A stretch of 64,000 nucleotides of DNA from Vibrio ponticus (GTDB lineage Bacteria; Pseudomonadota; Gammaproteobacteria; Enterobacterales; Vibrionaceae): contig NZ_AP019658.1 of assembly GCF_009938225.1 (NCBI RefSeq), forward strand, positions 372,001-436,000. Reading direction: 5' to 3'. Each line of letters begins with the position of its first letter. The first letter of the stretch is position 1. A program made the translations under genes and the position numbers. Positions 1 to 64,000 of this stretch are shown one piece after another. Under the pieces are notes generated by a model. That model made no database searches. It was not told the DNA's origin and saw nothing but the letters and a program-made list of their open reading frames with translations.

Positions 1-203
1 GCCCTTATTACAAGAGTGCTGAGGCAAAACCGTTTGTGGAGCAACTTCCTTATACCATCATGAGTGAACCATTTGCACAGTCGGCAGATGTGGCCAATAT
101 CATTTTGCAGCAATACTCCAAAGTAGTGTTGAAAAAAGAAGTAACACCTCAACAAGCTGTCGATGCAGCAAGTCAACAGGCTAAAGATATATTTAAGCAA
201 TAA
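1..203 (+). CDS. Sugar ABC transporter substrate-binding protein, C-terminal end (partial)
   Basis: Open reading frame entering from the left edge, reading frame from base 3, stop TAA at 201-203, giving the last 66 residues. The tail (SEPFAQSADVANIILQQYSK then a helix-rich end finishing AKDIFKQ) looks like the C-terminal helices of an extracellular sugar-binding protein of the MalE/UgpB type, where the final helices often carry a 'T..QALDAAAKQ..' pattern. It lies 28 bp before the two MalF/MalG-type permease genes, so it is most likely their periplasmic receptor. Only the tail is visible, so the ligand cannot be told. Identity rests mainly on context. Confidence 0.7.
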   Translation, partial: PYYKSAEAKPFVEQLPYTIMSEPFAQSADVANIILQQYSKVVLKKEVTPQQAVDAASQQAKDIFKQ

Positions 204-231
204 TATATCAACGGATTAGTGTGGTAAAAAT

Positions 232-1107
232 ATGAAAAGAAATAATCTCATTATGGGATATGTATTCCTTGCACCTTGGATTATATATTTCACTGTTTTC
301 TTGATGTATCCATTCTTCCTTTCTTTTGAAAGTAGTTTTTTGAATGTGAATATTTTACTTCCGGAAAATACTAAGTTTGTTGGTTTGGCAAACTGGATTT
401 CTGTTGTAACAGATACGTTATTTTGGAAGTCACTATTCAACGTGTTATTTAACCAGGTTATATTTGTATTTCTGAGTTTTATTATTGGCTTGGGTTTAGC
501 TTTGCTGTTAAATGAAATTAAATTCATGGCAAGCTTCTTTCGAACCATTATGTTCATACCAGTGATTACTTCGATTACGGTTGCGATGGTGATCTTTGAT
601 TTTGTTTCTGGACCATCCGGTCCAGTGCAAAGTGCGATGGTCGAATCATCTATGTTAAGCGAGCCTGTTTTTTGGAAGTTTGAGCAATGGTTGCCAATGC
701 CTGTGATTGCAGTGTTCAGCGCCTGGAAGTGGTTTGGTGTTCAGATGATCATTTTCCTTGGCGGTATTGCAAGTATTGATCGTTCTTTGTTTGAAGCTGC
801 TGATATCGATGGCGCTTCGTGGTGGCGTAAAACGAGCAAAATCACACTGCCAATGATCATGCCGCAAATCATCTTTGTTATGACCATGAATATTATTAAC
901 GGTCTACAGATGTTCATCGAAGTATTTATGAACTTTGATTTAAGTGGTGGTCCTTACCAATCAGCATTAACACCGGTTTTATATCTCTATCAAACGGGTT
1001 TTGAACAGATGAAAATGGGTGAGGCGTCAACGATAGGCTTGATGCTTGCTGCTGTTATTTACTTGTTAACCATGATGCAGTTGAAGATCACTAGCAAGGA
1101 AGATTAA
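232..1107 (+). CDS. Sugar ABC transporter permease, MalF/UgpA/LacF type
   Basis: 291 residues with six hydrophobic segments beginning near residue 10 (MGYVFLAPWIIYFTVFLMYP is the usual first helix of MalF-type permeases). The EAA loop that docks onto the ATPase is visible near residues 188-207 (EAADIDGASWWRKTSKITLP). It should form the inner-membrane channel with the next gene product. It sits 28 bp after the binding-protein gene and 2 bp before the second permease. No ATPase gene is in view; it may lie upstream of the window or be a shared MsmK/UgpC-like protein. The downstream GH3 gene suggests a glucoside or oligosaccharide substrate (inference). Confidence 0.93.
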   Translation: MKRNNLIMGYVFLAPWIIYFTVFLMYPFFLSFESSFLNVNILLPENTKFVGLANWISVVTDTLFWKSLFNVLFNQVIFVFLSFIIGLGLALLLNEIKFMASFFRTIMFIPVITSITVAMVIFDFVSGPSGPVQSAMVESSMLSEPVFWKFEQWLPMPVIAVFSAWKWFGVQMIIFLGGIASIDRSLFEAADIDGASWWRKTSKITLPMIMPQIIFVMTMNIINGLQMFIEVFMNFDLSGGPYQSALTPVLYLYQTGFEQMKMGEASTIGLMLAAVIYLLTMMQLKITSKED

Positions 1108-1109
1108 CG

Positions 1110-1931
1110 ATGGAAAAGAATAAAAATAAAACCATATTAATTTATGGCACTTTGGTACTCGCTTCTATATTGGTAATGTATCCATTCTTTTATATGATTA
1201 TTAACTCATTCAAGACTGGTCCAGAAATTATGCATTACCCGAACAGTCTACCAAAAGAGTGGTCATTCAAAGGCTATATTGAAGTATTTGAGTCAGTGAA
1301 TTTGTTTCGCGTATTCTTTAATACTATTTTCATCTCAGTTTCTGTTACTGTGCTAAATACTTTGTTCTCTTCAATGGTTGCGTATGCCATCGTCAAAACT
1401 AATCTTCCAGGACGTGAGTTTTGGTTAAAAGTTATTTTGGGTTCGATGATGATTCCAGCCGTACTTTTTACCATTCCTACTTACATGATGATGTATGAGT
1501 GGAACTGGATTAATACATACCGAGTGTTGATTATTCCAGGCTCGATCAGTGCGTATAACATCTTCTTGTTGGTTCAGTTTATGAAGCAGATTGACAACGC
1601 TTACCTTGAAGCGGCACGCATTGATGGCGCAAGTGAATTCCGTATCTTTAGAAAGATTGTCTTACCAATGCTACGCCCTGCGCTGGCTACTGTAGGTATT
1701 TTGACCTTCATGGGGGCGTGGAATGACTTTATGGGACCGCTACTGTACGTTCGTGATGAGTCATTAATGACGCTGCAATTAGCCTTGTATAACTTCCAAA
1801 CCGAAGTTCCGGGAACGAACTTGGAGCAGTTATGGGCGATGACAACCATGATAGCTGTTCCTGTGGTTATTGTTTTCTTCTGTTTGCAAAAGAACTTCAT
1901 TAAAGCGTTTACCGGGGTAGGGGTGAAGTGA
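1110..1931 (+). CDS. Sugar ABC transporter permease, MalG/UgpE/LacG type
   Basis: 273 residues. An N-terminal helix (ILVMYPFFYMIINSFK) is typical of MalG/LacG-type permeases, followed by about five more membrane segments. The EAA motif is EAARIDGASEFRIFRKIVLP, near residues 167-186. It pairs with the preceding permease as the second half of the membrane channel. The stop codon TGA at 1929-1931 overlaps the ATG of the next gene by one base (TGATG), so translation is probably coupled. Family assignment is secure; substrate is unknown. Confidence 0.94.
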   Translation: MEKNKNKTILIYGTLVLASILVMYPFFYMIINSFKTGPEIMHYPNSLPKEWSFKGYIEVFESVNLFRVFFNTIFISVSVTVLNTLFSSMVAYAIVKTNLPGREFWLKVILGSMMIPAVLFTIPTYMMMYEWNWINTYRVLIIPGSISAYNIFLLVQFMKQIDNAYLEAARIDGASEFRIFRKIVLPMLRPALATVGILTFMGAWNDFMGPLLYVRDESLMTLQLALYNFQTEVPGTNLEQLWAMTTMIAVPVVIVFFCLQKNFIKAFTGVGVK

Positions 1932-2416
1932 TGAACAATATGATCAAGTGGGGCGCTTTAGCAGCACTGGTGCTGGTGGCGTATAGCGCGGCATGGCTTA
2001 AAACCTATAACCTTTCTCAGCAGTACTTCGAGTTTGCAACTGAGCAACAACAACAAGGTAACGTGATTATTGCTCTGAAAGGGATGAACAAACTGGAGCT
2101 GCGCCGAGGTGATGAGTATTTAGGTGGCTATCAACAAGTTATCGAAACCTGGGAAGGGGCGGTGCTTGGTCCTAAGCCTAACTATTACTACCAAGCCTTA
2201 GTGAAGCCAAACGAGATTATTAATCAGTTGAGTGCGAAGCAACTAGAAGAGTTTATTCAGATTTATGTCGAACTAGATTCTCGCTATGTACCAGAAGTTG
2301 CGGATCAACTTCAACAGGTAGCAAGTGATTCAGGTAACGTGCAACTTGCCAGCGAAATGAGAGAGTTTTTGGCTGAAGCCTTCCCTTACTACAAAGCTCA
2401 GAGCAATATGGAGTAA
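1931..2416 (+). CDS. Small membrane-anchored protein of unknown function in a sugar ABC/GH3 operon
   Basis: 161 residues from ATG 1931 (a GTG at 1928 in frame is also possible). One N-terminal membrane helix (about residues 5-23, WGALAALVLVAYSAAWLK) is followed by a soluble, Gln/Glu-rich domain that should lie in the periplasm. I do not recognise a family. It overlaps the stop of the permease and ends 3 bp before the GH3 start, so it is an integral operon member and may be an accessory factor of the transporter. The tightness of the operon is seen directly; the role is inference. Confidence 0.7.
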   Translation: MNNMIKWGALAALVLVAYSAAWLKTYNLSQQYFEFATEQQQQGNVIIALKGMNKLELRRGDEYLGGYQQVIETWEGAVLGPKPNYYYQALVKPNEIINQLSAKQLEEFIQIYVELDSRYVPEVADQLQQVASDSGNVQLASEMREFLAEAFPYYKAQSNME

Positions 2417-2419
2417 CCG

Positions 2420-4585
2420 ATGGAAAAGTATCAAGATGCGTCACTACCTCATCATGAGCGTGTAGAAGATCTCTTAGCGAAAATGACTGTTGCGGAGAAA
2501 ATTGGTCAACTTTGTCAGTCTCCGATGTTGGAATACGCTGACAACCGTGAGGTCTATTTAGCTAAAGTCAGCCGAGGTGAGTGGGGCTCGCGTATTCTTG
2601 CCGATACCGCTTGGGCTGGGAATGCGCCAGGCGAAACGGTTGACCCAAATCAATTGAATGAAATCCAAACAGCGGCGGTTGAAGGCAGTCGACTTGGGAT
2701 CCCAATTATTTTTGCTCGTGATGTGATTTACGGGCAAAAAACTGTGCTGCCAATCCCGTTAGCTCAATCATGTTCATGGAACCCTGAGTTAGTTCAACAA
2801 GCTTATCGCTGTATTGCAGCGGAAGCGGCATCCTTAGGCATTAATTGGACTTTTGCTCCGATGCTCGACATTGTGCGCGATCCTCGTTGGGGTCGAGTTA
2901 TTGAAAGTTCAGGTGAAGATCCGTTTTTAACTAGCCAAATGGCAAAAGCAGTCGTAAAAGGTTTCCAAGGCGACGATCCTGCCGCGGCTGACAGTTTAGT
3001 TGCCTGTGCTAAACATTTTGTCGGTTATGGCGCTTCTGAAGGTGGGCGTGACTATGATACCACCGAGATCTCTGTTAACACTTTACATAACGTTTATCTG
3101 CCACCATTTAAAGCAGCAATTGAGGCGGGGGTTGCGACTGTGATGTCTGGTTTTAATGATCTTGGTGGCACGCCAGTGACAGGTTCTAAAACGCTGGTTC
3201 AAGGTTGGTTAAAACAACAACAAAGATTTTCTGGCATGGTTGTTAGCGATTGGGGCTCGATTTCTGATCTGGAGTACTTTGGCGTCGCAAAAAATGGCAC
3301 AGAAGCTGCGGTTAAAGCACTTCAAGCCGGCATTGATATGGCGATGACCCATGAAGCTTATGAGGATTTTGTCGCATCAGCGTTAGAGAAAAATCCTGAG
3401 TTGATGAACTATGTTGATGACTCTGTACGCCGTGTTTTGCTAACTAAGTTCCGAGCCGGGCTATTTGAAAACCCTTATGTTGACCCTGAATCTCACAAAC
3501 AGATGTTGGGTAAATCTTCCCACAGCGAGATGGCGCTTAAGCTTGCCGAGCAATGCTTGGTGATGCTGAAAAACAACAAGGCTATTTTACCGCTACAAGA
3601 CAGCGGTTTGACCGTAGCCGTTATTGGTCCGCATGCTGACTCAAAACGCCAGCATCTTGGTTCTTGGTGTCTTGATGGTAAAGCCGATGATGTGGTCTCT
3701 ATCATTGAAGGTATTAAACAACTGAGTAATGCAAACACGGTCATCACCGATGATTGTGCTTTTAGTGATGAGATGGTTGAGTGCGCGCATCGTGCTGACG
3801 TTGTGGTGCTATGTGTTGGAGAAAGCCACCGCAGAACGGGTGAAGCAAGAAATATCGCCGAGCTTACCTTACCTGCTGGTCAAGAGCAGATGATTGAAGC
3901 GATTGGTAGAACGGGTAAACCGTTAATCGTCGTGCAATGTACTGGGCGTCCAGTGCCGTCTGCTGCGATTGAGCGCTATGCAGATGCGCTAATCTATGCT
4001 TGGCAAAGTGGCACTCAAACGGGCAATGCGGTAGCTCGAACACTCTATGGTATTAATAACCCGTCAGGTAAACTAACCATGACTGTACCAAGATCAACCG
4101 GTCAAATTCCAATTTACTATGCGCGTAAAGAGTTGGGCAAGATGAGGGCGTTTCAAGAGTACCAAGCGTATAAAGACTCTCAGCATACGCCACTGTATCC
4201 GTTTGGGTATGGGCTTAGCTTCAGTCAATTCGAGTATTCCAACTTGGTTGTGAATTCAGATCGCTATTTAGTGGGTGATGATATCGAAGTTGCTGTTGAT
4301 GTACGCAATAGTTCAGCAGTCGATGGTTACGAAGTTGTCCAATGCTATATTTCGCAAACGGGCACTTCAACGACACGACCTAAGCGCGAGCTCAAAGGCT
4401 TTGCAAAACAGTTTATCGCGGCAGGCGAAGAAGCTAAGGTTCGCTTTACCATTAAGGCAGATGAACTAGCGTTTTACGGAATCAATGATCGTTTTGAGCA
4501 AGAAGCAACACAATTAAAGATCATCGTGGGTAAAGATTCTGACGCGATACTAGCAGTGTCGGTACAAATAGAGCGTCAAATCTAA
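2420..4585 (+). CDS. Glycoside hydrolase family 3, beta-glucosidase-like, cytoplasmic
   Basis: 721 residues without a signal peptide, so it probably acts in the cytoplasm on sugars brought in by the neighbouring ABC transporter. The N-terminal GH3 TIM barrel shows the conserved DPRWGRVIESSGEDP stretch (about 154-168), the KHF motif (199-201) and the nucleophile Asp277 in VVSDWGS. The C-terminal alpha/beta domain starts near 380 and a fibronectin-III-like domain ends the protein (from about 620, after YPFGYGLSF). The order and length fit bacterial beta-glucosidases or beta-xylosidases of the BglX type. The substrate (beta-glucoside, laminari- or cello-oligosaccharide) is not decided by sequence alone. 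Last gene of the operon, followed by a hairpin at 4603-4629. Confidence 0.93.
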   Translation: MEKYQDASLPHHERVEDLLAKMTVAEKIGQLCQSPMLEYADNREVYLAKVSRGEWGSRILADTAWAGNAPGETVDPNQLNEIQTAAVEGSRLGIPIIFARDVIYGQKTVLPIPLAQSCSWNPELVQQAYRCIAAEAASLGINWTFAPMLDIVRDPRWGRVIESSGEDPFLTSQMAKAVVKGFQGDDPAAADSLVACAKHFVGYGASEGGRDYDTTEISVNTLHNVYLPPFKAAIEAGVATVMSGFNDLGGTPVTGSKTLVQGWLKQQQRFSGMVVSDWGSISDLEYFGVAKNGTEAAVKALQAGIDMAMTHEAYEDFVASALEKNPELMNYVDDSVRRVLLTKFRAGLFENPYVDPESHKQMLGKSSHSEMALKLAEQCLVMLKNNKAILPLQDSGLTVAVIGPHADSKRQHLGSWCLDGKADDVVSIIEGIKQLSNANTVITDDCAFSDEMVECAHRADVVVLCVGESHRRTGEARNIAELTLPAGQEQMIEAIGRTGKPLIVVQCTGRPVPSAAIERYADALIYAWQSGTQTGNAVARTLYGINNPSGKLTMTVPRSTGQIPIYYARKELGKMRAFQEYQAYKDSQHTPLYPFGYGLSFSQFEYSNLVVNSDRYLVGDDIEVAVDVRNSSAVDGYEVVQCYISQTGTSTTRPKRELKGFAKQFIAAGEEAKVRFTIKADELAFYGINDRFEQEATQLKIIVGKDSDAILAVSVQIERQI

Positions 4586-4602
4586 CCAGTATGCGTTTTA
4601 AT

Positions 4603-4629
4603 AAGACATCCTCCCTTTGAGGATGTCTT
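4603..4629. terminator. Bidirectional hairpin terminator between GH3 and lysE-type gene
   Basis: 11-bp perfect arms AAGACATCCTC / GAGGATGTCTT with a 5-base loop, between the convergent ends of the GH3 gene (+) and the LysE-type gene (-). T/A tracts flank it weakly, but position and stem strength support termination in both directions. Confidence 0.8.
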
Positions 4630-4637
4630 ATCACTTA

Positions 4638-5264
4638 TCACTTATCACTCAGCGCAATTTTGCCCGCTAAACCAATCAGTAATACCCCAGAAACACTTTC
4701 AAGCGCGCGCGAGTAGCGCATCGAGTTGGGGTGGCTGAATAGCCAACTGCCTAATGTCGCGTAGAGCAAATTGCAACCCGTTGCCAGAGCGCTAAAAATT
4801 AGCCCGAGCATCAGCAGTTGTGTCGATGTTGCCCCTGCTGATATATCGATAAACTGCGGCAAAAAAGAGAGAAAGAATAGGGCGACTTTGGGGTTGAGTA
4901 CGCTAACGACCACACCCTGCATAAAGATGTTACGATTAGAGTTTGTTGATTGGGTCATCTGTAAACTGTTGCCACCACGCCAAGCGGAAAGCAAAGCTTG
5001 GATACCCAGATAAACAAGATAAGCGGCACCGAGCCATTTAACCGCAGTAAAAGCAAATGCCGAGCTAACAATAATCGCTGAAAGCCCGAGGCATGCCGCG
5101 AGCGTGTGGACAACATAGCCAGCACCTAAACCAAGTGCGGCTTTGATGCCTGTGGTCATTTTGCCCTTCATCGTATTGGAGACAATGTAGACGACATCAG
5201 GACCAGGAATAAGGTTTATCGTTAAACAGGCGATGACAAATAGAAGTAGTGTGTTGATATCCAT
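4638..5264 (-). CDS. LysE/RhtB family amino-acid exporter
   Basis: 208 residues from ATG 5264, chosen because a strong AAGGAAGG ribosome site precedes it and because the family starts close to the first helix; a longer frame to 5348 has no such site. The sequence shows the family hallmark NLIPGPDVVYIVSNTMKG near residues 13-30 and a GLGAGYVVHTLAACLGLSA segment, with about six membrane helices in total. LysE/RhtB proteins export amino acids such as lysine, threonine or homoserine. The specific substrate cannot be read from the sequence. It is a single gene, convergent with the GH3 operon. Confidence 0.92.
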   Translation of the reverse strand: MDINTLLLFVIACLTINLIPGPDVVYIVSNTMKGKMTTGIKAALGLGAGYVVHTLAACLGLSAIIVSSAFAFTAVKWLGAAYLVYLGIQALLSAWRGGNSLQMTQSTNSNRNIFMQGVVVSVLNPKVALFFLSFLPQFIDISAGATSTQLLMLGLIFSALATGCNLLYATLGSWLFSHPNSMRYSRALESVSGVLLIGLAGKIALSDK

Positions 5265-5589
5265 ATCTTTCCTTCCTTGGTGTCGTTTTATGATATTGAT
5301 TGCGCAAAAAACAATCAACCCTGCCTTGTCAGTCCATTTGCAAATCACTTCTCATTTTGCTTAGTGACAAGTTCAACCTCAAAAAAATTGATACTGACTT
5401 TAGTGTTAATAATCAGAGTGTTGAATATTAAAACTATCAATAGTTAATATCAGTATTATCAATAGCATTGAACTGTTGGCGTCTCTATCCAATACTTATC
5501 TTCGAGTTTTACGTCCTTTTTTGCGTGTCATTTTGAGATGAAATTTGACACTAAACCGCTTGGTTTGAGGTTACTTGGGTATAAAAATA
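5265..5589. promoter_or_regulatory. Divergent intergenic region with two inverted repeats
   Basis: 325 bp between the LysE-type gene (-) and the secreted protein gene (+), so it must hold both promoters. Two symmetric elements are visible: AACTAT-CA-ATAGTT at 5432-5445 inside a longer imperfect AT-rich palindrome (5425-5450), and GTGTCA...TGACAC at 5525-5551, about 40 bp before the ATG at 5590. Either could be an operator; no regulator is matched to them. Confidence 0.4.
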
Positions 5590-7821
5590 ATGAAAAACAG
5601 ACAGTTAAATTTTTGGGTGAGTGGGATTTGTTATTTTTTAAGCACCACGCCGGTATTGGCAGGCTCTGCCTTGGTGTTACCTGGCTTGCATCAACCTGGT
5701 ACGGATCTGCAAGGTAATCCGTTAACCAGCCACCAAGTGATAGAGTGGGAGTTAAACCATGCTGATATCGTGTTTGGCTCATACGCGGACAAAAGTGATA
5801 ACGAGCGAGTCAAAGCGCTTGGCTATATGTATAACCAAAAGCTCGAGCTAAACAGTGGCGCTGTTGAGAATCAGGTGCGCAATTATGCAGAATTAAATGG
5901 TCTCAACTACGAAGATTTCTTCCTCCATTTTGCTGAAGACACGGTGTTAGCGGAAATTGAGCCTTCTCATGGCGAGAACACGATCCTCAACCGTAAGCCA
6001 ATGATTGTTGGTTACACCGCTAGTGATGATCACGCGGGATTCTGGCTCTACCAACAGCCATCATGGGATGCCGACGTGTTTGCTAATCATCAAAATGGTG
6101 GCGCGTTATATGTGTACCATGCTGAGCAGTTCGATCGTCTGGTGCTAAAATTCAGTCAGTTTGCACAAGGTGGTTCCTTTATTGTTGAATATCCATCGGC
6201 TGTTGATAGTCGCGGTGAAGTCACACAGTGGTCGCGGTTTGATATCAAGAAAGACAAAACCGACAACATGACTAAAAACCAAAATGTTATCTGGCAAATG
6301 CCGAGTGATTGGCAGCGTGCTACGACTCATGATGGCAGTGGAGCCAGTTATGGTGGCGGGCAATATTTTGGTTCTACGTTTCTGCGAGATGGTGGTCGGC
6401 TCTATGCGGTGAGAATTACTTGGCAAGGTAGTGAGCAAGATGTGCGTCCAAGGCTTAAAGAAGTCAAACTCAAAAATAGTTTCCCTGTGGTTAAACTCAC
6501 CGATGCGCCCACACATACACCAAGCGGCAGTGAGATCAATACGTGGCGCAAGGTGCGTGGTTTTGATGTCTCAGCGGATCTCAATCAAGACAATTACTTG
6601 TCTTGGAATGAATACAAAAATCGCAGTAATAAAAATGCCACGGCGCGCTTTAGATGGGAATCTCGGGTGATCCCATTTGGACGAATGTGGAGCCAGAACT
6701 CATCATGGGCAATCACCAATATAGCCAGTTCAGGCTTCCTTGATGCGATGCATGATTTCTACTCAGTTGAGTGGGCGGAGCAAGGGCTCAATGGTGCATA
6801 CAATGATGATACCAATAAGTTAATTGGTGCTAATCAGTTTACGGTTTACTCCGGCGGGACGGTGACTGAGCTCGGTTTGGTAGTTGATAGCGATGCGGCT
6901 GACACTCTGTATAAGCAGCAGTTTTCTTCTTTTCTCAATCGTCTCGCACAGAGAGAAGCCGATGCGTTGATCGGGCTGAATATCGGTACTGCCAACCTTT
7001 ATGGACGTAATGGTCAAACGCATTTGGTGGATGCGGGCTCACTCTATTTACGCGAGCATTACTTGTTTCCATCTACAGGATTTACCGGTTACGCAGGCAT
7101 CGCTAAGTTTTGGGACAATTCAGCACTGGCTGAGCAGGGAAATAGCGTAATTTTTCAAGCGACGACCCGCTACGGGAGAGTGCAATACTTTGGTTATAGC
7201 CAAGAGAACTGGCAGCAAGATCAATACTCAAGCTTGGCGGCGTTTTATCTTAATTTTCACCCACAATACAGCTATTTCAATCAGTGGAATAACGGCTTTA
7301 TTTATGGCAGTGACAACACCACCGAGAGTAATTTTTGGCAGGCTGGTGTTGCTAAAAACATTGCCTATCAGCCTACTGCGTTGCAAGCGATTGACATTGG
7401 TGAGCCCGCTAATGCGATTCCGGTTGGATACCAAGCTATTCCGTTGATGATGTCTACACTGACTCCTACGCCTGCCGACTACACTATCGTCGGAGATTCG
7501 ACCGCAACATCTGTTATGCATGCTGATCTACCTAATGGCGCGACGAAGTTGCTTCCAACTTACACTTACTTTGCCTATCAGTCTGAGCGTCAAGTGGTGA
7601 ATGGGGCACCCGAAGAGATGGTGCTTGCGCGTGAGTTCAGCAAAGGAAGGGTGCTTTATCGCACTGATTTTTCTGGACGGAATGCCGCTTACTACTCAGC
7701 AGAGCCAATCACGATTACTTTGCCGCAACCGATGCGCGTGGTCGATAGCCAAGGCAACATAGGCGATTATGTTTCACAGGTAGAAATGGGTGGTTATCAG
7801 GGGATGATATTGCTCTATTAA
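5590..7821 (+). CDS. Large secreted protein with EF-hand, possible glycosidase-like barrel
   Basis: 743 residues from ATG 5590 with a plausible Sec signal peptide (hydrophobic core then TPVLAG-S around residue 25). A beta-rich region of CBM-like look occupies about 150-310. Around residues 340-350 a canonical EF-hand loop (DLNQDNYLSWNE, with D1, N3, D5, S9 and E12) is present. The middle section has alternating strands and helices with YNDDT and ALIGLNIGTANLY, reminiscent of a (beta/alpha)8 glycosidase-like fold. I cannot place it in a named family. It is monocistronic, with hairpin 7839-7856 behind it. A polysaccharide-related role is inference. Confidence 0.75.
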   Translation: MKNRQLNFWVSGICYFLSTTPVLAGSALVLPGLHQPGTDLQGNPLTSHQVIEWELNHADIVFGSYADKSDNERVKALGYMYNQKLELNSGAVENQVRNYAELNGLNYEDFFLHFAEDTVLAEIEPSHGENTILNRKPMIVGYTASDDHAGFWLYQQPSWDADVFANHQNGGALYVYHAEQFDRLVLKFSQFAQGGSFIVEYPSAVDSRGEVTQWSRFDIKKDKTDNMTKNQNVIWQMPSDWQRATTHDGSGASYGGGQYFGSTFLRDGGRLYAVRITWQGSEQDVRPRLKEVKLKNSFPVVKLTDAPTHTPSGSEINTWRKVRGFDVSADLNQDNYLSWNEYKNRSNKNATARFRWESRVIPFGRMWSQNSSWAITNIASSGFLDAMHDFYSVEWAEQGLNGAYNDDTNKLIGANQFTVYSGGTVTELGLVVDSDAADTLYKQQFSSFLNRLAQREADALIGLNIGTANLYGRNGQTHLVDAGSLYLREHYLFPSTGFTGYAGIAKFWDNSALAEQGNSVIFQATTRYGRVQYFGYSQENWQQDQYSSLAAFYLNFHPQYSYFNQWNNGFIYGSDNTTESNFWQAGVAKNIAYQPTALQAIDIGEPANAIPVGYQAIPLMMSTLTPTPADYTIVGDSTATSVMHADLPNGATKLLPTYTYFAYQSERQVVNGAPEEMVLAREFSKGRVLYRTDFSGRNAAYYSAEPITITLPQPMRVVDSQGNIGDYVSQVEMGGYQGMILLY

Positions 7822-7838
7822 CGCTAGTGTTTTCAAAT

Positions 7839-7856
7839 GGGCTCTCCGATGAGCCC
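7839..7856 (+). terminator. Weak hairpin after the secreted EF-hand protein
   Basis: GGGCTC / GAGCCC arms with a 6-base loop, 17 bp after the stop codon at 7821. No T-tract follows, so it may be only a partial or Rho-assisted terminator. Confidence 0.4.
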
Positions 7857-7921
7857 GTTATAGTGCGCTTTAATGCTATATTAAGCCGAAATTTGTTTAG
7901 ACAATCGGACTAGCGAGAAGG

Positions 7922-8356
7922 TTAAAAAATCTGGTCGAGCAATAAGTTGGTTTCGGTTTGCACAATGCCTTTGATTGAGCGAATCCGCACTAATAATCCG
8001 CCAAGCACCGAGAGGTTTTCCGCTTGGACTTCAGCTATTAAATCCCAATGTCCATTGGTGTGATAAACCGAAATGACTTCATGGAAGGCTTCTAACTCTT
8101 TGAGTACATTCGCTTCATCTTTAGCTTCGACAGAAATACTCATAATGATCTTGACTGTGTGTGCTTCAACTTCAGCCTCGTGTTTGAGTTTGACGGTATA
8201 ACCGAGGATCACTTCTTCTTTTTCTAACTTGTTGATGCGATTTTGCACCGTCGCCCGCGATACTTTGAGTTTATTGGCTAGGTTCACCACTGACATGCGG
8301 GCATTTTTTCTCAATAGAGCCAATAGTTGGCGATCAATATCATCTAGGTTACTCAT
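7922..8356 (-). CDS. Lrp/AsnC family regulator, divergent from the OCD-like gene
   Basis: 144 residues from ATG 8356, the start that gives the usual family N-terminus (LDDIDRQLLALLRKNARMS). An AsnC-type winged helix covers about residues 1-60, with the recognition helix near SRATVQNRINKLE. The ligand-sensing RAM/ACT domain follows from about 65. The divergent neighbour at 8601 encodes an ornithine cyclodeaminase-like enzyme, so this protein probably senses an amino acid and controls that gene; this pairing is common for Lrp-type regulators. Family certain, ligand unknown. Confidence 0.93.
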   Translation of the reverse strand: MSNLDDIDRQLLALLRKNARMSVVNLANKLKVSRATVQNRINKLEKEEVILGYTVKLKHEAEVEAHTVKIIMSISVEAKDEANVLKELEAFHEVISVYHTNGHWDLIAEVQAENLSVLGGLLVRIRSIKGIVQTETNLLLDQIF

Positions 8357-8600
8357 TGCAAAACTCAAAATAGAAAGTGGCTTTAGCATAATGCCACATT
8401 TAGCTATCAAAATGATAATTTTGCTTAAACTTTTGTGCATTAATCTGTCTTTTTGTTGGCTCAACTTCGGCTTAGAATGAGCCTGAACAACATAAAAATA
8501 CAATTAAATCTCCCTCTCTAACTAAGAGTGTTACCGAGTGGTTGTTAAGAACAATGACTCGGTAGCAATTGGTGTAAGAAAGGGAACAGTGAGACTTAAG

Positions 8601-9620
8601 ATGACATTATTTCTAGATGTAGATGCACTATCCAAATTAGTAAAAGCTCAAGGTTGTGAGACCTTTATGGGCGGTTTACTCGAGTACATGCAACAGGACT
8701 TTTCTCGTTGGGAAGAGTTCGATAAATCTGCTCGCACGGCAGCACATAGTGAAGTGGGGGTGATTGAACTTATGCCAGTGGCTGATCAGCAAAACTACGG
8801 GTTTAAATTTGTAAATGGTCACCCATCAAACCCTAAGCACGGTCTCTCTACCGTTATGGCGTTTGGCGCATTAGCCGATGTGGCGACAGGCTACCCTCGA
8901 TTATTGTGTGAGATGACCATTTCGACCGGTCTGCGCACTGCGGTTACTTCGGTAATGGCGGCGAAAGCGTTGACTCGCCCAGATTCTAAAGTGATGGGCT
9001 TGATTGGTTGTGGTGCGCAGAGCGAGTTTCAATCGATTGCTTTTCATAAATTACTTGGCATCACTGAGTTACGTATCTTTGATATTGATAGCGCAGCGAT
9101 GGATAAATTGGCGAATCACTTACTAGCATACCCAGAGCTTAAAGTGGTTGCGGCAAACTCAGCCAAAGAGTGTGTTCAAGGTGCAGATATCGTTACAACC
9201 GTAACCGCAGATAAAGCTTACGCAACTATTCTGACTCCAGATATGGTTGAGGCGGGCATGCACATTAACGGTGTGGGTGGTGATTGTCCGGGCAAAACGG
9301 AGCTGCATATTGATGTGCTGCGTGCAGGCAAAATCTTTGTTGAGCATGAGCCACAAACTCGTGTTGAAGGAGATATTCAACAACTGCCTGCCGAGCATAA
9401 GGTGAATCCATTGTGGGAAGTGATTGCAGGTAAAGCTCAAGGGCGTGATAGCGCTGAGCAAATTACCATTTTTGATTCAGTAGGCTTCGCACTCGAAGAT
9501 CTTTCGGTATTGCGTTACACCTATGATTTGGCAACTGAGCTAAATATCGGCGAGCAGATCGAAATTGTGCCGCGCATGGCAAACCCGAAAGATCTGTTTG
9601 GCTTGATGATGAGCCGCTAG
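8601..9620 (+). CDS. Ornithine cyclodeaminase / mu-crystallin family protein
   Basis: 339 residues from ATG 8601. The NAD-binding Rossmann motif is visible as GLIGCGAQSEFQ near residues 133-144, followed by LRIFDIDSAAMDKL. Upstream of it STGLRTAVTSVMAAKAL is the conserved family segment that binds nucleotide and substrate. Ornithine cyclodeaminases turn ornithine into proline and ammonia; other family members are imine reductases or dehydrogenases, so the reaction is not certain. A GTG at 8538 would add 21 residues but has no better ribosome site. Divergent from an Lrp-type regulator. A strong hairpin terminator follows at 9652. Confidence 0.88.
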   Translation: MTLFLDVDALSKLVKAQGCETFMGGLLEYMQQDFSRWEEFDKSARTAAHSEVGVIELMPVADQQNYGFKFVNGHPSNPKHGLSTVMAFGALADVATGYPRLLCEMTISTGLRTAVTSVMAAKALTRPDSKVMGLIGCGAQSEFQSIAFHKLLGITELRIFDIDSAAMDKLANHLLAYPELKVVAANSAKECVQGADIVTTVTADKAYATILTPDMVEAGMHINGVGGDCPGKTELHIDVLRAGKIFVEHEPQTRVEGDIQQLPAEHKVNPLWEVIAGKAQGRDSAEQITIFDSVGFALEDLSVLRYTYDLATELNIGEQIEIVPRMANPKDLFGLMMSR

Positions 9621-9651
9621 ACCTAATGATTGCTGAATTGAAGTTATAACC

Positions 9652-9681
9652 AAGGCGAACTAAAAAGTTCGCCTTTGCTTT
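9652..9681 (+). terminator. Intrinsic terminator after the OCD-like gene
   Basis: AAGGCGAACT / AGTTCGCCTT, 10-bp perfect stem with a 4-base A loop, followed by TGCTTTT. It lies 31 bp after the stop at 9620. Confidence 0.88.
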
Positions 9682-9725
9682 TATAAGCGCTGACAAGTTA
9701 GTATGGAAAATTGCATCAGCCCGCG

Positions 9726-10667
9726 ATGGACCGCCAAATGACACCTCAAATCAAACATCAAATGACCTCGACCGTTTGGGGCATGCTTATACTGCTTTCA
9801 ATATTGTGGGGCGGGTCCTTTTTCTTTGTCGGCGTCGCAGTCAATGAATTGCCACCGTTGATTATTGTCACGTTGCGCGTGAGTTTAGCCGCTCTAACGC
9901 TTTGGGTGATTGCATTGCTCACGGGGCATCGTCCTCCCAAAGATTACCGTGTATGGGCAGCCTTTCTTGGTATGGGGCTTCTCAATAATGTGATTCCATT
10001 TCTGCTGATTGTTTGGGGGCAAACTCAGATTGCTTCTGGTTTAGCGTCAATTCTAAACGCCGCGACGCCAATATTTGGCGTGGTGGTCGCAGGTCTCTTT
10101 TTACCGGATGAAAAGCCCACATCTCTTAAAGTGTTGGGGGTGGTGATTGGCTTTATTGGTGTGGTGACCATGATAGGTTTACCGGCATTGGGCGGCGAAA
10201 GTCCTTTGCTGGCACAGCTAGCGATATTAGGCGCAAGCACCAGCTACGCGTTTGCCAGTGTGCATGGTCGACGCTTTAAAGCGATGAAGATCAGTCTAAT
10301 CATGTTGGCAGCCGGGCAGGTGACCGCATCGAGTCTGGTTTTATTGCCTATCGCACTGGTGGTAGAAAGCCCAAGTTTGTTTGCCAATGTAAGCTTGCAT
10401 ACTTGGCTGGCAATTTTGGGTCTGGCGGTGGTCTCGACCGCGCTGGCTTACATGTTGTACTTTAAGATCTTAGAGCTTGCTGGTGCGACGAATGTTTTAT
10501 TGGTAACGCTATTAGTGCCGGTCTCTGCAATTTTACTTGGCGTCGTATTTTTGGATGAATCCTTGCAGCCAATCCACTTAATTGGCATGGCGCTTATCGC
10601 GCTTGGCTTGTCAGCGATTGACGGGCGACTTTGGCAAAAGCTGCGTAATCGAGCGCGAGCAAACTAG
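9726..10667 (+). CDS. DMT superfamily transporter (EamA)
   Basis: 313 residues with ten predicted membrane segments in two EamA repeats of five helices (about 20-150 and 165-300). The first helix region reads LSILWGGSFFFVGVAV and the second repeat ends with LVPVSAILLGVVFLDE, a usual EamA signature. Such proteins export amino acids, metabolites or drugs. The start is uncertain: ATGs at 9726 and 9738 are both possible and no clear ribosome site decides. It faces an Lrp-type regulator gene at its 3' end, which may control an exporter of amino acids (weak inference). Confidence 0.92.
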   Translation: MDRQMTPQIKHQMTSTVWGMLILLSILWGGSFFFVGVAVNELPPLIIVTLRVSLAALTLWVIALLTGHRPPKDYRVWAAFLGMGLLNNVIPFLLIVWGQTQIASGLASILNAATPIFGVVVAGLFLPDEKPTSLKVLGVVIGFIGVVTMIGLPALGGESPLLAQLAILGASTSYAFASVHGRRFKAMKISLIMLAAGQVTASSLVLLPIALVVESPSLFANVSLHTWLAILGLAVVSTALAYMLYFKILELAGATNVLLVTLLVPVSAILLGVVFLDESLQPIHLIGMALIALGLSAIDGRLWQKLRNRARAN

Positions 10668-10698
10668 CCCGATTACAACGTCACGACTTCGAATGCTG

Positions 10699-11166
10699 TC
10701 AGTCAGGCATGTTAATAGGTAACGCGCTGGTATGTTTGACCTCATCCAAGACAAATAAAGTCTGTGCTTCCCTGACCTCGGGGAAGCTACGCAGCTCTTT
10801 TAAGATAAACTGTGACAACTCTTTGTTGGTGCGAGCAACCACTTTCATTAGGTGGTCATAAGGACCAGATAGTGAGTAACACTCTAAGATGAGTGGGTGT
10901 TCGCAAGCCGCTTTTTTAAACTCATCAAACGCGGCTTCATTACGTTGGTCAATACTTACTTGGATAAACGCGACCACACCAAATCCTGCTTTCTCGGCAT
11001 CCAACATTGCACCGTACTGTTTGATCACTCCGGTTTCTTCTAATTGCTTGGTACGCCTTAAACACGTGGATTCAGACATATCCGTGGCTTTAGCCAATTC
11101 AACAATGGATTTTCGACCATTCTCTTGCAGATGAGAGAGTATCTTTTTGTCTTGTTTAGTCAGCAT
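10699..11166 (-). CDS. Lrp/AsnC family regulator
   Basis: 155 residues from ATG 11166, which has a good GAAGGA ribosome site; a slightly longer frame to 11181 does not. The N-terminal winged helix (LTKQDKKILSHLQENGRKS then SESTCLRRTKQLEETGVI) is typical of the family, and the RAM ligand domain ends with a variable tail. It is a different paralogue from the one at 7922. It lies convergent to the EamA exporter and divergent from the OsmC-like gene, either of which might be its target. Function as a DNA-binding amino-acid sensor is family knowledge; the ligand is unknown. Confidence 0.93.
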   Translation of the reverse strand: MLTKQDKKILSHLQENGRKSIVELAKATDMSESTCLRRTKQLEETGVIKQYGAMLDAEKAGFGVVAFIQVSIDQRNEAAFDEFKKAACEHPLILECYSLSGPYDHLMKVVARTNKELSQFILKELRSFPEVREAQTLFVLDEVKHTSALPINMPD

Positions 11167-11304
11167 GACGTAATCCTTCAAAATGACAGGTAGATATGAA
11201 TGAAGCCACCATAATAGCTTGAATTAGAGGCGACTTTGACGACTAAATTCACATCTTTTCGCATAAAATCTATTCAGCGTTACGGATTAAACAAGGAACA
11301 ATTA

Positions 11305-11901
11305 ATGGCAACAGAAAAGTTTTTCCACGTGGGTGAATTAAACGCAGAGCAACCCCAACCGACTCAATATGAACCATCAAAGTTTGCGAAAGCGCGTCAT
11401 CCAGAGCCTTATCGTTTTGAAGTAAACTTAACCGCTGAAGCGGGTGATATGCAGAAAAAAACCGGCGTCGTATCCGTCAACATTCCCGGTTTTAGCCCAG
11501 TCAAACTCTATTGCGATGAACAGCCACCAGTGGGTAATGATACCGCTCCGCCGCCGCTTGCGTTCTTTTCTGCGGGAATTGGTTTCTGTTTGATGACACA
11601 TTTAACCGACATTTTGAATGCACGTAAAATCCAAGTGGATTCACTGAAGTTAGAGCAACGTATTGTGTTTAAAACTAATCTAGGTCACATGCGCGACCAC
11701 GGTTACATGACCGATGGCGGTTGTGACATCGTTGAAACACACGTGATCATTGAAAGCCCTGAGCCAGAAGAGAAGATCAAAGATCTGCTCAATGAAGCGG
11801 AAAATGGCTGTATGGCACACTATGCATTGCGAAATCCAATTCCTTGGTCAACTAGACTGGTTTATAACGGAGAAGAAGTAATTAGCCGTAGTGGTAACTA
11901 G
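11305..11901 (+). CDS. OsmC family protein
   Basis: 198 residues from ATG 11305, chosen for the AAGGA site eight bases upstream; the longer frame from 11236 lacks one. The OsmC/YhfA fold is suggested by PPPLAFFSAGIGFCLMTHL near residues 90-108, carrying a conserved Cys at the start of the long helix, and by the closing ENGCMAHYALRNP, which has the second Cys. OsmC-like proteins reduce organic peroxides through this Cys pair. Both cysteines are present, so the enzyme may be active. It is followed by a strong terminator at 11945. Confidence 0.85.
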   Translation: MATEKFFHVGELNAEQPQPTQYEPSKFAKARHPEPYRFEVNLTAEAGDMQKKTGVVSVNIPGFSPVKLYCDEQPPVGNDTAPPPLAFFSAGIGFCLMTHLTDILNARKIQVDSLKLEQRIVFKTNLGHMRDHGYMTDGGCDIVETHVIIESPEPEEKIKDLLNEAENGCMAHYALRNPIPWSTRLVYNGEEVISRSGN

Positions 11902-11944
11902 TCACGATTTCGTTGATCTTTATTAATAGTAGTGATGGACGTTT

Positions 11945-11980
11945 GCGCAAATATTTACGTTAGGTATTTGCGCTTTTTTT
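11945..11980 (+). terminator. Intrinsic terminator after the OsmC-like gene
   Basis: GCGCAAATA / TATTTGCGC perfect 9-bp stem with an 11-base loop, directly followed by seven T residues. A textbook Rho-independent terminator 43 bp after the stop. Confidence 0.92.
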
Positions 11981-12055
11981 ATATTTTACAGGAGGCGTTA
12001 TTTAAATTAAGCCGCTTAGTTTCAGCTTGAACATGTACTGTTTGGCAATACTAAA

Positions 12056-12071
12056 TGTGCGTAATGTCACA
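12056..12071. promoter_or_regulatory. Candidate CRP site upstream of the flavin reductase gene
   Basis: TGTGC-GTAATG-TCACA matches the CRP consensus TGTGA-N6-TCACA at nine of ten core positions. It lies about 395 bp before the ATG at 12466 in a 564-bp gap (11902-12465). The gap also holds the terminator at 11945-11980 and an inverted repeat at 12380-12441, and no supported gene. Confidence 0.45.
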
Positions 12072-12379
12072 TATTTGATGGTGACTATAATTGACCTATC
12101 CCGTCGTTATTGCCACTGAAGTCATTGGCGCTGTGGGCAGAGGTTTATGGGGTTGAGTTCTAAACAATTTCAATAATATCATTCTCTTAATATAAAAATT
12201 GCCTTGGATGATAGAGTGTTTCAACTGTTTCTGAGAGTTTGCCGCTGCGTTAAATAATGTATCCATCATGCAGCAATACATAAGTTAATGCGCGTTAAGC
12301 ATAGTAAAAATGCAAACTATTCATTTTACTCATAATGTTAAAGGACTAGTATTTTGGAGTCTTCAGAGTGCCTATTTGG

Positions 12380-12441
12380 TTCTCATATCAAAAATACTTC
12401 CGCCACGTAAAACTGAACGATAAGTACGTTTCATATGAGAA
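12380..12441 (+). promoter_or_regulatory. Long-range inverted repeat just before the flavin reductase gene
   Basis: TTCTCATAT at 12380-12388 and its exact complement ATATGAGAA at 12433-12441 flank a 44-base spacer, ending about 12 bases before the AAGGAA ribosome site. It could be two operator half-sites or a leader RNA stem. Confidence 0.35.
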
Positions 12442-12465
12442 TTAATCTGTATAAGGAAACTACCT

Positions 12466-15400
12466 ATGGCTCAGTTAGTCGATGAAATTGTATTTCAGTC
12501 CGGGGTCAAGCTAAATAACCGTATCGTGATGGCGCCAATGACCATCCAATCTGCGTTTTTTGATGGTGGCGTTACTCAAGAAATGATCAATTACTACGCG
12601 GCACGCTCAGGTGATGCAGCGGCGATCATTGTCGAGAGTGCGTTTGTTGAAAACTATGGTCGAGCATTTCCAGGTGCGCTAGGTATCGACACCGACAGTA
12701 AAATTGCTGGCTTAGCGAAATTGGCAGCGGCAATCAAAGCCAAAGGTTCAAAAGCGATTTTGCAGATCTACCATGCTGGTCGTATGGCAAACCCTGAATT
12801 TAACGGTGGTCATCAGCCAATTTCTGCCAGCCCTGTAGCGGCTTTGCGCGACAATGCTGAAACGCCACTTGAGATGACCAAAGATCAAGTCGAAGCGATG
12901 ATCGACAAGTTCGGTGATGCAGTAAGACGCGCTATCGTCGCTGGCTTTGATGGTGTCGAAATCCATGGCGCTAATACCTACCTCATTCAGCAGTTCTTTT
13001 CACCACACTCAAACCGTCGCCGCGATAAGTGGGGCGGTAATATCGAAAAGCGCACTAGGTTCCCACTAGAAATATTGGCGAAGACTAAGCAAGTTGTCGC
13101 TGAGCACAATAAAACCGAGTTTGTCATTGGTTACCGATTCTCACCGGAAGAAATTGAACAACCGGGTATTCGCTTTGACGATACCATGTTCTTACTCGAT
13201 AAGCTTGCCGCGCACGGTTTGGACTACTTCCATTTCTCAATGGGCAGTTGGCTGCGTAATTCGATTGTTACGCCAGAAGATCAACAGCCACTGATTGATA
13301 AATACCGTCAGATGCAATCTGAATACGTCGCGAAAGTGCCAGTGATTGGTGTGGGTGGTATTGCCCAGCGCGTGCATGCTGATAAAGCCCTAGAGCAGGG
13401 CTACGATATGGTGAGTATCGGTAAAGGCTACTTAGTTGAGCCAACTTGGGCTGGTAAAGTTCTGCGTGATGAGCCTTGCGCTGAGTTTGCGGACATTGCC
13501 CAGCAAGATGCGTTGCAAATTCCAACTCCGCTGTGGGAAATCATGGATTACATGATTGTCGACAGTGCGGCAGAAGCGTTGAAACACCAACGCATTAAAG
13601 AACTGCAAAATGTGCCAATCAAGTTTAACTCTGGTCAATATACAGCGTATGGACGTGGTCACAATGGCGACTTACCGGTTACGGTAACCTTCTCTGAGGA
13701 TCAAATCCTTGAAATCGTTGTCGATTCTTCAAAAGAGTCGGATGGTATCGCAAACCCAGCGTTCGAGCGTATTCCACAGCAGATCCTTGATGGACAGACG
13801 CTTAACATCGATGTGATTTCAGGGGCGACAGTAAGTAGCCAAGCTGTATTAGATGGGGTGTCCAATGCGGTTGATTTAGCTGGTGGTAACTCAGAAGCAT
13901 TGCGCTGCAAGGCAAAAGAAGCGGTGGTATGGTCTTCGAAAACCATTAAAGAAACGGTGGATGTCGTCGTCGTCGGCGGCGGTGGTGCGGGTTTAAGTGC
14001 AGCACTGACAGCACTTGATAAAGGCAAGTCTGTTATCTTGCTGGAAAAATTCCCAGCGATTGGCGGTAACACGGTTCGTACCGGTGGTTGGGTCAACGCT
14101 GCAGAGCCTGCATGGCAAAATGATTTCCCAGCTCTACCGGGTGAAAAAGAGACCTTAATGCTTTTGGCGAAAACGCCAGAATCTGAGTTTGTTGGTCAGT
14201 ACCTTGAAGATTTCCGCGTACTAAAATCTCAGCTTGATGATTACTTTACCGCTTTGGCTAATGGTGAGCAGTACTTGTTTGACTCTGTTGAACTACACCG
14301 TATTCAAACCTATCTAGGTGGTAAGCGCACTGACTTAAATGGCGAGGCGATTTTTGGTCAATATGATTTGGTTGAAACGCTGACTTCTCGCTCGATGGAA
14401 TCGATTGATTGGTTGAGTGACAAAGGTATCGACTTTGACCGCAGTGTGGTTGAAATCCCTGTAGGGGCGTTGTGGCGCCGTGCTCATAAACCAAAGCGTC
14501 CAAAAGGTGTTGAGTTTGTCGATAAACTGCAAAAACGCATTCAAGAGCAAAATGGTCGTATCATTACCGATACGCGCGCGACAGATTTGATTGTTGAAGA
14601 GGGCAAAGTCGTTGGTATCAATGCGGTTCAAGCGAACGGAACTCGATTAGAGCTGCGCATTAACCATGGTGTAGTGCTGGCGTCTGGCGGTTTTGGCGCG
14701 AATACGCAGATGATCAAAAAGTACAATACCTATTGGAAAGAGATCGCCGATGATATCAAAACCACTAACTCTCCAGCTCTCGTAGGCGATGGCATTGAAA
14801 TCGGCGAGAAAGCGGGCGCTGAATTGGTGGGTATGGGCTTTGTGCAATTAATGCCAGTAGGCGATCCTAAATCTGGCGCTCTGCTAACAGGTTTGATCGT
14901 TCCGCCAGAGAACTTTGTCTTTGTTAACCAACAAGGTAAGCGTTTTGTTGATGAATGTGGTAGCCGTGATGTGTTGTCATCCGCCTTCTTTGACAATGGT
15001 GGTCTGATTTACATGATTGCCGATGAGAATATCCGCCAAACTGCGGCGAACACATCTGATGAAACCATTGAGCGCGAAATCAAAGAGGGCATCATCATTC
15101 AAGCCGATACGCTTGAAGAGCTAGCTGAAAAGATTGGTGTTCCGGCAGAGCAGTTAACCGAGACGATTGCTCAGTACAATCACTGTGTTGAACAAGGGCA
15201 AGATCCAGAGTTCCATAAGAGTGCGTTTGGTTTGAAAGTCCAGCAGGCACCATTCTACGCCACACCACGTCAACCATCGGTTCACCACACTATGGGTGGT
15301 TTGAAGATTGACACCAAGGCGCGTGTTATTGGCACTGATGGTCATGCTATTCAAGGGCTATACGCGGCAGGTGAGGTGACTGGGGGTATCCACGCGGGTA

Positions 15401-15480
15401 ACCGTTTGGGTGGTAACGCACTCATCGATATCTTCACTTACGGTCGTATTGCGGGTGAGAGCGCTGCGGATTCAATTTAA
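12466..15480 (+). CDS. NADH-dependent fumarate/acrylate reductase-type flavoprotein (OYE + FMN-bind + FAD domains)
   Basis: 1004 residues, no signal peptide, cytoplasmic. Three modules are visible. An Old-Yellow-Enzyme NADH:flavin oxidoreductase barrel covers about 1-345 (HAGR 103-106, EIHGANTYLIQQFFSPHSN, GVGGI). An FMN-bind domain covers about 385-465 with the ApbE target motif DVISGAT at 449-455, Thr455 being the likely covalent FMN acceptor. A fumarate-reductase-type FAD domain runs from about 498 (GGGGAGLSAA) to the end, with the HHTMGG substrate-site motif. The same order is known in NADH:fumarate reductase of Klebsiella and in Vibrio NADH:acrylate/cinnamate reductases. Electrons from NADH would pass through FMN to an unsaturated carboxylate as anaerobic acceptor. 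The acceptor (fumarate, acrylate, cinnamate, urocanate) is not settled. The apbE gene follows 87 bp downstream. Confidence 0.9.
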   Translation: MAQLVDEIVFQSGVKLNNRIVMAPMTIQSAFFDGGVTQEMINYYAARSGDAAAIIVESAFVENYGRAFPGALGIDTDSKIAGLAKLAAAIKAKGSKAILQIYHAGRMANPEFNGGHQPISASPVAALRDNAETPLEMTKDQVEAMIDKFGDAVRRAIVAGFDGVEIHGANTYLIQQFFSPHSNRRRDKWGGNIEKRTRFPLEILAKTKQVVAEHNKTEFVIGYRFSPEEIEQPGIRFDDTMFLLDKLAAHGLDYFHFSMGSWLRNSIVTPEDQQPLIDKYRQMQSEYVAKVPVIGVGGIAQRVHADKALEQGYDMVSIGKGYLVEPTWAGKVLRDEPCAEFADIAQQDALQIPTPLWEIMDYMIVDSAAEALKHQRIKELQNVPIKFNSGQYTAYGRGHNGDLPVTVTFSEDQILEIVVDSSKESDGIANPAFERIPQQILDGQTLNIDVISGATVSSQAVLDGVSNAVDLAGGNSEALRCKAKEAVVWSSKTIKETVDVVVVGGGGAGLSAALTALDKGKSVILLEKFPAIGGNTVRTGGWVNAAEPAWQNDFPALPGEKETLMLLAKTPESEFVGQYLEDFRVLKSQLDDYFTALANGEQYLFDSVELHRIQTYLGGKRTDLNGEAIFGQYDLVETLTSRSMESIDWLSDKGIDFDRSVVEIPVGALWRRAHKPKRPKGVEFVDKLQKRIQEQNGRIITDTRATDLIVEEGKVVGINAVQANGTRLELRINHGVVLASGGFGANTQMIKKYNTYWKEIADDIKTTNSPALVGDGIEIGEKAGAELVGMGFVQLMPVGDPKSGALLTGLIVPPENFVFVNQQGKRFVDECGSRDVLSSAFFDNGGLIYMIADENIRQTAANTSDETIEREIKEGIIIQADTLEELAEKIGVPAEQLTETIAQYNHCVEQGQDPEFHKSAFGLKVQQAPFYATPRQPSVHHTMGGLKIDTKARVIGTDGHAIQGLYAAGEVTGGIHAGNRLGGNALIDIFTYGRIAGESAADSI

Positions 15481-15502
15481 TTATCTGAATTTTTAGCGAG
15501 AT

Positions 15503-15535
15503 AGGGGGGAGCGACGCTTCCCTCTTTTTTCTTTT
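15503..15535 (+). terminator. Intrinsic (possibly partial) terminator between the flavin reductase and apbE
   Basis: A G-rich/C-rich stem (AGGGGGGAGCG with CGCTTCCCTCT, two G-T wobbles) followed by six T residues and CTTTTT. It lies 22 bp after the reductase stop and about 30 bp before apbE, so it may lower, rather than abolish, apbE expression relative to the reductase. Confidence 0.7.
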
Positions 15536-15567
15536 TAGTCAGCGAGTTAGCAGAAAGTAGAAGCTGT

Positions 15568-16518
15568 ATGACCAATTACCGCACCAGTTTTCAGATGATG
15601 GGAACCATTATTGAATTAGTGGTTTATCACCCAAATGGTGAGCAACTGATTCGACAGGCTTACCAACAACTTCAGAATTATGCCCAGCGTTTTACAGTGA
15701 ATCAGCCAAACTCTGAATTGATGGCGGTGAATCACAACGCGGGTATCGCTCCAGTTACGGTTGAAGATGACTTGTTCCAATTGATCAAGCTGGCAAAAGC
15801 GCGCAGCCAAGATCTCAATAACCCTTTCAACATTGCGATTGGTCCGTTAGTCAAAGCTTGGCGAATCGGTTTTAACGACGCCAAAGTGCCGAGTCAAAAT
15901 GAAATCAAAGCCAAGCTTGGTTTGGTCGACCCAACGAATATCTTGCTGGATGAAGCGAATAAGTCCGTCTATTTAAGCCAAGTCGGGATGGAGATTGACC
16001 TTGGAGCAATCGCCAAAGGTTACTTCGCTGATCAAGTAAAACGTACGTTAGTTGATGCGGGTGTCGAGCATGGTTTTATTAGTCTTGGTGGCAATGTGCT
16101 GACTATTGGCTATTCACCGAAAAACAGCAACCACGCTTGGAATGTCGGCATTCAGAATCCACTAGCCGCACGTGGCGATGTGTTACGTGCGGTGCCTTTG
16201 AAAGGTATGTCTATGGTCACTTCGGGTATTAACGAGCGCTATTTTGATGTTGATGGTCAGCGTTACCATCATCTGTTGGATGCAAGGACAGGCATGCCAA
16301 TTACCACTGAAATTGCCAGTTTGACCATCATTTCCGAGCAATCGGTCGATGGCGAGATATGGAGTACAGCAGGCTTTTTACCGAGTGTGGCTGAGGCAAT
16401 GGATTACATTAATGTGCAAGCGGGCATTGAAGCCGTCGCAGTATCAAAGGAGGGGGAAGTGTCAGTGACGAACGGTTTAGTGGATCAAGGCGGGATGATT
16501 GTGCCCGCCGAGTTTTGA
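15568..16518 (+). CDS. apbE: FAD:protein FMN transferase (ApbE family)
   Basis: 316 residues without a signal peptide or lipobox, unlike the periplasmic ApbE lipoproteins, so it should act in the cytoplasm. Visible family motifs: FNIAIGPLVKAWRIG (about 90-104), the strongly conserved EIDLGAIAKGYFAD (about 138-151), SLGGNV and HHLLDARTGMP (about 235-245). The enzyme moves FMN from FAD to a Thr/Ser in a D-x-x-[ST]-G-A-[ST] motif, and exactly this motif sits in the gene before it. The neighbour is therefore its probable substrate. Cytoplasmic ApbE versions linked to soluble flavin reductases are known. Confidence 0.92.
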   Translation: MTNYRTSFQMMGTIIELVVYHPNGEQLIRQAYQQLQNYAQRFTVNQPNSELMAVNHNAGIAPVTVEDDLFQLIKLAKARSQDLNNPFNIAIGPLVKAWRIGFNDAKVPSQNEIKAKLGLVDPTNILLDEANKSVYLSQVGMEIDLGAIAKGYFADQVKRTLVDAGVEHGFISLGGNVLTIGYSPKNSNHAWNVGIQNPLAARGDVLRAVPLKGMSMVTSGINERYFDVDGQRYHHLLDARTGMPITTEIASLTIISEQSVDGEIWSTAGFLPSVAEAMDYINVQAGIEAVAVSKEGEVSVTNGLVDQGGMIVPAEF

Positions 16519-16542
16519 ATATATTGCCGCTAGGACTTGGCA

Positions 16543-16704
16543 TCAATCATCCGCACCGCATTTGGCGCATTCTTGATAGGTGCGTTCACCTTCACTGATC
16601 ACCACATAGCTACTGACGCACTTGTCGCACAAAGCCAGTTTCGGGTAGGCGATTTTCTCTTTCTTAGAGCTGATATCGCCTTCGGTAACGTAAAATTGTC
16701 TCAT
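16543..16704 (-). CDS. Small CxxC...CxxC zinc-ribbon-like protein
   Basis: A 53-residue frame from ATG 16704 to TGA 16543. It begins MRQFYVTEGDISSKKEK and carries two CxxC pairs, LCDKC near residues 28-32 and ECAKCGAD near the end, spaced as in a compact zinc ribbon. The regular Cys spacing, charged composition and lack of any overlapping gene argue for a real gene. No strong ribosome site is seen. Function is unknown; a metal-binding adaptor or nucleic-acid-binding mini-protein is possible. It lies convergent with apbE. Confidence 0.6.
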   Translation of the reverse strand: MRQFYVTEGDISSKKEKIAYPKLALCDKCVSSYVVISEGERTYQECAKCGADD

Positions 16705-16845
16705 GAATTGCAATTATTAGCTGTGAGAGAGGATGGAGTATAACTGGCTTGATGCGGTTTGTCTTGCTAGCAGCTGCTTCCATCAAAGCTTTTGTATAGA
16801 GGTAGCAGCGCCAGCATAGTAGGGGAATTAACTCGGCATTAAATG

Positions 16846-17391
16846 CTATTCATTCGTTATTTCACTGACACTTAATATCTGCGCAATGTTGGCTACTTCA
16901 GCGAGTGCTGTTTGATGTACCACTTCCGCGGGAATCACTTGGTCGAAAAGTGGTAGTGCGCAAGTGGCGCAAGCATTGTGAGCGATAGTTGCTTTAAGAC
17001 CGTACTCGATGGTCGCACGTGCTGTGCTACTCACACACATATGGGTCATCATTCCTGCAAGAACCACATCAGTTATACCTTGCTCATTGAGAACTTGAGC
17101 TAAGTTGGTGGCCGCGAAAGCATTAGGATAGTGCTTGATAATGACGGTTTCACCGTCTTTAGGTGCCACAGTCGGGTGGATTTTTTGTCCTTCAGTGCCT
17201 TCTAACATAAATCCAAGCTCTGGGCTGGCGGCAAGGTGTTGAATGTGGATGATTGGTTGCTCAGTTTGACGAAAGTGTGTTAGCAATTTTTGCGCGTTAA
17301 GTGCCGCTTTACTCGGTTCAAAAAGCGTCATTGCGCCACCTTCAAAATAGTCATTCTGAATATCGATAATGATTAGTGCTTGTTTAGTCAT
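16846..17391 (-). CDS. Isochorismatase-like cysteine hydrolase
   Basis: 181 residues covering the complete alpha/beta fold of the family. The catalytic triad is readable as Asp10 (IIIDIQNDYF), Lys86 (VIIKHYPNAF) and Cys119 (GMMTHMCVSSTARA), with the usual cis-peptide region before the Cys. The family includes nicotinamidases, ureidoacrylate hydrolases and many enzymes of unknown substrate. It is divergent from a GATase1/AraC-type regulator gene, a pairing frequently seen, where the regulator controls the hydrolase. The substrate is not known. Confidence 0.9.
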   Translation of the reverse strand: MTKQALIIIDIQNDYFEGGAMTLFEPSKAALNAQKLLTHFRQTEQPIIHIQHLAASPELGFMLEGTEGQKIHPTVAPKDGETVIIKHYPNAFAATNLAQVLNEQGITDVVLAGMMTHMCVSSTARATIEYGLKATIAHNACATCALPLFDQVIPAEVVHQTALAEVANIAQILSVSEITNE

Positions 17392-17447
17392 AGGTGCTCT
17401 CCTTGATTTGATGTGGTTACTTTACACCCAGTACCAGCCATTTATAA

Positions 17448-17462
17448 TGTCCCAAATGGACA
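17448..17462. promoter_or_regulatory. Perfect inverted repeat between hydrolase and AraC-type regulator
   Basis: TGTCC-CAAAT-GGACA, a perfect 5-5-5 inverted repeat, 15 bp before the AAGG ribosome site of the regulator and 57 bp from the hydrolase start. Its place in an 85-bp divergent gap makes it a good candidate operator for the AraC-type regulator. Confidence 0.5.
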
Positions 17463-17476
17463 ATTTAAGGTCAGAT

Positions 17477-18394
17477 ATGGACAAGGGAAGGATTAAGGTT
17501 GTGATCCTCGAAACAGAGCACGTCATGGAGTCGGCTGCTGCTGGGATCAGCGATATTTTAGCGGTCGCGAACTACGTGTTAGACGCTCCGTTATTCATGG
17601 TGACTAAGGTTAATTGTTCAGAATTACCCGTTGAGTCTGTGCCTGATGTGGTATTTATTCCGCCGCGAAAAATTGGCGCGGATATCCATTACGACCCAAC
17701 TTTACTGACAACCCTAAAGCAATGGCATGGGCAGGGGTGCACCGTGGCAGCCAACTGCGCAAGTGTGTTTTGGTTGGGGTACGCGGGTTTATTGGAAAAT
17801 AGAGCCGCCACCACTCATTGGAAATTGTGCGATCAACTTGCGAGTGAATTTCCTGCAATGGCAGATGTTAAACGCCATGAGATGGTCGTCGACGAAGGCA
17901 GTGTGGTGACGGGTTCGGGTCTATTTGCTTTCCAAGATTTAGCTCTTCATCTTATCGCTCGTTACGCAGGTTTTGATCTTGCTAAAGAAGTGGCTGATAT
18001 TTGTCTGCTGGACTTCTCTGGACGGCTACAAGCCTATTACGAGCGTTTTTTGCCAGACTTGAGCCATGGGAATGCGTTGGTCTTGAAAGCTCAGCAATAT
18101 TGTCATCACACGCCATTAGATGAGCAAAGTAACAAAGCCATGGCGGATATTTGCTGTGTGAGTGAGAAAACCTTAACGCGGGCGTTTAAAAAGGTACTCA
18201 ACCTGACCCCACAACAGTATCGACTGAACTATAAAATGGATGTCGCCAAACGAGAAATGAACATCAATAAATCGACAGTAGAACAGGTGGCCTTTTTGTT
18301 GGGGTATAACGATGTGAGTAACTTTACCCGAGTATTTAAGAAGGTGGTGGGAATCACACCGACCCATTATCGTTCAAGGTTTGCCACAGACTAA
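17477..18394 (+). CDS. GATase1-like AraC family transcriptional regulator (FtrA/GlxA type)
   Basis: 305 residues from ATG 17477, preceded by AAGG at a proper distance; the longer frame from 17369 runs into the divergent gene. N-terminal DJ-1/PfpI-like domain (about 5-185) with the elbow Cys94 in AANCASVFWLG and the TTHW motif at 112-115. C-terminal AraC domain with two helix-turn-helix units (about 210-305): CCVSEKTLTRAFKKVLNLTP and FLLGYNDVSNFTRVFKKVVG. Such regulators respond to small amides, betaine or amino acids. Divergent from the isochorismatase-like gene, which is its likely target. Confidence 0.92.
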   Translation: MDKGRIKVVILETEHVMESAAAGISDILAVANYVLDAPLFMVTKVNCSELPVESVPDVVFIPPRKIGADIHYDPTLLTTLKQWHGQGCTVAANCASVFWLGYAGLLENRAATTHWKLCDQLASEFPAMADVKRHEMVVDEGSVVTGSGLFAFQDLALHLIARYAGFDLAKEVADICLLDFSGRLQAYYERFLPDLSHGNALVLKAQQYCHHTPLDEQSNKAMADICCVSEKTLTRAFKKVLNLTPQQYRLNYKMDVAKREMNINKSTVEQVAFLLGYNDVSNFTRVFKKVVGITPTHYRSRFATD

Positions 18395-18459
18395 ATTTGC
18401 TCAATATGAGATGTAATTGGTTGATGATGATTGTTAGACAGGTAAACACAAAAATAGCA

Positions 18460-18493
18460 AAGCAGATTGACGAATTACTCCGCCAATCTGCTT
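18460..18493 (-). terminator. Terminator at the end of the opp/dpp-type operon
   Basis: AAGCAGATTG / CAATCTGCTT 10-bp perfect stem, 14-base loop. On the minus strand it is followed by TTGCTATTTTT, and it starts 12 bp after the last operon gene. It may also serve the convergent AraC-type gene. Confidence 0.78.
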
Positions 18494-18505
18494 ATAACGC
18501 GGTGA

Positions 18506-19414
18506 CTACGATTTAGGATCGATTGCTTCTTGCAAGCCATCACCGAGAAAGTTGATGGTTACTACAGTACATAGCACCATAATGCCCGGATATACGGCGG
18601 CCATTGGGTAAACCCAAAGAGCTTCACGTGCGTTTTGCAACATGTTACCCCATGATGGTGTTGGTGGATTAATACCAAAGCCTAAGAAGCTTAAAGCACT
18701 TTCGGTCAGAATCGCCACCCCGATGCCAAGAGTCGTTGCAGTAATAACCGGAGCAATTACATTTGGTACGATATGACGCATCATAATAAACCAATGGCTC
18801 GCACCGTAACCAATTGCTGCTTGTACGTATTCGCGATGTTTAACAGACAGTGTATTAGAGCGCACTAGACGAGCGGCAAATGGCCATCCTAGCAGTGACA
18901 AGACGACCACTAGGCGATAGATACTAAAGCTATCGCTGCGCACGAGCTCTTCAGAGAAACCCAGTTTAGTCATGTCGATACTTTGGATCAGGATCAGTAG
19001 CATGATGCCTGGTAAGCTGATGATGAAATCTGCAGCACGCATGATAAAGGCATCTACGCGCCCACCGTGATAACCTGCGATCACCCCCAGTGTGGTACCA
19101 ATCACTGATGTGACGATTGCCGCCATAAAGGCAAACGTCAGTGATACCTGACCGCCAAGCAGTAGGCGAGTCAATATATCGCGACCTAATTCATCTGTGC
19201 CGAGTAAATGAAGATCACTGGGACCTTCATAGCGGCTAAATAAGTTATCTTCAAATGGGTCGACACCTAACCATTGACCGATAGTGCCAGCACCAAAACA
19301 AACTGCAGTAAGTAGAACGAGAAAGACCATGGAAACCATAGCCAGCTTGTGACGTGAAAGTCGCTGCGCCACTTGAATCCATGGGTTTTGACTACGTTTA
19401 ACAATATAGCTCAT
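18506..19414 (-). CDS. Peptide/oligosaccharide ABC permease, DppC/OppC type
   Basis: 302 residues, six membrane segments, with the N-terminal cytoplasmic extension usual for OppC/DppC. The EAA-type docking loop is near YVQAAIGYGASHWFIMMRHI, followed by the conserved SALSFLGFGINPPTPSWGNM near residues 240-260. It works with the DppB-type protein as inner-membrane pore. It is the last gene of the five-gene operon; its ATG region shares its first base with the stop of the preceding permease (19414). The substrate is dictated by the binding protein at 22194. Confidence 0.95.
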   Translation of the reverse strand: MSYIVKRSQNPWIQVAQRLSRHKLAMVSMVFLVLLTAVCFGAGTIGQWLGVDPFEDNLFSRYEGPSDLHLLGTDELGRDILTRLLLGGQVSLTFAFMAAIVTSVIGTTLGVIAGYHGGRVDAFIMRAADFIISLPGIMLLILIQSIDMTKLGFSEELVRSDSFSIYRLVVVLSLLGWPFAARLVRSNTLSVKHREYVQAAIGYGASHWFIMMRHIVPNVIAPVITATTLGIGVAILTESALSFLGFGINPPTPSWGNMLQNAREALWVYPMAAVYPGIMVLCTVVTINFLGDGLQEAIDPKS

Positions 19415-20379
19415 TAGCGATTCCCCTTTGTTAAATCAATACGAGGGTCAACTTTCGAGTAGAGAATGTCGGCGATAAAGTTCATGATCAAAATGGCAAA
19501 CGTTGCGACCATAAAGCACAGCATTGCCACGTTGTAGTCATTGTTGTTGATTGAATCGACCGTTAACTTACCAATCCCTGGCCAACTAAAAATAGTCTCA
19601 GTAAGAACCGCGCCACTCATCAGAGTTGCAACGTCCATCGCTAATACCGTGATCATTGGCAACATGCCGTTTTTAATACAGTGTTTGAAAAGTACTCGGC
19701 TAGAAGAGGCGCCTTTGGCTTTGGCTGTGCGGACAAAATCCTGTCTGAATACTTCCAACATACTTGAGCGCATAAAACGAGAGATAGAAGCGATACTCAA
19801 CAATGTTAGGCTTAAAATTGGTAGTGCCATATATCTGAGTTTTTCCAGTCCTTGGACGCCTTCTGCTTCGCCTGTGCCACCGGCTGGGAATATTGGCAAC
19901 ATCACTGAGAAAACCATAATCAGCATCAGCGCAAGCCATGCCGCAGGTGTAGAAAGGAAGAAATAGGTAATACCGCTTATGATGTAATCCGTCGCTTTGT
20001 TTTGTTTCACGGCACAGATAATACCGATAGGCAAAGCAATAAAAATAGACAGTAAAGTGCCGCTACCAACGAGTAGCAAGGTGTTTTTCATTGCATCCCA
20101 AAGTACATCGATAGCGGGCATTTTGAACACACGCGAATCACCAAGGTTGCCTTGTAAAGCATCACCTAGCCAAATGAAGTAACGAACATACACAGGTTGG
20201 TCTAAGCCAAGCTCTGCTTTGAGACGTGCAATATCTTCTGAAGTGATATTTGGGTTACTTTGCGCAAGCAGATCAATAGGATCGCCAGGCATTAGCCCCA
20301 TAAGGTTATACGCAGCAAAGGAAGCTAAAAATAGCACCAGCACCATTTGCAAAATACGTGAAATATAAAAGCTCTTCAT
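19414..20379 (-). CDS. Peptide/oligosaccharide ABC permease, DppB/OppB type
   Basis: 321 residues with six membrane helices. Clear DppB features: the start YISRILQMVLVLFLASFAAY, the MPGDPIDLL motif around residues 30-38, the EAA loop FVRTAKAKGASSSRVLFKHC near 215-235 and TIFSWPGIGKL near 265-275. Forms a heterodimer with the DppC-type protein. It lies 42 bp after the second ATPase gene and overlaps the next permease. Confidence 0.95.
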   Translation of the reverse strand: MKSFYISRILQMVLVLFLASFAAYNLMGLMPGDPIDLLAQSNPNITSEDIARLKAELGLDQPVYVRYFIWLGDALQGNLGDSRVFKMPAIDVLWDAMKNTLLLVGSGTLLSIFIALPIGIICAVKQNKATDYIISGITYFFLSTPAAWLALMLIMVFSVMLPIFPAGGTGEAEGVQGLEKLRYMALPILSLTLLSIASISRFMRSSMLEVFRQDFVRTAKAKGASSSRVLFKHCIKNGMLPMITVLAMDVATLMSGAVLTETIFSWPGIGKLTVDSINNNDYNVAMLCFMVATFAILIMNFIADILYSKVDPRIDLTKGNR

Positions 20380-20421
20380 AATACATCCGAGTTATTTAGT
20401 CTGCTTTTGTGGTTTGTCGAG

Positions 20422-21249
20422 TTATGCAGATTTACGTTGTACTTGATTACGGCGACGGGCATTGCCGATATCAGGTACTGCGTTTAGCAGCTCTTGACTG
20501 TATGGGTGTTTTGGTTGGGCGAAGAAAGCTTCCTTCGTCGCTTGTTCTACTAGTTCACCACTTTTCATCACCACAATGTCATGAGCGAGGTGGTAAACCA
20601 CCGCCATATCATGGCTGATAAAGAAGAACGCAATACCGTGTTCTTGTTGTAGATCTTTAAATAAGTTCAGGATTTGAGATTGAACCGATACATCAAGTGC
20701 AGAAAGAGGTTCGTCAGCAATGATCAGTTCCGGTTTGAGCATTAAGGCGCGAGCAATCGCAATACGTTGTCTTTGACCACCGGAAAACTCATGCGGGTAA
20801 CGTGTTAGCACATCTTCATGCATGCCAACCCATTCCAGTACTTCTAGTGCGCGAGCTCGTTGTGACTGTTTATCGCCTATACCATTGACCTTCATTGGTT
20901 CGATCAGAGAGTCAAGGATTGGCATACGTGGGTTTAATGCAGAATATGGGTCTTGAAATACCAGACCAATTTTTTGTCTGAGTGGACGTTGAGCTTTGCT
21001 GCTTAATCGAGAAACTTCTTGCCCAGAAATTAGAATATCACCCGAATCCGGAGTTTCGAGCATACTTACCATACGTCCAAGCGTGGACTTGCCGGAGCCT
21101 GATTCGCCAACCACTGCGAGCGTTTTACCGGCTTCCAGAGTCAGGGATACGTTTTTCGTCACGTGAAGCATTTGGCGCTCACGTCCAAAAATAGAACCGG
21201 GATCTAAAATGTAGTGTTTTTGCAGATTTTTTACTTCAAGCAAGGCCAT
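20422..21249 (-). CDS. Peptide-type ABC transporter ATPase, OppF/DppF type
   Basis: 275 residues. Walker A GESGSGKST near 50-58, signature FSGGQRQRIAIARAL near 150-164, Walker B LIIADEPLSALD near 172-183 and the switch His in FFISHDM. The C-terminal HPYSQELLNAVPD is the typical OppD/F iron-sulfur-less tail region. Its start base coincides with the end of the OppD-type gene, so the two are translationally coupled. It energises import with its partner ATPase. Confidence 0.95.
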   Translation of the reverse strand: MALLEVKNLQKHYILDPGSIFGRERQMLHVTKNVSLTLEAGKTLAVVGESGSGKSTLGRMVSMLETPDSGDILISGQEVSRLSSKAQRPLRQKIGLVFQDPYSALNPRMPILDSLIEPMKVNGIGDKQSQRARALEVLEWVGMHEDVLTRYPHEFSGGQRQRIAIARALMLKPELIIADEPLSALDVSVQSQILNLFKDLQQEHGIAFFFISHDMAVVYHLAHDIVVMKSGELVEQATKEAFFAQPKHPYSQELLNAVPDIGNARRRNQVQRKSA

Positions 21250-22178
21250 TATGATACACCTCCAATGGTTGCTTTGCGCTTCTTAGCCACTTCCACATAG
21301 TGATCATACAGTTCAGGACAGCGGTCGCGGAACGTGTAGTTGTCACCACGCATGTCGAGTGGTGGAACACTACCGGGAATAGCTGGAAGACGGTCTACAT
21401 TGACGCCAACTCGAGGAATGGTATCGAGTAAGGCTTGGGTATAAGGGTGTTGAGGGTTATCAAATATTTCGTTTACGTCTGCAAACTCAACAACTTGACC
21501 TGCATACATCACCATCACGCGATCAGAAATTTGTGAGACAACCCCGAGCGAGTGGCTAATAAACTGAATCGCTGTTCCGGTGGTCTCGCGTAACTCTTCA
21601 AGAAGGTCGAGAACTTGAGCTTGAACGGTTACATCGAGCGCCGTAGTCGGTTCATCGGCAATCAGTACTTTCGGCTTGCATGCCAGTGCCATGGCAATCA
21701 TAACGCGTTGGCGCATGCCGCCTGAAAGCTCATGAGGGAAAGCGCGTGCGCGTTTTTCTGGAAAAGGAATATGCACTTGTTTCAACATTTCAATGGCACG
21801 ATTCATCGCTTCTGCTTTGGATACGTTTTCATGAATGATGAACATTTCGGCAACTTGTTCGCCGATAGTAATTACCGGATTTAAGGCGGTCATTGGCTCT
21901 TGGAAGATCATGCCAATGCCTTCGCCACGGATTTTTTGGTAACGCTTTTCAGACATCCCAACTAGGTTTTCACCTTGAAACAGGATTTCACCTGATAGTT
22001 TGAGCTTTTTATCCAGTAGCCCCATAACTGAGAGAGAGGTGAGTGATTTACCACAACCTGATTCACCAACAATGCCGAGTATTTCTCCCGACTTAATCTG
22101 ATAGTTGACATCCTTTACTGCAAAGTGTGGCCCTACGGCCACACTCATATTGCGGACGTCTAAAATGATTTCACTCAT
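21249..22178 (-). CDS. Peptide-type ABC transporter ATPase, OppD/DppD type
   Basis: 309 residues. Walker [10 protein letters not shown] near 37-45, Q-loop [12 protein letters not shown], signature [15 protein letters not shown] near 158-172 and Walker [13 protein letters not shown] near 180-191. The C-terminal extension with [15 protein letters not shown] and later RCPELYD belongs to the OppD type. It starts 15 bp after the binding-protein gene and overlaps the second ATPase gene. Confidence 0.95.
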
Positions 22179-22193
22179 AGACTTCCCAATGAC

Positions 22194-23864
22194 TTAGTTA
22201 CTACGTGTCCAGTTCTCTACCCAGAAGCTTGAGTAATTCTGGTGACCAGTTGGCTCAACGCCTTTAAGCCATTTAGGTAGAATGTAGCTATCCGCGCGGT
22301 AGTAGAGTGGGATGGCTGGCAGTTGGGTTGCGTAATGGTTTTGGTATTGCTTCCAAAGCGCCATACGTTTTTCAACGTTTAGTTCTGCTTCGATTTGGTC
22401 GATCAGCTTATCCATTTCTGGGTTTGAGTAACCACCAAAGTTTTGACCCGCCCAGTTATTTGCTTCAGTAGGAATGAATTCTGAGTGCATCATTGTACGT
22501 GGTGTGTTTTCAGGAGCAGAACTCCAGGCAAACATGGCCAAACCTTTGTGCTGACGCTGAGTTAGAGTGGTACCGAAGTAAACACGCGCAGTTTGGTTGT
22601 TAATAACTGCTTTGATACCGACTTTTTTCCACTGACCTTGAGCGAACTGTTGTACAAGCTCACGCGTCTTGTTGCCAGAAGTGGTCATGAACTCGAGTTC
22701 CAGTGGTTTGCCGTTCTTCATTTGAACGCCATTCACTAGCTCGTAACCTGCCTCTTTTAGCAGTGCTTTCGCTTTTTCTGGGTTGTAACCATAGAAAGGC
22801 GTTTCTTTAGAGAATGATGCATCGAGTGGGCTCACGTTAGAAGAAGCGACTTGTTGCTGACCTTCAAATAGTTTCTCAGTGATCAGCTCGCGATCCAATC
22901 CATACAGTAGAGCTTGACGGACGCGCACGTCTTTCAGATGTTCGTTTTCTAGTTGCAGATCTAGGTGCTCGTATAGAGAAGCCGGACGAATGTCGACTAC
23001 GTATTTGTCACCAAACTTTTTCTTAAACTGCAGAGCTTGGTCCAGTGTGAGACCGAGTTCTCCTGGGATGTAGTCGATATCGCCTGATAGAAGGTTTGCT
23101 TGCAGTGCTTGCGTATCAGAAATGATTTTCAGCGTGATATCTTTAAATTCAGGTTGTTTACCTTTCCAATGTTCGCTTGCTTCAAGTCTAACAAATTGAC
23201 CTTGTTTGAGCTGAGCAATAGTGAAAGGACCATTGTACAGACCAGGGTTATCAGCCTCAGTTACGTACTTAGTTTTTAGGTGGTACTCTTTCGGGTTGGC
23301 ATCGAAAATTGCTTTTTCAATATGCGTAGGTAGCGCATTCGGGATGTAATCTGCGTTGTATTTGTATGAAACGCTATCGACGAACACTTCGACAGTGTGA
23401 TCATCAATCACGTTTAGTTTTTCAATTTTTTGCAAAGTAGCCAGCTGAGCGTTGCCTTGAACTTGGTCTGATGTCGCGACTTCGTGCCAGAAAGCCACAT
23501 CTTTAGCCGTTAACGGTGTACCATCACCCCAGAAAAGGTCTTTCTTTAGCGAGATGGTCATCTTCACACCTTGCTTACTTTCACCCTCTTTGGCATCTGG
23601 ACGATCAATGATTTCTGCTAGACCGTTCTCGAACGTCGGTACTTCTTCACATAAGAAACACTCAAGTTTCCAATCTGGGTTGTAGCCAAGTGTATCGCGG
23701 TAAGTAAAGCCGTGTGTGTAGGTTTTGGCCACCATGCTATCAATAACAGGGTGAAGCGTAGATGGGTATTGTGAGATACCGATAGTAAGCTTATCTTCCG
23801 CTGCAACGGATGCACCACTAAATAAAGCCGCAGCGGTTGCAAGTGTGACTAGTTTTAATTTCAT
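22194..23864 (-). CDS. ABC transporter periplasmic binding protein, DppA/OppA (SBP family 5) type
   Basis: 556 residues from ATG 23864 (AAGGAG site; a few extra upstream codons are in frame but unneeded). Signal peptide with core LVTLATAAALFSGASVAA, cleavage near residue 23. Family-5 features: LTIGISQYPSTLHPVID at the mature start, the FWGDGTPLTAKDVAFWHEVA signature near 120-140 and NLLSGDIDYIPG. Two Cys close together (LECFLCEE) may form a disulfide. The family binds peptides, nickel or oligosaccharides; in vibrios related operons import chitin-derived sugars, so the ligand should not be assumed to be a peptide. First gene of the operon. Confidence 0.93.
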   Translation of the reverse strand: MKLKLVTLATAAALFSGASVAAEDKLTIGISQYPSTLHPVIDSMVAKTYTHGFTYRDTLGYNPDWKLECFLCEEVPTFENGLAEIIDRPDAKEGESKQGVKMTISLKKDLFWGDGTPLTAKDVAFWHEVATSDQVQGNAQLATLQKIEKLNVIDDHTVEVFVDSVSYKYNADYIPNALPTHIEKAIFDANPKEYHLKTKYVTEADNPGLYNGPFTIAQLKQGQFVRLEASEHWKGKQPEFKDITLKIISDTQALQANLLSGDIDYIPGELGLTLDQALQFKKKFGDKYVVDIRPASLYEHLDLQLENEHLKDVRVRQALLYGLDRELITEKLFEGQQQVASSNVSPLDASFSKETPFYGYNPEKAKALLKEAGYELVNGVQMKNGKPLELEFMTTSGNKTRELVQQFAQGQWKKVGIKAVINNQTARVYFGTTLTQRQHKGLAMFAWSSAPENTPRTMMHSEFIPTEANNWAGQNFGGYSNPEMDKLIDQIEAELNVEKRMALWKQYQNHYATQLPAIPLYYRADSYILPKWLKGVEPTGHQNYSSFWVENWTRSN

Positions 23865-24435
23865 TCGTTTTGATCTCCTTATCATTATTAATGATTAACA
23901 ACGTTAGTAGGGTCGTAGGATAAAAATTAACTCCCTTAAGCTACGCCCAAAAACAACCATTTTAGAGTCTCATTATCTGCTCATTAATTGATGAGCGAAA
24001 ATTCTGCCGTTTAGCCTGATGACAAGGTTAATATTCTTCATTATGTCAATAGTCGGCAGTCTAATGGCGTAATGCTAACAATTTTTAGTTGGCTAACCAA
24101 GGTAAGGCGTGTGAATTTATGTTAATGATTTATTTGACAAAAATGAATTTAAGTTAATATTTGCTTAAACTTAAAGGGTCGCTCGCACTACTAATGAAAA
24201 TCATACAAATGACAATTATTGTTTATATGATTTGTGTCGCAAAGTGGTTTTCATGGTGTGGATATATGTGATTTATAAATAATCTTTCGATTAGTGAGTA
24301 ATTGCAGGGATATATTTTGTGAATAACGATTGCATTTTCAATGTCATGGTTGATGATTCTAAATGTCTTATTTTTGCTAATGATGGATGGTTTGGGTTAT
24401 AACTCATATTTGCTCGTGACGTGCTTCTAAAATAT

Positions 24436-24568
24436 CCTTATCTTTTATCGAATTATGGTGAAAAAGATAAGGGCATTACTAAATTAAAGTAAAAAATATT
24501 CCCTTACTTTAATTGATGTTTTAGTGCTTTTTTCCCAGAAGGGCTGAGATATTAAATAAATATCTCAG
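24436..24568. repeat. Three successive perfect hairpins in a gene-free stretch
   Basis: Within the 23865-24676 gap, which has no supported gene, three stems follow each other: CCTTATCTTTT / AAAAGATAAGG (24436-24472, 11 bp), AATTAAAGTAA / TTACTTTAATT (24482-24514, 11 bp) and CTGAGATATT / AATATCTCAG (24544-24568, 10 bp). The arms are unrelated in sequence, so this is not one duplicated repeat. The rest of the gap must hold the opp-type promoter; I see no other clear element. Confidence 0.6.
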
Positions 24569-24676
24569 TGGATTGCGCCAGACGGACTGAAGTAATCAAA
24601 CATGTATGTGACTTCAGAAGCAATATTGATAGCTTTGCTTACCCAAGCTGTGGTGATTATTAAATGTCATATGTGT

Positions 24677-24916
24677 TTACATCGAGCCGTAGGTGGCAAG
24701 TAACCCTATAGGAAGCAATAGAATCCACTGTGGTAGTGTAAAAAAGACACGAAGTTTAAAGAAGTACCAGCCAACACTGATGAAAACTAAAGTAAATAAG
24801 AGATAAAGCAGACCAAGGAGTAGTGTGGTCGTATAGAGTTGGCTGAAGCCAAACCAACCTGTGTATGTAAGAATTAAGGAGTTAAAAAGCAGAGTGGTTG
24901 AAACTAATTGCCCCAC
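24677..24916 (-). CDS. Possible small hydrophobic membrane protein
   Basis: 79-residue frame with a GTG start at 24916. Two or three hydrophobic stretches are visible (LLLGLLYLLFTLVFISVGWY, then LPQWILLLPIGLLATYG), which would fit a small inner-membrane protein. However, the GTG sits inside the hairpin that follows the lipoprotein gene, no ribosome site is visible and there is no ATG. It may be a real gene with a poor start, a gene remnant, or an accidental frame. Confidence 0.35.
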   Translation of the reverse strand: MGQLVSTTLLFNSLILTYTGWFGFSQLYTTTLLLGLLYLLFTLVFISVGWYFFKLRVFFTLPQWILLLPIGLLATYGSM

Positions 24917-24939
24917 AACTTTGCGGAGCGGGGCAATTA
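24905..24939 (-). terminator. Hairpin just after the lipoprotein gene
   Basis: TAATTGCCCC / GGGGCAATTA, 10-bp perfect stem with 15-base loop, starting 5 bp after the lipoprotein stop at 24944. On the minus strand only a short GTTT follows, so termination may be incomplete. Confidence 0.6.
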
Positions 24940-24943
24940 AGGG

Positions 24944-26866
24944 TTACTGTTGCGTGTTATAAATTGGCTTCAAAACATAATTAAGGTCATTGTAGTTCTC
25001 ATAAACAACGACGGAATTACCGTTTGAGTCAATTGGTAATGAGTGGTACCAATCAGAATCTGAACCATCTCCGAGTCCCAAATTACTTAAATTGAAGGTA
25101 GAGGAGACAGCACTTCTGGTGTCGAAGTGATAGTTAAATATCACATTATGAAGTAGACCTGTTACACCATCTGGCGTTGAAAATGCGATTAAGTCATCAA
25201 ACAAAAAATCGTGCCTATCAATCTTCCAAGTTTGGGTATCCATGGTAACCTCCTCGGTTTCTAGGTCGAGGATAATGAAGGCGAGTCCTAAGTATAATTC
25301 GCCATTAAAGCTGTCTCTATAACTTACGACTGTCGTTACGTTATTGTAATTGCTGTTGTAGTAAGTTTTAACGACTTCACGCACATCGCTCCTGTCTACA
25401 AAGGTTCCGTTTAGGGCTGGGATTGGAAGGTGACCCGAGCCAACACTAACGCCACCTATTGTATAAGCGAAGCCTGTATTGTATTGGTTAACTCTGACTA
25501 TCTTACTCCAGTCTTGACAATACATTCTCGATAATGGGTGTGTGTGGCATTTTCTCGAAGAAAGAGTTTCAGACGAGATTTGTGTCATTTCTGACAAGTC
25601 ATCACTGACTAGATAGTATTGTTCCCCAAAGTGACTATCAAGCAAGGTAATATACAAGTTGCCATCAGCGTCGATAGAAACAGATCCTCCATCGGGATCG
25701 CCCCAAGCGAAATCTGGGTCTCTAAATGGATAAGATTTCCATGTTCCATCCGTTTCCATTATTTGTATAAAGACCGTGCCCGATATCGTCTCCGCACGAA
25801 TGAAGGTATTTTTGTAAGGTTCGTAAGTGGTTGCATCATTTAGCGTGTCAGGAAAACGCTCAAAATTAACAACACTAACGAGTTGTTTGGGTGGCTTCTC
25901 TTCACCAAGTGCATCTATTTTAAAAATGATAGGCTTGGATTTGTCTTTACCATCATCAGCGTTAATGAAGACAGTGTAATTACCTTTTTCAGGCACTCCT
26001 GAAAGGATACCATTTGAAATTGTAAGACCTTCAACCATTGGGGTGATATCGAATGTTAACGAGTCACCATCTCTATCCGAAAATAAGATGTTCAAGTCAA
26101 TGTCTGTGATTGGTTCACCGTCATAAGTAATGCTAACATCCTGGATTGTGCCTTCTACTTTTGGTCTAAAATTTTGATTAAAGTTGAAGCCATTATTATT
26201 TTTGTCAAAATTCAGGGAGTACTCCTCGAGGTCTTCTGTATCTATGTTACTTATGGCGTTTCCTACAGAGGAAAGAGTATTCAATATCAGGTTTGTCTCC
26301 GATGGGTGATCGCGAAGCATGTCGTTAATAACCTGGGATATTGACTTGAACTGTTTGTTGGTTACATTTTCACTTTTAGTCCAGTCGGTTGAGCTGATTT
26401 TTTTGAGCTCATCAGGTGTCCCCAAACTTGGAAGTTTTTCGAAGACTTTAGTGTAAGGGTCTTCGTCATCGAATGTTGCGGCGAGTGTAGACCATGGTGA
26501 GAGTACGGTTTCACCATGAGCAGCTACGTATGTTTGTCCAGTCGACGCAAGACCGCGGTCTTTATCAATAGACACTCCCGCGCGAATGATTGCAATTATA
26601 TCAATGTCGTTAAGTTTTGATTTTTCGAATGTCGCGATCCCATTTGCGTTTGTGAGCGCGGTTTCTTCATCTGGGTCACATTGACCGTTTTTATTCGAGT
26701 CGAGACATACTGTCGCCTTTTCCCAGACTCCATCAATAACCATTACCGAAGCAGTATCGGGGGATGACGCATTTGAAGAGTCAGATGATCCGTCCCCTCC
26801 TCCTCCGCAGCCAGCTAAAGAGAGAAGGATTAGTGAAGAAAGCGTAGTACGTTTGTTTATGTTCAT
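24944..26866 (-). CDS. Large lipoprotein with Ca-binding-like loop and Ig-like domain, function unknown
   Basis: 640 residues. Signal peptide ends in a lipobox (LSLAGC, Cys20) followed by a Gly/Ser-rich linker. Near residues 55-70 DSNKNGQCDPDE forms an EF-hand-like calcium loop. Around 255-320 a cadherin/He-PIG-like domain is suggested by SDRDGDSLTFDITP and PEKGNYTVFINADDGK. The C-terminal half is beta-rich with aromatic and Asp repeats that may form a propeller-like module. Exported, lipid-anchored, probably at the outer membrane. I do not recognise the family; an adhesin or sugar-binding role is only a guess. It is monocistronic. Confidence 0.8.
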   Translation of the reverse strand: MNINKRTTLSSLILLSLAGCGGGGDGSSDSSNASSPDTASVMVIDGVWEKATVCLDSNKNGQCDPDEETALTNANGIATFEKSKLNDIDIIAIIRAGVSIDKDRGLASTGQTYVAAHGETVLSPWSTLAATFDDEDPYTKVFEKLPSLGTPDELKKISSTDWTKSENVTNKQFKSISQVINDMLRDHPSETNLILNTLSSVGNAISNIDTEDLEEYSLNFDKNNNGFNFNQNFRPKVEGTIQDVSITYDGEPITDIDLNILFSDRDGDSLTFDITPMVEGLTISNGILSGVPEKGNYTVFINADDGKDKSKPIIFKIDALGEEKPPKQLVSVVNFERFPDTLNDATTYEPYKNTFIRAETISGTVFIQIMETDGTWKSYPFRDPDFAWGDPDGGSVSIDADGNLYITLLDSHFGEQYYLVSDDLSEMTQISSETLSSRKCHTHPLSRMYCQDWSKIVRVNQYNTGFAYTIGGVSVGSGHLPIPALNGTFVDRSDVREVVKTYYNSNYNNVTTVVSYRDSFNGELYLGLAFIILDLETEEVTMDTQTWKIDRHDFLFDDLIAFSTPDGVTGLLHNVIFNYHFDTRSAVSSTFNLSNLGLGDGSDSDWYHSLPIDSNGNSVVVYENYNDLNYVLKPIYNTQQ

Positions 26867-27282
26867 TTTCTCGATCCCTATCCAATTGAGTAGGGATAGA
26901 TTTAAACAAACGTCTTACACAAAACCAACTCTACTATATAAATAACCATGATTTTTGATCTGTTTTAGAATATCCATCAATATGGATATGTAATTTGTAA
27001 AAATGTTATTTTCATTATTGTATACAACGGGTATAAATGTGCGATCTATATAATCGAAAGTTAATTTTGGTTTTGCTGAGTGCATGAAAGTTCGTGTTAT
27101 TGTAAGTGTGAAAGTGGTGGGTGGGTATTCCCATGTTAAATGGAAAACTTCTCCTTTATAGTGTTGAATGCTGTTTTATTATAATGTTTTTAAATGGAAT
27201 TAACCCTTTGTAATAATTGAAACTGGTTCTTGAACTGGCATGATTTCATATTCAACCTTTTTCTTGCGCGCTCTTTAGATGT

Positions 27283-27408
27283 TTATTTGTATTGGTGTAT
27301 AAATCTTGACTTGAGGAAGGGTTTCACTGGGTCCACCTGACCAGCAAATACATGTACTAATGTGGTAAATAGGCCAAGTATGCCTGCGCTCAATATCCAG
27401 ATATTCAT
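27283..27408 (-). pseudogene. Possible remnant of a small membrane protein
   Basis: 41-residue frame beginning MNIWILSAGILGLFTTLVHV and then FAGQVDPVKPFL, the look of a first membrane helix with a polar hairpin as in small four-helix membrane proteins of about 130 residues. It stops after 41 codons with no continuation that I can follow, and no ribosome site is clear. It lies in the 799-bp gap 26867-27665, which otherwise shows nothing I can support. Truncation or a very small gene are both possible. Confidence 0.3.
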
Positions 27409-27665
27409 ATTGCATCCATTTTGCTGGGAGGTGTTTTTATTACCTTAAGTTATTCAGTGCTATGGTTAGTATCAATGGTGGCGCGATACATAAATGTTGT
27501 GTGATAAAACTGGAGGCACATCGCATCTGTGGTTCTGACATCGTTAGATTTATTTGTAACGAGAGCCTTGCTAGAATGCGCCCGACATGTCACTGAACTG
27601 ATTATCCAGATAGTTTATTGGACAGTTTGATGATGCTAAACAACCCTACTAATTACTCTCAATAA

Positions 27666-28100
27666 ATGACAATTACCTATCGCTTAATTCAAAAACATGA
27701 ATTTGCCATGATGGCGCAAGTAGAGCAGCAGTGCTTTGGCGCTCACGCGTTACCCGATTTCTTTTTCCGCCAAGCGTATGATTGTTGGTCAAAAGGTTGC
27801 TTTGCCGCTTTTAAAGAGGATCAAATGCAAGCGTTTTTGATTCTGGCGCAAAGCGAAACGGCTGAGATTGGTTGGATTCTTTCTGTGGCCGTTGCCCCTG
27901 AAGCGCAAGGTCAAGGCATTGGGCGTAACTTACTTTCTCGTCTGCTTGAGCAGAAGCGCTATCAACGCGTGCGATTGACGGTTGACCCTGAAAACCCAGC
28001 GGCACTGCGTTTATACCAATCGTTGGGTTTTAGTAAAATTGCAGAAGAGGCGGATTATTTTGGTCCTAACCAAGCGCGCTGGGTGATGGAGTATCAATAG
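27666..28100 (+). CDS. GNAT family N-acetyltransferase (RimI-like)
   Basis: 144 residues, a single GNAT domain. The acetyl-CoA pyrophosphate loop reads VAVAPEAQGQGIGRNLL (about 78-94), matching the Q/RxxGxG/A motif, and the C-terminal NPAALRLYQSLGFSKI is typical of RimI-like enzymes. The family acetylates protein N-termini or small amines. ATG 27666 is the only good start. Monocistronic, convergent with brnQ. Substrate unknown. Confidence 0.88.
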   Translation: MTITYRLIQKHEFAMMAQVEQQCFGAHALPDFFFRQAYDCWSKGCFAAFKEDQMQAFLILAQSETAEIGWILSVAVAPEAQGQGIGRNLLSRLLEQKRYQRVRLTVDPENPAALRLYQSLGFSKIAEEADYFGPNQARWVMEYQ

Positions 28101-28189
28101 TTGAAGGATACCAACCAGAATCAGTATTTTACCTATTCCAATTGGTATTCGGTTCAAGCTCGACTTCAGGTATAGCGAGCGCTCAGTAC

Positions 28190-29494
28190 TTAATCCGTTG
28201 TCATCGTTACTGGTTGTTCTGCTTGCTTATGGGTAACGATACCCAAAACAACCATGGCGACAGTTGGCACAATCCAGCTGGCAAAGTAGTGGTATAGCGG
28301 CATATTGCTCTCTAACCATTGGCTTGCCGCTTCTGGCATGTAACCGAGAATGTGTAACGCATCAACACAGCCAAAACTCAGCGCGGTAAACGCGGTTACG
28401 ACCACCATAACTTGCGGCAACTTATAGCGCACAGGTGCCATGATCATTAGTGCAATCGCTACTGGGTGAAGCGCCACAACCGCTGGCAATGTAATAGCAA
28501 GTAACTGCTCTAAACCGACGTTGGCAATCAAACCAGCCAGTACCATTGTCGTTACTACGCAGCCTTTGTAGTTCACTCTGCTAAAGGTGTTGTCATAGAA
28601 CTCACTGCCAGCGGTCGTGACGCCAATTGCCGTGGTCAAACACGCTAAGATCATCACAGCCCCAAGCAATAGCGAGCCAAACGCGCCGAAGTGATTAAAA
28701 GTGAACGCAGTTAGGATATCGCCACCGTTACTAAAATTAGACCCTAGGTATGAGCTGGTTGAGCCAATGTAAGCCAGCGAAATATAGACAAATGCCATCG
28801 CGACGGCGTACATCAATGCCGCAATCAATGTGTACTTTGCCGTAGCTTTCGGGCAATTTACCCCCATGCTGCGAATTGCGCGAAAGATGATCCAACCAAA
28901 ACCGATAGAACCTAATGCATCCATCGTCATGTAGCCTTGTGTCAAACCTTCTGCAAAGGCACCAGATACGTATGGACCCGTTGCGGTGGTGAGCTCGCCT
29001 GCTGGGTAAACCAAAGCCGTGACAGACATTACCACCAAGATAGCCATTAATGCTGGAGTTAAAATTTTACCTAGGTTGTCGATTAACTTACCGGGATACA
29101 GGGCAAATAGAATGGTGCCAACACAGAAAACCAGCGTGAAAGGGATCAAAGCGGCATCACCAAACATCGGCGCAAAGCTAAATTGGTAAGCGACGGTAAT
29201 CGCACGTGGGATCACGAACGCAGGACCAATCACGATAAAGACCATCACCCAAAAACTGGTCGCCAAAGGCTTAGGAAGGGCGGCGGTTAATTTGTCTGAG
29301 CCGTTGACAATAGCCACCATTACTAGTGCCATCGCAGGCAGACCTACGCCAGTTAAGAGGAAACCAGACATTCCGCTAAGAAAGTTCTCACCTGCTTGGT
29401 AGCCCAAAAATGGAGGGAAGATCAGGTTGCCTGCGCCTAAATACATGGCGAAAGTCATAAAGCCCAAAGCGGCGATATTGCGTGCGCTTAACAT
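28190..29494 (-). CDS. brnQ: Branched-chain amino acid:cation symporter BrnQ
   Basis: 434 residues with about twelve membrane segments. The start MLSARNIAALGFMTFAMYLG followed by GAGNLIFPPFLGYQAG is the BrnQ hallmark, and GVTTAGSEFYDNTFS and NVGLEQLLAITLPA also fit the family. It imports leucine, isoleucine and valine with Na+ or H+. AGAGGA ribosome site before ATG 29494. Its 5' region contains a small Ile/Leu-rich open frame, two mutually exclusive hairpins and a terminator (29560-29752), suggesting control by transcription or translation attenuation in response to its own substrates. Confidence 0.95.
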   Translation of the reverse strand: MLSARNIAALGFMTFAMYLGAGNLIFPPFLGYQAGENFLSGMSGFLLTGVGLPAMALVMVAIVNGSDKLTAALPKPLATSFWVMVFIVIGPAFVIPRAITVAYQFSFAPMFGDAALIPFTLVFCVGTILFALYPGKLIDNLGKILTPALMAILVVMSVTALVYPAGELTTATGPYVSGAFAEGLTQGYMTMDALGSIGFGWIIFRAIRSMGVNCPKATAKYTLIAALMYAVAMAFVYISLAYIGSTSSYLGSNFSNGGDILTAFTFNHFGAFGSLLLGAVMILACLTTAIGVTTAGSEFYDNTFSRVNYKGCVVTTMVLAGLIANVGLEQLLAITLPAVVALHPVAIALMIMAPVRYKLPQVMVVVTAFTALSFGCVDALHILGYMPEAASQWLESNMPLYHYFASWIVPTVAMVVLGIVTHKQAEQPVTMTTD

Positions 29495-29559
29495 TGTTAT
29501 TCCTCTTATGTTTCGCTTGAAAGAAACTGAAAGGAATAGGAAATGTATGTGGCAATCCC

Positions 29560-29607
29560 GTCAGCTTCTTTTCAAGCTGACAGAAAGTTTAGATGTAGCC
29601 TGTCAGC
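29560..29607 (-). promoter_or_regulatory. Mutually exclusive hairpins in the brnQ leader
   Basis: Two perfect 8-bp stems share bases 29576-29581. Stem 1 pairs 29600-29607 with 29576-29583 (GCTGACAG / CTGTCAGC in the transcript). Stem 2 pairs 29574-29581 with 29560-29567 (GTCAGCTT / AAGCTGAC, 6-base loop). They cannot form together. The 5' arm of stem 1 overlaps the stop codon of the 31-codon frame, so a ribosome finishing that frame would free stem 2. No T-tract follows stem 2. Confidence 0.6.
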
Positions 29608-29698
29608 CCTGAATCAGTTTCAGAGAGAGCAGGAGGATCGCAGCAGCAACGCCAGATGGGCGTTTTAAAGCGAATTGTGATTGCGCAGTTGCTGACAT
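29603..29698 (-). CDS. Putative brnQ leader peptide, Ile/Leu-rich
   Basis: 31-residue frame, ATG 29698 to TGA 29603, with AAGGA about ten bases upstream. The peptide ends VAAAILLLSLKLIQG: seven of its residues 17-29 are Val, Ile or Leu, encoded by ATC CTC CTG CTC then CTG, CTG, ATT. A run of codons for the substrate amino acids followed directly by alternative stems is the design of ilv/leu attenuators. It could instead be a small membrane peptide, but its place before a branched-chain transporter favours a sensor role (inference). Confidence 0.55.
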   Translation of the reverse strand: MSATAQSQFALKRPSGVAAAILLLSLKLIQG

Positions 29699-29718
29699 GA
29701 GTCGTGATCCTTAATGAT

Positions 29719-29752
29719 AAAAAAACACCAAGCAATACTTTTGCCTTGGCGT
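29719..29752 (-). terminator. Terminator inside the brnQ 5' region
   Basis: In the minus-strand RNA: ACGCCAAG / CTTGGTGT (8 pairs, one G-T) with a 12-base loop, then seven T residues. It lies only 20 bases before the leader-peptide ATG, so any promoter must be upstream of it and transcription has to read through it. An upstream ACACCAA (near 29830) could pair with its 3' arm as an antiterminator. Confidence 0.7.
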
Positions 29753-30093
29753 GCTTTTACCCTAACTAACATAAGCCTATTGGCACAACCCCGAGGTGGA
29801 AAATAAGTCAAAATGAACAATCATTGTTTTTTGGTGTGGTTATTTGTACTGCTTTTTGATTACTTTGTTGGTGTAAATGACTTTTCATTTTGTTAACAAT
29901 ACGGTTATTGACGTATTTTTAGCCTGATTTTCAAAATAAAATATCTCTCTTTCTTGCATGCGAAACCAATCCAATACTATAAACGCAGACAGACACCATA
30001 TTCAGGCGACCTTCTCAATATGAGAGCTTACTAACACGCAGGGCTTAGTACTTAAGGTATTCTTAATTTAAGTGAAGGAAGAGGATTCTATTA

Positions 30094-30354
30094 ATGTCAA
30101 AAAGCTCCAAGCTTCATAATGAAGACAAATTGGTTAAGAAGGCACTTGAGATCGGCGGGAAGATGGCAAAGATGCAAGGCTTTGATCTGCCTCAGTCGCC
30201 ACAGCCATTAAGAGTAAAAGCGATTTATCTGTTCTTGGTTGACGCCAAACAAATCACCCCATTACCTGAAAGCAAACTTGATGGAGCGAATATCAAACAC
30301 AGACTGGCAGTTTGGATTCACAGCGCGTTACCGGATAACGATCCTTTGAAGTAG
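30094..30354 (+). CDS. Small conserved protein, DUF5062-like
   Basis: 86 residues, charged and helical, beginning SKLHNEDKLVKKALEIGGKM with no membrane segment. The pattern matches my memory of the short DUF5062 family of vibrios and relatives, but I could not compare it. GAAGGAAGAGG lies upstream of ATG 30094. It is monocistronic, with a hairpin at 30382. The 599-bp gap before it (29495-30093) holds the brnQ leader; the part near 29900-30090 must carry its promoter. Function unknown. Confidence 0.7.
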   Translation: MSKSSKLHNEDKLVKKALEIGGKMAKMQGFDLPQSPQPLRVKAIYLFLVDAKQITPLPESKLDGANIKHRLAVWIHSALPDNDPLK

Positions 30355-30381
30355 ACATTCTGATTCTATGATCAGTGAGCG

Positions 30382-30410
30382 CAAGGCGAACCGAATGGCT
30401 CGCCTTGTTT
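30382..30410 (+). terminator. Hairpin terminator after the DUF5062-like gene
   Basis: CAAGGCGA / TCGCCTTG, 8-bp stem with a 10-base loop, followed by TTT. It starts 28 bp after the stop codon. Confidence 0.65.
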
Positions 30411-30563
30411 GATCTTGATAGCAGCCTTTGAGGCATTAGGTATCATTGATTTACAAAACAGAGCCGAAATTGTTAATGATATGCCGAGAGAAGCGATACA
30501 ATGTTGGTGTTGCCAGAGCGCAACATGGAATACTCATTCACAGCAACGTTAAAGTAACCTCAC

Positions 30564-31058
30564 ATGTCTAAAGATTTCGATTTCACTACAGAATACACAC
30601 TCGACAAGCCTTTCTTTGCAGAGTGTTATGATCAAACGAGCCAGCCAGTTAAGTTCCCAAAAGCGTATTTGAAAGGGATACTCTTTCTAATTTTTGGTGT
30701 GGTTTTACTTGAGTTTGAGCTATTACCAAATGGTTATGTCGGTTGGTTCTTTATCGTGTTGAGTGTGATTGAAGCCTTCAGTGTGTACTGTAAAAGAACT
30801 TGGTGGCTATGGCGACAAACCATTAGCTCAAGCCGTGGCAACAAAGTGACGCTTCAAATCAACACTGATGGTGTGCGTTATAAAAGCGGCAAAATTGACC
30901 GTCAACTCGCTTGGCGTGAAATCGACCAACTAGAACAGAGCGAGCTAGGTTTAATTCTTCATCTGGGCAAACAGCGCCAATATGTGAGTAAATCTTGCCT
31001 AAACGAACAGGTGGTCGCGTTTATGGTTGAGCAGCATGCAGCGGCAAAATCGAATTAA
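30564..31058 (+). CDS. Two-helix membrane protein, YcxB-like
   Basis: 164 residues. Soluble N-terminus (about 1-35), two adjacent membrane helices (about 37-75, LKGILFLIFGVVLLEFELLP and GWFFIVLSVIEAFSVYC), then a beta-rich cytoplasmic domain with VTLQINTDGVRYKSG and LAWREIDQLEQSELGLILHL. This topology and the 'W.xId.xxe...' pattern are those of YcxB-like/PH-like membrane proteins of unknown function. ATG 30564 follows TAAAGTAACCTCAC, a weak ribosome site. Monocistronic. Confidence 0.7.
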   Translation: MSKDFDFTTEYTLDKPFFAECYDQTSQPVKFPKAYLKGILFLIFGVVLLEFELLPNGYVGWFFIVLSVIEAFSVYCKRTWWLWRQTISSSRGNKVTLQINTDGVRYKSGKIDRQLAWREIDQLEQSELGLILHLGKQRQYVSKSCLNEQVVAFMVEQHAAAKSN

Positions 31059-31098
31059 CGTTATTAGTACATGCTCGTAAGCGAGTTTCAGCAAACAG

Positions 31099-31123
31099 AG
31101 GCGAATCGATGGGTTCGCCTTTG
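31099..31123 (+). terminator. Hairpin terminator after the YcxB-like gene
   Basis: AGGCGAA / TTCGCCT, 7-bp stem with an 8-base loop, followed by TTG TTG. Its stem is nearly identical to that of the terminator at 30382. Confidence 0.65.
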
Positions 31124-31253
31124 TTGATCTTGGGTTTGATTTCGGCTTTGGATTGTTGCTGAACCCTATGTATGATTCTATATTTTTGCACCGTTCATCT
31201 AAATGTTGGCTTTAGCTCTCGGTTTATAAAAGAAAAGTTCCGATAAAATTAGC

Positions 31254-31757
31254 ATGATTAAGGACTTAGATAGAAAGATCCTGTATTTAAATATAGAATT
31301 TTTCGGTCTAAGAACTGTTAGGCTTCGAGGGCATATCATAGGTATGAGAATGAAGATGGATTACAAAAAGAATATACAATTGGCACTTACTCTTGGTTTT
31401 GAAGAGAAGTTTGATGAAAATGCCTATAATGGAAAATTCTATGTTAAAGATGGTCAAATCTGGATCCACGATATAGAGGCATTGAAGCGCAAGTTAAAAA
31501 TTGATAGTGATAATGAGCTTCGAGAGCTAAATTATGACGTTGATAGCTACTATAAGTATGTTGGCTTTACTAATGCGATGGTTGATAGAGAAATTGCCCA
31601 TATAAAAACTTTGATTGACAGCAATGACTCTGTCTTATCTGGACGTTTCGATCTATTGGATGACACTGATGTATTACATGGTATGGCAAGTTTGTCTGAT
31701 GAGGGATTTGACGAGGAAATCCTCTTAGATTATGCGCATCAAATCTCAAAGGATTGA
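31254..31757 (+). CDS. Hypothetical acidic protein
   Basis: 167 residues if ATG 31254 is used; an internal start at the MRMKMDYKKN segment (31344 or 31350) would give about 135 residues and starts nearer to the charged, well-structured part. No clear ribosome site separates the options. The C-terminal half is very acidic and helical (LDDTDVLHGMASLSDEGFDE). No signal peptide or membrane segment, no recognised domain. AT-richer than neighbours and just before a repeat and an IS remnant, so it may be part of an acquired segment. Confidence 0.55.
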   Translation: MIKDLDRKILYLNIEFFGLRTVRLRGHIIGMRMKMDYKKNIQLALTLGFEEKFDENAYNGKFYVKDGQIWIHDIEALKRKLKIDSDNELRELNYDVDSYYKYVGFTNAMVDREIAHIKTLIDSNDSVLSGRFDLLDDTDVLHGMASLSDEGFDEEILLDYAHQISKD

Positions 31758-31797
31758 AGTCGCTTTTGAGCGTAAAAATACAGCTGTTGGTTAAAAG

Positions 31798-31835
31798 CCT
31801 AACACATATGAGCCTTCTGCCTGTCAATAGGCAAT
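31798..31835 (+). repeat. Direct repeat, copy 1
   Basis: A stretch beginning CCTAACACATATGAGCCTTC and including GCCTGTCAATAGGCAA matches 32775-32812 with only a few differences. Each copy can form a small GCC...GGC hairpin. The two copies flank the IS110 remnant and the toxin-antitoxin remnant. Possibly related to cassette attachment sites, but no attC architecture could be shown. Confidence 0.5.
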
Positions 31836-32001
31836 AACATCCTGTTGGCTGCGTAAGCAGCCAATGCTCTTCGAACAACAAAGTTATTTACTTCGCTTTG
31901 TCAGTTTGGTCATTAAGCATTGCTTACGGCAAACACATATTGAGGATCTCTTATCGCGGTCTCGCCGCTAGTGGGCATCATACTAAGTTTGCGTAATGTT
32001 C

Positions 32002-32167
32002 TCACCAACAATGTGCACCACCACACGATTCGATACCTATTCGCATAGGAGGTGTATTTGCTATTGTAGTCAGAATTTTAGAGCAAGTGATTGATTTATT
32101 GAGTAAAACTTTGCCATGCTGGTCCACGGCATGAATGCTGAAGTGTTTTTTTGCTAAATCAATTCGT
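32002..32167 (-). mobile_element. IS110 family transposase remnant (N-terminal fragment)
   Basis: The minus-strand frame reads IDLAKKHFSIHAVDQHGKV and then CSKILTTIANTPPMRIGIES-CGGAHCW, the N-terminus of an IS110-type DEDD transposase (first catalytic Asp in the IDLAK motif). It stops at 32002 after about 55 codons, and its 5' end is cut where it meets the toxin gene end at 32159-32168. The rest of the transposase is missing; 31860-32001 may hold decayed 3' sequence. An inactive fragment. Confidence 0.8.
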
Positions 32168-32437
32168 AGGGAATTTTTGCTTTTGGTGGAGTACACGCAT
32201 AACACGGATGATATCGCCCTCGACCCAGTAAGAGACAATCATTGAAATCTCAGGAATAATGACTAATCGTCCGCGGATGCGATCTTGTTGTACACCAATT
32301 AAAGGTTGTTCAAGCAAGTTTTCTACTTTTGCTTCAATGAGGTTGTCAGCTTTTTCTGCCGCATCAGGGTTGAAGTCATAGAGAAACTCGAAGATCTTTT
32401 CACGATCATTAAGTGACTCTTCTTCCCATTAAATCAT
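32159..32437 (-). pseudogene. RelE/ParE-type toxin, disrupted by a nonsense codon at position 3
   Basis: A 93-codon frame from ATG 32437, whose ATGA overlaps the antitoxin stop, reads M-I-stop-W-E-E-E-S-L-N-D-R-E-K and then a full ParE-like protein (DFNPDAAEKADNLIEAKVEN, GRLVIIPEISMIVSYWVEG, VMRVLHQKQKFP). Codon 3 is TAA at 32429-32431, where related toxins would have a Leu such as TTA, so a single base change explains it. No alternative start lies early in the frame. The rest of the frame is open, so the loss is recent. Its 3' end abuts the IS110 remnant. Confidence 0.8.
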
Positions 32438-32718
32438 TGCTTACCTTGATTACGGATTCTGGCTTTGCGCTCTTCCATTAGAGATTTAGCAATGTCGTGC
32501 TCAACGAAATTGGATTTTGCTGAGTCAAACTTCTCAAATGCTAGGTTTACTTGTTCAGTTAGCCATGCATCGTGAGATAATGTTTTTCTTTGTTGTTCAG
32601 CGAGTTGCTCAGTAAGCTCACGGCATGCGTCACTTAGAGTCCGACCTTGGCTCTCAGCCATTTGTTGAGCTAGGCGTTTTGTTTCTTCATCAACACGAAA
32701 TTGAATTCTAGTGTCCAT
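32434..32718 (-). CDS. RelB/DinJ-type antitoxin
   Basis: 94 residues. N-terminal ribbon-helix-helix (MDTRIQFRVDEETKRLAQQM then GRTLSDACRELTEQL) for DNA binding and operon autoregulation, C-terminal charged helix to wrap the toxin. AAGGAA-like site before ATG 32718. Its stop overlaps the toxin ATG (ATGA), the usual coupled arrangement. The cognate toxin appears inactive, which would leave this gene as an orphan antitoxin able to protect against related toxins (inference). Confidence 0.88.
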   Translation of the reverse strand: MDTRIQFRVDEETKRLAQQMAESQGRTLSDACRELTEQLAEQQRKTLSHDAWLTEQVNLAFEKFDSAKSNFVEHDIAKSLMEERKARIRNQGKQ

Positions 32719-32774
32719 GATGTATTCCTTTATTGGTGTGTGTACAAATGTTAGCGCTAGGCTTTGAGATGGGC

Positions 32775-32812
32775 AACTAACACATATAAGCCTTCAGCCT
32801 GTCAGTTGGCAA
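32775..32812 (+). repeat. Direct repeat, copy 2
   Basis: Second copy of the element at 31798-31835, reading ACTAACACATATAAGCCTTC and GCCTGTCAGTTGGCAA, about 57 bp upstream of the antitoxin start. Same orientation as copy 1. The unit between the copies is about 980 bp. Confidence 0.5.
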
Positions 32813-32935
32813 TCAATCCTACTTAAACGAGAAATATCAGACAGGGTACTTTCTGTATAAATGTGCTCCACTGAATGGTGATCTTTTCTCGGGAGTTGAA
32901 AGCTAGATTATTCGTTAGTGGTGCAAGGAGGAACA

Positions 32936-33712
32936 GTGGAAGAATTAAAAGGTGGAAGAGAATCAGCGATATATCGAGATGGTGAAGTGGTATATCGACC
33001 TCTTCAGCCATGGAGCTCTACCATTCATCTTGTTTTAGAGCATCTTGAGCAAACTGGTGTTAATGAAAGTCCAAAATTTCTTGGTGTCAATCAAGACCAA
33101 GAAATCCTAAGTTTTGTCGCAGGTAATACCTATAATTATCCTTTGGCTGGCGCAATCGCAACACATGATGCACTCATTTCGGCGGGTAAATTATTACGTA
33201 AAATACATGACTCAACGGCTGCATTCTTAGCAAAAATTGATATTAATGCATACCAATGGATGTTAGAGCCGAGAGAGCCCTACGAAGTTATATGCCATGG
33301 TGATTTTACCCCATATAATGTCGCGTTATCAGAGAATAGAGTGAGTGGTGTGTTTGACTTCGATACCGCTCATCCAGCACCAAGAATATGGGATTTAGCC
33401 TATTCGGTATATTGCTGGGTTCCGTTCAAAACAGACAACAACGACAGACTCGGCACAACCGCAGAGCAGCTAGCTAGGGCGAAGTTGTTCTGTGACAGCT
33501 ACGGTGCGACTGAATCAGAAAGAGAGCAACTAGCTGATGCAATGGTTCAACGACTGCAGGCTTTAGTCTCTTTTATGTGCCGTGAAGCTGAAAAGGGTAA
33601 TGAATCCTTTGCTGAAAATATAGAGCAAGGTCATCTTCAAGCATATCTAAACGACATAGAATATATCACTGAAAATAAGCAAAAAATTCAGCTCGTGCTA
33701 AGTAATGGATAA
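32936..33712 (+). CDS. Aminoglycoside phosphotransferase-like kinase (APH family)
   Basis: 258 residues from GTG 32936, chosen because AAGGAGGA lies five bases before it; an upstream in-frame GTG does not have this. The kinase catalytic loop HGDFTPYN is at 121-128 (His121, Asp123, Asn128) and the metal-binding FDFDTAHPAP at 140-149. An N-terminal lobe with GGRESAIYRDG resembles a nucleotide loop. Proteins of this family phosphorylate aminoglycosides, choline, homoserine or other small molecules; many chromosomal ones have no resistance role. Target unknown. It lies next to the mobile remnant region. Confidence 0.82.
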   Translation: MEELKGGRESAIYRDGEVVYRPLQPWSSTIHLVLEHLEQTGVNESPKFLGVNQDQEILSFVAGNTYNYPLAGAIATHDALISAGKLLRKIHDSTAAFLAKIDINAYQWMLEPREPYEVICHGDFTPYNVALSENRVSGVFDFDTAHPAPRIWDLAYSVYCWVPFKTDNNDRLGTTAEQLARAKLFCDSYGATESEREQLADAMVQRLQALVSFMCREAEKGNESFAENIEQGHLQAYLNDIEYITENKQKIQLVLSNG

Positions 33713-33801
33713 GCAATTCAAGTAGGTTCGTAAAGTTTCAAGTTCTTCAAAGGAAAGAGGTATTCAGCTATTCTCTTTCCAAACAATAGCTAGGTTTAAA
33801 T

Positions 33802-34179
33802 ATGATTGATCACGTTACTATTCCCGTTAGCGATTTAGAGCGCAGCCGAAAGTTTTACGAACAAGCTTTTCGTCCATTGGGGTATTCAATTGCGTTTGGC
33901 GAAGAGGGCAAGTTTTGGGCTTTTGACCTTGGAAAGGGCTTCCTATTTGAGATTTGCAGTGCTAATACGACGGGGGTTTTAAGCAGTTTTCACATTGCCT
34001 TTCGTGCGGCGAGTCAACAAAAGGTCCGAGATTTTTACGACGCCGCTATTTTAGCAGGAGCACAAGATAATGGTGCGCCGGGTCCAAGACCTCAATATAC
34101 CGAAAACTATTATGCTTGCTTTGTTCATGACCCAGATGGTCATAATATTGAAGCTGTTTTTGATACATGGAAATCTTGA
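33802..34179 (+). CDS. VOC family (glyoxalase/bleomycin-resistance-like) protein
   Basis: 125 residues forming one VOC module. The start MIDHVTIPVSDLERSRKFYE carries the metal-ligand His4, a second His lies in FHIAFRA (about 67-73), and the C-terminal VHDPDGHNIEAVF carries the closing His/Glu ligands. Members are lyases, dioxygenases or binding proteins. With one module it probably works as a dimer. No substrate can be named. Follows the kinase gene by 89 bp with no clear terminator between. Confidence 0.88.
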   Translation: MIDHVTIPVSDLERSRKFYEQAFRPLGYSIAFGEEGKFWAFDLGKGFLFEICSANTTGVLSSFHIAFRAASQQKVRDFYDAAILAGAQDNGAPGPRPQYTENYYACFVHDPDGHNIEAVFDTWKS

Positions 34180-34324
34180 TGTTGTTGCAGATCAAGAAGA
34201 CTGGTAATTAGTCCAAAGAGTAAGCGAATAAAAAGTGCCTCGCGTCCAAGTTTCTAGTGTGAAACCATTGGCTTTCAGTAACAAGGAGGCAGCTTCTTAG
34301 CGTTGGCTAAGAAGCTCTTCAGCT

Positions 34325-34741
34325 TTAGTTGTACAAACACAAGAGTGATGTATTGTTAATGATCTGTCGATGAGGGCTGCGGAATACAATTACGCACTGA
34401 TCATCAATGCCAAAATATTGGTGGTAGCCAGTTTTTATCGGCATTTCTTCATTGTGGAGAACGACTTTGCCACGTCCAAGCAATGTGAAGTCGTAGTTAT
34501 AGTCTTGGCTTTTTCCGTATTGGTTAATCGACTCAGGCACATAGCGTGTCGTGCGTACCATCATATTATTGTGGAACTGCTCTGTATGAGCAAGCACGGT
34601 TTGGGTGTCAGAGATATAGTTGCCAACCCAATAGCTTTTTTGCTGTTCGGTTATCATCAGAATGATTGCATTTAATACCAATGCAATAACAACAAACATT
34701 CTAAATTTGTCTGCAGTCCATTGTTTGGCTGTCTTTTTCAT
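34325..34741 (-). CDS. Membrane-anchored partner of the ToxR-like regulator (ToxS/VtrC-like position)
   Basis: 138 residues from ATG 34741, preceded by GGGGAG; a longer frame from 34783 has no such site. Short cytoplasmic start (KKTAKQWTADKFR), one membrane helix (about 13-31) and a periplasmic domain of about 105 residues rich in beta strands, with Cys116 and Cys135. Its start lies 41 bp inside the 3' end of the regulator gene. This size, topology and overlap match the VtrA/VtrC, TcpP/TcpH and ToxR/ToxS type pairs, where the second protein completes or protects the periplasmic sensor. Sequence similarity itself is not obvious, so the role rests on architecture. Confidence 0.7.
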   Translation of the reverse strand: MKKTAKQWTADKFRMFVVIALVLNAIILMITEQQKSYWVGNYISDTQTVLAHTEQFHNNMMVRTTRYVPESINQYGKSQDYNYDFTLLGRGKVVLHNEEMPIKTGYHQYFGIDDQCVIVFRSPHRQIINNTSLLCLYN

Positions 34742-35348
34742 ACTTACACTCCCCGTCGTCAAGTTTGATTGTTGTCGCGCCACCTTCTGTATTCACTTTT
34801 AACAATGGATAGGGGGCCCAAAAACGCGTGTTTATAAAATCACGCTTTGACGTGTAGGCATCATAAAAGTTCAAAAGGTTAAAGCTGGTTATAACTACCA
34901 TCAAAACAACAATAATGAGTTTAACTAGTGTTTTAAAGTTAGTACCAGAGCGTTCACTTGGTGGTAAACTCTCTTTAATCTCTTTCTGGTTTTCTAATTC
35001 TGGCGTTTTTGGAGCGTTGACTTGGACGTCAATCGTATATCCAACATTTAGAATGTTTTTTAAGATCGTTTTCTCGGTATCGCCGATCGTTTTTCTTGTC
35101 CGATTAATCAACTGAGGTAAACTCTCAGGAGAAATGTACTCATTGCCCCAAACTTGTTTAACGATCTCTGTATGTGTAAGGGGATTTGGGCATGCATTCA
35201 CAAGGCAAGACAAGAGTGCGATTTGCTTGTTAGTGAGTCTAACTGAGCCTTGTTCTTCGGTAGCATCGTTAGAAGAAAGTGGCTGTAAATGGTGAGTCGT
35301 CCTGTCCCAAATATAATTCCCTAATACTAAAGAGTTATTATTGTTCAT
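34701..35348 (-). CDS. ToxR-like transmembrane winged-helix regulator
   Basis: 215 residues from ATG 35348. OmpR-type winged helix at about 35-108 (LTNKQIALLSCLVNACPN, then LPQLINRTRKTIGD and NVGYTI), no receiver domain. A linker of about 30 residues leads to one membrane helix (about 142-160, LVKLIIVVLMVVITSFNLL) and a periplasmic tail of only about 55 residues, with Cys201 and Cys212. The short tail fits VtrA-type sensors that need a partner to build the ligand-binding fold. Partner gene overlaps the 3' end. Targets and signal unknown. Confidence 0.85.
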   Translation of the reverse strand: MNNNNSLVLGNYIWDRTTHHLQPLSSNDATEEQGSVRLTNKQIALLSCLVNACPNPLTHTEIVKQVWGNEYISPESLPQLINRTRKTIGDTEKTILKNILNVGYTIDVQVNAPKTPELENQKEIKESLPPSERSGTNFKTLVKLIIVVLMVVITSFNLLNFYDAYTSKRDFINTRFWAPYPLLKVNTEGGATTIKLDDGECKYEKDSQTMDCRQI

Positions 35349-35614
35349 AACCAACTAATTTTGTGTATAAGGTGAATCGGGGGGCGGATTATAAGAGGAT
35401 TAGATAGGGAAATCAATTATTCTAGAATTGCGATTGTTATCACGTATCTAGAAGTTTCACCTCGTATTCATTAGATTAATAAGTTCATTAATAATTAATC
35501 ACATATTGTTTTTCTATGAGGATTGAAGGTCTTTAATCGAACTTGTCACCCCTCAAATATAAATATAATCAATACCGCTTGAGAAAGCCGGCGAAAAGCT
35601 AAGTTTTATGTTAT

Positions 35615-36340
35615 TCAACCCCAAATTTTGATCGCTTGATACGCATCAACAATGTGATCAACATTTTTCTTTTTGCCTTGTTGAATTTTTTTGTAGTGCA
35701 TCAGCGTTTTATCTAGGTACTCTTTCGCAATCTCAACACCTTCTGCGCTTGTCGTTTGCCAAAATTTTTCTCCAACCGTGTTAATTAAAGTTGGCTGTGA
35801 ATGGCAATTCGCTACATGAATAATCTCATAAAATCGACCATTGTCTTTCACTAACGCTTCATCAACGAATCCCTGCTGCAAAGAACGGAACGTTTCTCTT
35901 AGAGCGAACTGATGGTGCACAGGGCAAACAATAAATTCGATGTCTAAGTTAGGGTGCTGCTTTAGGATCGCGTTGACGAACAGACTGATGAGATCGCCCC
36001 CAACACCAGCAATGATGACTAGATGTTTGCCATGATAATGAGCAAAAGGGATCGCAGCGGTATCTAAGCAGTGAACTTGCCAATGGGATTGCGTCTTAGA
36101 ATCAAACTTTTGCAGTTTTGCTTCCACACCAGAGATAAGTTCAGGAACAATATCAACAAAATGAATATAAGGTGCAGCTTGCCTTTCAAGCAAAGCAATG
36201 CCGAGTAAGCCATGGTCACAGCAGCAATCCCAAATATGGTCATAGCCATTACCTACCATTTGCTCGATTTGTTTCAGTCTTTTACTTAGTTTCAATTGTC
36301 GTCTGCCAGAGGAAAAAAACGGCGCATTGTATACCTTCAC
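35615..36340 (-). CDS. TrmK-family tRNA (adenine-N1) methyltransferase-like protein
   Basis: 241 residues from GTG 36340; a TTG at 36295 before KLSKRLKQIEQMV is an alternative start nearer to the family norm. SAM-binding motif I is WDCCCDHGLLGIALL (about 38-52), with VDIVPELISGVEAKL as motif II and the family's AGVGGDLIS near residues 115-123. TrmK methylates A22 of certain tRNAs in Gram-positive bacteria; gammaproteobacterial homologues exist but their targets are less clear. No neighbour is functionally linked. Confidence 0.8.
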   Translation of the reverse strand: MKVYNAPFFSSGRRQLKLSKRLKQIEQMVGNGYDHIWDCCCDHGLLGIALLERQAAPYIHFVDIVPELISGVEAKLQKFDSKTQSHWQVHCLDTAAIPFAHYHGKHLVIIAGVGGDLISLFVNAILKQHPNLDIEFIVCPVHHQFALRETFRSLQQGFVDEALVKDNGRFYEIIHVANCHSQPTLINTVGEKFWQTTSAEGVEIAKEYLDKTLMHYKKIQQGKKKNVDHIVDAYQAIKIWG

Positions 36341-36836
36341 TTGGTTTATCCCAAGCTTCTTGATTCATGATTAGCGATGTTGCAAGCACGGGCAAGGAGC
36401 GCCTAGTTTAATAGACAAAGATTTAGCAGAGAGATTTAGCTTTCTACAGGCTATAGCTTTGCCAAGTGGTCGCGTTTGGGATGTGTTTCTTATTGTGAGG
36501 ATAGGAATATTTTCCTGAAGAGAAGAGCCGTCATGTCACTCGTATCTGAACTGAAATCACAGAATGTGCGCTACTTCAAATCATGATTAGTAGACGAATG
36601 GTGTTTATTTTATAAAATGCAAACATAACTAAGAGATTCTCGTTTTTATAGCCTGTGAAAATAAAAATTGAATCGATAAGATAAAATTTTCTTACTATAT
36701 AAAAATGATTTTTGTTGCGTTTTTGTAAATAAAGCTCAAGCTATTGTTTGATTAATTAATATTTTGATTAATAAAATATGTATCTATTTCTGTGCTTTTA
36801 GAGCTAAATAAACAAAAAAGACATATCCAGTTGCCT

Positions 36837-36854
36837 TGTAAATAGTTTTGTACA
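36837..36854. promoter_or_regulatory. TyrR-like box upstream of the aromatic amino acid permease
   Basis: TGTAAA-N6-TGTACA, one base from the TyrR consensus TGTAAA-N6-TTTACA, 267 bp before the permease ATG. A second, less regular copy (TGTGCA...TGTACA, spacing one short) follows at 36860-36876. The gap 36341-37120 (780 bp) holds no supported gene. Control of tyrP-type genes by TyrR is established in enterics; the match here is by eye. Confidence 0.55.
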
Positions 36855-37120
36855 GGTGGTGTGCAAAGAATGTACATGCCAAAAGTGTTTGCAACCTCCC
36901 ATTTACTTGCTTTGATGCAAATTTCAACACTGATTTCTAGGTATTGACCTCTTACTTTTCTAATTAAAAGAGATGTGATCTCTCAATTTTTAATTAATCT
37001 CTCTGTTGTTTATTATATACAAGTAATCCAATTTCGTTTATTCGTCTGACTCTTTCCTAGTTCTTAAATGGTCTATTTAATAAGTGCCAGTCCCTACTGT
37101 TAATAATAAAAAGGCAACAT

Positions 37121-38323
37121 ATGGAAATAACCACAACAACATCGACAAACAGCATGTCGAAGGTGATTGGCGGCGGTTTAATTATCGCTGGTACATCTAT
37201 CGGTGCTGGTATGCTTTCTATCCCGCTGATGTCAGCAGGATTAGGTTTTGGCGTGTCTGTTCTACTACTTTTTGGTTTCTGGGCATTGATGACATATACC
37301 TCTATGTTAATGCTAGAAGTTCACCAACATGCTGATAGTTCAGCGACGCTACACACTCTTTCTACCAAGTTTTTGGGTAACCCTGGCAAAATTGCGGCAA
37401 CCATCGCGACATTTATGCTTCTATATGCACTATGTGCAGCATACGTAGCGGGTGGCGGTAGCAACATGGCGACTCGTCTAGACCAGCTAACGGGTATTCA
37501 GATCCCTGCTTGGATGAGCTCTCTGATCTTCGTTACTATCGTAGCGGCGCTTGTAGCAGCTGGTACAGCGGTGGTTGATAAAGTAAACCGTGTTCTGTTT
37601 GGCGCTATGATGTTAGCAATGGCAGGTGTACTGGTTTTCTTGAGCCCTAATATTTCAGGTACGCTGCTAGCAGCTTCTCCAAAAGGTTGGGGTCTGTTCT
37701 TCGCAGCTCTACCGGTAATCTTTACATCGTTTGGTTTCCACGGTTCTATCCCATCAATCGTTACTTATTTCGATGGCGAGACTAAGAGCCTACGTACAGC
37801 GATGCTTATTGGTTCTTGTATCCCTCTAGTCGTTTACTTGTTCTGGTTGGCTTGTACTCTTGGTGTTGTTCAGCAAGACATCCTAATGGAGAACGGTGAA
37901 CTAGGCGCGATGATTGCCATTCTAGGTGAAACTCTAGGTAGCTCGAACATTGCGGTGATGATCGGTCTATTTGCTGACTTGGCACTTGTGACGTCTTTCT
38001 TGGGTGTTTCCCTAGGTCTATTCGATTACCTACGTGATACTACGAAAGACAAGTTGAAAGGTAACCGTGTATCAGTGGCACTTGTTACATTCCTGCCACC
38101 ACTAGCGTTTGCTTTGTTCTACCCACAAGGCTTTATCATGGCTCTAGGTTACGCAGCGATCGCTCTGGTTGTGATTGCTATCTTCCTACCAGTTGCTATG
38201 ACTATCGCTTCGCGTAAAGTGCACAAAGAAGCTCACCTATACCGTGTTAAAGGTGGTCCAATCGCAATGGGTCTAGCAACACTTTGTGGTGTGGTTATTA
38301 TCCTAGCTCAATTTATCGCTTAA
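37121..38323 (+). CDS. Aromatic amino acid permease, TyrP/Mtr family
   Basis: 400 residues with about eleven membrane helices. The first helix segment GGGLIIAGTSIGAGMLSIP is the conserved substrate-region motif of the HAAAP family, and TSFGFHGSIPSIVTYFDGE and DLALVTSFLGVSLGLFDYLRD are further family stretches. It imports tyrosine or tryptophan by proton symport; length and first helix favour TyrP over Mtr, but this is not certain. A TyrR-like box in the long upstream region supports aromatic control. Terminator at 38383. Confidence 0.9.
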   Translation: MEITTTTSTNSMSKVIGGGLIIAGTSIGAGMLSIPLMSAGLGFGVSVLLLFGFWALMTYTSMLMLEVHQHADSSATLHTLSTKFLGNPGKIAATIATFMLLYALCAAYVAGGGSNMATRLDQLTGIQIPAWMSSLIFVTIVAALVAAGTAVVDKVNRVLFGAMMLAMAGVLVFLSPNISGTLLAASPKGWGLFFAALPVIFTSFGFHGSIPSIVTYFDGETKSLRTAMLIGSCIPLVVYLFWLACTLGVVQQDILMENGELGAMIAILGETLGSSNIAVMIGLFADLALVTSFLGVSLGLFDYLRDTTKDKLKGNRVSVALVTFLPPLAFALFYPQGFIMALGYAAIALVVIAIFLPVAMTIASRKVHKEAHLYRVKGGPIAMGLATLCGVVIILAQFIA

Positions 38324-38382
38324 CTTAGTACGGCTTTAAACAGCAAATACTTAGCAGATAACAAAGCTAAATCCTTAATTCG

Positions 38383-38413
38383 AATGCCGTTCACCTAGGT
38401 GAGCGGCATTTTT
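38383..38413. terminator. Terminator between permease and NRAMP gene
   Basis: AATGCCG-T-TCACC / GGTGA-G-CGGCATT, a 12-bp stem with one internal mismatch around a TA centre, then TTT. It lies between convergent genes. Confidence 0.82.
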
Positions 38414-38435
38414 GATCGCCTAGTCTCCCATTGGC

Positions 38436-39683
38436 TTACGCCACCAAACTCCATAAGAGGTAGCCATTTAAACCTAGAACAAAGCTGACAATAATCGCAC
38501 CCAGTAGAGAAATGACCCGATTATTACTATAGCTCCCCATAATGGTACTGCGACTGGTGAAAACAAGCAGCGGAATAATCGCTAGAGCCACACCAAAGCT
38601 GAGGACGACTTGACTCGCGACCAAGATATCTGTGGTACTGACGCCCATTGCGATAAAGCCAAACGCCGGTAGCATAGTGATGGTTCTACGTAGCCATAGT
38701 GGAATGGAAAAATGCACAAAACCTTGCATAACTACTTGCCCTGCGAGTGTGCCTACCACAGTTGATGATAGTCCAGAGGCTATCAATGATAAGCCAAATA
38801 GTAGTGCAGCGCCTTTGCCTAATAATGGCGTCAGTGTTTGGTAAGCGGTTTCGATGCTGGCAATGTCACTGCGACCTGTATGATGAAAGACCGCCGCCGC
38901 CATGGCAATGATCGCAATATTGACGAAACCCGCGATAGTCATTGCTATTAATACATCAACACGCGTCATTTTTAGCCTTTGTTTCGTGCTGTGCTCGTTT
39001 TTTCCGCTGAATAGCGCTGAGTGCAAATACACCACATGAGGCATCACGGTTGCACCTAAGATCGCTGCAGCCAGATAGACTTGTTTTGGCTCAGTAAGAG
39101 TAGGCACAAATAAGCCTGTTGCCATTGGGGCAAGCTCAGGTTTGGCTAACATCAATTCGACGATATAAATAACCGCGACGATAATCAGCAAAGCACCGAT
39201 AAACATCTCAAGTGGTTTTTGGCTACGACGACCGAGAGTGAGAATCGCGAGGCTAAACAGTGCTGTGATCGCCGCCCCTTCAAATAAGCTCACTCCAAGG
39301 AGCAATTGGAAGCCAACTGCAGCGCCAATGAACTCGGCAAGGTCGGTTGCCATCGCGATGATTTCAGCTTGAATCCAGTAGGGAACCACCGCCCATTTCG
39401 GTAAGTTGTCGCGTAAGTGCTCGGCTAGGTTTTTGCCAGTCACAATACCTAATTTAGCCGAAAGGTATTGGATAAGCATTGCCATGAGGTTAGCCCAGAG
39501 CACAACCCAAAGCAGTTGATAGCCGTAAGCCGAACCAGATTCAATATTAGTAGCAAAGTTACCAGGATCGATATAGCCAATGGCAGCGATAAATGCAGGA
39601 CCAATAAGACGTTTGCTACTGCTCTTAAGTTTGTTTGAATTGCCAAAGGCAACACTAGAAGGAGTGGATGTCAGCGCAGTCAT
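38436..39683 (-). CDS. NRAMP family divalent metal (Mn2+/Fe2+) transporter, MntH-like
   Basis: 415 residues, eleven membrane segments. The metal-binding helix-1 motif [12 protein letters not shown] is at about 41-52 and the helix-6 metal motif reads [15 protein letters not shown] (about 210-224), matching the DPGN and MPH pair that defines NRAMP transporters. It takes up Mn2+ or Fe2+ with protons. The 345-bp gap upstream (39684-40028) shows an inverted repeat TAGTTA...TAACTA at 39726-39755 that might be a metal-regulator site (weak); no riboswitch was recognised. Confidence 0.93.
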
Positions 39684-39974
39684 TCTTTTGCTCTCATAAT
39701 TTCGATGGAGCGAATTTACGCCTGTTAGTTACAAGGGGCTAATTTGTCCTAACTATTATTTTGATAAGTAATAGCGATGAAAGAAGCGAAGCTACGATCG
39801 AGAGTTTTCTCGCGTGACTTTCTTACGTGAATTTCTTATGTGACTAGTATGGCTCCGTCAATATAGAAACCATATATGTAGCTCGGTAAACGAAGAAATT
39901 AGTGCTCAGAGTCATGAGATTGAGTCGTAACAGGTGACGTTATTTGTAATAGCGGACAGACTATTTTCAATATT

Positions 39975-39990
39975 GGTTTAAAACGTTTAC
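39975..39990. promoter_or_regulatory. AAACGTTT-type box upstream of the ROK kinase
   Basis: GGTTTAAAACGTTTAC centred on AAACGTTT, 39 bp before the kinase ATG. A similar box, GTTTAAACGTTTGC, is at 61907-61920 in the gap before the sulfatase maturase gene. Both resemble LacI/PurR-family operators; the link is speculative. Confidence 0.35.
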
Positions 39991-40028
39991 TTGTTTAAGC
40001 GAAAAGAGCAGATGGTGAGGGCAGTGCA

Positions 40029-40949
40029 ATGCTGATTGGGTTAGATATTGGCGGAACTAAAATTGAAGGTGTGATTGTATCGCCTTCCAGTGGAGACGTC
40101 GTTAAACGTATTCGTGTTGATACTCCCAAGTCGGGTTATCAAGCATTTTTGTCTGCAGTAAAGTCAGTGATTGATAGTTTGATGGAGACAACCGAAGTGC
40201 AGTCTATTGGTGTGGGTTGCTGCGGTTCAATCAACCGTACTACAGGCAAGATACAAGGCGCCAATATACTTTATCTCAATGGAGAAGACTTTCTCGGTGA
40301 TTTGCGTGCGCATTATAGCCTTCCGGTCGCGTTAACCAATGATGCCAACTGTTTGGCGATATCTGAGTTTGAAACCGGTGCAGCAAAAGAGGCACTTAAT
40401 TCATGTTTGGCAGTGATCATTGGCACTGGTTGTGGTGGCGGGATCGTTATTCATGGCAACATCGTTGATGGTCAACATGGCTTGGGCGGTGAGATAGGGC
40501 ATAACCCTTTACCGGGTTATGAGCCTGAAAAGGATGGTCCGACTACTCAGTGTTACTGTGGCTCTTACAACTGCAATGAACTGTTTGTTTCTGGTACAGG
40601 CTTTGAGCGTACTTGGGCGCAGAAATATGACAAATTGTCAGCTAAAGCGATCTTTAATCGATACGCTGATGGCGACAAAGATGCCGTTGAACACGTTGAA
40701 TATTACGCTGATTGTCTCGCAAGGGTTTTAGGTTCGATCGTCAACGTAATTGATCCTGAAGTGATCGTATTAGGGGGCGGCGTTTCTAACCAATCTGCAA
40801 TCTACCCATTGGTGGAGCAAAAGCTGAAACATTATACCTTTAGTAAAAATGTCACAACTCCAGTTAAACAAGCACTGCATGGCGATTCAAGCGGCGTGCT
40901 AGGTGCCGCTTACCTGCCCGTTATGAGTGGTTTGGTTCAGTTAGGGTAA
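40029..40949 (+). CDS. ROK family sugar kinase, probable N-acetylhexosamine kinase
   Basis: 306 residues. ATP phosphate-1 motif GLDIGGTKIEG (4-14), catalytic base Asp105 in LTNDANCLA, then the ROK zinc site made of GHNPLPG (His158) and CYCGSYNC (Cys175, Cys177, Cys182). Glu155 in GGEIGH is the usual sugar-binding residue of this family. Family members phosphorylate GlcNAc, glucose, fructose or mannose. Standing directly before the polysaccharide lyase operon, it may phosphorylate the amino sugar released from glycosaminoglycans (inference). Convergent with that operon across a strong terminator. Confidence 0.88.
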   Translation: MLIGLDIGGTKIEGVIVSPSSGDVVKRIRVDTPKSGYQAFLSAVKSVIDSLMETTEVQSIGVGCCGSINRTTGKIQGANILYLNGEDFLGDLRAHYSLPVALTNDANCLAISEFETGAAKEALNSCLAVIIGTGCGGGIVIHGNIVDGQHGLGGEIGHNPLPGYEPEKDGPTTQCYCGSYNCNELFVSGTGFERTWAQKYDKLSAKAIFNRYADGDKDAVEHVEYYADCLARVLGSIVNVIDPEVIVLGGGVSNQSAIYPLVEQKLKHYTFSKNVTTPVKQALHGDSSGVLGAAYLPVMSGLVQLG

Positions 40950-40998
40950 TTTCTCCATCACCTTTAAAATCGAGCGCAAGTCAGTTTTCTAGATGATA

Positions 40999-41028
40999 AA
41001 AACCGCCTTAGTTAAGTAAGGCGGTTTT
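40999..41028. terminator. Bidirectional terminator between ROK kinase and lyase operon
   Basis: AAAACCGCCTTA / TAAGGCGGTTTT, a 12-bp perfect stem with a 6-base loop and A/T flanks that act as U-tracts in either direction. Confidence 0.92.
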
Positions 41029-41063
41029 ACTTTCAAATTGCAGTGTTAATTGGATATTGAAAA

Positions 41064-43763
41064 TTAATTTGCAGTGTTCCAACCAATCGCGATGTTTTTG
41101 TATTGGATCGTTTGCAATTTATCTCCACCAGCATCGTGACGATAAGTATCGAAGTTAGCTGTAAATTGAACATGGTCGACGTCAGATGCGTCCACTAATT
41201 GGTGGTTTACATTCTCAAATGCTTCTCCGTCAAATTTACCCGCATTAGGTTTAAAGTAAGTGACATCGTTCATTTGAAAATCGAGGGTTCCTGTACCATT
41301 GTCGCCAAACTGAAGATGTTGATTCATCTTGTACCAAGTGTTTGCATTGACATAGTTATTGCCACCGTAGTCTAACCATGACAGATCGGCGTGTGGAGGG
41401 TTAATAAATTTTGCTGAAAAACGTTTATACTTATTCGTTGCATAGCGATGATCAGATAGTAAGGTATTACCTGAATTTAGCAGAATACTCGGCAACAAAA
41501 TAACATCTTTGTTTTCGTTCGTTGCGATAGCAACGTTGAGATCGTAAGCAAAGCAAGCCCCACGTAACTTACTGTTTCCAGTAGGGAATGGAACAGCAAA
41601 GTCAGTACCATTAGCGGTAGCCATTTGACCTGTCTCAGCCGCAGCATATGTTACCTCAAGAGCGAATTCTCCGGCATTCTCGACGACGCGAATATTATCG
41701 CGACTGTTGCCAAAGGTCAGTGTTCCAGCAGGTAAGTCACCAAGTTGCTGACCGATTTTATCTAGCAAGTCTTGCCCAGTTAATCCATTAATTGATGCTA
41801 AGTCTAGCGCGCGAGATTGAGTGAATCCTTTAGTACTACAGTAATTAGCTGCTGGTGGAGTCGTTGGTTCATTGATATCATCATTCTTCCACGCAAAAGT
41901 AATGTTTTTAATTTGGACTACTTGCTCTTTCAAATCAGACTCTTTGTCCGCCGAGTGTTTCCAATGACGGTAAACTTCCATCAAAGCTGCAAGTTTGTAG
42001 TCGTGGTGAGCATCGACTTGAGTACGAGCCGTTACTGCACCGGCTTTAGCGGTCATAGCGCCTGTTTTGTAGATCATGTCTAATGAACCATCTGCAGTAG
42101 ATGCACTCCCTACGAAGTCATTTGTTTGCAGCTTTTGCTGCACCAAATGCCACAGGTTTGCGTCGATACGGATGTCTGCGCCATTTTGCTGTAGAACAGA
42201 GTTATAAAACTTGTTGTCAGTCGCATCCGTAAATCGAGTACTTAATTTGCCGTAGCGGTCAGTATTTAATTTGTAGGTAAAGCCTTCACCTGGTTGACTT
42301 GCAGAGTCTGCCACTAATGGATCGCCACTGGTAAAGCCCGGTAAGAATATATAGTCAGGTGACTTACTTGGATCGCCGTTACCAAGCGGAGTCGATAAGC
42401 GGTACAAGTAGGACATCGTTGCTTCTTTCACTTTGCCATTTGGTAGTTCAATGAGGAAGCTAAAGCCATTTTGCATTGGCTTACTTGACGAAGGTTGACC
42501 AACTGCTTGTGCGGCGATAGTGGTTTGTAATACATACTGACCTTGAATCATTTCGACGGTAAGGTTTTCTGAATCCCAATTCGAAGCGCCGTCGAATCCC
42601 CATTTTGGTGTCACTTTGAATGTGCCAGTCGTTCCTTTCGGTAGACTTTCATTAAGCTGTTGCTGAATACCTGCGACTAAGTCGCTGCCTTGCATGCCTG
42701 CTAGTGGTTCTAAATCAATTGCTTTAATATTTGGGTAACCAGCAAGATCCGGTTGATCATCCACCGGTGGTGGTAGAGCAACTTCATCGTTGTTCCAAGC
42801 GAAGCTAAGATTTTTGATTCGAACTTTTTGTTCTTGCACGGCACTTATATCATCTGCACCATGCTTGTAGTAACGGTAGACTTCGACTAGAGCTTGCAGA
42901 TTGTACGGGTGAGTATCATCAACCAAAATACGATCGGTTGTGCTGCCTGATTTAGGCGCAACCACTTCGCGATTAAAGTAGGTGGTCACAGAGCCATTGG
43001 CTTGTGCCGTATCCTGGTTAAAATCGTTTACAGTGATGTTTTGCTGAATTAAATCCCACTGACCTTGAGTTGGTTTGATGCCTTTTTCTGCATACTGCAA
43101 TTGTGCATTGGTTAAGTCACCGTTTGTTGGGTCAGCATATTTTGCATTGAGGTAGCCATAGCGATCGGTTGAGAATTTATAGGTAAATCCCGTTCCTGCG
43201 GCGGTCGGTTTATTATTCTGTACTTCAGGTGCGCCACTGGTTAAGCCTGGTAAATAGATGTAATCAGGAGACTTAGCCGCTTCACCAAAACCGAGTGGTT
43301 TCGCTAAGCTTAGCTGATAGCTCAATGTAGCTTGTTTAACTACGCCATTAGGCAGTGAGATTTTGAAACTGAATCCATTTAATTCGCTTGCAGAAGGTTT
43401 ACCCACTTTGCCTGCGGCTAAAGTGGTTTCTAATGCGTAGTAGCCATTGACGTCAACCACGCGAAGGTTGGTGTCATAACCCCACTGCGGAATGATCTCG
43501 AATTGTGCAGTTGACGAGCGTGTTAGTAAGCTATCGTTTAGTTGCTTTTCTAAACCATCAATAAGAGCTTGTCCTGTTAGTTCTTTTAGCTCCCCAAGAT
43601 CAATATTTGCGACAGTTTCGAAGTCACTAAAATCCGGTTCATAGCCACCAGCTGGTGGCGGTGGAATTTGTGGTAGAGCGTCAGGTTTGTCGCTGCTTTC
43701 GTTACCACAAGCCATTAATGATAAGCTGATGCTTACCGCTAAAAAACATCTCACAATATTCAT
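41064..43763 (-). CDS. Three-repeat lipoprotein in the lyase operon, possible PL14-like jelly-roll lyase or glycan binder
   Basis: 899 residues. Signal peptide with lipobox SLMAC (Cys19), then a Pro-rich linker. Three homologous repeats of roughly 250-300 residues follow (about 45-330, 345-640, 645-899). Each starts with an LTGQ-like helix (LKELTGQALIDGLEKQL, LAGMQGSDLVAGIQQQL, INGLTGQDLLDKIGQQL). Repeats 1 and 2 have SPDYIYLPGLTSG / SPDYIFLPGFTSG and STDRYGYLNAKY / NTDRYGKLSTRF; repeat 3 has diverged (NKDVILLPSILLNSG). The strand-rich pattern with LPG resembles jelly-roll lyases such as PL14. Last gene of the porin-PL8-PL8 operon, starting 3 bp after PL8. Function unproven; surface glycan binding or a lyase are both open. 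Confidence 0.75.
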   Translation of the reverse strand: MNIVRCFLAVSISLSLMACGNESSDKPDALPQIPPPPAGGYEPDFSDFETVANIDLGELKELTGQALIDGLEKQLNDSLLTRSSTAQFEIIPQWGYDTNLRVVDVNGYYALETTLAAGKVGKPSASELNGFSFKISLPNGVVKQATLSYQLSLAKPLGFGEAAKSPDYIYLPGLTSGAPEVQNNKPTAAGTGFTYKFSTDRYGYLNAKYADPTNGDLTNAQLQYAEKGIKPTQGQWDLIQQNITVNDFNQDTAQANGSVTTYFNREVVAPKSGSTTDRILVDDTHPYNLQALVEVYRYYKHGADDISAVQEQKVRIKNLSFAWNNDEVALPPPVDDQPDLAGYPNIKAIDLEPLAGMQGSDLVAGIQQQLNESLPKGTTGTFKVTPKWGFDGASNWDSENLTVEMIQGQYVLQTTIAAQAVGQPSSSKPMQNGFSFLIELPNGKVKEATMSYLYRLSTPLGNGDPSKSPDYIFLPGFTSGDPLVADSASQPGEGFTYKLNTDRYGKLSTRFTDATDNKFYNSVLQQNGADIRIDANLWHLVQQKLQTNDFVGSASTADGSLDMIYKTGAMTAKAGAVTARTQVDAHHDYKLAALMEVYRHWKHSADKESDLKEQVVQIKNITFAWKNDDINEPTTPPAANYCSTKGFTQSRALDLASINGLTGQDLLDKIGQQLGDLPAGTLTFGNSRDNIRVVENAGEFALEVTYAAAETGQMATANGTDFAVPFPTGNSKLRGACFAYDLNVAIATNENKDVILLPSILLNSGNTLLSDHRYATNKYKRFSAKFINPPHADLSWLDYGGNNYVNANTWYKMNQHLQFGDNGTGTLDFQMNDVTYFKPNAGKFDGEAFENVNHQLVDASDVDHVQFTANFDTYRHDAGGDKLQTIQYKNIAIGWNTAN

Positions 43764-43765
43764 TA

Positions 43766-46153
43766 TTATTCCTTTATAAGCGCAAATTGGTAGCTACGAC
43801 CTTGAAGATCAGTGAGGTCGATGGTGAACGAACCATCGTTATTGGTGGTGATACGGTTTTCGAGATCGCCTTTGGTGATATAGGTATCATCAAATTTGAA
43901 CTTCACTGAGAGTGAGCTACGAGTAGGGTCTGAAATAGAAACGGTTAAACTTTGATCCGAGTTGGTACGGTAGAGCATCGACATTGGGCTGAATGCTTCA
44001 ACTGCGCCAGCTTGCCCAGGTTGCCAAAAATTTAAGCCAACTAATTTAAGTTGAGTGTGCTCAACTGCATGGACATTTTCACTATTGCTCAACACATGAA
44101 TTGATGGTGCAATCGCTTCGCGATCCACAACCGATTTAGTACTATTTGGAAACAGTACATATTGGTATTGATCGCTTGAGTCGTGCTTAAGCTCAGCTTG
44201 AGTAAAGCAAGCATTGACTGCCGCATTATTGGTGCCGATCGTATTGTAGTTTCCGCTACGACACGCTTTGGTTACAGTGGCAGTCTGCGGGTTAAGTAGT
44301 AAATAACTGATTGGGTTATTTTGTCCATCCACGGTAATGTCTAAACGCTCGAGCTCACCTTCAAATGAGGCTGCCGGCTCAACGCTAATACCGTTTGCTT
44401 TCACCTGTGCAGAAGCGATAATTTTTCTGTTTTCAAGGTTAGTCAATGCCGCTGGGTTAGTGACATTACTGCCGAGAGCGACAATTTGTTCGTCAAACAT
44501 AAACCAAGACTTTTTCGCCGACAGCGTATCGTCCCAGTTGGTGAAATCGAAGCCAGCAATCCCATATTGATCAAGAGAGGTCCCGCCAGACCATTGGATT
44601 AGATCTTGACGCTTGCCATCGCCTCTTAATTGACCAGAGCAATTCTCTCTGCTTGAGTCAATCGTCGTGGTGCCAGCTAAGTGATACGGATCAACCACTG
44701 GCCAGTAATTGGTGTAATGATCCAATTGCTGGTTGTATAGATAGGTCACACCATCAGCGCTGTACCAACCCTTTAGGTTTTCACCATTGATACACTCATA
44801 GTTGCCGACGCGGTTAGAGTGCATAGCAATCGCAAAACTCCAATCCGGGCGATGGTGAACGATACGATCCATCGCCGGAAACTGTTTATGCTGACGACGA
44901 TCCGTAAGCACGTTAACCGTCGTGTCATCTGCTAGTTGTCGCGCTAACTGTTGGTTACGGAAAAATCGAGGGTTGGCATAAAAGTCAAGAAATGTATCGT
45001 TTTCAATATTGGTTTTAATTACTGATTGAAGCTGTTTTTTTACATTGCTCGGTGCCGATTCAATGAAAAATAGCATTGAGTTAAGCACTGCGTGACCAAT
45101 CTTATGATTTTGCCCAGATAAGCGAGAAACAGCACGTCCGTTGACCATATCCATCATTCGACCATCCACCAGAAATGGTGCATAGGCTTCGAGTAAGAGT
45201 GAATAGATCGCTGAGTATTGTTCTGTCTGTTCGTTCCAAGGTGCACTTGCAATTGTCCCTAGTAACAAACCTAACCCTTCTAATAGCTCATTACCGTAAC
45301 TGCCGTTGTATGGAATGTCAGTGTGTTGGATGAAGGAACCATCAGAGTAGAATCCATCCCCACTTTCTACAAAAGTTATCACGGGTTCAAGGGCATCAAC
45401 CGCGGTTTGAAAAGCGTCTTGATCATTGGCGAGCAATGCACGAACTAAGACCACCTGCACATTTTGAACGCGGTTAGCACCTGTGGATTCAAAAGGTCGA
45501 GGCATAGAAGATGCTGACGCGCCAGCGCCCTCGCTAAGGTGCGTTGGGTTTGGAACGAAGTACTCAATGGCATCAATGTAATTTGTAACCAAAGATGCTG
45601 GGAGTTCTTGATACATCAGCACAAGAATGTTGTTTGCTACACGGCTAATACCTAATTGCCAGTGCCACCAATTGCCCCATTCTTCTACGCCAACTTTATA
45701 GAAATGTTGATTTAAGATTGCCAAGCCTTCAGTGATAACATCCAGCAGCTCAACACTCTGATATAAGTCGCTTTTCGGTAACTGGTAAGCTTGAGCCATG
45801 GTAAATAGACGCTGATAGCTCTTATAGAGCTGGTCTCCAAGTTGCTTTTTGTCTTGTTCTGTTGCTGTCGCTAGGGGTAAATCTAACCAAAGTCCCGCAT
45901 TGACATTAGTGCGAGATGATTGAAATTGTTGCATCCATTGCGCAGCGTTACGGCTAATATTGGCTGTCGCTTGAGTGAGTTGATCGTCAAACGGGAGACT
46001 AGCGTCGCCAATATAGTTTGCTGCCCAATGAGCTCGAACTTCGGTGAACTTAGAGTCAGGAGCAGTGACATCCGAAGATGTCCCTGCTGAATCAGAGTTA
46101 CAACCGAGCAGGGCACTGGTAATGGTCAGTGCCAATAGCGATTGTCTGACCAT
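43766..46153 (-). CDS. Polysaccharide lyase family 8 (hyaluronate/chondroitin lyase), lipoprotein
   Basis: 795 residues with a lipoprotein signal (SALLGC, Cys18), so probably attached to the outer membrane. The (alpha/alpha) toroid is followed by beta-sandwich domains from about 380. Catalytic residues align with streptococcal hyaluronate lyase by spacing: Asn227 (STGANRV), His277 (FIQHTDIPY), Tyr286 (GSYGNEL) and Arg340 (VNGRAVSR), with distances 50, 9 and 54. NWWHWQLG near 161-168 forms the aromatic patch. It beta-eliminates GAG chains to unsaturated disaccharides. Its ATG overlaps the stop of the preceding PL8 gene (TAATG). Paralogue of that gene. Confidence 0.93.
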   Translation of the reverse strand: MVRQSLLALTITSALLGCNSDSAGTSSDVTAPDSKFTEVRAHWAANYIGDASLPFDDQLTQATANISRNAAQWMQQFQSSRTNVNAGLWLDLPLATATEQDKKQLGDQLYKSYQRLFTMAQAYQLPKSDLYQSVELLDVITEGLAILNQHFYKVGVEEWGNWWHWQLGISRVANNILVLMYQELPASLVTNYIDAIEYFVPNPTHLSEGAGASASSMPRPFESTGANRVQNVQVVLVRALLANDQDAFQTAVDALEPVITFVESGDGFYSDGSFIQHTDIPYNGSYGNELLEGLGLLLGTIASAPWNEQTEQYSAIYSLLLEAYAPFLVDGRMMDMVNGRAVSRLSGQNHKIGHAVLNSMLFFIESAPSNVKKQLQSVIKTNIENDTFLDFYANPRFFRNQQLARQLADDTTVNVLTDRRQHKQFPAMDRIVHHRPDWSFAIAMHSNRVGNYECINGENLKGWYSADGVTYLYNQQLDHYTNYWPVVDPYHLAGTTTIDSSRENCSGQLRGDGKRQDLIQWSGGTSLDQYGIAGFDFTNWDDTLSAKKSWFMFDEQIVALGSNVTNPAALTNLENRKIIASAQVKANGISVEPAASFEGELERLDITVDGQNNPISYLLLNPQTATVTKACRSGNYNTIGTNNAAVNACFTQAELKHDSSDQYQYVLFPNSTKSVVDREAIAPSIHVLSNSENVHAVEHTQLKLVGLNFWQPGQAGAVEAFSPMSMLYRTNSDQSLTVSISDPTRSSLSVKFKFDDTYITKGDLENRITTNNDGSFTIDLTDLQGRSYQFALIKE

Positions 46154-48573
46154 TATTTTGCCTCACCAGAATGAATTTTCTGAATTTGGAATGAGTAGCT
46201 TGAGCCGTCTAATCCGGAGAGATCAACAGAGAAGTGACGCGAGTCTTTGAGTGATACGCGGTTTTCACCATCGACAACAATTTTGTACTGCCCTTCGAGT
46301 GAAAAATCACGATCCCACCAGCTTCGGCTAGGATCCGATACCGATACCGCAATGCTATTTTCAGTCGATTTCAAAATAATCGACATTGAGTTATCCGCAG
46401 TGATGATGCCAGCTTGAGAATCATCCCAGAAATTCGCTGCGAATAAACCGAGTCGATTGTGAGCGACAGCTTGTACCTGTGAGTTATTTGCGACAACATC
46501 GATTGGCAACTGTTTCGCCGAATCAAAGTTGTTACTTAGACTAGGCACAATAGCGTAAGCGTAACTTCCATTAGTCTCTGCAGAATGCTGAAGTGTCGCT
46601 TCGATAAAACAGCCAGTTAACTCACCTTTGTTCGTGCCGATGTCAGCCCAGTTACCTTGGCGACAAACTTTAGATACTTTAATTGGTTGCTCATCTAGAG
46701 ATAGGTATTGAACACTTGGTTTTGAGCTATCGAACTCAATACTTAGCGAAGTCAAAGGTTGTTCTACAGAGCGATTGTCTGCCAATAACTTACCATTAAA
46801 CGTCACCTTTGAGTTTTCCGGAATTTTTCGGTTTTCCAATGTGGTTACGGCATCATTTGCACTCTTGTTGCGGATATCAGCACCAAGTGCAATGATCTCA
46901 TCGTCAAACATAAACCAAGACTTTTTAGCTTCTAGGTCTTGGTTCCAACTAACGAATTGCATACCAGCAATACCATATTGCTCAAGGCTTGCACCGCCTG
47001 TCCAATCCATTGAACCTTGGCGACCATCTCGCTGTGCTGAAAGCTGACCACTGCATAAAGAACGTTCAACTTGCAGTGTGGTTGTGCCAGGTAATTTGAA
47101 CGAGTCAACTAACGGCCAGTAATTATTGTAGTGAGCCGAACCTTGATTATAGAGGTACCCCATGCCATCAGCGGTATGCCAGCCTTTTAGGTTTTCGCCA
47201 TTAATACATTCATAGTTACCAACGCGATCTGAGTGCATCGCAATACCGAAGCTCCAAGTTGGGCGGTGGTGAACAATACGATCCATTTCGGCAAATTGCG
47301 TATGAGTGCTGCGTGGTGCTTGTGGTTTGATTTGATTATCTGCAAGTAACTGCTGAGCAAGCTGATAGCTACTAAAAATAGTAGGTTGAGCAATGCCATT
47401 TTCACTGCGTTGTAGCTGACTCTTTAGGAATTCTCCGAGTTGTTGCTTATAGTTTTCTGGTGCGCCAGGTAGATATAGCAACATTGAACTCAACATGGCT
47501 TGCCCGACTTTTTGGTTTTGACCTGATATCCTTGAAATCGCTCGGCCGTTTACCATGTCCATCATCTTGCCATCGACCAATAAAGGCGCGAAAGCCTCTA
47601 AAAGTAATGGATAGATTTTTTGCAGATTAGGGTCATTGGCTTGCCAAGGCGTGTTTGCAACTAGCCCCATTAGCATGCCTAGACCTTCAACCATTACTTG
47701 TCCATATGTACCGCTGTATGGCAAATCTTTATGCTGAATAAATGAGCCGTCTTGGTAAAAACCATCACCTTCAGTTACAAATGGGATAATGCTAGATAGG
47801 GATTCAACCGCCGATTTAATTTCGTTCTCATTATTGTCGAGAATGCCTCGAATAAGTACTACCTGAGCATTATCTGTGCGGTTACCACCTGTAGATTCAA
47901 ACATCAATGGAGCAGAAGAGTAAGGTGCACCATATCCTTCACTTAAGTGTGTAGGTCGAGGAACAAAGTAGCGAGATGCATCAACGTAATTGCTAATGAT
48001 TTCTTGAGGCAGCTCATCATATAGTACTACTAACGTGTTGTTAGCTACGCGTCCAATGCCAAGTTGCCAATGCCACCAGTTGCCCCATTCAGCTGTACCA
48101 ACATGGTAAAAATTGTCATGAAGAAATGCTAGTGACTCGACGAGCATCGCAAGTAGCTGGGGATCATTTTCAAGTTCACCGCCAGGGAGTTTATACGCAC
48201 GAGCTAGCGTGAAAATACGTTGGTATGTGGCGTAAAGTTGAATACCTAGCTTTCTTTTTTGCTCGGCATTGTCGGTTTGGAGAGGAAGATCTGCCCACAA
48301 TCCATTTTCATCAATGGTCAGTTGATCCAGCCACTGTTTTGCTTGGTGGTTAATTTTGGTAATTTCGTTAGTCAATTGCTGATCAAAAGCCATTGTTTGA
48401 TCACCGAGGAAATAACTTGCCCAGCGATGACGAACAATAGAGTAAAAATCTTGGGTTGATACACGCACTGGCGCTGCATCAACATCAGTTGTTGTGTTTG
48501 CAAAAACGGGCTCAGCATGCAGTCCCGTACATCCGATCACAGCGATCAGAGCAGATAGAGATGTAGTTTTCAA
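46153..48573 (-). CDS. Polysaccharide lyase family 8 (hyaluronate/chondroitin lyase), secreted
   Basis: 806 residues. The signal region ALIAVIGCTGLHA fits a lipobox (VIGC, Cys14) as well as ordinary cleavage, so it may be lipid-anchored or periplasmic. Catalytic set: Asn231 (STGGNRT), His281 (FIQHKDLPY), Tyr290 (SGTYGQV), Arg344 (VNGRAISR), with the same 50/9/54 spacing as the streptococcal enzyme. NWWHWQLG at 165-172. C-terminal beta domains from about 400. Located between the porin gene and its paralogue. Two paralogues may divide work between chain types (hyaluronan versus sulfated chondroitin) or endo versus exo action (inference). Confidence 0.93.
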   Translation of the reverse strand: MKTTSLSALIAVIGCTGLHAEPVFANTTTDVDAAPVRVSTQDFYSIVRHRWASYFLGDQTMAFDQQLTNEITKINHQAKQWLDQLTIDENGLWADLPLQTDNAEQKRKLGIQLYATYQRIFTLARAYKLPGGELENDPQLLAMLVESLAFLHDNFYHVGTAEWGNWWHWQLGIGRVANNTLVVLYDELPQEIISNYVDASRYFVPRPTHLSEGYGAPYSSAPLMFESTGGNRTDNAQVVLIRGILDNNENEIKSAVESLSSIIPFVTEGDGFYQDGSFIQHKDLPYSGTYGQVMVEGLGMLMGLVANTPWQANDPNLQKIYPLLLEAFAPLLVDGKMMDMVNGRAISRISGQNQKVGQAMLSSMLLYLPGAPENYKQQLGEFLKSQLQRSENGIAQPTIFSSYQLAQQLLADNQIKPQAPRSTHTQFAEMDRIVHHRPTWSFGIAMHSDRVGNYECINGENLKGWHTADGMGYLYNQGSAHYNNYWPLVDSFKLPGTTTLQVERSLCSGQLSAQRDGRQGSMDWTGGASLEQYGIAGMQFVSWNQDLEAKKSWFMFDDEIIALGADIRNKSANDAVTTLENRKIPENSKVTFNGKLLADNRSVEQPLTSLSIEFDSSKPSVQYLSLDEQPIKVSKVCRQGNWADIGTNKGELTGCFIEATLQHSAETNGSYAYAIVPSLSNNFDSAKQLPIDVVANNSQVQAVAHNRLGLFAANFWDDSQAGIITADNSMSIILKSTENSIAVSVSDPSRSWWDRDFSLEGQYKIVVDGENRVSLKDSRHFSVDLSGLDGSSYSFQIQKIHSGEAK

Positions 48574-48605
48574 AACAGTACCCTTTTTAGATGTCAGAGA
48601 TGCAA

Positions 48606-49547
48606 TTAGAAAATGCGTTGGATGCCAAATTTAGCGAAGAACTTATCGCGGTCAGGCAGCTCTTCACCCCAAGTGCCATGTTGGTCTTCGACTTGGTAGT
48701 AGGTTTCGTAAATAAGGTTCCATTTACCAGAAATGCCCACATTGCCGAATACGCCTGCACGTGAGTAATTGTTATCTCTTTTCAGTCCCCAACGTTCAGG
48801 ATCACTATGAGAACGATCGGTAATCTCTCGCCCTAAGCCATAGCGAATAAAAGGATTGATAGTGGCGCGTCCGATTTTTTGGCTATAAACCAAGCGGAAT
48901 TGCCAATAGTCGATATCAAAGTTGTTTTCGTAGCTATCGTATTCGGTATAGAAGTGGGGCTTGATCGATGAGCCATTCGCGAATCGATATAGCCAACCAA
49001 ATTCGGCTTCATAACCCCAATCGGTATAGTTTTGTGGCTGGGTATCACCCATGCGAATGCCTTTTGCATCTCCGATATACCAGTGTCCACTCAAAAATGC
49101 TTGGCTGTTCGAATTGAAGAAATAGTCGAATTGAGGGTAAAGACGATACTCAGTTTCGTATCTATCTATGTCATATCCGTTATATCGGACGCCGACACCT
49201 GGGCGAAAACGCCAAGCACCCTTGCGGTTCATTTGAGTGTAATGCAATTCTAAGCGATCAACTTGAGCGTTCACTTCTCCATTAGGGAAGAGCTCTTCAT
49301 TGGTGTAATACTTCTTAAATGCTCTGCCCCAAATATTCCATTCGTTGCTGGTTGGGGAATGCGAGAAGCGCACATAAGGGGTATAGGCGTTTAAACGCTC
49401 ATAGTTATATGTCGCTCCCTGATCGGTTTCATCGAAGTATTGTTCATATTCGGTACCCACTTCAACCCAAGTTCGAGCGAGTGCGGGTGAGCAAAGTATG
49501 GTGGCTGATGCACTCAGCAATGCCGCCAAACGAGTCGTGTTTTTCAT
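48606..49547 (-). CDS. Outer-membrane porin, OmpG/KdgM-like
   Basis: 313 residues. Signal peptide with cleavage after SPALA (about residue 24), then a chain of alternating amphipathic strands rich in Tyr, Trp and Arg (TWVEVGTEYEQYFDE at the start of the barrel) and a C-terminal Phe (IQRIF) as needed for BAM-mediated insertion. Length fits 14-stranded OmpG-like or the slightly smaller KdgM oligogalacturonate porins. As first gene of the lyase operon it should admit acidic oligosaccharides to the periplasm. The many Arg residues fit an anionic ligand. Exact family not settled. Confidence 0.85.
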   Translation of the reverse strand: MKNTTRLAALLSASATILCSPALARTWVEVGTEYEQYFDETDQGATYNYERLNAYTPYVRFSHSPTSNEWNIWGRAFKKYYTNEELFPNGEVNAQVDRLELHYTQMNRKGAWRFRPGVGVRYNGYDIDRYETEYRLYPQFDYFFNSNSQAFLSGHWYIGDAKGIRMGDTQPQNYTDWGYEAEFGWLYRFANGSSIKPHFYTEYDSYENNFDIDYWQFRLVYSQKIGRATINPFIRYGLGREITDRSHSDPERWGLKRDNNYSRAGVFGNVGISGKWNLIYETYYQVEDQHGTWGEELPDRDKFFAKFGIQRIF

Positions 49548-49763
49548 ATCCGTCCCTCAAATAAGGAATGAACAGGAAGAGGCTGGGAGGCCTGAACACC
49601 GCGCTGGGATTAGCGATTTTTCATTCTCTTATTTTTATTTGTTTTCATTTTCACTAGGTGGCGGATTATCTATGACAAAATTTTCACGAGCAATAGCACA
49701 TAAAAAGCGGATTTAATTATTGATAATATAATCACATATATTTATCAGAATAGGTTGTCTTGG

Positions 49764-49779
49764 TGTGACCTGGATAACA
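49764..49779. promoter_or_regulatory. Candidate CRP site between porin and deoR-type gene
   Basis: TGTGA-CCTGGA-TAACA, nine of ten core bases of the CRP consensus, in the 536-bp divergent gap 49548-50083. Catabolite control of both arms of the locus would be expected; a match by eye only. Confidence 0.45.
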
Positions 49780-49902
49780 AAAATAGACTTGCTCGATATG
49801 CAATCTGATCTGTAAAAATGACGCTCTCATTGTAAGTTATTGATTTATATTGGTTTGATGTCTGTTTCTCTAGTCGGGCAAATATTCGCTAAATAGCTCG
49901 GA

Positions 49903-49930
49903 TTGAATGGGGTCTTACATGCGCTATAAT
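49903..49930 (+). promoter_or_regulatory. Sigma-70-like promoter for the deoR-PTS operon
   Basis: TTGAAT, 16-base spacer, TATAAT (perfect -10). It points toward the DeoR-type gene 154 bp downstream. No second gene-sized frame exists in the gap. Confidence 0.6.
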
Positions 49931-50083
49931 GCAGAAACTTTAATTACGGAAAATTGTGAGTTTAGTCATGCTTAGGATAAAAAGTAATTGCTCAATAAAA
50001 AATCTTGAAAGAGAATTACTGCAAATGAAAACAAATGAAAAATCTGATTTATGTGCGTCGAAAAAGCTAGAGGGGACGCAGTA

Positions 50084-50869
50084 ATGAAAACCGCCATAGA
50101 ACGAAGACTCGAAATCGCGAATATGGTTGGTGTACGTGGAAAGATGCACGTTGATGAGCTTGCCGAGTATTTCAATGTTACGGGAGCAACAATTCGTGCA
50201 GACCTACGTTTTCTAGATGAGAACGGGTATATCGTACGCTCGCATGGTTTTGCATTAGTGAATCGAGATGTGCTGTCAAAACTTGCAATGTCAGCAACGT
50301 CGAAAAATCAGAGTGGAAGTACAGATTTTTATGAATATGTTGCTCATGCGTTTTACGGGGCATTAGAAGAGAAAAGTACGATTTTTGTTGATAGTAGTCC
50401 ATTGATCAGAAAATCGTTGAAGTATCTTAAAGATATTAAAGGAGCGACTGTCGTTACCCGAGATCTTAATTTGATTCAAAAGGTTCCCCACATAACGGAT
50501 TGCAAATTTTTCGTTACAGGTGGTCGTGTGAATACAGAGTATATGAAAATGACTGGTTCACACATGATAAATAGTTTAAGACAGTATCGTTTTAACAATG
50601 CGCTTATTCATGTAGAGAGTTTTAACACCAAGTTAGGGGTGTTCTCTAAAAGTGAGTTTGATGCTGACATGATTAGATTACTTTGCGATTTGTCTGAGAA
50701 AATCACTATTGTAGTAGAGTCATCAGCCTTTAGTAATAACGACTCATTTTGGACATGTGAGCCAAATAAAATAGATACTGTCATCACGGATTACAATTTG
50801 GATGACGAAACGAAAAAGTCATTGGAATTGAATAATGTAAAAATATTAAAGTTAAATATTAATAAATAA
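50084..50869 (+). CDS. DeoR family transcriptional regulator of the PTS operon
   Basis: 261 residues from ATG 50084, preceded by AGAGGGG; an upstream ATG at 50051 lacks a ribosome site. N-terminal DeoR winged helix (RRLEIANMVGVRGKMHVDEL, then GATIRADLRFLDENGYIVRSHG) and a C-terminal sugar-phosphate-sensing domain (IFVDSSPLIRKSL, VVTRDLNLIQKV, ITDYNLDDETKKSLE). DeoR regulators usually repress sugar operons until a phosphorylated sugar binds. It begins the PTS operon 11 bp before IIB and lies divergent from the porin operon, so it may control both. AT-rich compared with the enzymes behind it. Confidence 0.9.
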   Translation: MKTAIERRLEIANMVGVRGKMHVDELAEYFNVTGATIRADLRFLDENGYIVRSHGFALVNRDVLSKLAMSATSKNQSGSTDFYEYVAHAFYGALEEKSTIFVDSSPLIRKSLKYLKDIKGATVVTRDLNLIQKVPHITDCKFFVTGGRVNTEYMKMTGSHMINSLRQYRFNNALIHVESFNTKLGVFSKSEFDADMIRLLCDLSEKITIVVESSAFSNNDSFWTCEPNKIDTVITDYNLDDETKKSLELNNVKILKLNINK

Positions 50870-50880
50870 AGGAAATTTAC

Positions 50881-51369
50881 ATGGCTAATATCGTTTTAGC
50901 ACGTATTGATGAACGTCTAATTCACGGTCAAATTCGTCTTCAGTGGGGCAAGCATTCTGGTGCAAATACAATTCTAGTTGCTAACGATGAAATTGCACAA
51001 ATGGAACCACTTCAAGCACCTTTCAAAGCCTCTGCGGGTAGTGATTTTGCAGTGTTATTCCGTACTATTGACCAAACTATTGCCAACCTACCTAAAGCAG
51101 GTATGGACCGTAAGATATTATTGTTGTGTAAAAATCCAACTGATTTTGCAAAAATCGTTCAAGGTGGAATTAAATTACCAGAAATTAACATTGGTAATAT
51201 GCATTTTCATGAAGGGCGAGTAGTTGTTAATAAATATATTAACGTTGATAAACATGATATGGCTGCGTTTAATGTTTTGCGTGACCATGGAAGTGTAAGC
51301 ACTATTCAGCATATGCCTGAAAGTGACAAAGAGTGCATTTTTGAAATGACAAAAGATTTACAAATCTAA
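50881..51369 (+). CDS. PTS system, mannose/sorbose family, IIB component
   Basis: 162 residues. The start IVLARIDERLIHGQIRLQW places the phosphorylated His15 in the conserved DERLIHGQ motif; KILLLCKNPTDF and NIGNMHFHEG are further family landmarks. It passes phosphate from IIA to the incoming sugar. In streptococci a mannose-family PTS imports unsaturated hyaluronan disaccharides, and the gene neighbours here match that setting. AAGGAAA ribosome site. The order in the operon is IIB-IIC-IID-IIA. Confidence 0.96.
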   Translation: MANIVLARIDERLIHGQIRLQWGKHSGANTILVANDEIAQMEPLQAPFKASAGSDFAVLFRTIDQTIANLPKAGMDRKILLLCKNPTDFAKIVQGGIKLPEINIGNMHFHEGRVVVNKYINVDKHDMAAFNVLRDHGSVSTIQHMPESDKECIFEMTKDLQI

Positions 51370-51387
51370 TATCCAAGGTGAACCAAA

Positions 51388-52161
51388 ATGTTAATGGAAG
51401 CTATATTAGTCGCAGTATGGGCGGCATTATGTGGCATCGATAAATTCGATGTATTCACAGGTATCCACCGACCTCTGGTAACAGGTACGGTTGTGGGTTT
51501 AATTCTCGGTGACCTGCAAATGGGTCTCATTGCGGGTGCAACATTTGAGTTAGCATGGCTAGGTCTTGTTGCGAACGCAGGTGTTCAGCCACCAGATACA
51601 ACAGTTGGTGCGATCGTTGGTACTATGTTTGCGATCAAACTAGATATGACGCCAGAAGCCGCTATTGGTATGGCAATTCCTTTCGCTCTAGCAATGCAAA
51701 CATGTGTTCTTTTCCTATTTACTTCTTGTGCACCAATGATGCAGAAAGCGGACGAATATGCAGAAAGTCTGAACCTGAAAGGGATTGATAAGCTTATCTA
51801 CATCGGTCTAAGTGCTCGTGCATTGCTATACGGTGTGGTTGGTTTCTGTGCAATCTACTTTGGTGTTACAGGTGCTGAATTCATTCAAGAATATCTTCCA
51901 CAAAGTATCGTGAAAGGTATGGCGATTGCTGGTGGTATGATGCCTGCAGTAGGTTTCGCAATGTTACTACGTACTATGTTTAACGTTGCTATCTTGCCTT
52001 ACTTCTTCTTAGGTTTCGTGTGTTCAACATACTTTAATATGCCAATTCTAGGTACAGCACTTGTGTTTACGTGTGTAGCTATCTTGGATTACATGAACAA
52101 TAAAAAGTCTGACACTCCTCAAGCAACGACTCAAACGCAGGTATTTGACGATGAACTCTAA
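51388..52161 (+). CDS. PTS system, mannose/sorbose family, IIC component
   Basis: 257 residues, about seven membrane segments. Typical landmarks are VTGTVVGLILGDLQMGLIAG and TFELAWLGLVANAGVQPPDT in the first half, and a mid-region GGMMPAVGFAMLLRTM. Together with IID it forms the sugar channel. Ribosome site AAGGTGAACC before ATG 51388. The last codons overlap the start of IID by 11 bp, which supports coupled translation in a fixed ratio. Confidence 0.95.
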   Translation: MLMEAILVAVWAALCGIDKFDVFTGIHRPLVTGTVVGLILGDLQMGLIAGATFELAWLGLVANAGVQPPDTTVGAIVGTMFAIKLDMTPEAAIGMAIPFALAMQTCVLFLFTSCAPMMQKADEYAESLNLKGIDKLIYIGLSARALLYGVVGFCAIYFGVTGAEFIQEYLPQSIVKGMAIAGGMMPAVGFAMLLRTMFNVAILPYFFLGFVCSTYFNMPILGTALVFTCVAILDYMNNKKSDTPQATTQTQVFDDEL

Positions 52162-53035
52162 TGCAGAAATGACAATGAACCCTGATCAGTACCATGAAGA
52201 TGCGGTATCTTCAGTAATCAGCAATACTGATAGTTACAGTGATCAGGCAGTAAAGAAAGTAATTACGAAGCAAGACCTGTGGAAAATTGGCTTCCGTGGT
52301 CTTTTGATGGAAGGTAACTTTAACTTTAACCGTATGCAGGCGGGTGGTTTCTGTTACTCAATCAGCCCAGCATTGAAAAAGATCCACCAAAATCCAGAAG
52401 ACCTTAAGAAGGCGTTAAAGAACAATTTACAGTTCTACAATGCAAACCCTAAGATGTTTACCTTGCCTCTAGGTCTAGCGATTGCGATGGAAGAGAGCAA
52501 AGAAAAACCATCAACAATTGCGTCGGTAAAAGCGGCGACAATGGGTTCAGTATCGGGTGTGGGTGATGCACTAGACCACTCGGTGATGTTACCGCTAACA
52601 CTTGCTATTGGTAGTTCGATTGCTTTGCAGGGCAACCCACTAGGTGTTTTGGTCTTCTTTGTCCTTTACCAAGCATACCGTATTCCAATGTACTTCTGGT
52701 TGCTATTCCTTGGTTACAACGCAGGTGTATCTGCGCTTGAGAAACTGTCTGACCAAGCGGAAAAACTAGGTCGCGCTGCAAACATCGTCGGTCTTGGCGT
52801 TATTGGTTCGATGGTTGCAAAATATGTAAAAGTTTCAACGGTGATTGAGCTTGAAGCGGGCGCTGCTGATATTAGTTTACAAACAGGCATGCTAGATAAA
52901 TTAATGCCTAACCTACTGCCAATGGCACTTGTATGGTTGATGTACTACCTAGTGAAAAAAGGTAAATCTCCAACAGCACTTATTTTCGGTATCCTATTTG
53001 CTGGTGTAAGTGGTCATTTGGTCGGTATTTTCTAA
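52151..53035 (+). CDS. PTS system, mannose/sorbose family, IID component
   Basis: 294 residues from ATG 52151, overlapping the end of IIC. A soluble N-terminal part (to about 180) contains the family motifs GLLMEGNFNFNRMQAGGFCY and MEESKEKPSTIASVKAATMG with GVGDALDHSVMLPL. Membrane segments follow and end at the C-terminus (LIFGILFAGVSGHLVGIF). Partner of IIC in the membrane. An unusually long, Ser/Asp-rich N-terminal extension of about 35 residues precedes the family start. Confidence 0.95.
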   Translation: MNSNAEMTMNPDQYHEDAVSSVISNTDSYSDQAVKKVITKQDLWKIGFRGLLMEGNFNFNRMQAGGFCYSISPALKKIHQNPEDLKKALKNNLQFYNANPKMFTLPLGLAIAMEESKEKPSTIASVKAATMGSVSGVGDALDHSVMLPLTLAIGSSIALQGNPLGVLVFFVLYQAYRIPMYFWLLFLGYNAGVSALEKLSDQAEKLGRAANIVGLGVIGSMVAKYVKVSTVIELEAGAADISLQTGMLDKLMPNLLPMALVWLMYYLVKKGKSPTALIFGILFAGVSGHLVGIF

Positions 53036-53047
53036 TAAAGGTTTATT

Positions 53048-53488
53048 ATGATTGGTATTATTGTTTCCGGGCATATTAATTTCGCAACCGGCATGCAATC
53101 TGCTGTTGAAGCAATTGTTGGTGAGCAAGATTCTTTAGAATTTATTGATTTTGTGCCAACAATGACAACAGAACAATTAGAAGAACAAATGCTGTCTTCA
53201 ATTGAAAAAATGAACGATGGGTCAGGGGTTCTTATTCTGACAGACGTTCCTGGTGGTTCTCCTTGTAACCGTGGTGTAGCTATTATGCTCAATCGCAGTG
53301 ATGTCAAAGTCGTTGCGGGTTGTAACTTGCCAATGATTACAAACGCTTGTTTTGAGCGTGACGGTGTTTCACTAGCAGAGTTAACTGAGATTGTTTGCGA
53401 GATTGGCGCTCAGTCAATGAAAGATATGGCGAAAGAAATCGCCATGTTAGAGAATAACAATTCAGATTCATTCGAAGACGAATTATAA
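53048..53488 (+). CDS. PTS system, mannose/sorbose family, IIA component
   Basis: 146 residues. The phosphorylated His9 lies in IVSGHINFATGM, corresponding to His10 of the E. coli mannose IIA. TDVPGGSPCNRGVAIM (about 64-79) and VVAGCNLPMI are the other conserved parts. It accepts phosphate from HPr and gives it to IIB. It starts 12 bp after IID and closes the transporter block; a terminator-like hairpin follows at 53518. Confidence 0.95.
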   Translation: MIGIIVSGHINFATGMQSAVEAIVGEQDSLEFIDFVPTMTTEQLEEQMLSSIEKMNDGSGVLILTDVPGGSPCNRGVAIMLNRSDVKVVAGCNLPMITNACFERDGVSLAELTEIVCEIGAQSMKDMAKEIAMLENNNSDSFEDEL

Positions 53489-53517
53489 ATAATATTTAGC
53501 TCCTAATTTAGATTAAC

Positions 53518-53592
53518 GGCACTACTAAATTTAATTCAATATAACTCCCCCTTTTATTGGATTTGTTTAGTCAGGTTAGTAGTGCCTTTTTT
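53518..53592 (+). terminator. Long-loop terminator after the PTS genes
   Basis: GGCACTACTAA at 53518-53528 pairs perfectly (11 bp) with TTAGTAGTGCC, followed by seven T residues ending near 53592. The loop is about 50 bases. It separates the PTS genes from the hydrolase gene and may set lower expression downstream. Confidence 0.78.
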
Positions 53593-53666
53593 TATAAGAA
53601 TTATATTTCCTCACGAATTTTTACATCTATTTCCTACAAGGTAATTAGATGTAATAAGGCTAATAC

Positions 53667-54707
53667 ATGAATAATGGTCAAATCTTAGAACAAATGAAGC
53701 GAGTATACAGCTGGCAGCGAGATAATCGCACCCGCTTTGTTACTCGTAGTACTGGCAAAAAACGCTTTTTAAAAGCGACTGATTGGGAACGTGGTGTATT
53801 TTGGTTATCGGTTGCGCAGGCATGGCAAGCGACTAAAGATAATGAGTACTTGGACGGTTTACTCGATTTTACGCTGAATACGGGCTTCCGCCCTGGTCCT
53901 CTACCACGCTTTGCTGATGATCATGTTTGTATGCAAGCGTACTTACCGCTCTATCCTCTGTTTGATATGCCAGAAGCAGTCGAATACGCAACAAAAGCTT
54001 TGGATATTATGGTCGATGAACCAAAGCCGGGTCGCGAAGATTGGTGGTGGTGTGATTCATTGTTTATGGCACCGCCAGTTTTTGCCGGTCTGACGGTTGC
54101 AACCGGTGATGACAAGTACCTTAACTATATGGATAAAGCATGGTGGGATGCGGTTGACAATCTATTTGATGCCGAAACCAATCTTTACTACCGCGACAAA
54201 CGTTATATCCCAAATGCAGAAGGGACAGAACTACGAGAAGCGAATGGCGAAAAAGTATTTTGGAGCCGCGGTATTGGTTGGGTTTTAGCTGCTGTGCCAC
54301 GAATTTTAGCTCACATGCCATCGGATTATCCAACGCGTCAACGTTACCTTGACATGTACTGTGCTTTGGCTGCTGAAGTAATTAAGTATCAGCAAGCGGA
54401 TGGTTTCTGGCGTACTAGTCTACTTGACCCAGAAAGTTTCCCTGCTCCGGAGAGTAGTGCGACATCACTGTTCTGCTACGGCTTAGCATGGGGTATTGAA
54501 CAAGGGCACCTAGACCGAGAGACTTACTTGCCAGTAGTAAATAAAGCATGGGCTGCGTTGGAAGGTTGTATTCATGAAAATGGCATGATTGGTTGGGTTC
54601 AGCTACCGGCCTTTAACCCTCGTGATGTTGAGTTTGAACACAATATTGATTATGGCGCAGGTGCTTTCTTACTTGCCGCAACAGCTATGTTAGCGCTGAC
54701 AGAATAA
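53667..54707 (+). CDS. Unsaturated glucuronyl hydrolase-like protein, GH88/GH105 type
   Basis: 346 residues without a signal peptide. An (alpha/alpha)6-barrel protein with the two expected acidic residues: Asp84/Asp85 (FADDHVCMQAYL) and Asp130 (EDWWWCDSLFMAPP). Both correspond to Asp88 and Asp143/149 of YteR and UGL. WSRGIGWVLAAV near 190 is the third conserved element. It hydrates the enol ether of the unsaturated uronate and so splits the imported disaccharide. Sequence style (WWWCD, length) is closer to GH105, but the context (PL8, PTS, isomerase, KduD) points to GAG disaccharides. AAGG site before ATG 53667. Confidence 0.9.
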   Translation: MNNGQILEQMKRVYSWQRDNRTRFVTRSTGKKRFLKATDWERGVFWLSVAQAWQATKDNEYLDGLLDFTLNTGFRPGPLPRFADDHVCMQAYLPLYPLFDMPEAVEYATKALDIMVDEPKPGREDWWWCDSLFMAPPVFAGLTVATGDDKYLNYMDKAWWDAVDNLFDAETNLYYRDKRYIPNAEGTELREANGEKVFWSRGIGWVLAAVPRILAHMPSDYPTRQRYLDMYCALAAEVIKYQQADGFWRTSLLDPESFPAPESSATSLFCYGLAWGIEQGHLDRETYLPVVNKAWAALEGCIHENGMIGWVQLPAFNPRDVEFEHNIDYGAGAFLLAATAMLALTE

Positions 54708-54774
54708 TCGCTCCTCAACTTTGGCTGGCCGCCACGAAGTTAATGGATATAGCAAAAAATTAGGATGGTTATAT

Positions 54775-55497
54775 ATGAGTAAATTAGTTTACGTAACAGC
54801 ACTTTTACTAGGTAGCAGCCTAGCAACAAATGTTTATGCTTCTGCAGACAGTGAGTATCTAATTGAGTATTCTGCTCAGTCACCAGTTATCGACGGGAAC
54901 CCAACGGATACCGCTTGGGATGATGCAAATACCTTAACCCAGTTTAGCTTTCCGTGGCGCAGTCAACTTGCACCTGCAACAGAGTTTAAAGCGCTGTGGA
55001 ACGCAGATGGTCTGTTTTTTCGCTACCGTGTAAGTGACGAAAATATTGCGATTGGTACAGACCCAAAGCGCGCCATTTTAGATTCTGACCGTGTCGAGAT
55101 GTTTTTAGCTAAAGATAAGCAGCTAACGACTTATTACACGATGGAAATTGATCCGAAGGCTAGGGTGTTTAGTGCGAAGGCTTCTTATGATTCAGAAAAC
55201 AAAAAAATTGGTCAATTAGATAGCACTTGGACATGGCCAGGATTAGAAACTCAAGCAACAATCGTTGACGGTGGATATATCGTTGAAACCAAGATTCCAT
55301 TTATGACATTGACCTCACTTGGGCTTTGGCAAGACGAGCAGCAAACCGAACTAAATTGTGCATTGATGCGCGCCGAATTCACGCAACAAGCAGACGGTAA
55401 GTTGGATATGGGCTGGATGACTTGGATAGATCCAAATACACCTAAGCCGAACTTCCATAACCCTTATACTTTTGGACTGTGTAAATTAGTGAAATAG
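54775..55497 (+). CDS. Periplasmic CBM9-like carbohydrate-binding protein
   Basis: 240 residues from ATG 54775 (AGGA site; a longer frame to 54721 is unlikely). A good signal peptide (LVYVTALLLGSSLATNVYA) is followed by a beta-sandwich with the CBM9-like pattern PVIDGNPTDTAWDDA and then FKALWNADGLFFRYRVSDE and SDRVEMFLAKD. No catalytic residues stand out. It may bind oligosaccharides in the periplasm or help deliver them to the PTS. It lies 68 bp after the hydrolase gene. Such single-domain secreted CBM9-like proteins occur in other glycan loci, but a function is not established. Confidence 0.8.
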   Translation: MSKLVYVTALLLGSSLATNVYASADSEYLIEYSAQSPVIDGNPTDTAWDDANTLTQFSFPWRSQLAPATEFKALWNADGLFFRYRVSDENIAIGTDPKRAILDSDRVEMFLAKDKQLTTYYTMEIDPKARVFSAKASYDSENKKIGQLDSTWTWPGLETQATIVDGGYIVETKIPFMTLTSLGLWQDEQQTELNCALMRAEFTQQADGKLDMGWMTWIDPNTPKPNFHNPYTFGLCKLVK

Positions 55498-55549
55498 AAT
55501 AGTCCCTGCTTATTTAAAGACACATAAAACAAATTAATCGAGAACAAAA

Positions 55550-56191
55550 ATGAAAATTGCTCTAACTATGGAAAATAGCCAAGCGGCTAAAAATGAAATT
55601 ATTCTAAAAGAACTTCAATATGTAGCTGCGCAAAGTGGCGACGAAGTATTTAACGTTGGTATGTGTGACGCAGAAGACCATCACCTAACTTACATCCACT
55701 TAGGTATTCAAACTTCTATCTTGTTGGCGGCTAAGGCGGTTGATTTTGTATTCACAGGTTGTGGTACAGGTCAGGGTGCTTTGATTGCATGTAACGCTCA
55801 TTCAAACGTGGTTTGTGGTTACGCGATAGAGCCTTCTGATGCATTCCTATTTACACAAATCAATAACGGCAACGCATTGTCATTAGCGTATGCGAAAAAC
55901 TTCGGTTGGGCAGCAGAACTGAATGTGCGTGGAATTTTTGAAAAAGTCATGATGTCTGGTTGCGAACGTGGCCAAGGCTACCCAGTTGAACGTGCGGTAC
56001 CTCAACAACAAAACGTTGCGATCCTGAATGATGTTAAACGTGCGGTTGCTAAAGATTACCTAGCAAGTTTAAAAGCGATCGATGTTGAATTAGTACGCAC
56101 AGCTTGTCGCGGTGAACGTTTCCAGAAATGTCTATTTGAAAATAGCCAAGTAGATGAAATCTCGGATTTCGTTCGTGAAATCTTGAACTAA
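55550..56191 (+). CDS. RpiB/LacA/LacB family sugar isomerase, candidate DhuI-type uronate isomerase
   Basis: 213 residues. The RpiB-type active-site loop appears as FTGCGTGQGALIACNAH with Cys71 in the position of the catalytic Cys of RpiB, and a family-type Rossmann start (MKIALTMENSQAAKN). It is longer at the C-terminus than RpiB (about 150), with a Cys-rich end (VRTACRGERFQKCLF). In streptococci an RpiB/LacAB-like isomerase, DhuI, converts the unsaturated uronate product DHU to the DhuD/KduD substrate. Here it sits between the hydrolase and KduD genes, with no KduI in view, so it probably fills that step (inference). Confidence 0.82.
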   Translation: MKIALTMENSQAAKNEIILKELQYVAAQSGDEVFNVGMCDAEDHHLTYIHLGIQTSILLAAKAVDFVFTGCGTGQGALIACNAHSNVVCGYAIEPSDAFLFTQINNGNALSLAYAKNFGWAAELNVRGIFEKVMMSGCERGQGYPVERAVPQQQNVAILNDVKRAVAKDYLASLKAIDVELVRTACRGERFQKCLFENSQVDEISDFVREILN

Positions 56192-56214
56192 TCAGCGTCA
56201 GTACTTTAAAAGAC

Positions 56215-56239
56215 AAGACCAATCAATTTGATTGGTCTT
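56215..56239 (+). terminator. Hairpin between isomerase and DUF2264 genes
   Basis: AAGACCAATC / GATTGGTCTT, 10-bp perfect stem with a 5-base loop, followed by TGTGTTTC. It lies 23 bp after the isomerase stop and 48 bp before the next ATG. Confidence 0.72.
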
Positions 56240-56287
56240 TGTGTTTCTATACGGTGTGCTTTTTTAGGCGCGCTATCCGGAGGCGAA

Positions 56288-57775
56288 ATGACAAAATTTA
56301 TTCAAGCATCAGAACGCCCATATATCCCATGTGAGCATCCTGATTTAAACCAGTATTTACAGCTTTTCAAACAGAACCTTATTCGTTGTAAGCTCAAGCG
56401 TCGCGATTTTGTTGATTTGGATGAGCAGATTATTGCTGTTTTTAAACAAAACACAGAGCTAAAAGTACAATGTGAATCTCTGGTTGATTATGTCGCCGAA
56501 GCTTTTGAACATTATGCGGTATGGGATTACAGTCATGCCTATTATCCTGGGGTATCAAGTCAGCAGACCGCTCGATTAGACGCTATGGAGGGCAGCAGTC
56601 GTGTGCTCCCAACGCTTGCTGCGTGGTTGCATGCCAATCCCAATACTGCTTTGAAAAGTTCGACACTAAGTGAAGCACAATTCAATTTGGTTGATTGGAT
56701 TAAGTGCGCGTTTCTTGCGGGCACCAACCCTCATCATTCTGGTTATTGGGGAAATATCGAAGACTATGATCAAAGGATCTGTGAAAGTGCTGACTTGGCA
56801 TTAGCATTATGGCTAAGTAAAGAGCAAGTATGGCAAACATTGGCTTCGGATGAGCAACAACAGATCGTTACTTGGTTTACTCAAGTCAATCATGTTGAAA
56901 CCGTGGACAATAATTGGCACCTTTTTCCACTAACGGTTCAATTGGTAATGAAAGATTTGACCGGTGAAGATCATGTTGAGCATCATCGTTACGCACGCGT
57001 GAAAGAGTTTTTTGTTGGTGATGGTTGGTTTCGCGATGGGGCAAAAGGCAATTATGATTATTACAATGCTTGGGGTTTTCACTATTCACTTTATTGGTTA
57101 GCGCAAGTTGACCCTGAGTTTGATCCACATTTTATTCGCCATAGCTTAAGAACGTTTAGCGACAAATATCGTTACTTTTTTACCCCGCAAGGCTTCCCTT
57201 TATTTGGGCGCAGTGCGTGTTATCGTTTATCTGCTACCGCCCCTTTAATTGCCACTCTTGATGTGTGTGGCGCCAATGTACCCAACGAATATCTCGGGCA
57301 GTTTAAACGCGCGTTCAAAACCAACCTCAGCTACTTTATCTCCAATGGGGCACTACAAAAAGGACGTCCGACTCAAGGCTTGTTTGCCGATGATATTCGT
57401 CTTACAGACAACTATAGTGGTCCGGCAAGCAGCTTTTGGTCTTTAAGAGCACTAAACATCGCCTTATTCTGTGGTGACAGAATTGGCTTATGGGAAGCGA
57501 AGGAGCAGCCGTTAGAAATCGAAAAAGAGAGTTTTATGTTCTCTTTAAATGGTCCCAATATGTTGGTGGTTGGGATTCAAGAAACGCAAGAAGTGAATGT
57601 GATCTTTAAGAATGATTATATTAAGGAGCAAACGCCGCAATCGAGAAAACTTGCGTCACAATCGAGACTTAAAAAGTGGCAGGAGAGGTTGGTTGGTCGT
57701 GCAGAGCGACCGAAAAACAATCTATTACGCAAAGGTGTCACAAGCTATAGTTCGAAGCTATTTCATTTCTTCTAG
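56288..57775 (+). CDS. DUF2264 protein, probable (alpha/alpha)-barrel glycan enzyme
   Basis: 495 residues from ATG 56288, which follows a clear GGAGG; the longer frame from 56228 does not. No signal peptide. Aromatic and acidic motifs typical of alpha/alpha barrel glycoside enzymes: WDYSHAYYPGV, NNWHLFPLTVQLV, YDYYNAWGFHYSLYW and GFPLFGRSACYR. The pattern fits the DUF2264 family, some members of which have been assigned to a glucuronidase family (GH154, from memory). In this locus it may remove uronate from products the GH88/GH105-type enzyme cannot treat. Function inferred. Confidence 0.8.
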   Translation: MTKFIQASERPYIPCEHPDLNQYLQLFKQNLIRCKLKRRDFVDLDEQIIAVFKQNTELKVQCESLVDYVAEAFEHYAVWDYSHAYYPGVSSQQTARLDAMEGSSRVLPTLAAWLHANPNTALKSSTLSEAQFNLVDWIKCAFLAGTNPHHSGYWGNIEDYDQRICESADLALALWLSKEQVWQTLASDEQQQIVTWFTQVNHVETVDNNWHLFPLTVQLVMKDLTGEDHVEHHRYARVKEFFVGDGWFRDGAKGNYDYYNAWGFHYSLYWLAQVDPEFDPHFIRHSLRTFSDKYRYFFTPQGFPLFGRSACYRLSATAPLIATLDVCGANVPNEYLGQFKRAFKTNLSYFISNGALQKGRPTQGLFADDIRLTDNYSGPASSFWSLRALNIALFCGDRIGLWEAKEQPLEIEKESFMFSLNGPNMLVVGIQETQEVNVIFKNDYIKEQTPQSRKLASQSRLKKWQERLVGRAERPKNNLLRKGVTSYSSKLFHFF

Positions 57776-57801
57776 CTATTGATTAGATGCTCGGTTGTTT
57801 T

Positions 57802-57852
57802 GCAACTAGATACTCCATTTTGGCTTCTAAACAGTAATGGAGATCTAGTTGC
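57802..57852. terminator. Strong hairpin between DUF2264 gene and kdgR
   Basis: Arms 57802-57819 and 57836-57852 pair over 17 bp with a single bulged A. It separates the convergent ends of the DUF2264 gene (+) and kdgR (-) and should stop transcription both ways, although T-tracts are short. Confidence 0.7.
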
Positions 57853-57867
57853 TCGACTCGCGCTAAT

Positions 57868-58650
57868 CTACTGGTTTTCTGAGTGATAGCCTAATTGCTC
57901 TGATATCCGATTTGCGGCGGTTTGCAGTAGCTCAACATAGTAAGAAAGGCGTTCTTCATCGAAACGAATGGTTGGAAAAGAGATTGAAAGACCAGCAATC
58001 ACCTGTCCAAATCGATCATAGACAGGGGCAGCAATGCAGCGCAAGCCAGGCTCTTGTTCTTCATTATCCTGTCCATATCCCTGTTCTCTGACAAGGATCA
58101 ACTCTTCGATCAGTTGGTCGACGTTCTCCAGCGTTTTATCCGTGTGTTTGACAAAAGTAACATCGGCGAGCGCTTGCTTCACAAAATCAGTTTCACGCTC
58201 TGCCAGCAATACCTTGCCAATCGCTGTGCTGTATAGCGGATTGCGGCGTCCAATTCGAGATTGCATGCTTAGGTTATAGCCTGAATCGATTTTGTGGATA
58301 TAGATAATACCATCTTCATCCAACGCACCAAGGTGAAGAGCTTCATTGGTTTGCTCAGCGATAATGCGCATCTGTTTATCGGCAATAGCAATGAGATCGA
58401 CGTATTCCAGCGATTTCGCACCAAGCTCAAACAGTTTCAAGGTTAAGCTGTATTTATCCGCTTCACCTTCTTGAGCGACATAGCCCAACATTTTCATTGT
58501 TTGTAGGAAGCGGTATGTGGTTGCTTTAGACATCATCAAGCGTTGAGAAAGCTCAGAGACACCGATGTCTTTTTGCTCCCCAAGAGCTTGAAGAATGCTG
58601 AATACCTTCATTACCGAAGAGACGGCTTCTGGCTGAGTGGCCTTTTCCAT
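57868..58650 (-). CDS. kdgR: KdgR, IclR family regulator of uronate catabolism
   Basis: 260 residues. N-terminal IclR winged helix (SSVMKVFSILQALGEQKDIG, SQRLMMSKATTYRFLQTMK) and effector domain with LHLGALDEDGIIYIHKIDS, SRIGRRNPLYSTAIGKVLLA and EQGYGQDNEEQEPGLRCIA. These stretches are nearly identical to enteric KdgR as I remember it. KdgR represses pectin/uronate genes and is released by KDG, the product of the pathway here. Divergent from kduD across two boxes matching the KdgR consensus, so it most likely controls kduD and itself. Confidence 0.93.
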   Translation of the reverse strand: MEKATQPEAVSSVMKVFSILQALGEQKDIGVSELSQRLMMSKATTYRFLQTMKMLGYVAQEGEADKYSLTLKLFELGAKSLEYVDLIAIADKQMRIIAEQTNEALHLGALDEDGIIYIHKIDSGYNLSMQSRIGRRNPLYSTAIGKVLLAERETDFVKQALADVTFVKHTDKTLENVDQLIEELILVREQGYGQDNEEQEPGLRCIAAPVYDRFGQVIAGLSISFPTIRFDEERLSYYVELLQTAANRISEQLGYHSENQ

Positions 58651-58744
58651 TGTTCACCTTGTGCATGTTGGGACATGTTGAATTGGGTTCATTATACATA
58701 GCACGCTTAGTGCCGCTACTAATTTAAATTGCGACTCAATAAAA

Positions 58745-58759
58745 TTGAAACGATGTTTT
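58745..58759. promoter_or_regulatory. KdgR-type operator 1
   Basis: TTGAAACGATGTTTT, matching the KdgR box pattern (TGAAA...TTTCA-like). It is an exact 15-bp copy of operator 2, centred 53 bp away, which is five helical turns and would place two dimers on the same face of DNA. Confidence 0.75.
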
Positions 58760-58784
58760 GTTTTTGTTAGGTGGTTTTGTGATG

Positions 58785-58827
58785 CGTACAGTTATTTTTG
58801 AAACGATGTTTTAAAAATAACTGTACG
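58785..58827. promoter_or_regulatory. 43-bp near-perfect palindrome containing KdgR-type operator 2
   Basis: Arms of 20 bp (58785-58804 and 58808-58827) around GAT, with a single mismatch. The centre (58798-58812) is TTGAAACGATGTTTT, identical to operator 1. The arms read CGTACAGTTATTTTT outward. It lies about 90 bp before the kduD ATG. It may be an extended operator, and in RNA it could form a long hairpin in the kduD leader. Confidence 0.75.
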
Positions 58828-58916
58828 GCTTTTCATATTGTTGTTATTTTGCCTGAACAGAGTGAAATTTGTGCTGAAAACCTTTCAGCACTTAATGCAG
58901 TTTTTAAGGAATAGAT

Positions 58917-59678
58917 ATGATTCTTAATTCGTTCAATCTTCAAGGTAAAGTGGCTATCGTAACTGGTTGTGATACTGGTTTAGGTCAAGGTATGGCGCTG
59001 GGTTTGGCTAATGCTGGCTGTGATATTGTTGGTGTAAACATCGTTGAGCCAACGGAGACGATTGCACTTATCGAGCAAACTGGACGTAAGTTTGTTGATG
59101 TTCGTGCTAACTTGATGAAGCTTGATGATATCCCTGCAATTGTTGATCGTGCAGTGACAGAGTTTGGACGTATCGATATTCTGGTGAACAATGCAGGTAT
59201 CATTCGTCGCAACGATGCGATTGATTTCTCAGAGCAAGATTGGGATGACGTAATGAACATCAACGTTAAGTCGGTGTTCTTCCTATCTCAAGCAGTGGCA
59301 AAACAGTTTATTGCTCAAGGTCAGGGCGGTAAGATCATTAACATCGCATCAATGTTATCGTTCCAAGGTGGTATTCGCGTTCCTTCATACACCACATCAA
59401 AGAGCGGTGTGATGGGTGTTACACGTCTAATGGCGAACGAGTGGGCTAAGCACAACATTAATGTTAATGCGATTGCACCTGGCTACATGGCAACCAATAA
59501 CACGGCTGCACTGCGCGCTGATGAAACTCGCAACAAGGAAATCCTTGACCGTATTCCTGCAGGTCGCTGGGGCGAGCCTTCTGACTTGGCTGGTCCTTGT
59601 GTATTCCTAGCATCTAATGCTTCTGATTACATTAATGGTTACACCATTGCAGTGGATGGCGGTTGGTTGTCTCGTTAA
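58917..59678 (+). CDS. kduD: 2-dehydro-3-deoxy-D-gluconate 5-dehydrogenase KduD
   Basis: 253 residues, short-chain dehydrogenase fold. Nucleotide motif TGCDTGLGQGMALGL near 16-30, NNAG at 91-94, and the catalytic Ser145, Tyr158, Lys162 (IASMLSFQGG, SYTTSKSG). The end DYINGYTIAVDGGWLSR and the long central part are close to E. coli KduD from memory. It reduces the 5-keto-uronate intermediate to KDG. KduI is absent here, and the RpiB-like isomerase probably supplies the substrate. Controlled by the KdgR-type boxes upstream. TTTAAGGAA site before ATG. Confidence 0.95.
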   Translation: MILNSFNLQGKVAIVTGCDTGLGQGMALGLANAGCDIVGVNIVEPTETIALIEQTGRKFVDVRANLMKLDDIPAIVDRAVTEFGRIDILVNNAGIIRRNDAIDFSEQDWDDVMNINVKSVFFLSQAVAKQFIAQGQGGKIINIASMLSFQGGIRVPSYTTSKSGVMGVTRLMANEWAKHNINVNAIAPGYMATNNTAALRADETRNKEILDRIPAGRWGEPSDLAGPCVFLASNASDYINGYTIAVDGGWLSR

Positions 59679-59707
59679 TCGAGTAGCAATCACGAAGGTC
59701 CATAAAG

Positions 59708-60247
59708 GTGGGTATTTTCTCTGAGCCGTTTTCGATAGCACAATTATTTGGCTTGTTAAGCTTTGCTCTAGGCTTATCCACCTTTTACCAAAAAGATGAC
59801 CGCCGCTTAAAAATTGTAATGCTGACTCTCAATCTTAATCATTTGATTCATTACTTATTGATGGGGTCATCAGTTTCAGCATTAAGCTCACTTCTTTCGG
59901 CTTTTCGAACAGCGACGGCAATCTATCTCACTCCTCAATGGCTCTCACCGAAATGGGCTGCTGCCTTTTTTGTTATTGCTAGCACGCTTTTTGGTCTTAG
60001 TATTGCCGACTCGATATGGGATTTATGGCCGATACTTGGCACAGCAATTGGTTCCTATGCGGTATTTATGCTGCAAGGTATCAAGATGCGTTTGGCGTTT
60101 TTGGTCGGTGCCAGTTGTTGGCTCATCAACAATATTATGCTGGGATCGATAGGAGGGACGTTGCTGGAGTTAAGTGCGATATCAGTCAATTTGTTTACCA
60201 TTACTCGTTTGATTCGAGATCAGAAACGAATGATGGTGGAGAGTTGA
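59708..60247 (+). CDS. YgjV-like inner membrane protein
   Basis: 179 residues from GTG 59708. Five or six membrane segments (IAQLFGLLSFALGLSTFY; MLTLNLNHLIHYLLMGSSVS; WAAAFFVIASTLFGLSI; and a C-terminal pair) with a charged loop, the profile of the YgjV family. Enteric YgjV lies near hexuronate genes, which suits its place 29 bp after kduD, and co-transcription is likely. The function is unknown; a transport or uronate-linked role is only suggested by context. Confidence 0.85.
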   Translation: MGIFSEPFSIAQLFGLLSFALGLSTFYQKDDRRLKIVMLTLNLNHLIHYLLMGSSVSALSSLLSAFRTATAIYLTPQWLSPKWAAAFFVIASTLFGLSIADSIWDLWPILGTAIGSYAVFMLQGIKMRLAFLVGASCWLINNIMLGSIGGTLLELSAISVNLFTITRLIRDQKRMMVES

Positions 60248-60295
60248 ATTTGAACAGTTGTCTGTCACTTTTTCGAGTTCGAAGCGTGTTAAGAA

Positions 60296-60332
60296 ACAAG
60301 CCCATCTAAGCAAGATACTTGTATGGGCTTGT
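60296..60332. terminator. Terminator between YgjV-like gene and DEAD helicase
   Basis: ACAAGCCCAT / ATGGGCTTGT, 10-bp perfect stem with a 17-base loop, followed by GTTT on the plus strand. Convergent genes end on both sides. Confidence 0.82.
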
Positions 60333-60343
60333 GTTTAATACTG

Positions 60344-61576
60344 TTATGCTTTTCTTGGTTTCTTCGCTTGGAACTGTTTAATACTCTTCTTACTATTGGT
60401 GCGACGGTTGGCTTTTTTATCGCGAGGTGCGCGTTTGCTTGCGCCACTTGACGGTTTATCGGTCACCGGAAATTCTGCCATCTCCACCAGTGGTAAAGCT
60501 CGCTGGGTCAACTCTCTTATCGCATTGAGCGCCGCGGTTTCCCCGTGACACACTAAAGAAATTGCCACGCCTTGTTTACCAGCACGAGCAGTACGACCGA
60601 CACGGTGAACATACACTTCGGCATAACTTGGTAGCTCAAAGTTGATCACCGCTGGCAACTCATCAATATGAATGCCACGTGCAAGTAAATCGGTGGCAAT
60701 CAGTACGCGCGCTTTGCCAGATTTGAACTGCTCCAACGCTTCTTCGCGCTCTTGTTGCGTTTTGTTGCCATGCAAACACGTTGTTTGAATGCCCGCCTTA
60801 GTCAACTTCTTACTAAGGCTATCAGCATTCTCTTTAGCGCCGATGAACACCAATACCTGTGACCAATGGTTTTGTTCAAGAAGGTGAATTAGAGCCTTAG
60901 TCTTGCTGCCTTTGTTAACCAGATAAAGGGTTTCTGCGATGTCTTGGTTAGTGCTGTTTGCTTGGTGCGCGGCAACTTCGATAGGTTGGAACATCAATTG
61001 CGAGGCTTTCTGTTTTAGCTCGGTTGAGAAAGTGGCAGAAAACATAGCGGTTTGACGTTTGGCAGAAATTTGACCAACAATATTTTGTACATCATGCCAA
61101 AAGCCCATATCAAGTAGGCGGTCTGCTTCATCCAGAACTAAACGAGTAATACGTGCTGCGTTTAGTGCTTCGTCTGCCAATAGATCAATCATGCGCCCAG
61201 TTGTGGCAACGATAATCTGCGGATTACTAGCGAGCGCTTGTTTCTGTTGTTCTTTATCAACGCCACCTGTTAGGCATACAGTGTTTAGCTGAAGTTTACT
61301 CGCGATAGCGTCAATCGCACTGGCTACTTGGGTGGCGAGTTCTCGAGTTGGCACCAGAACAAGGGATTGCTGCTGCAGGTTATCTTCTAAAAGCTGCTGA
61401 ATCAGCGGTAAACCATAAGCCAGTGTTTTTCCGCTGCCTGTATTGGCTAAGGCGAGCAAATCTTTACCCGCAACAAGTTGAGGGATGGCGAGTGTTTGAA
61501 TCTCGGTTGGACTCTTAATGTCATTAGGCAGTGCAGTAATAATATCAGCACTAAGAGTAAGAGATGAAAATGACAT
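60344..61576 (-). CDS. DEAD-box RNA helicase (RhlE/SrmB-like)
   Basis: 410 residues from ATG 61576. Q motif PTEIQTLAIPQ, motif I ANTGSGKT, Ia PTRELA, II DEAD, III SAT, and VI HRVGRTARAG are all present in order, followed by a basic, Lys-Arg-rich tail (from about 375). It unwinds RNA, in ribosome assembly or mRNA decay. The tail probably binds RNA. The exact subfamily is not clear from motifs alone. It is unrelated to the carbohydrate genes around it. Confidence 0.93.
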   Translation of the reverse strand: MSFSSLTLSADIITALPNDIKSPTEIQTLAIPQLVAGKDLLALANTGSGKTLAYGLPLIQQLLEDNLQQQSLVLVPTRELATQVASAIDAIASKLQLNTVCLTGGVDKEQQKQALASNPQIIVATTGRMIDLLADEALNAARITRLVLDEADRLLDMGFWHDVQNIVGQISAKRQTAMFSATFSTELKQKASQLMFQPIEVAAHQANSTNQDIAETLYLVNKGSKTKALIHLLEQNHWSQVLVFIGAKENADSLSKKLTKAGIQTTCLHGNKTQQEREEALEQFKSGKARVLIATDLLARGIHIDELPAVINFELPSYAEVYVHRVGRTARAGKQGVAISLVCHGETAALNAIRELTQRALPLVEMAEFPVTDKPSSGASKRAPRDKKANRRTNSKKSIKQFQAKKPRKA

Positions 61577-61906
61577 AATAGGTTTACCTTTAGGTTGAAA
61601 GCAGTCGTGCAGCATTGAGCAGGCGCGCACTTTAGCATAGAGGGTATATCTATCTGAACAAGTATTTATTCGTTGTTGGGTAACTTACTGAACAACGATT
61701 TATCCCGATGGAGACTCATTGAGTGACTTGGTGTTTTAGAGCGGCTGTGATTGGGGATGCGATCGACATGAGTAAACAAGTTGTTAGTAACCAGAGATGA
61801 TCTCAGTGGCTTTTACACAGTAATTAAAATGAGGGATTTGTTTTCTGTTTGTGGTTATATTCTGACAAACGAACAAAATTTGTGATATTTTGCTCATTAA
61901 TTGATT

Positions 61907-62139
61907 GTTTAAACGTTTGCATAAGTTGTAATTGCGACAAAGATCGCTTTTAGACACTAGCAATGTGTGTACTATCCGCGCCGCGTCGGATTGGGCTAAT
62001 GGATGCTCGGCTCAATTTGGTAAAGTGAATAAAATGTAACTAAATCGGATGGTTACCTATTCTTTGCTATTCCAGACCACTCTCTACACAGCAATACCCA
62101 ACAGAAATCGAGCTATGAGACTGTCTTGGGTGGTTTTTT
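61907..62139 (+). ncRNA. Possible small transcript or leader with PurR-like box and terminator
   Basis: In the 670-bp gap 61577-62246: a LacI/PurR-like box GTTTAAACGTTTGC at 61907-61920 (revcomp GCAAACGTTT fits the PurR core), a TACTAT -10-like element near 61971 and a terminator at 62096-62139 (ACCCAA...CAG / CTG...TTGGGT then TTTTTT). Together they would define an RNA of about 150 bases ending before the maturase gene. No frame longer than a few codons is inside. Elements seen by eye; a real transcript is not shown. Confidence 0.35.
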
Positions 62140-62246
62140 GCTATCCAAAATCCGCTGCTGTGTTAAGCATTATTACGCCGCCGTGCATTGAGTTAAGGCG
62201 GTATGCATCGAGACTTATTGCTTGATGCATTTTTGTGGTTTTAAAG

Positions 62247-63332
62247 ATGGTTAATAATACATTTACGGTTATGGCAAAGCCGGTTAGTGATAGATGCAAT
62301 TTGAAGTGTGAGTATTGCTTCTATTTGGGTACCAAAGATTCTTTGAGTGATAAACCGTTGGATACTATGAGCGATGAGACGCTCGAGTTATTCGTTGAAA
62401 AATACATTCAAGAATCGCCAACCCCGCAAATCAATTTCGTTTGGCAAGGTGGCGAGCCCACTTTGGCTGGACTAGAGTTTTTCCAAAAAGCCGTCGCGTT
62501 ACAAAAAAAATACGCCAATGGCAAAACCATCACTAATGCGCTGCAAACCAACGGCATGACCCTCAACAAATCGTGGGCTGAATTCTTAAAGCAACATCAA
62601 TTCTTGGTCGGTATCTCTTTAGATGGTACCCAAGCTGCGCACGACCATTATCGTATTACTACCTCAGGCAAAGGTACTTACCAAACGGTTAAAGAGAGCA
62701 TCAAACTGCTCAATCAATATGGGGTTGAGTACAACGTATTGTGCACAGTGAATAGCGCCAACTGGAATAAGGGTAAATCGGTCTACAACAACTTAAAAGA
62801 GATCGGCGTTCGCTACATTCAGTTTATTCCGATTGTCACGTACAAGAAAAACACGCCGGTGAACTTCACCGTGCCAGAGAAAGGTTTTGGTAAGTTCTTA
62901 CTTGATGTATTTAAAGAATGGGTCGAGCAAGACATCGGCTTTATGTTTGTGATGAACTTTGAAAGCACACTTTCTTACTATGCCAATGGGCACCCACTGA
63001 TCTGTTTTAACCAAAAGCAGTGCGGAGCACCGTTAGTGATTGAGTCAAATGGTGATCTTTATTCCTGCGATCACTTTGTTGAAGACAAGTATCGAGTAGG
63101 CAATATCGCGACAGACTCGTTTGCAGAGTCGATTCAAACCCCCGCTCACACCAAGTTCCTCACATTACGTAACACGACGAAATGCCAGAAGTGTGAATTT
63201 TTGCCGATGTGTAATGGCGGCTGTCCTAATCATGCCAAGCCAAATGGTGAAAATCACCTTTGCCAATCCTACAAGATGTTCTTCAAAAATACCCAAGGTG
63301 CGATGAATTACATCGTGCGCAATATCCTCTGA
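62247..63332 (+). CDS. Anaerobic sulfatase maturase (radical SAM, SPASM)
   Basis: 361 residues from ATG 62247; an upstream GTG at 62235 adds four residues. Radical-SAM cluster CNLKCEYC (Cys17, Cys21, Cys24), GGEPTL near 72, and C-terminal SPASM clusters with CGAPLVIESNGDLYSCDHF and CQKCEFLPMCNGGCPNH. These match anSME enzymes, which turn a Cys or Ser of sulfatases to formylglycine. The sulfatase gene begins 122 bp downstream with a Cys-type motif. It acts in the cytoplasm before the sulfatase is exported. The presence of this oxygen-independent route suits low-oxygen marine niches. Confidence 0.95.
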   Translation: MVNNTFTVMAKPVSDRCNLKCEYCFYLGTKDSLSDKPLDTMSDETLELFVEKYIQESPTPQINFVWQGGEPTLAGLEFFQKAVALQKKYANGKTITNALQTNGMTLNKSWAEFLKQHQFLVGISLDGTQAAHDHYRITTSGKGTYQTVKESIKLLNQYGVEYNVLCTVNSANWNKGKSVYNNLKEIGVRYIQFIPIVTYKKNTPVNFTVPEKGFGKFLLDVFKEWVEQDIGFMFVMNFESTLSYYANGHPLICFNQKQCGAPLVIESNGDLYSCDHFVEDKYRVGNIATDSFAESIQTPAHTKFLTLRNTTKCQKCEFLPMCNGGCPNHAKPNGENHLCQSYKMFFKNTQGAMNYIVRNIL

Positions 63333-63454
63333 GTTAGAGGGTGTCACAAGGAAAGAATAAACAGAATTCTCTACAGCTTGCTTTCGCTGCGGTGGGAGCG
63401 AGGTGTGGTGGGTAACGGATCCAAGTATTGGATTTTCTATTCGAAGGAAAAATA

Positions 63455-64000
63455 ATGAAAAAGACATTACTAGCAAGCACCATTGCAATGACTGTGATGG
63501 CCACATCAGCTTGTGCAAGCAATGCAACAACGGAAACAAAATCGGCAGACAAGCCAAACGTGGTACTTTTCTATGTCGATGACCTTGGCTATGGAGATTT
63601 GGCATCTTACGGTCACCAAATTGTTAAGACGCCAAACATTGATGCGCTTGCCGCACAAGGGATTAAATTCACCCAGTACTACGCGCCAGCACCGCTGTGT
63701 TCACCTTCACGTGCGGGTATGCTGACAGGTCGTACTCCATACCGTACAGGTATTCGTTCTTGGATCCCAGATAGCCAAAACGTACACATTGGTTGGGGTG
63801 AGCGTACGCTTGCTCACATGTTGCAAGACGAAGGCTACAACACGGCGCTGATGGGTAAAGTGCACCTAAATGGTGGCGCGCACATGGATGATCACCCACA
63901 AGCGAAAGACCTAGGTTTTGACTACTCATTTGCGATGTACGCGGGTTGGCAAAAGAATGCCAAAGTAGAAAAGCCTCGTGAAGATGGTAGCCTACGTCAT
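63455..64000 (+). CDS. S1 family sulfatase, N-terminal part (cut by window end)
   Basis: 182 codons from ATG 63455 (AAGGAA site) to the window edge; gene incomplete. Signal peptide with core LLASTIAMTVMATSA and cleavage near SACA-S. Metal-binding Asp42-Asp43 (VVLFYVDDLGYGD), then the formylglycine motif CSPSRAGMLTGR with Cys82, MGKVHLNGG further on. The Cys-type motif is a substrate for the neighbouring maturase. It probably removes sulfate from GAG oligosaccharides (GalNAc or GlcNAc sulfates) in the periplasm. Which sulfate position is cleaved cannot be said. Confidence 0.93.
   Translation, partial: MKKTLLASTIAMTVMATSACASNATTETKSADKPNVVLFYVDDLGYGDLASYGHQIVKTPNIDALAAQGIKFTQYYAPAPLCSPSRAGMLTGRTPYRTGIRSWIPDSQNVHIGWGERTLAHMLQDEGYNTALMGKVHLNGGAHMDDHPQAKDLGFDYSFAMYAGWQKNAKVEKPREDGSLRH

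Follow-up and report, generated by a model that had tools for sequence, protein, structure and literature searches.

Gene content and order of the locus

Does the right-hand part of this stretch of Vibrio ponticus DNA encode the use of glycosaminoglycans (GAGs), and are these imported through a phosphotransferase system (PTS), as in the streptococcal hyaluronan cluster? The window analysed is the whole 64-kb stretch (genome G000, contig C2, 372001-436000); the genome measures 4.8 Mb and comes in three contigs. A first-pass annotation had described a porin, two PL8 lyases, a mannose-family PTS, a hydrolase, an isomerase, KdgR/KduD, a sulfatase maturase and a sulfatase standing together, and this was borne out: all are open frames with strong family matches, except for the porin, for which a structural model served instead. 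A ROK kinase (40029, plus strand) is followed by a minus-strand block (899-aa lipoprotein, PL8a, PL8b, barrel protein), a plus-strand block (AgaR-like regulator, IIB, IIC, IID, IIA, GH88/105-type hydrolase, CBM9, DhuI-family isomerase, DUF2264), KdgR (minus), KduD and YgjV (plus), a DEAD-box helicase (minus), and the maturase and sulfatase (plus), as follows.

41064..43763, minus: 899-aa lipoprotein with three jelly-roll repeats (lipobox seen by eye)
43766..46153, minus: PL8a, polysaccharide lyase 8, lipoprotein-like start (family match)
46153..48573, minus: PL8b, polysaccharide lyase 8, signal-peptide-like start, TTG (family match)
48606..49547, minus: predicted outer-membrane channel, OmpG/CymA-like barrel of about 14 strands (model)
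49615..49656, no strand: porin-side operator-like repeats TTTTTATTTG and TTTTCATTTT (repeat search)
50022..50041, no strand: regulator-side tandem of two CAAATGAAAA, the only exact copies in the 64-kb window
50051..50869, plus: DeoR-family regulator nearest AgaR (below the AgaR cut-off); alternative ATG at 50084
50881..51369, plus: PTS IIB, His15 present
51388..52161, plus: PTS IIC, AgaW equivalog (361 bits, cut-off 300)
52145..53035, plus: PTS IID (below the AgaE cut-off)
53048..53488, plus: PTS IIA, AgaF equivalog, His9 present (152 bits, cut-off 130)
53667..54707, plus: GH88/105-type unsaturated-uronyl hydrolase (Glyco_hydro_88, 8.8e-74)
54721..55497, plus: CBM9-domain protein, signal-peptide-like start at Met 54775
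55550..56191, plus: DhuI-family isomerase (LacAB/RpiB + DUF3666)
56228..57775, plus: DUF2264 protein with a Met at 56288, probably a cytoplasmic glucuronate dehydratase (former GH154)
57868..58650, minus: KdgR (471 bits, cut-off 275)
58917..59678, plus: KduD (440 bits, cut-off 339)
62235..63332, plus: anaerobic sulfatase maturase, neighbour (465 bits, cut-off 349)
63428..64000, plus: sulfatase (6e-26), neighbour, first part of a 508-aa gene

The PL8 pair matched Lyase_8_N at E values of 6e-90 and 3e-93, the PTS IIB, IIC, IID and IIA matched their families at 4e-25 to 2e-81, and the isomerase matched LacAB_rpiB (2e-15), DUF3666 (1e-14) and NCBIfam PRK09273 (323 bits, cut-off 137), while the DeoR-family regulator scored 158 bits for AgaR, under the cut-off of 260. 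The sulfatase crosses the window end and is found whole (508 aa) at positions 5429-6955 of L003. Searches for RNA families and tRNAs found none. The 899-aa lipoprotein, the DUF2264 and CBM9 proteins and the DeoR-family regulator are parts that the first list had not named.

PL8, mannose-family EIIABCD, unsaturated-uronyl hydrolase and DHU isomerase/dehydrogenase thus lie in one cluster, as in a PTS-type hyaluronan locus, and the gene content supports the proposal that a Gram-negative bacterium has here a GAG locus of the PTS type. The clustering exceeds chance, since the order recurs in other Vibrionaceae, where the suggested gene-neighbourhood search was run and found it again, and partly on the Yersinia plasmid pYE854. 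We put at roughly 70% the probability that this is a utilisation locus for hyaluronan, and probably also unsulfated chondroitin, made of two divergent units in which channel, PTS and dehydratase have the roles proposed below.

The surface module and its distribution

The active-site residues of PL8a (His277, Tyr286, the Arg of NGRAVSR, Glu458) and PL8b (His281, Tyr290, the Arg of NGRAISR, Glu460) agree with those of the assayed lyases of V. alginolyticus LWW-9; by E value, the nearest PDB entries are xanthan lyases. The window's genome has two PL8_N matches, both inside the window. The channel protein matched no Pfam or NCBIfam family and models as an OmpG/CymA fourteen-stranded outer-membrane barrel (six-sequence model, strands counted from the DSSP string), a candidate entry route in place of the TonB-dependent one that was put forward for LWW-9. 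No Pfam match was found for the 899-aa protein by profile search; with respect to the PF21294 cut-off, P0019 scored above and P0007 just below. When compared with PL14/PL36, its predicted structure showed the jelly-roll fold, domains 1 and 2 being of the PL14/PL36 lyase fold in the model, and on this modelling the triple jelly-roll lipoprotein would be a surface protein of lyase fold without a family. Its homologues with source names belong to Vibrio, Photobacterium and Aliivibrio (87% in V. furnissii, 79% in P. damselae).

We surveyed 296 Vibrionaceae genomes by tblastn. PL8b matched in 69, with a copy of at least 59% identity in six, the window's genome counted; the 899-aa protein matched in six, which were the same genomes and represent three genera; and the channel matched in 19, at 59-72% in the five others of the six and at no more than 32% in the remaining 13. 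Channel, PL8b and lipoprotein therefore go together in the same six of the 296 genomes. A second PL8 stands between PL8b and the lipoprotein in five of them and is absent there in G076. V. qingdaonensis (L089) adds another case with a species name, its PL8b being at 56%. Among the loci read, the ROK kinase recurs only in L105, and no PTS was found within the stretch fetched around an E. coli plasmid PL8 (L094). This distribution also bears on the reading that the lipoprotein actively cleaves a different uronate polymer (glucuronan, alginate) and that the locus serves more than GAGs. We consider that quite unlikely, because the protein occurs only beside PL8b, in six of 296 genomes, and the PL14/PL36 catalytic residues were not mappable onto it through a profile search of the PDB.

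Import and uronate enzymes compared with streptococci

None of the 20 proteins scanned between 40029 and 64000 matched TonB receptor, TRAP or ABC families. The claim that import here departs from such Gram-negative schemes holds to this extent, but a PTS scheme had already been published for Gram-negatives. The parallel with streptococci stood in its functional part (PTS import, hydrolysis) and for DhuI, clearly of a common family, whereas kinship proved weaker for the dehydrogenase, the hydrolase and the PTS. The isomerase matched 3ono, a 'Ribose/Galactose Isomerase' of 214 aa, at 4e-89 and the streptococcal DhuI gbs1892 (4u8e) at 3.8e-66. The dehydrogenase is KduD by NCBIfam, over the cut-off, and by profile is not the streptococcal DhuD. 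The ten PDB matches of the hydrolase (E 0.001) comprised a rhamnoglycuronyl hydrolase (4ce7, which we take to be GH105), one 'family 88' entry (5noa), YteR and GH105 proteins, and none was named unsaturated glucuronyl hydrolase; BLASTP (E 0.01) likewise gave no match between the hydrolase and the GH88 encoded in the PTS/PL8 locus of E. faecalis. IIB was nearest to 3eye, with 3p3v fifth of nine PDB matches; IIA was nearest to E. coli Man, with streptococcal gbs1890 (4tkz) tenth of 12 (8.8e-11); and IIC showed 64% identity to the pYE854 protein and 30% to that of E. faecalis. The phosphorylation histidines are present (IIB His15, IIA His9). By sequence comparison the PTS is nearest to enterobacterial proteins, and its recruitment was likely separate from that of the streptococcal cluster. 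KdgK-like matches of 42-43% occur in the window's genome.

In V. pelagius, DhuI has a KdgM porin and a gene of the alginate-lyase family as neighbours, so that DhuI is not a GAG marker. Its occurrence in other uronate loci speaks against a hyaluronan-specific reading.

A probable dehydratase

In the PDB, the DUF2264 protein matched 8oi4, an entry named beta-galactosidase (1.7e-14), followed by the glucuronic acid dehydratase 9o4u (4.6e-10) and by 9nwf (3.2e-9); the 9o4u and 8oi4 matches show its relation to BcGDH, a distant one (E 5e-10). Nine of the ten BcGDH active-site residues could be placed in it, and all nine are identical: N176, N177, W178, F181, Y229, R285 and Y289 by the printed alignment (chain numbering five lower) and E74 and R78 by E-x3-R spacing, with Y354 not placed. 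The nine are identical throughout the 16 sequences aligned, of which 13 come from Vibrionaceae loci and the other three from the window, pYE854 and E. faecalis. According to the accessible text of PMC12269599, BcGDH dehydrates saturated terminal GlcA, letting GH88 remove that residue, and ten alanine mutants were inactive, although the authors warn that the assay substrate was poor. The substrate range varies between members. On sequence grounds, the DUF2264 protein probably turns saturated GlcA ends into substrates of the hydrolase, which would explain the use of such ends; no signal peptide was seen by eye. The first classification of GH154 would instead make it a glycoside hydrolase, acting as beta-glucuronidase or galactosidase, in agreement with the name borne by its best match, 8oi4, but we regard this as decidedly unlikely, given that two family members had dehydratase and no hydrolase activity (PMC12269599, accessible text) and that the assigned residues are kept here.

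Copies of at least 55% identity numbered 43, in 41 genomes, and 34 of the 43 lay within 20.2 kb of a PL8 match, the PL8 set being 61 hand-picked matches, some of them weak and partial (E up to 8e-4). DUF2264 is likewise found in the PTS/PL8 loci of pYE854 and E. faecalis. The dehydratase is not obligatory, since G058 has the porin-lyase module and no DUF2264 match, and in G076 and G125 DUF2264 is on a different contig from the porin- or PTS-linked PL8. In our literature search, with most subscription papers outside its scope, no report turned up of a bacterial PTS-type GAG locus that contains a GH154/DUF2264 dehydratase; for haloarchaea, an earlier listing has GH154 together with PL8, GH88 and an ABC transporter (PMC13260240, accessible text).

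A second PTS operon and the neighbouring sulfatase

Contig C1 of the same genome carries a second IIB-IIC-IID-IIA set (48-58%) with NagA (66%), KduI (85%), a GH88-type gene (70%), DUF2264 (59%) and KbaZ-like, SIS-domain and class-II aldolase genes, and no PL8. The NagA-, KbaZ-, SIS- and aldolase-family genes fit the release of an amino sugar 6-phosphate, and the operon appears to serve chondroitin disaccharides and to have a GalNAc-phosphate route of its own. This is relevant to whether chondroitin sulfate could be the main substrate in the window, desulfated by the neighbouring sulfatase before import. Maturase and sulfatase stand 2.6 kb past the gene downstream of KduD, the PTS subunits are of AgaW/AgaF type, and PL8, maturase, sulfatase and PTS occur together in second-type Vibrionaceae loci. 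We nevertheless think this unlikely: for the five remaining porin+PL8 loci, neither gene was found in the surrounding sequence read (28-38 kb each), nor was either found in L105 and L106, L089 gave no maturase match, and the window operon lacks the NagA and GalNAc genes, both of which the C1 operon has. The sulfatase and maturase, initially counted as part of the locus, look like neighbours. As module members, they and the ROK kinase were rejected, being missing, apart from ROK in L105, from the compared loci read.

Operator-like repeats and import-only relatives

Exact copies of CAAATGAAAA, a motif chosen after inspection of the window, start at 50022 and 50032, before the regulator, and inverted near copies lie on the porin side (49632, 49642). 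The corresponding region in nine of nine further loci holds one to five copies, counting those that are exact or differ at one position, where the locus itself leads one to expect 0.14-0.29; in L036 and L038 the copies are confined to the regulator side. Upstream of KduD stand two TTGAAACGATGTTTT repeats (58745, 58798). Presumably the repeats are similar to the sites known for AgaR and KdgR. Scanning for KdgR boxes with a self-made pattern gave 10 matches versus 8.0 expected.

IIC of at least 60% identity was found in nine of the 296 genomes, and PL8 adjoins it in seven of the nine (in G125 as a partial match in a 430-residue frame). G050 and G054 have the import operon and no PL8 match by tblastn. 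The G050 locus (L105) keeps the window's neighbours (ROK 91%, DEAD 87%) and the import genes but lacks both CBM9 and the porin-PL8-PL8-lipoprotein block. A copy of TTTTCATTTG lies about 384 bp to the left of its regulator-side pair (390 bp in the window), yet the next gene on the left (ROK) runs towards this copy and no large divergent gene starts there. In G054 (L106), a 38-bp stretch matches the porin-side repeats of the window (84%, E 2e-5), and a different minus-strand frame is about 1.1 kb away. Because the porin-side operator-like repeat is kept in both, these relatives appear to have lost the surface block rather than the window having gained it; blastn found no coding relic of the block in them. 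Such relatives make the loss of secreted 'public goods' testable.

Proposed mechanism

Alongside the observed gene content, conservation, predicted folds and active-site residues, we infer a substrate, a flow, a dehydratase activity, localisations and a mode of regulation. The lipoprotein PL8 and the secreted PL8 would cut the polymer outside the cell to unsaturated disaccharides, while the triple jelly-roll lipoprotein may hold or trim chains on the surface. Disaccharides would reach the periplasm through the OmpG/CymA-like channel and be brought in by the PTS, which would phosphorylate their amino sugar, and the GH88/105-type hydrolase would split them inside. The uronate could then be handled by DhuI and KduD, with KdgK encoded elsewhere. 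By dehydrating saturated terminal GlcA, DUF2264 would make saturated disaccharides substrates of the hydrolase too. The AgaR-type regulator may control both units via the CAAATGAAAA repeats, and KdgR may act at kduD. PL8 activity, PTS import and the dehydratase have been shown by others in related systems.

More tentatively, at a little under even odds, the PTS delivers unsaturated and saturated disaccharides, of which a cytoplasmic DUF2264 converts the latter, the relatives that retain PTS, hydrolase and dehydratase after losing the surface lyase module are scavengers, and the lipoprotein represents a new surface family of GAG lyases or binding proteins. If so, the cell would live on the products of animal hyaluronidases as well as on those of its own lyases.

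Comparison with known systems

The core PTS-type hyaluronan scheme is already known, and a new Gram-negative import scheme was rejected since, on the accessible text of both reports, LWW-9 (PMC8222515) and Enterobacter asburiae CGJ001 (PMC11432990) came first. The hyaluronic acid PUL of LWW-9, likened here by description, spans about 19.6 kb and has two PL8 (type I and type II signal; both assayed), a GH88-annotated hydrolase, a four-part PTS and uronate enzymes; in its accessible text the words 'porin' and 'DUF' are absent, and a TonB receptor encoded elsewhere is proposed (PMC8222515). The plasmid PUL-HA of E. asburiae similarly has PL8, GH88-annotated genes and a PTS, but with one PL8, two GH88 and an assumed TonB route (PMC11432990, accessible text). 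Y. enterocolitica pYE854 shares the DeoR-type regulator, IIB-IIC-IID-IIA, GH88, DUF2264, a porin-like protein and PL8, but lacks DhuI, KduD, CBM9 and a second PL8, and an autotransporter-type pair follows. The available part of PMC4641178 tabulates a PTS and a chondroitinase for Y. pseudotuberculosis, and that of an mSphere survey counts 41 strains with kduD-dhuI clusters, of which 40 belong to the Pseudomonadota (PMC12838403). In the GAG cluster of S. agalactiae, PTS import, shown there for the unsaturated hyaluronan disaccharide, also precedes disaccharide hydrolysis and DhuI is present, whereas DhuD replaces KduD, UGL and EIIA do not seem close by sequence and there is no outer membrane (PMC6837340, accessible text). 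Bacteroides caccae PUL25 likewise pairs a dehydratase (BcGDH) with an unsaturated-uronyl hydrolase, but within a Bacteroides PUL with a PL35 lyase (PMC12269599, accessible text); the present locus has PTS import and a probably cytoplasmic dehydratase. The new parts are the dedicated channel, the surface lipoprotein of predicted lyase fold and the probable dehydratase, which go unmentioned in the accessible text of the published Vibrio model; the predicted channel stands where a TonB receptor was assumed.

Genes neighbouring the locus

A YgjV-family membrane protein, which possibly has a role in uronate use, is encoded immediately downstream of kduD in the window:

59708-60247, YgjV-family membrane protein

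The YgjV-family gene also adjoins kduD in the Vibrionaceae loci L037, L038, L105 (the import genes of G050, without PL8) and L107, as well as in one V. pelagius plasmid. DhuI is not confined to GAG loci: on a V. pelagius plasmid (L095) it is accompanied by KduD and YgjV, by a gene of the alginate-lyase family, and by a KdgM porin and a cupin protein.

Beyond the DEAD-box helicase gene, the stretch that runs from within the window past its end (L003) carries:

L003 4236-7948, anaerobic sulfatase maturase, sulfatase and GGDEF gene

The genes beyond the helicase in L105 were different from those in L003, and no match to the maturase was found there.

In G058, the relative of the triple jelly-roll lipoprotein (C5 36816-42092; L058, L060, L063 and L065) is a 1762-residue open frame with extra repeats, and one of its matched stretches contains an internal stop.

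Related PTS loci

In another Vibrionaceae locus type (L044-L047 and L107), DUF2264, a maturase and a sulfatase accompany a PTS-linked hydrolase, together with, where seen, NagA, KduI, KdgK and KdgA. The V. ponticus genome itself holds a further PTS operon (L104, G000 C1:416000-435900) with GalNAc-type genes, KduI, a GH88-type hydrolase and DUF2264, from which PL8 is absent. DUF2264 is also present in the Gram-positive PTS/PL8/GH88 locus of E. faecalis IDRL-9065 (L092), where it retains the dehydratase residues of BcGDH.
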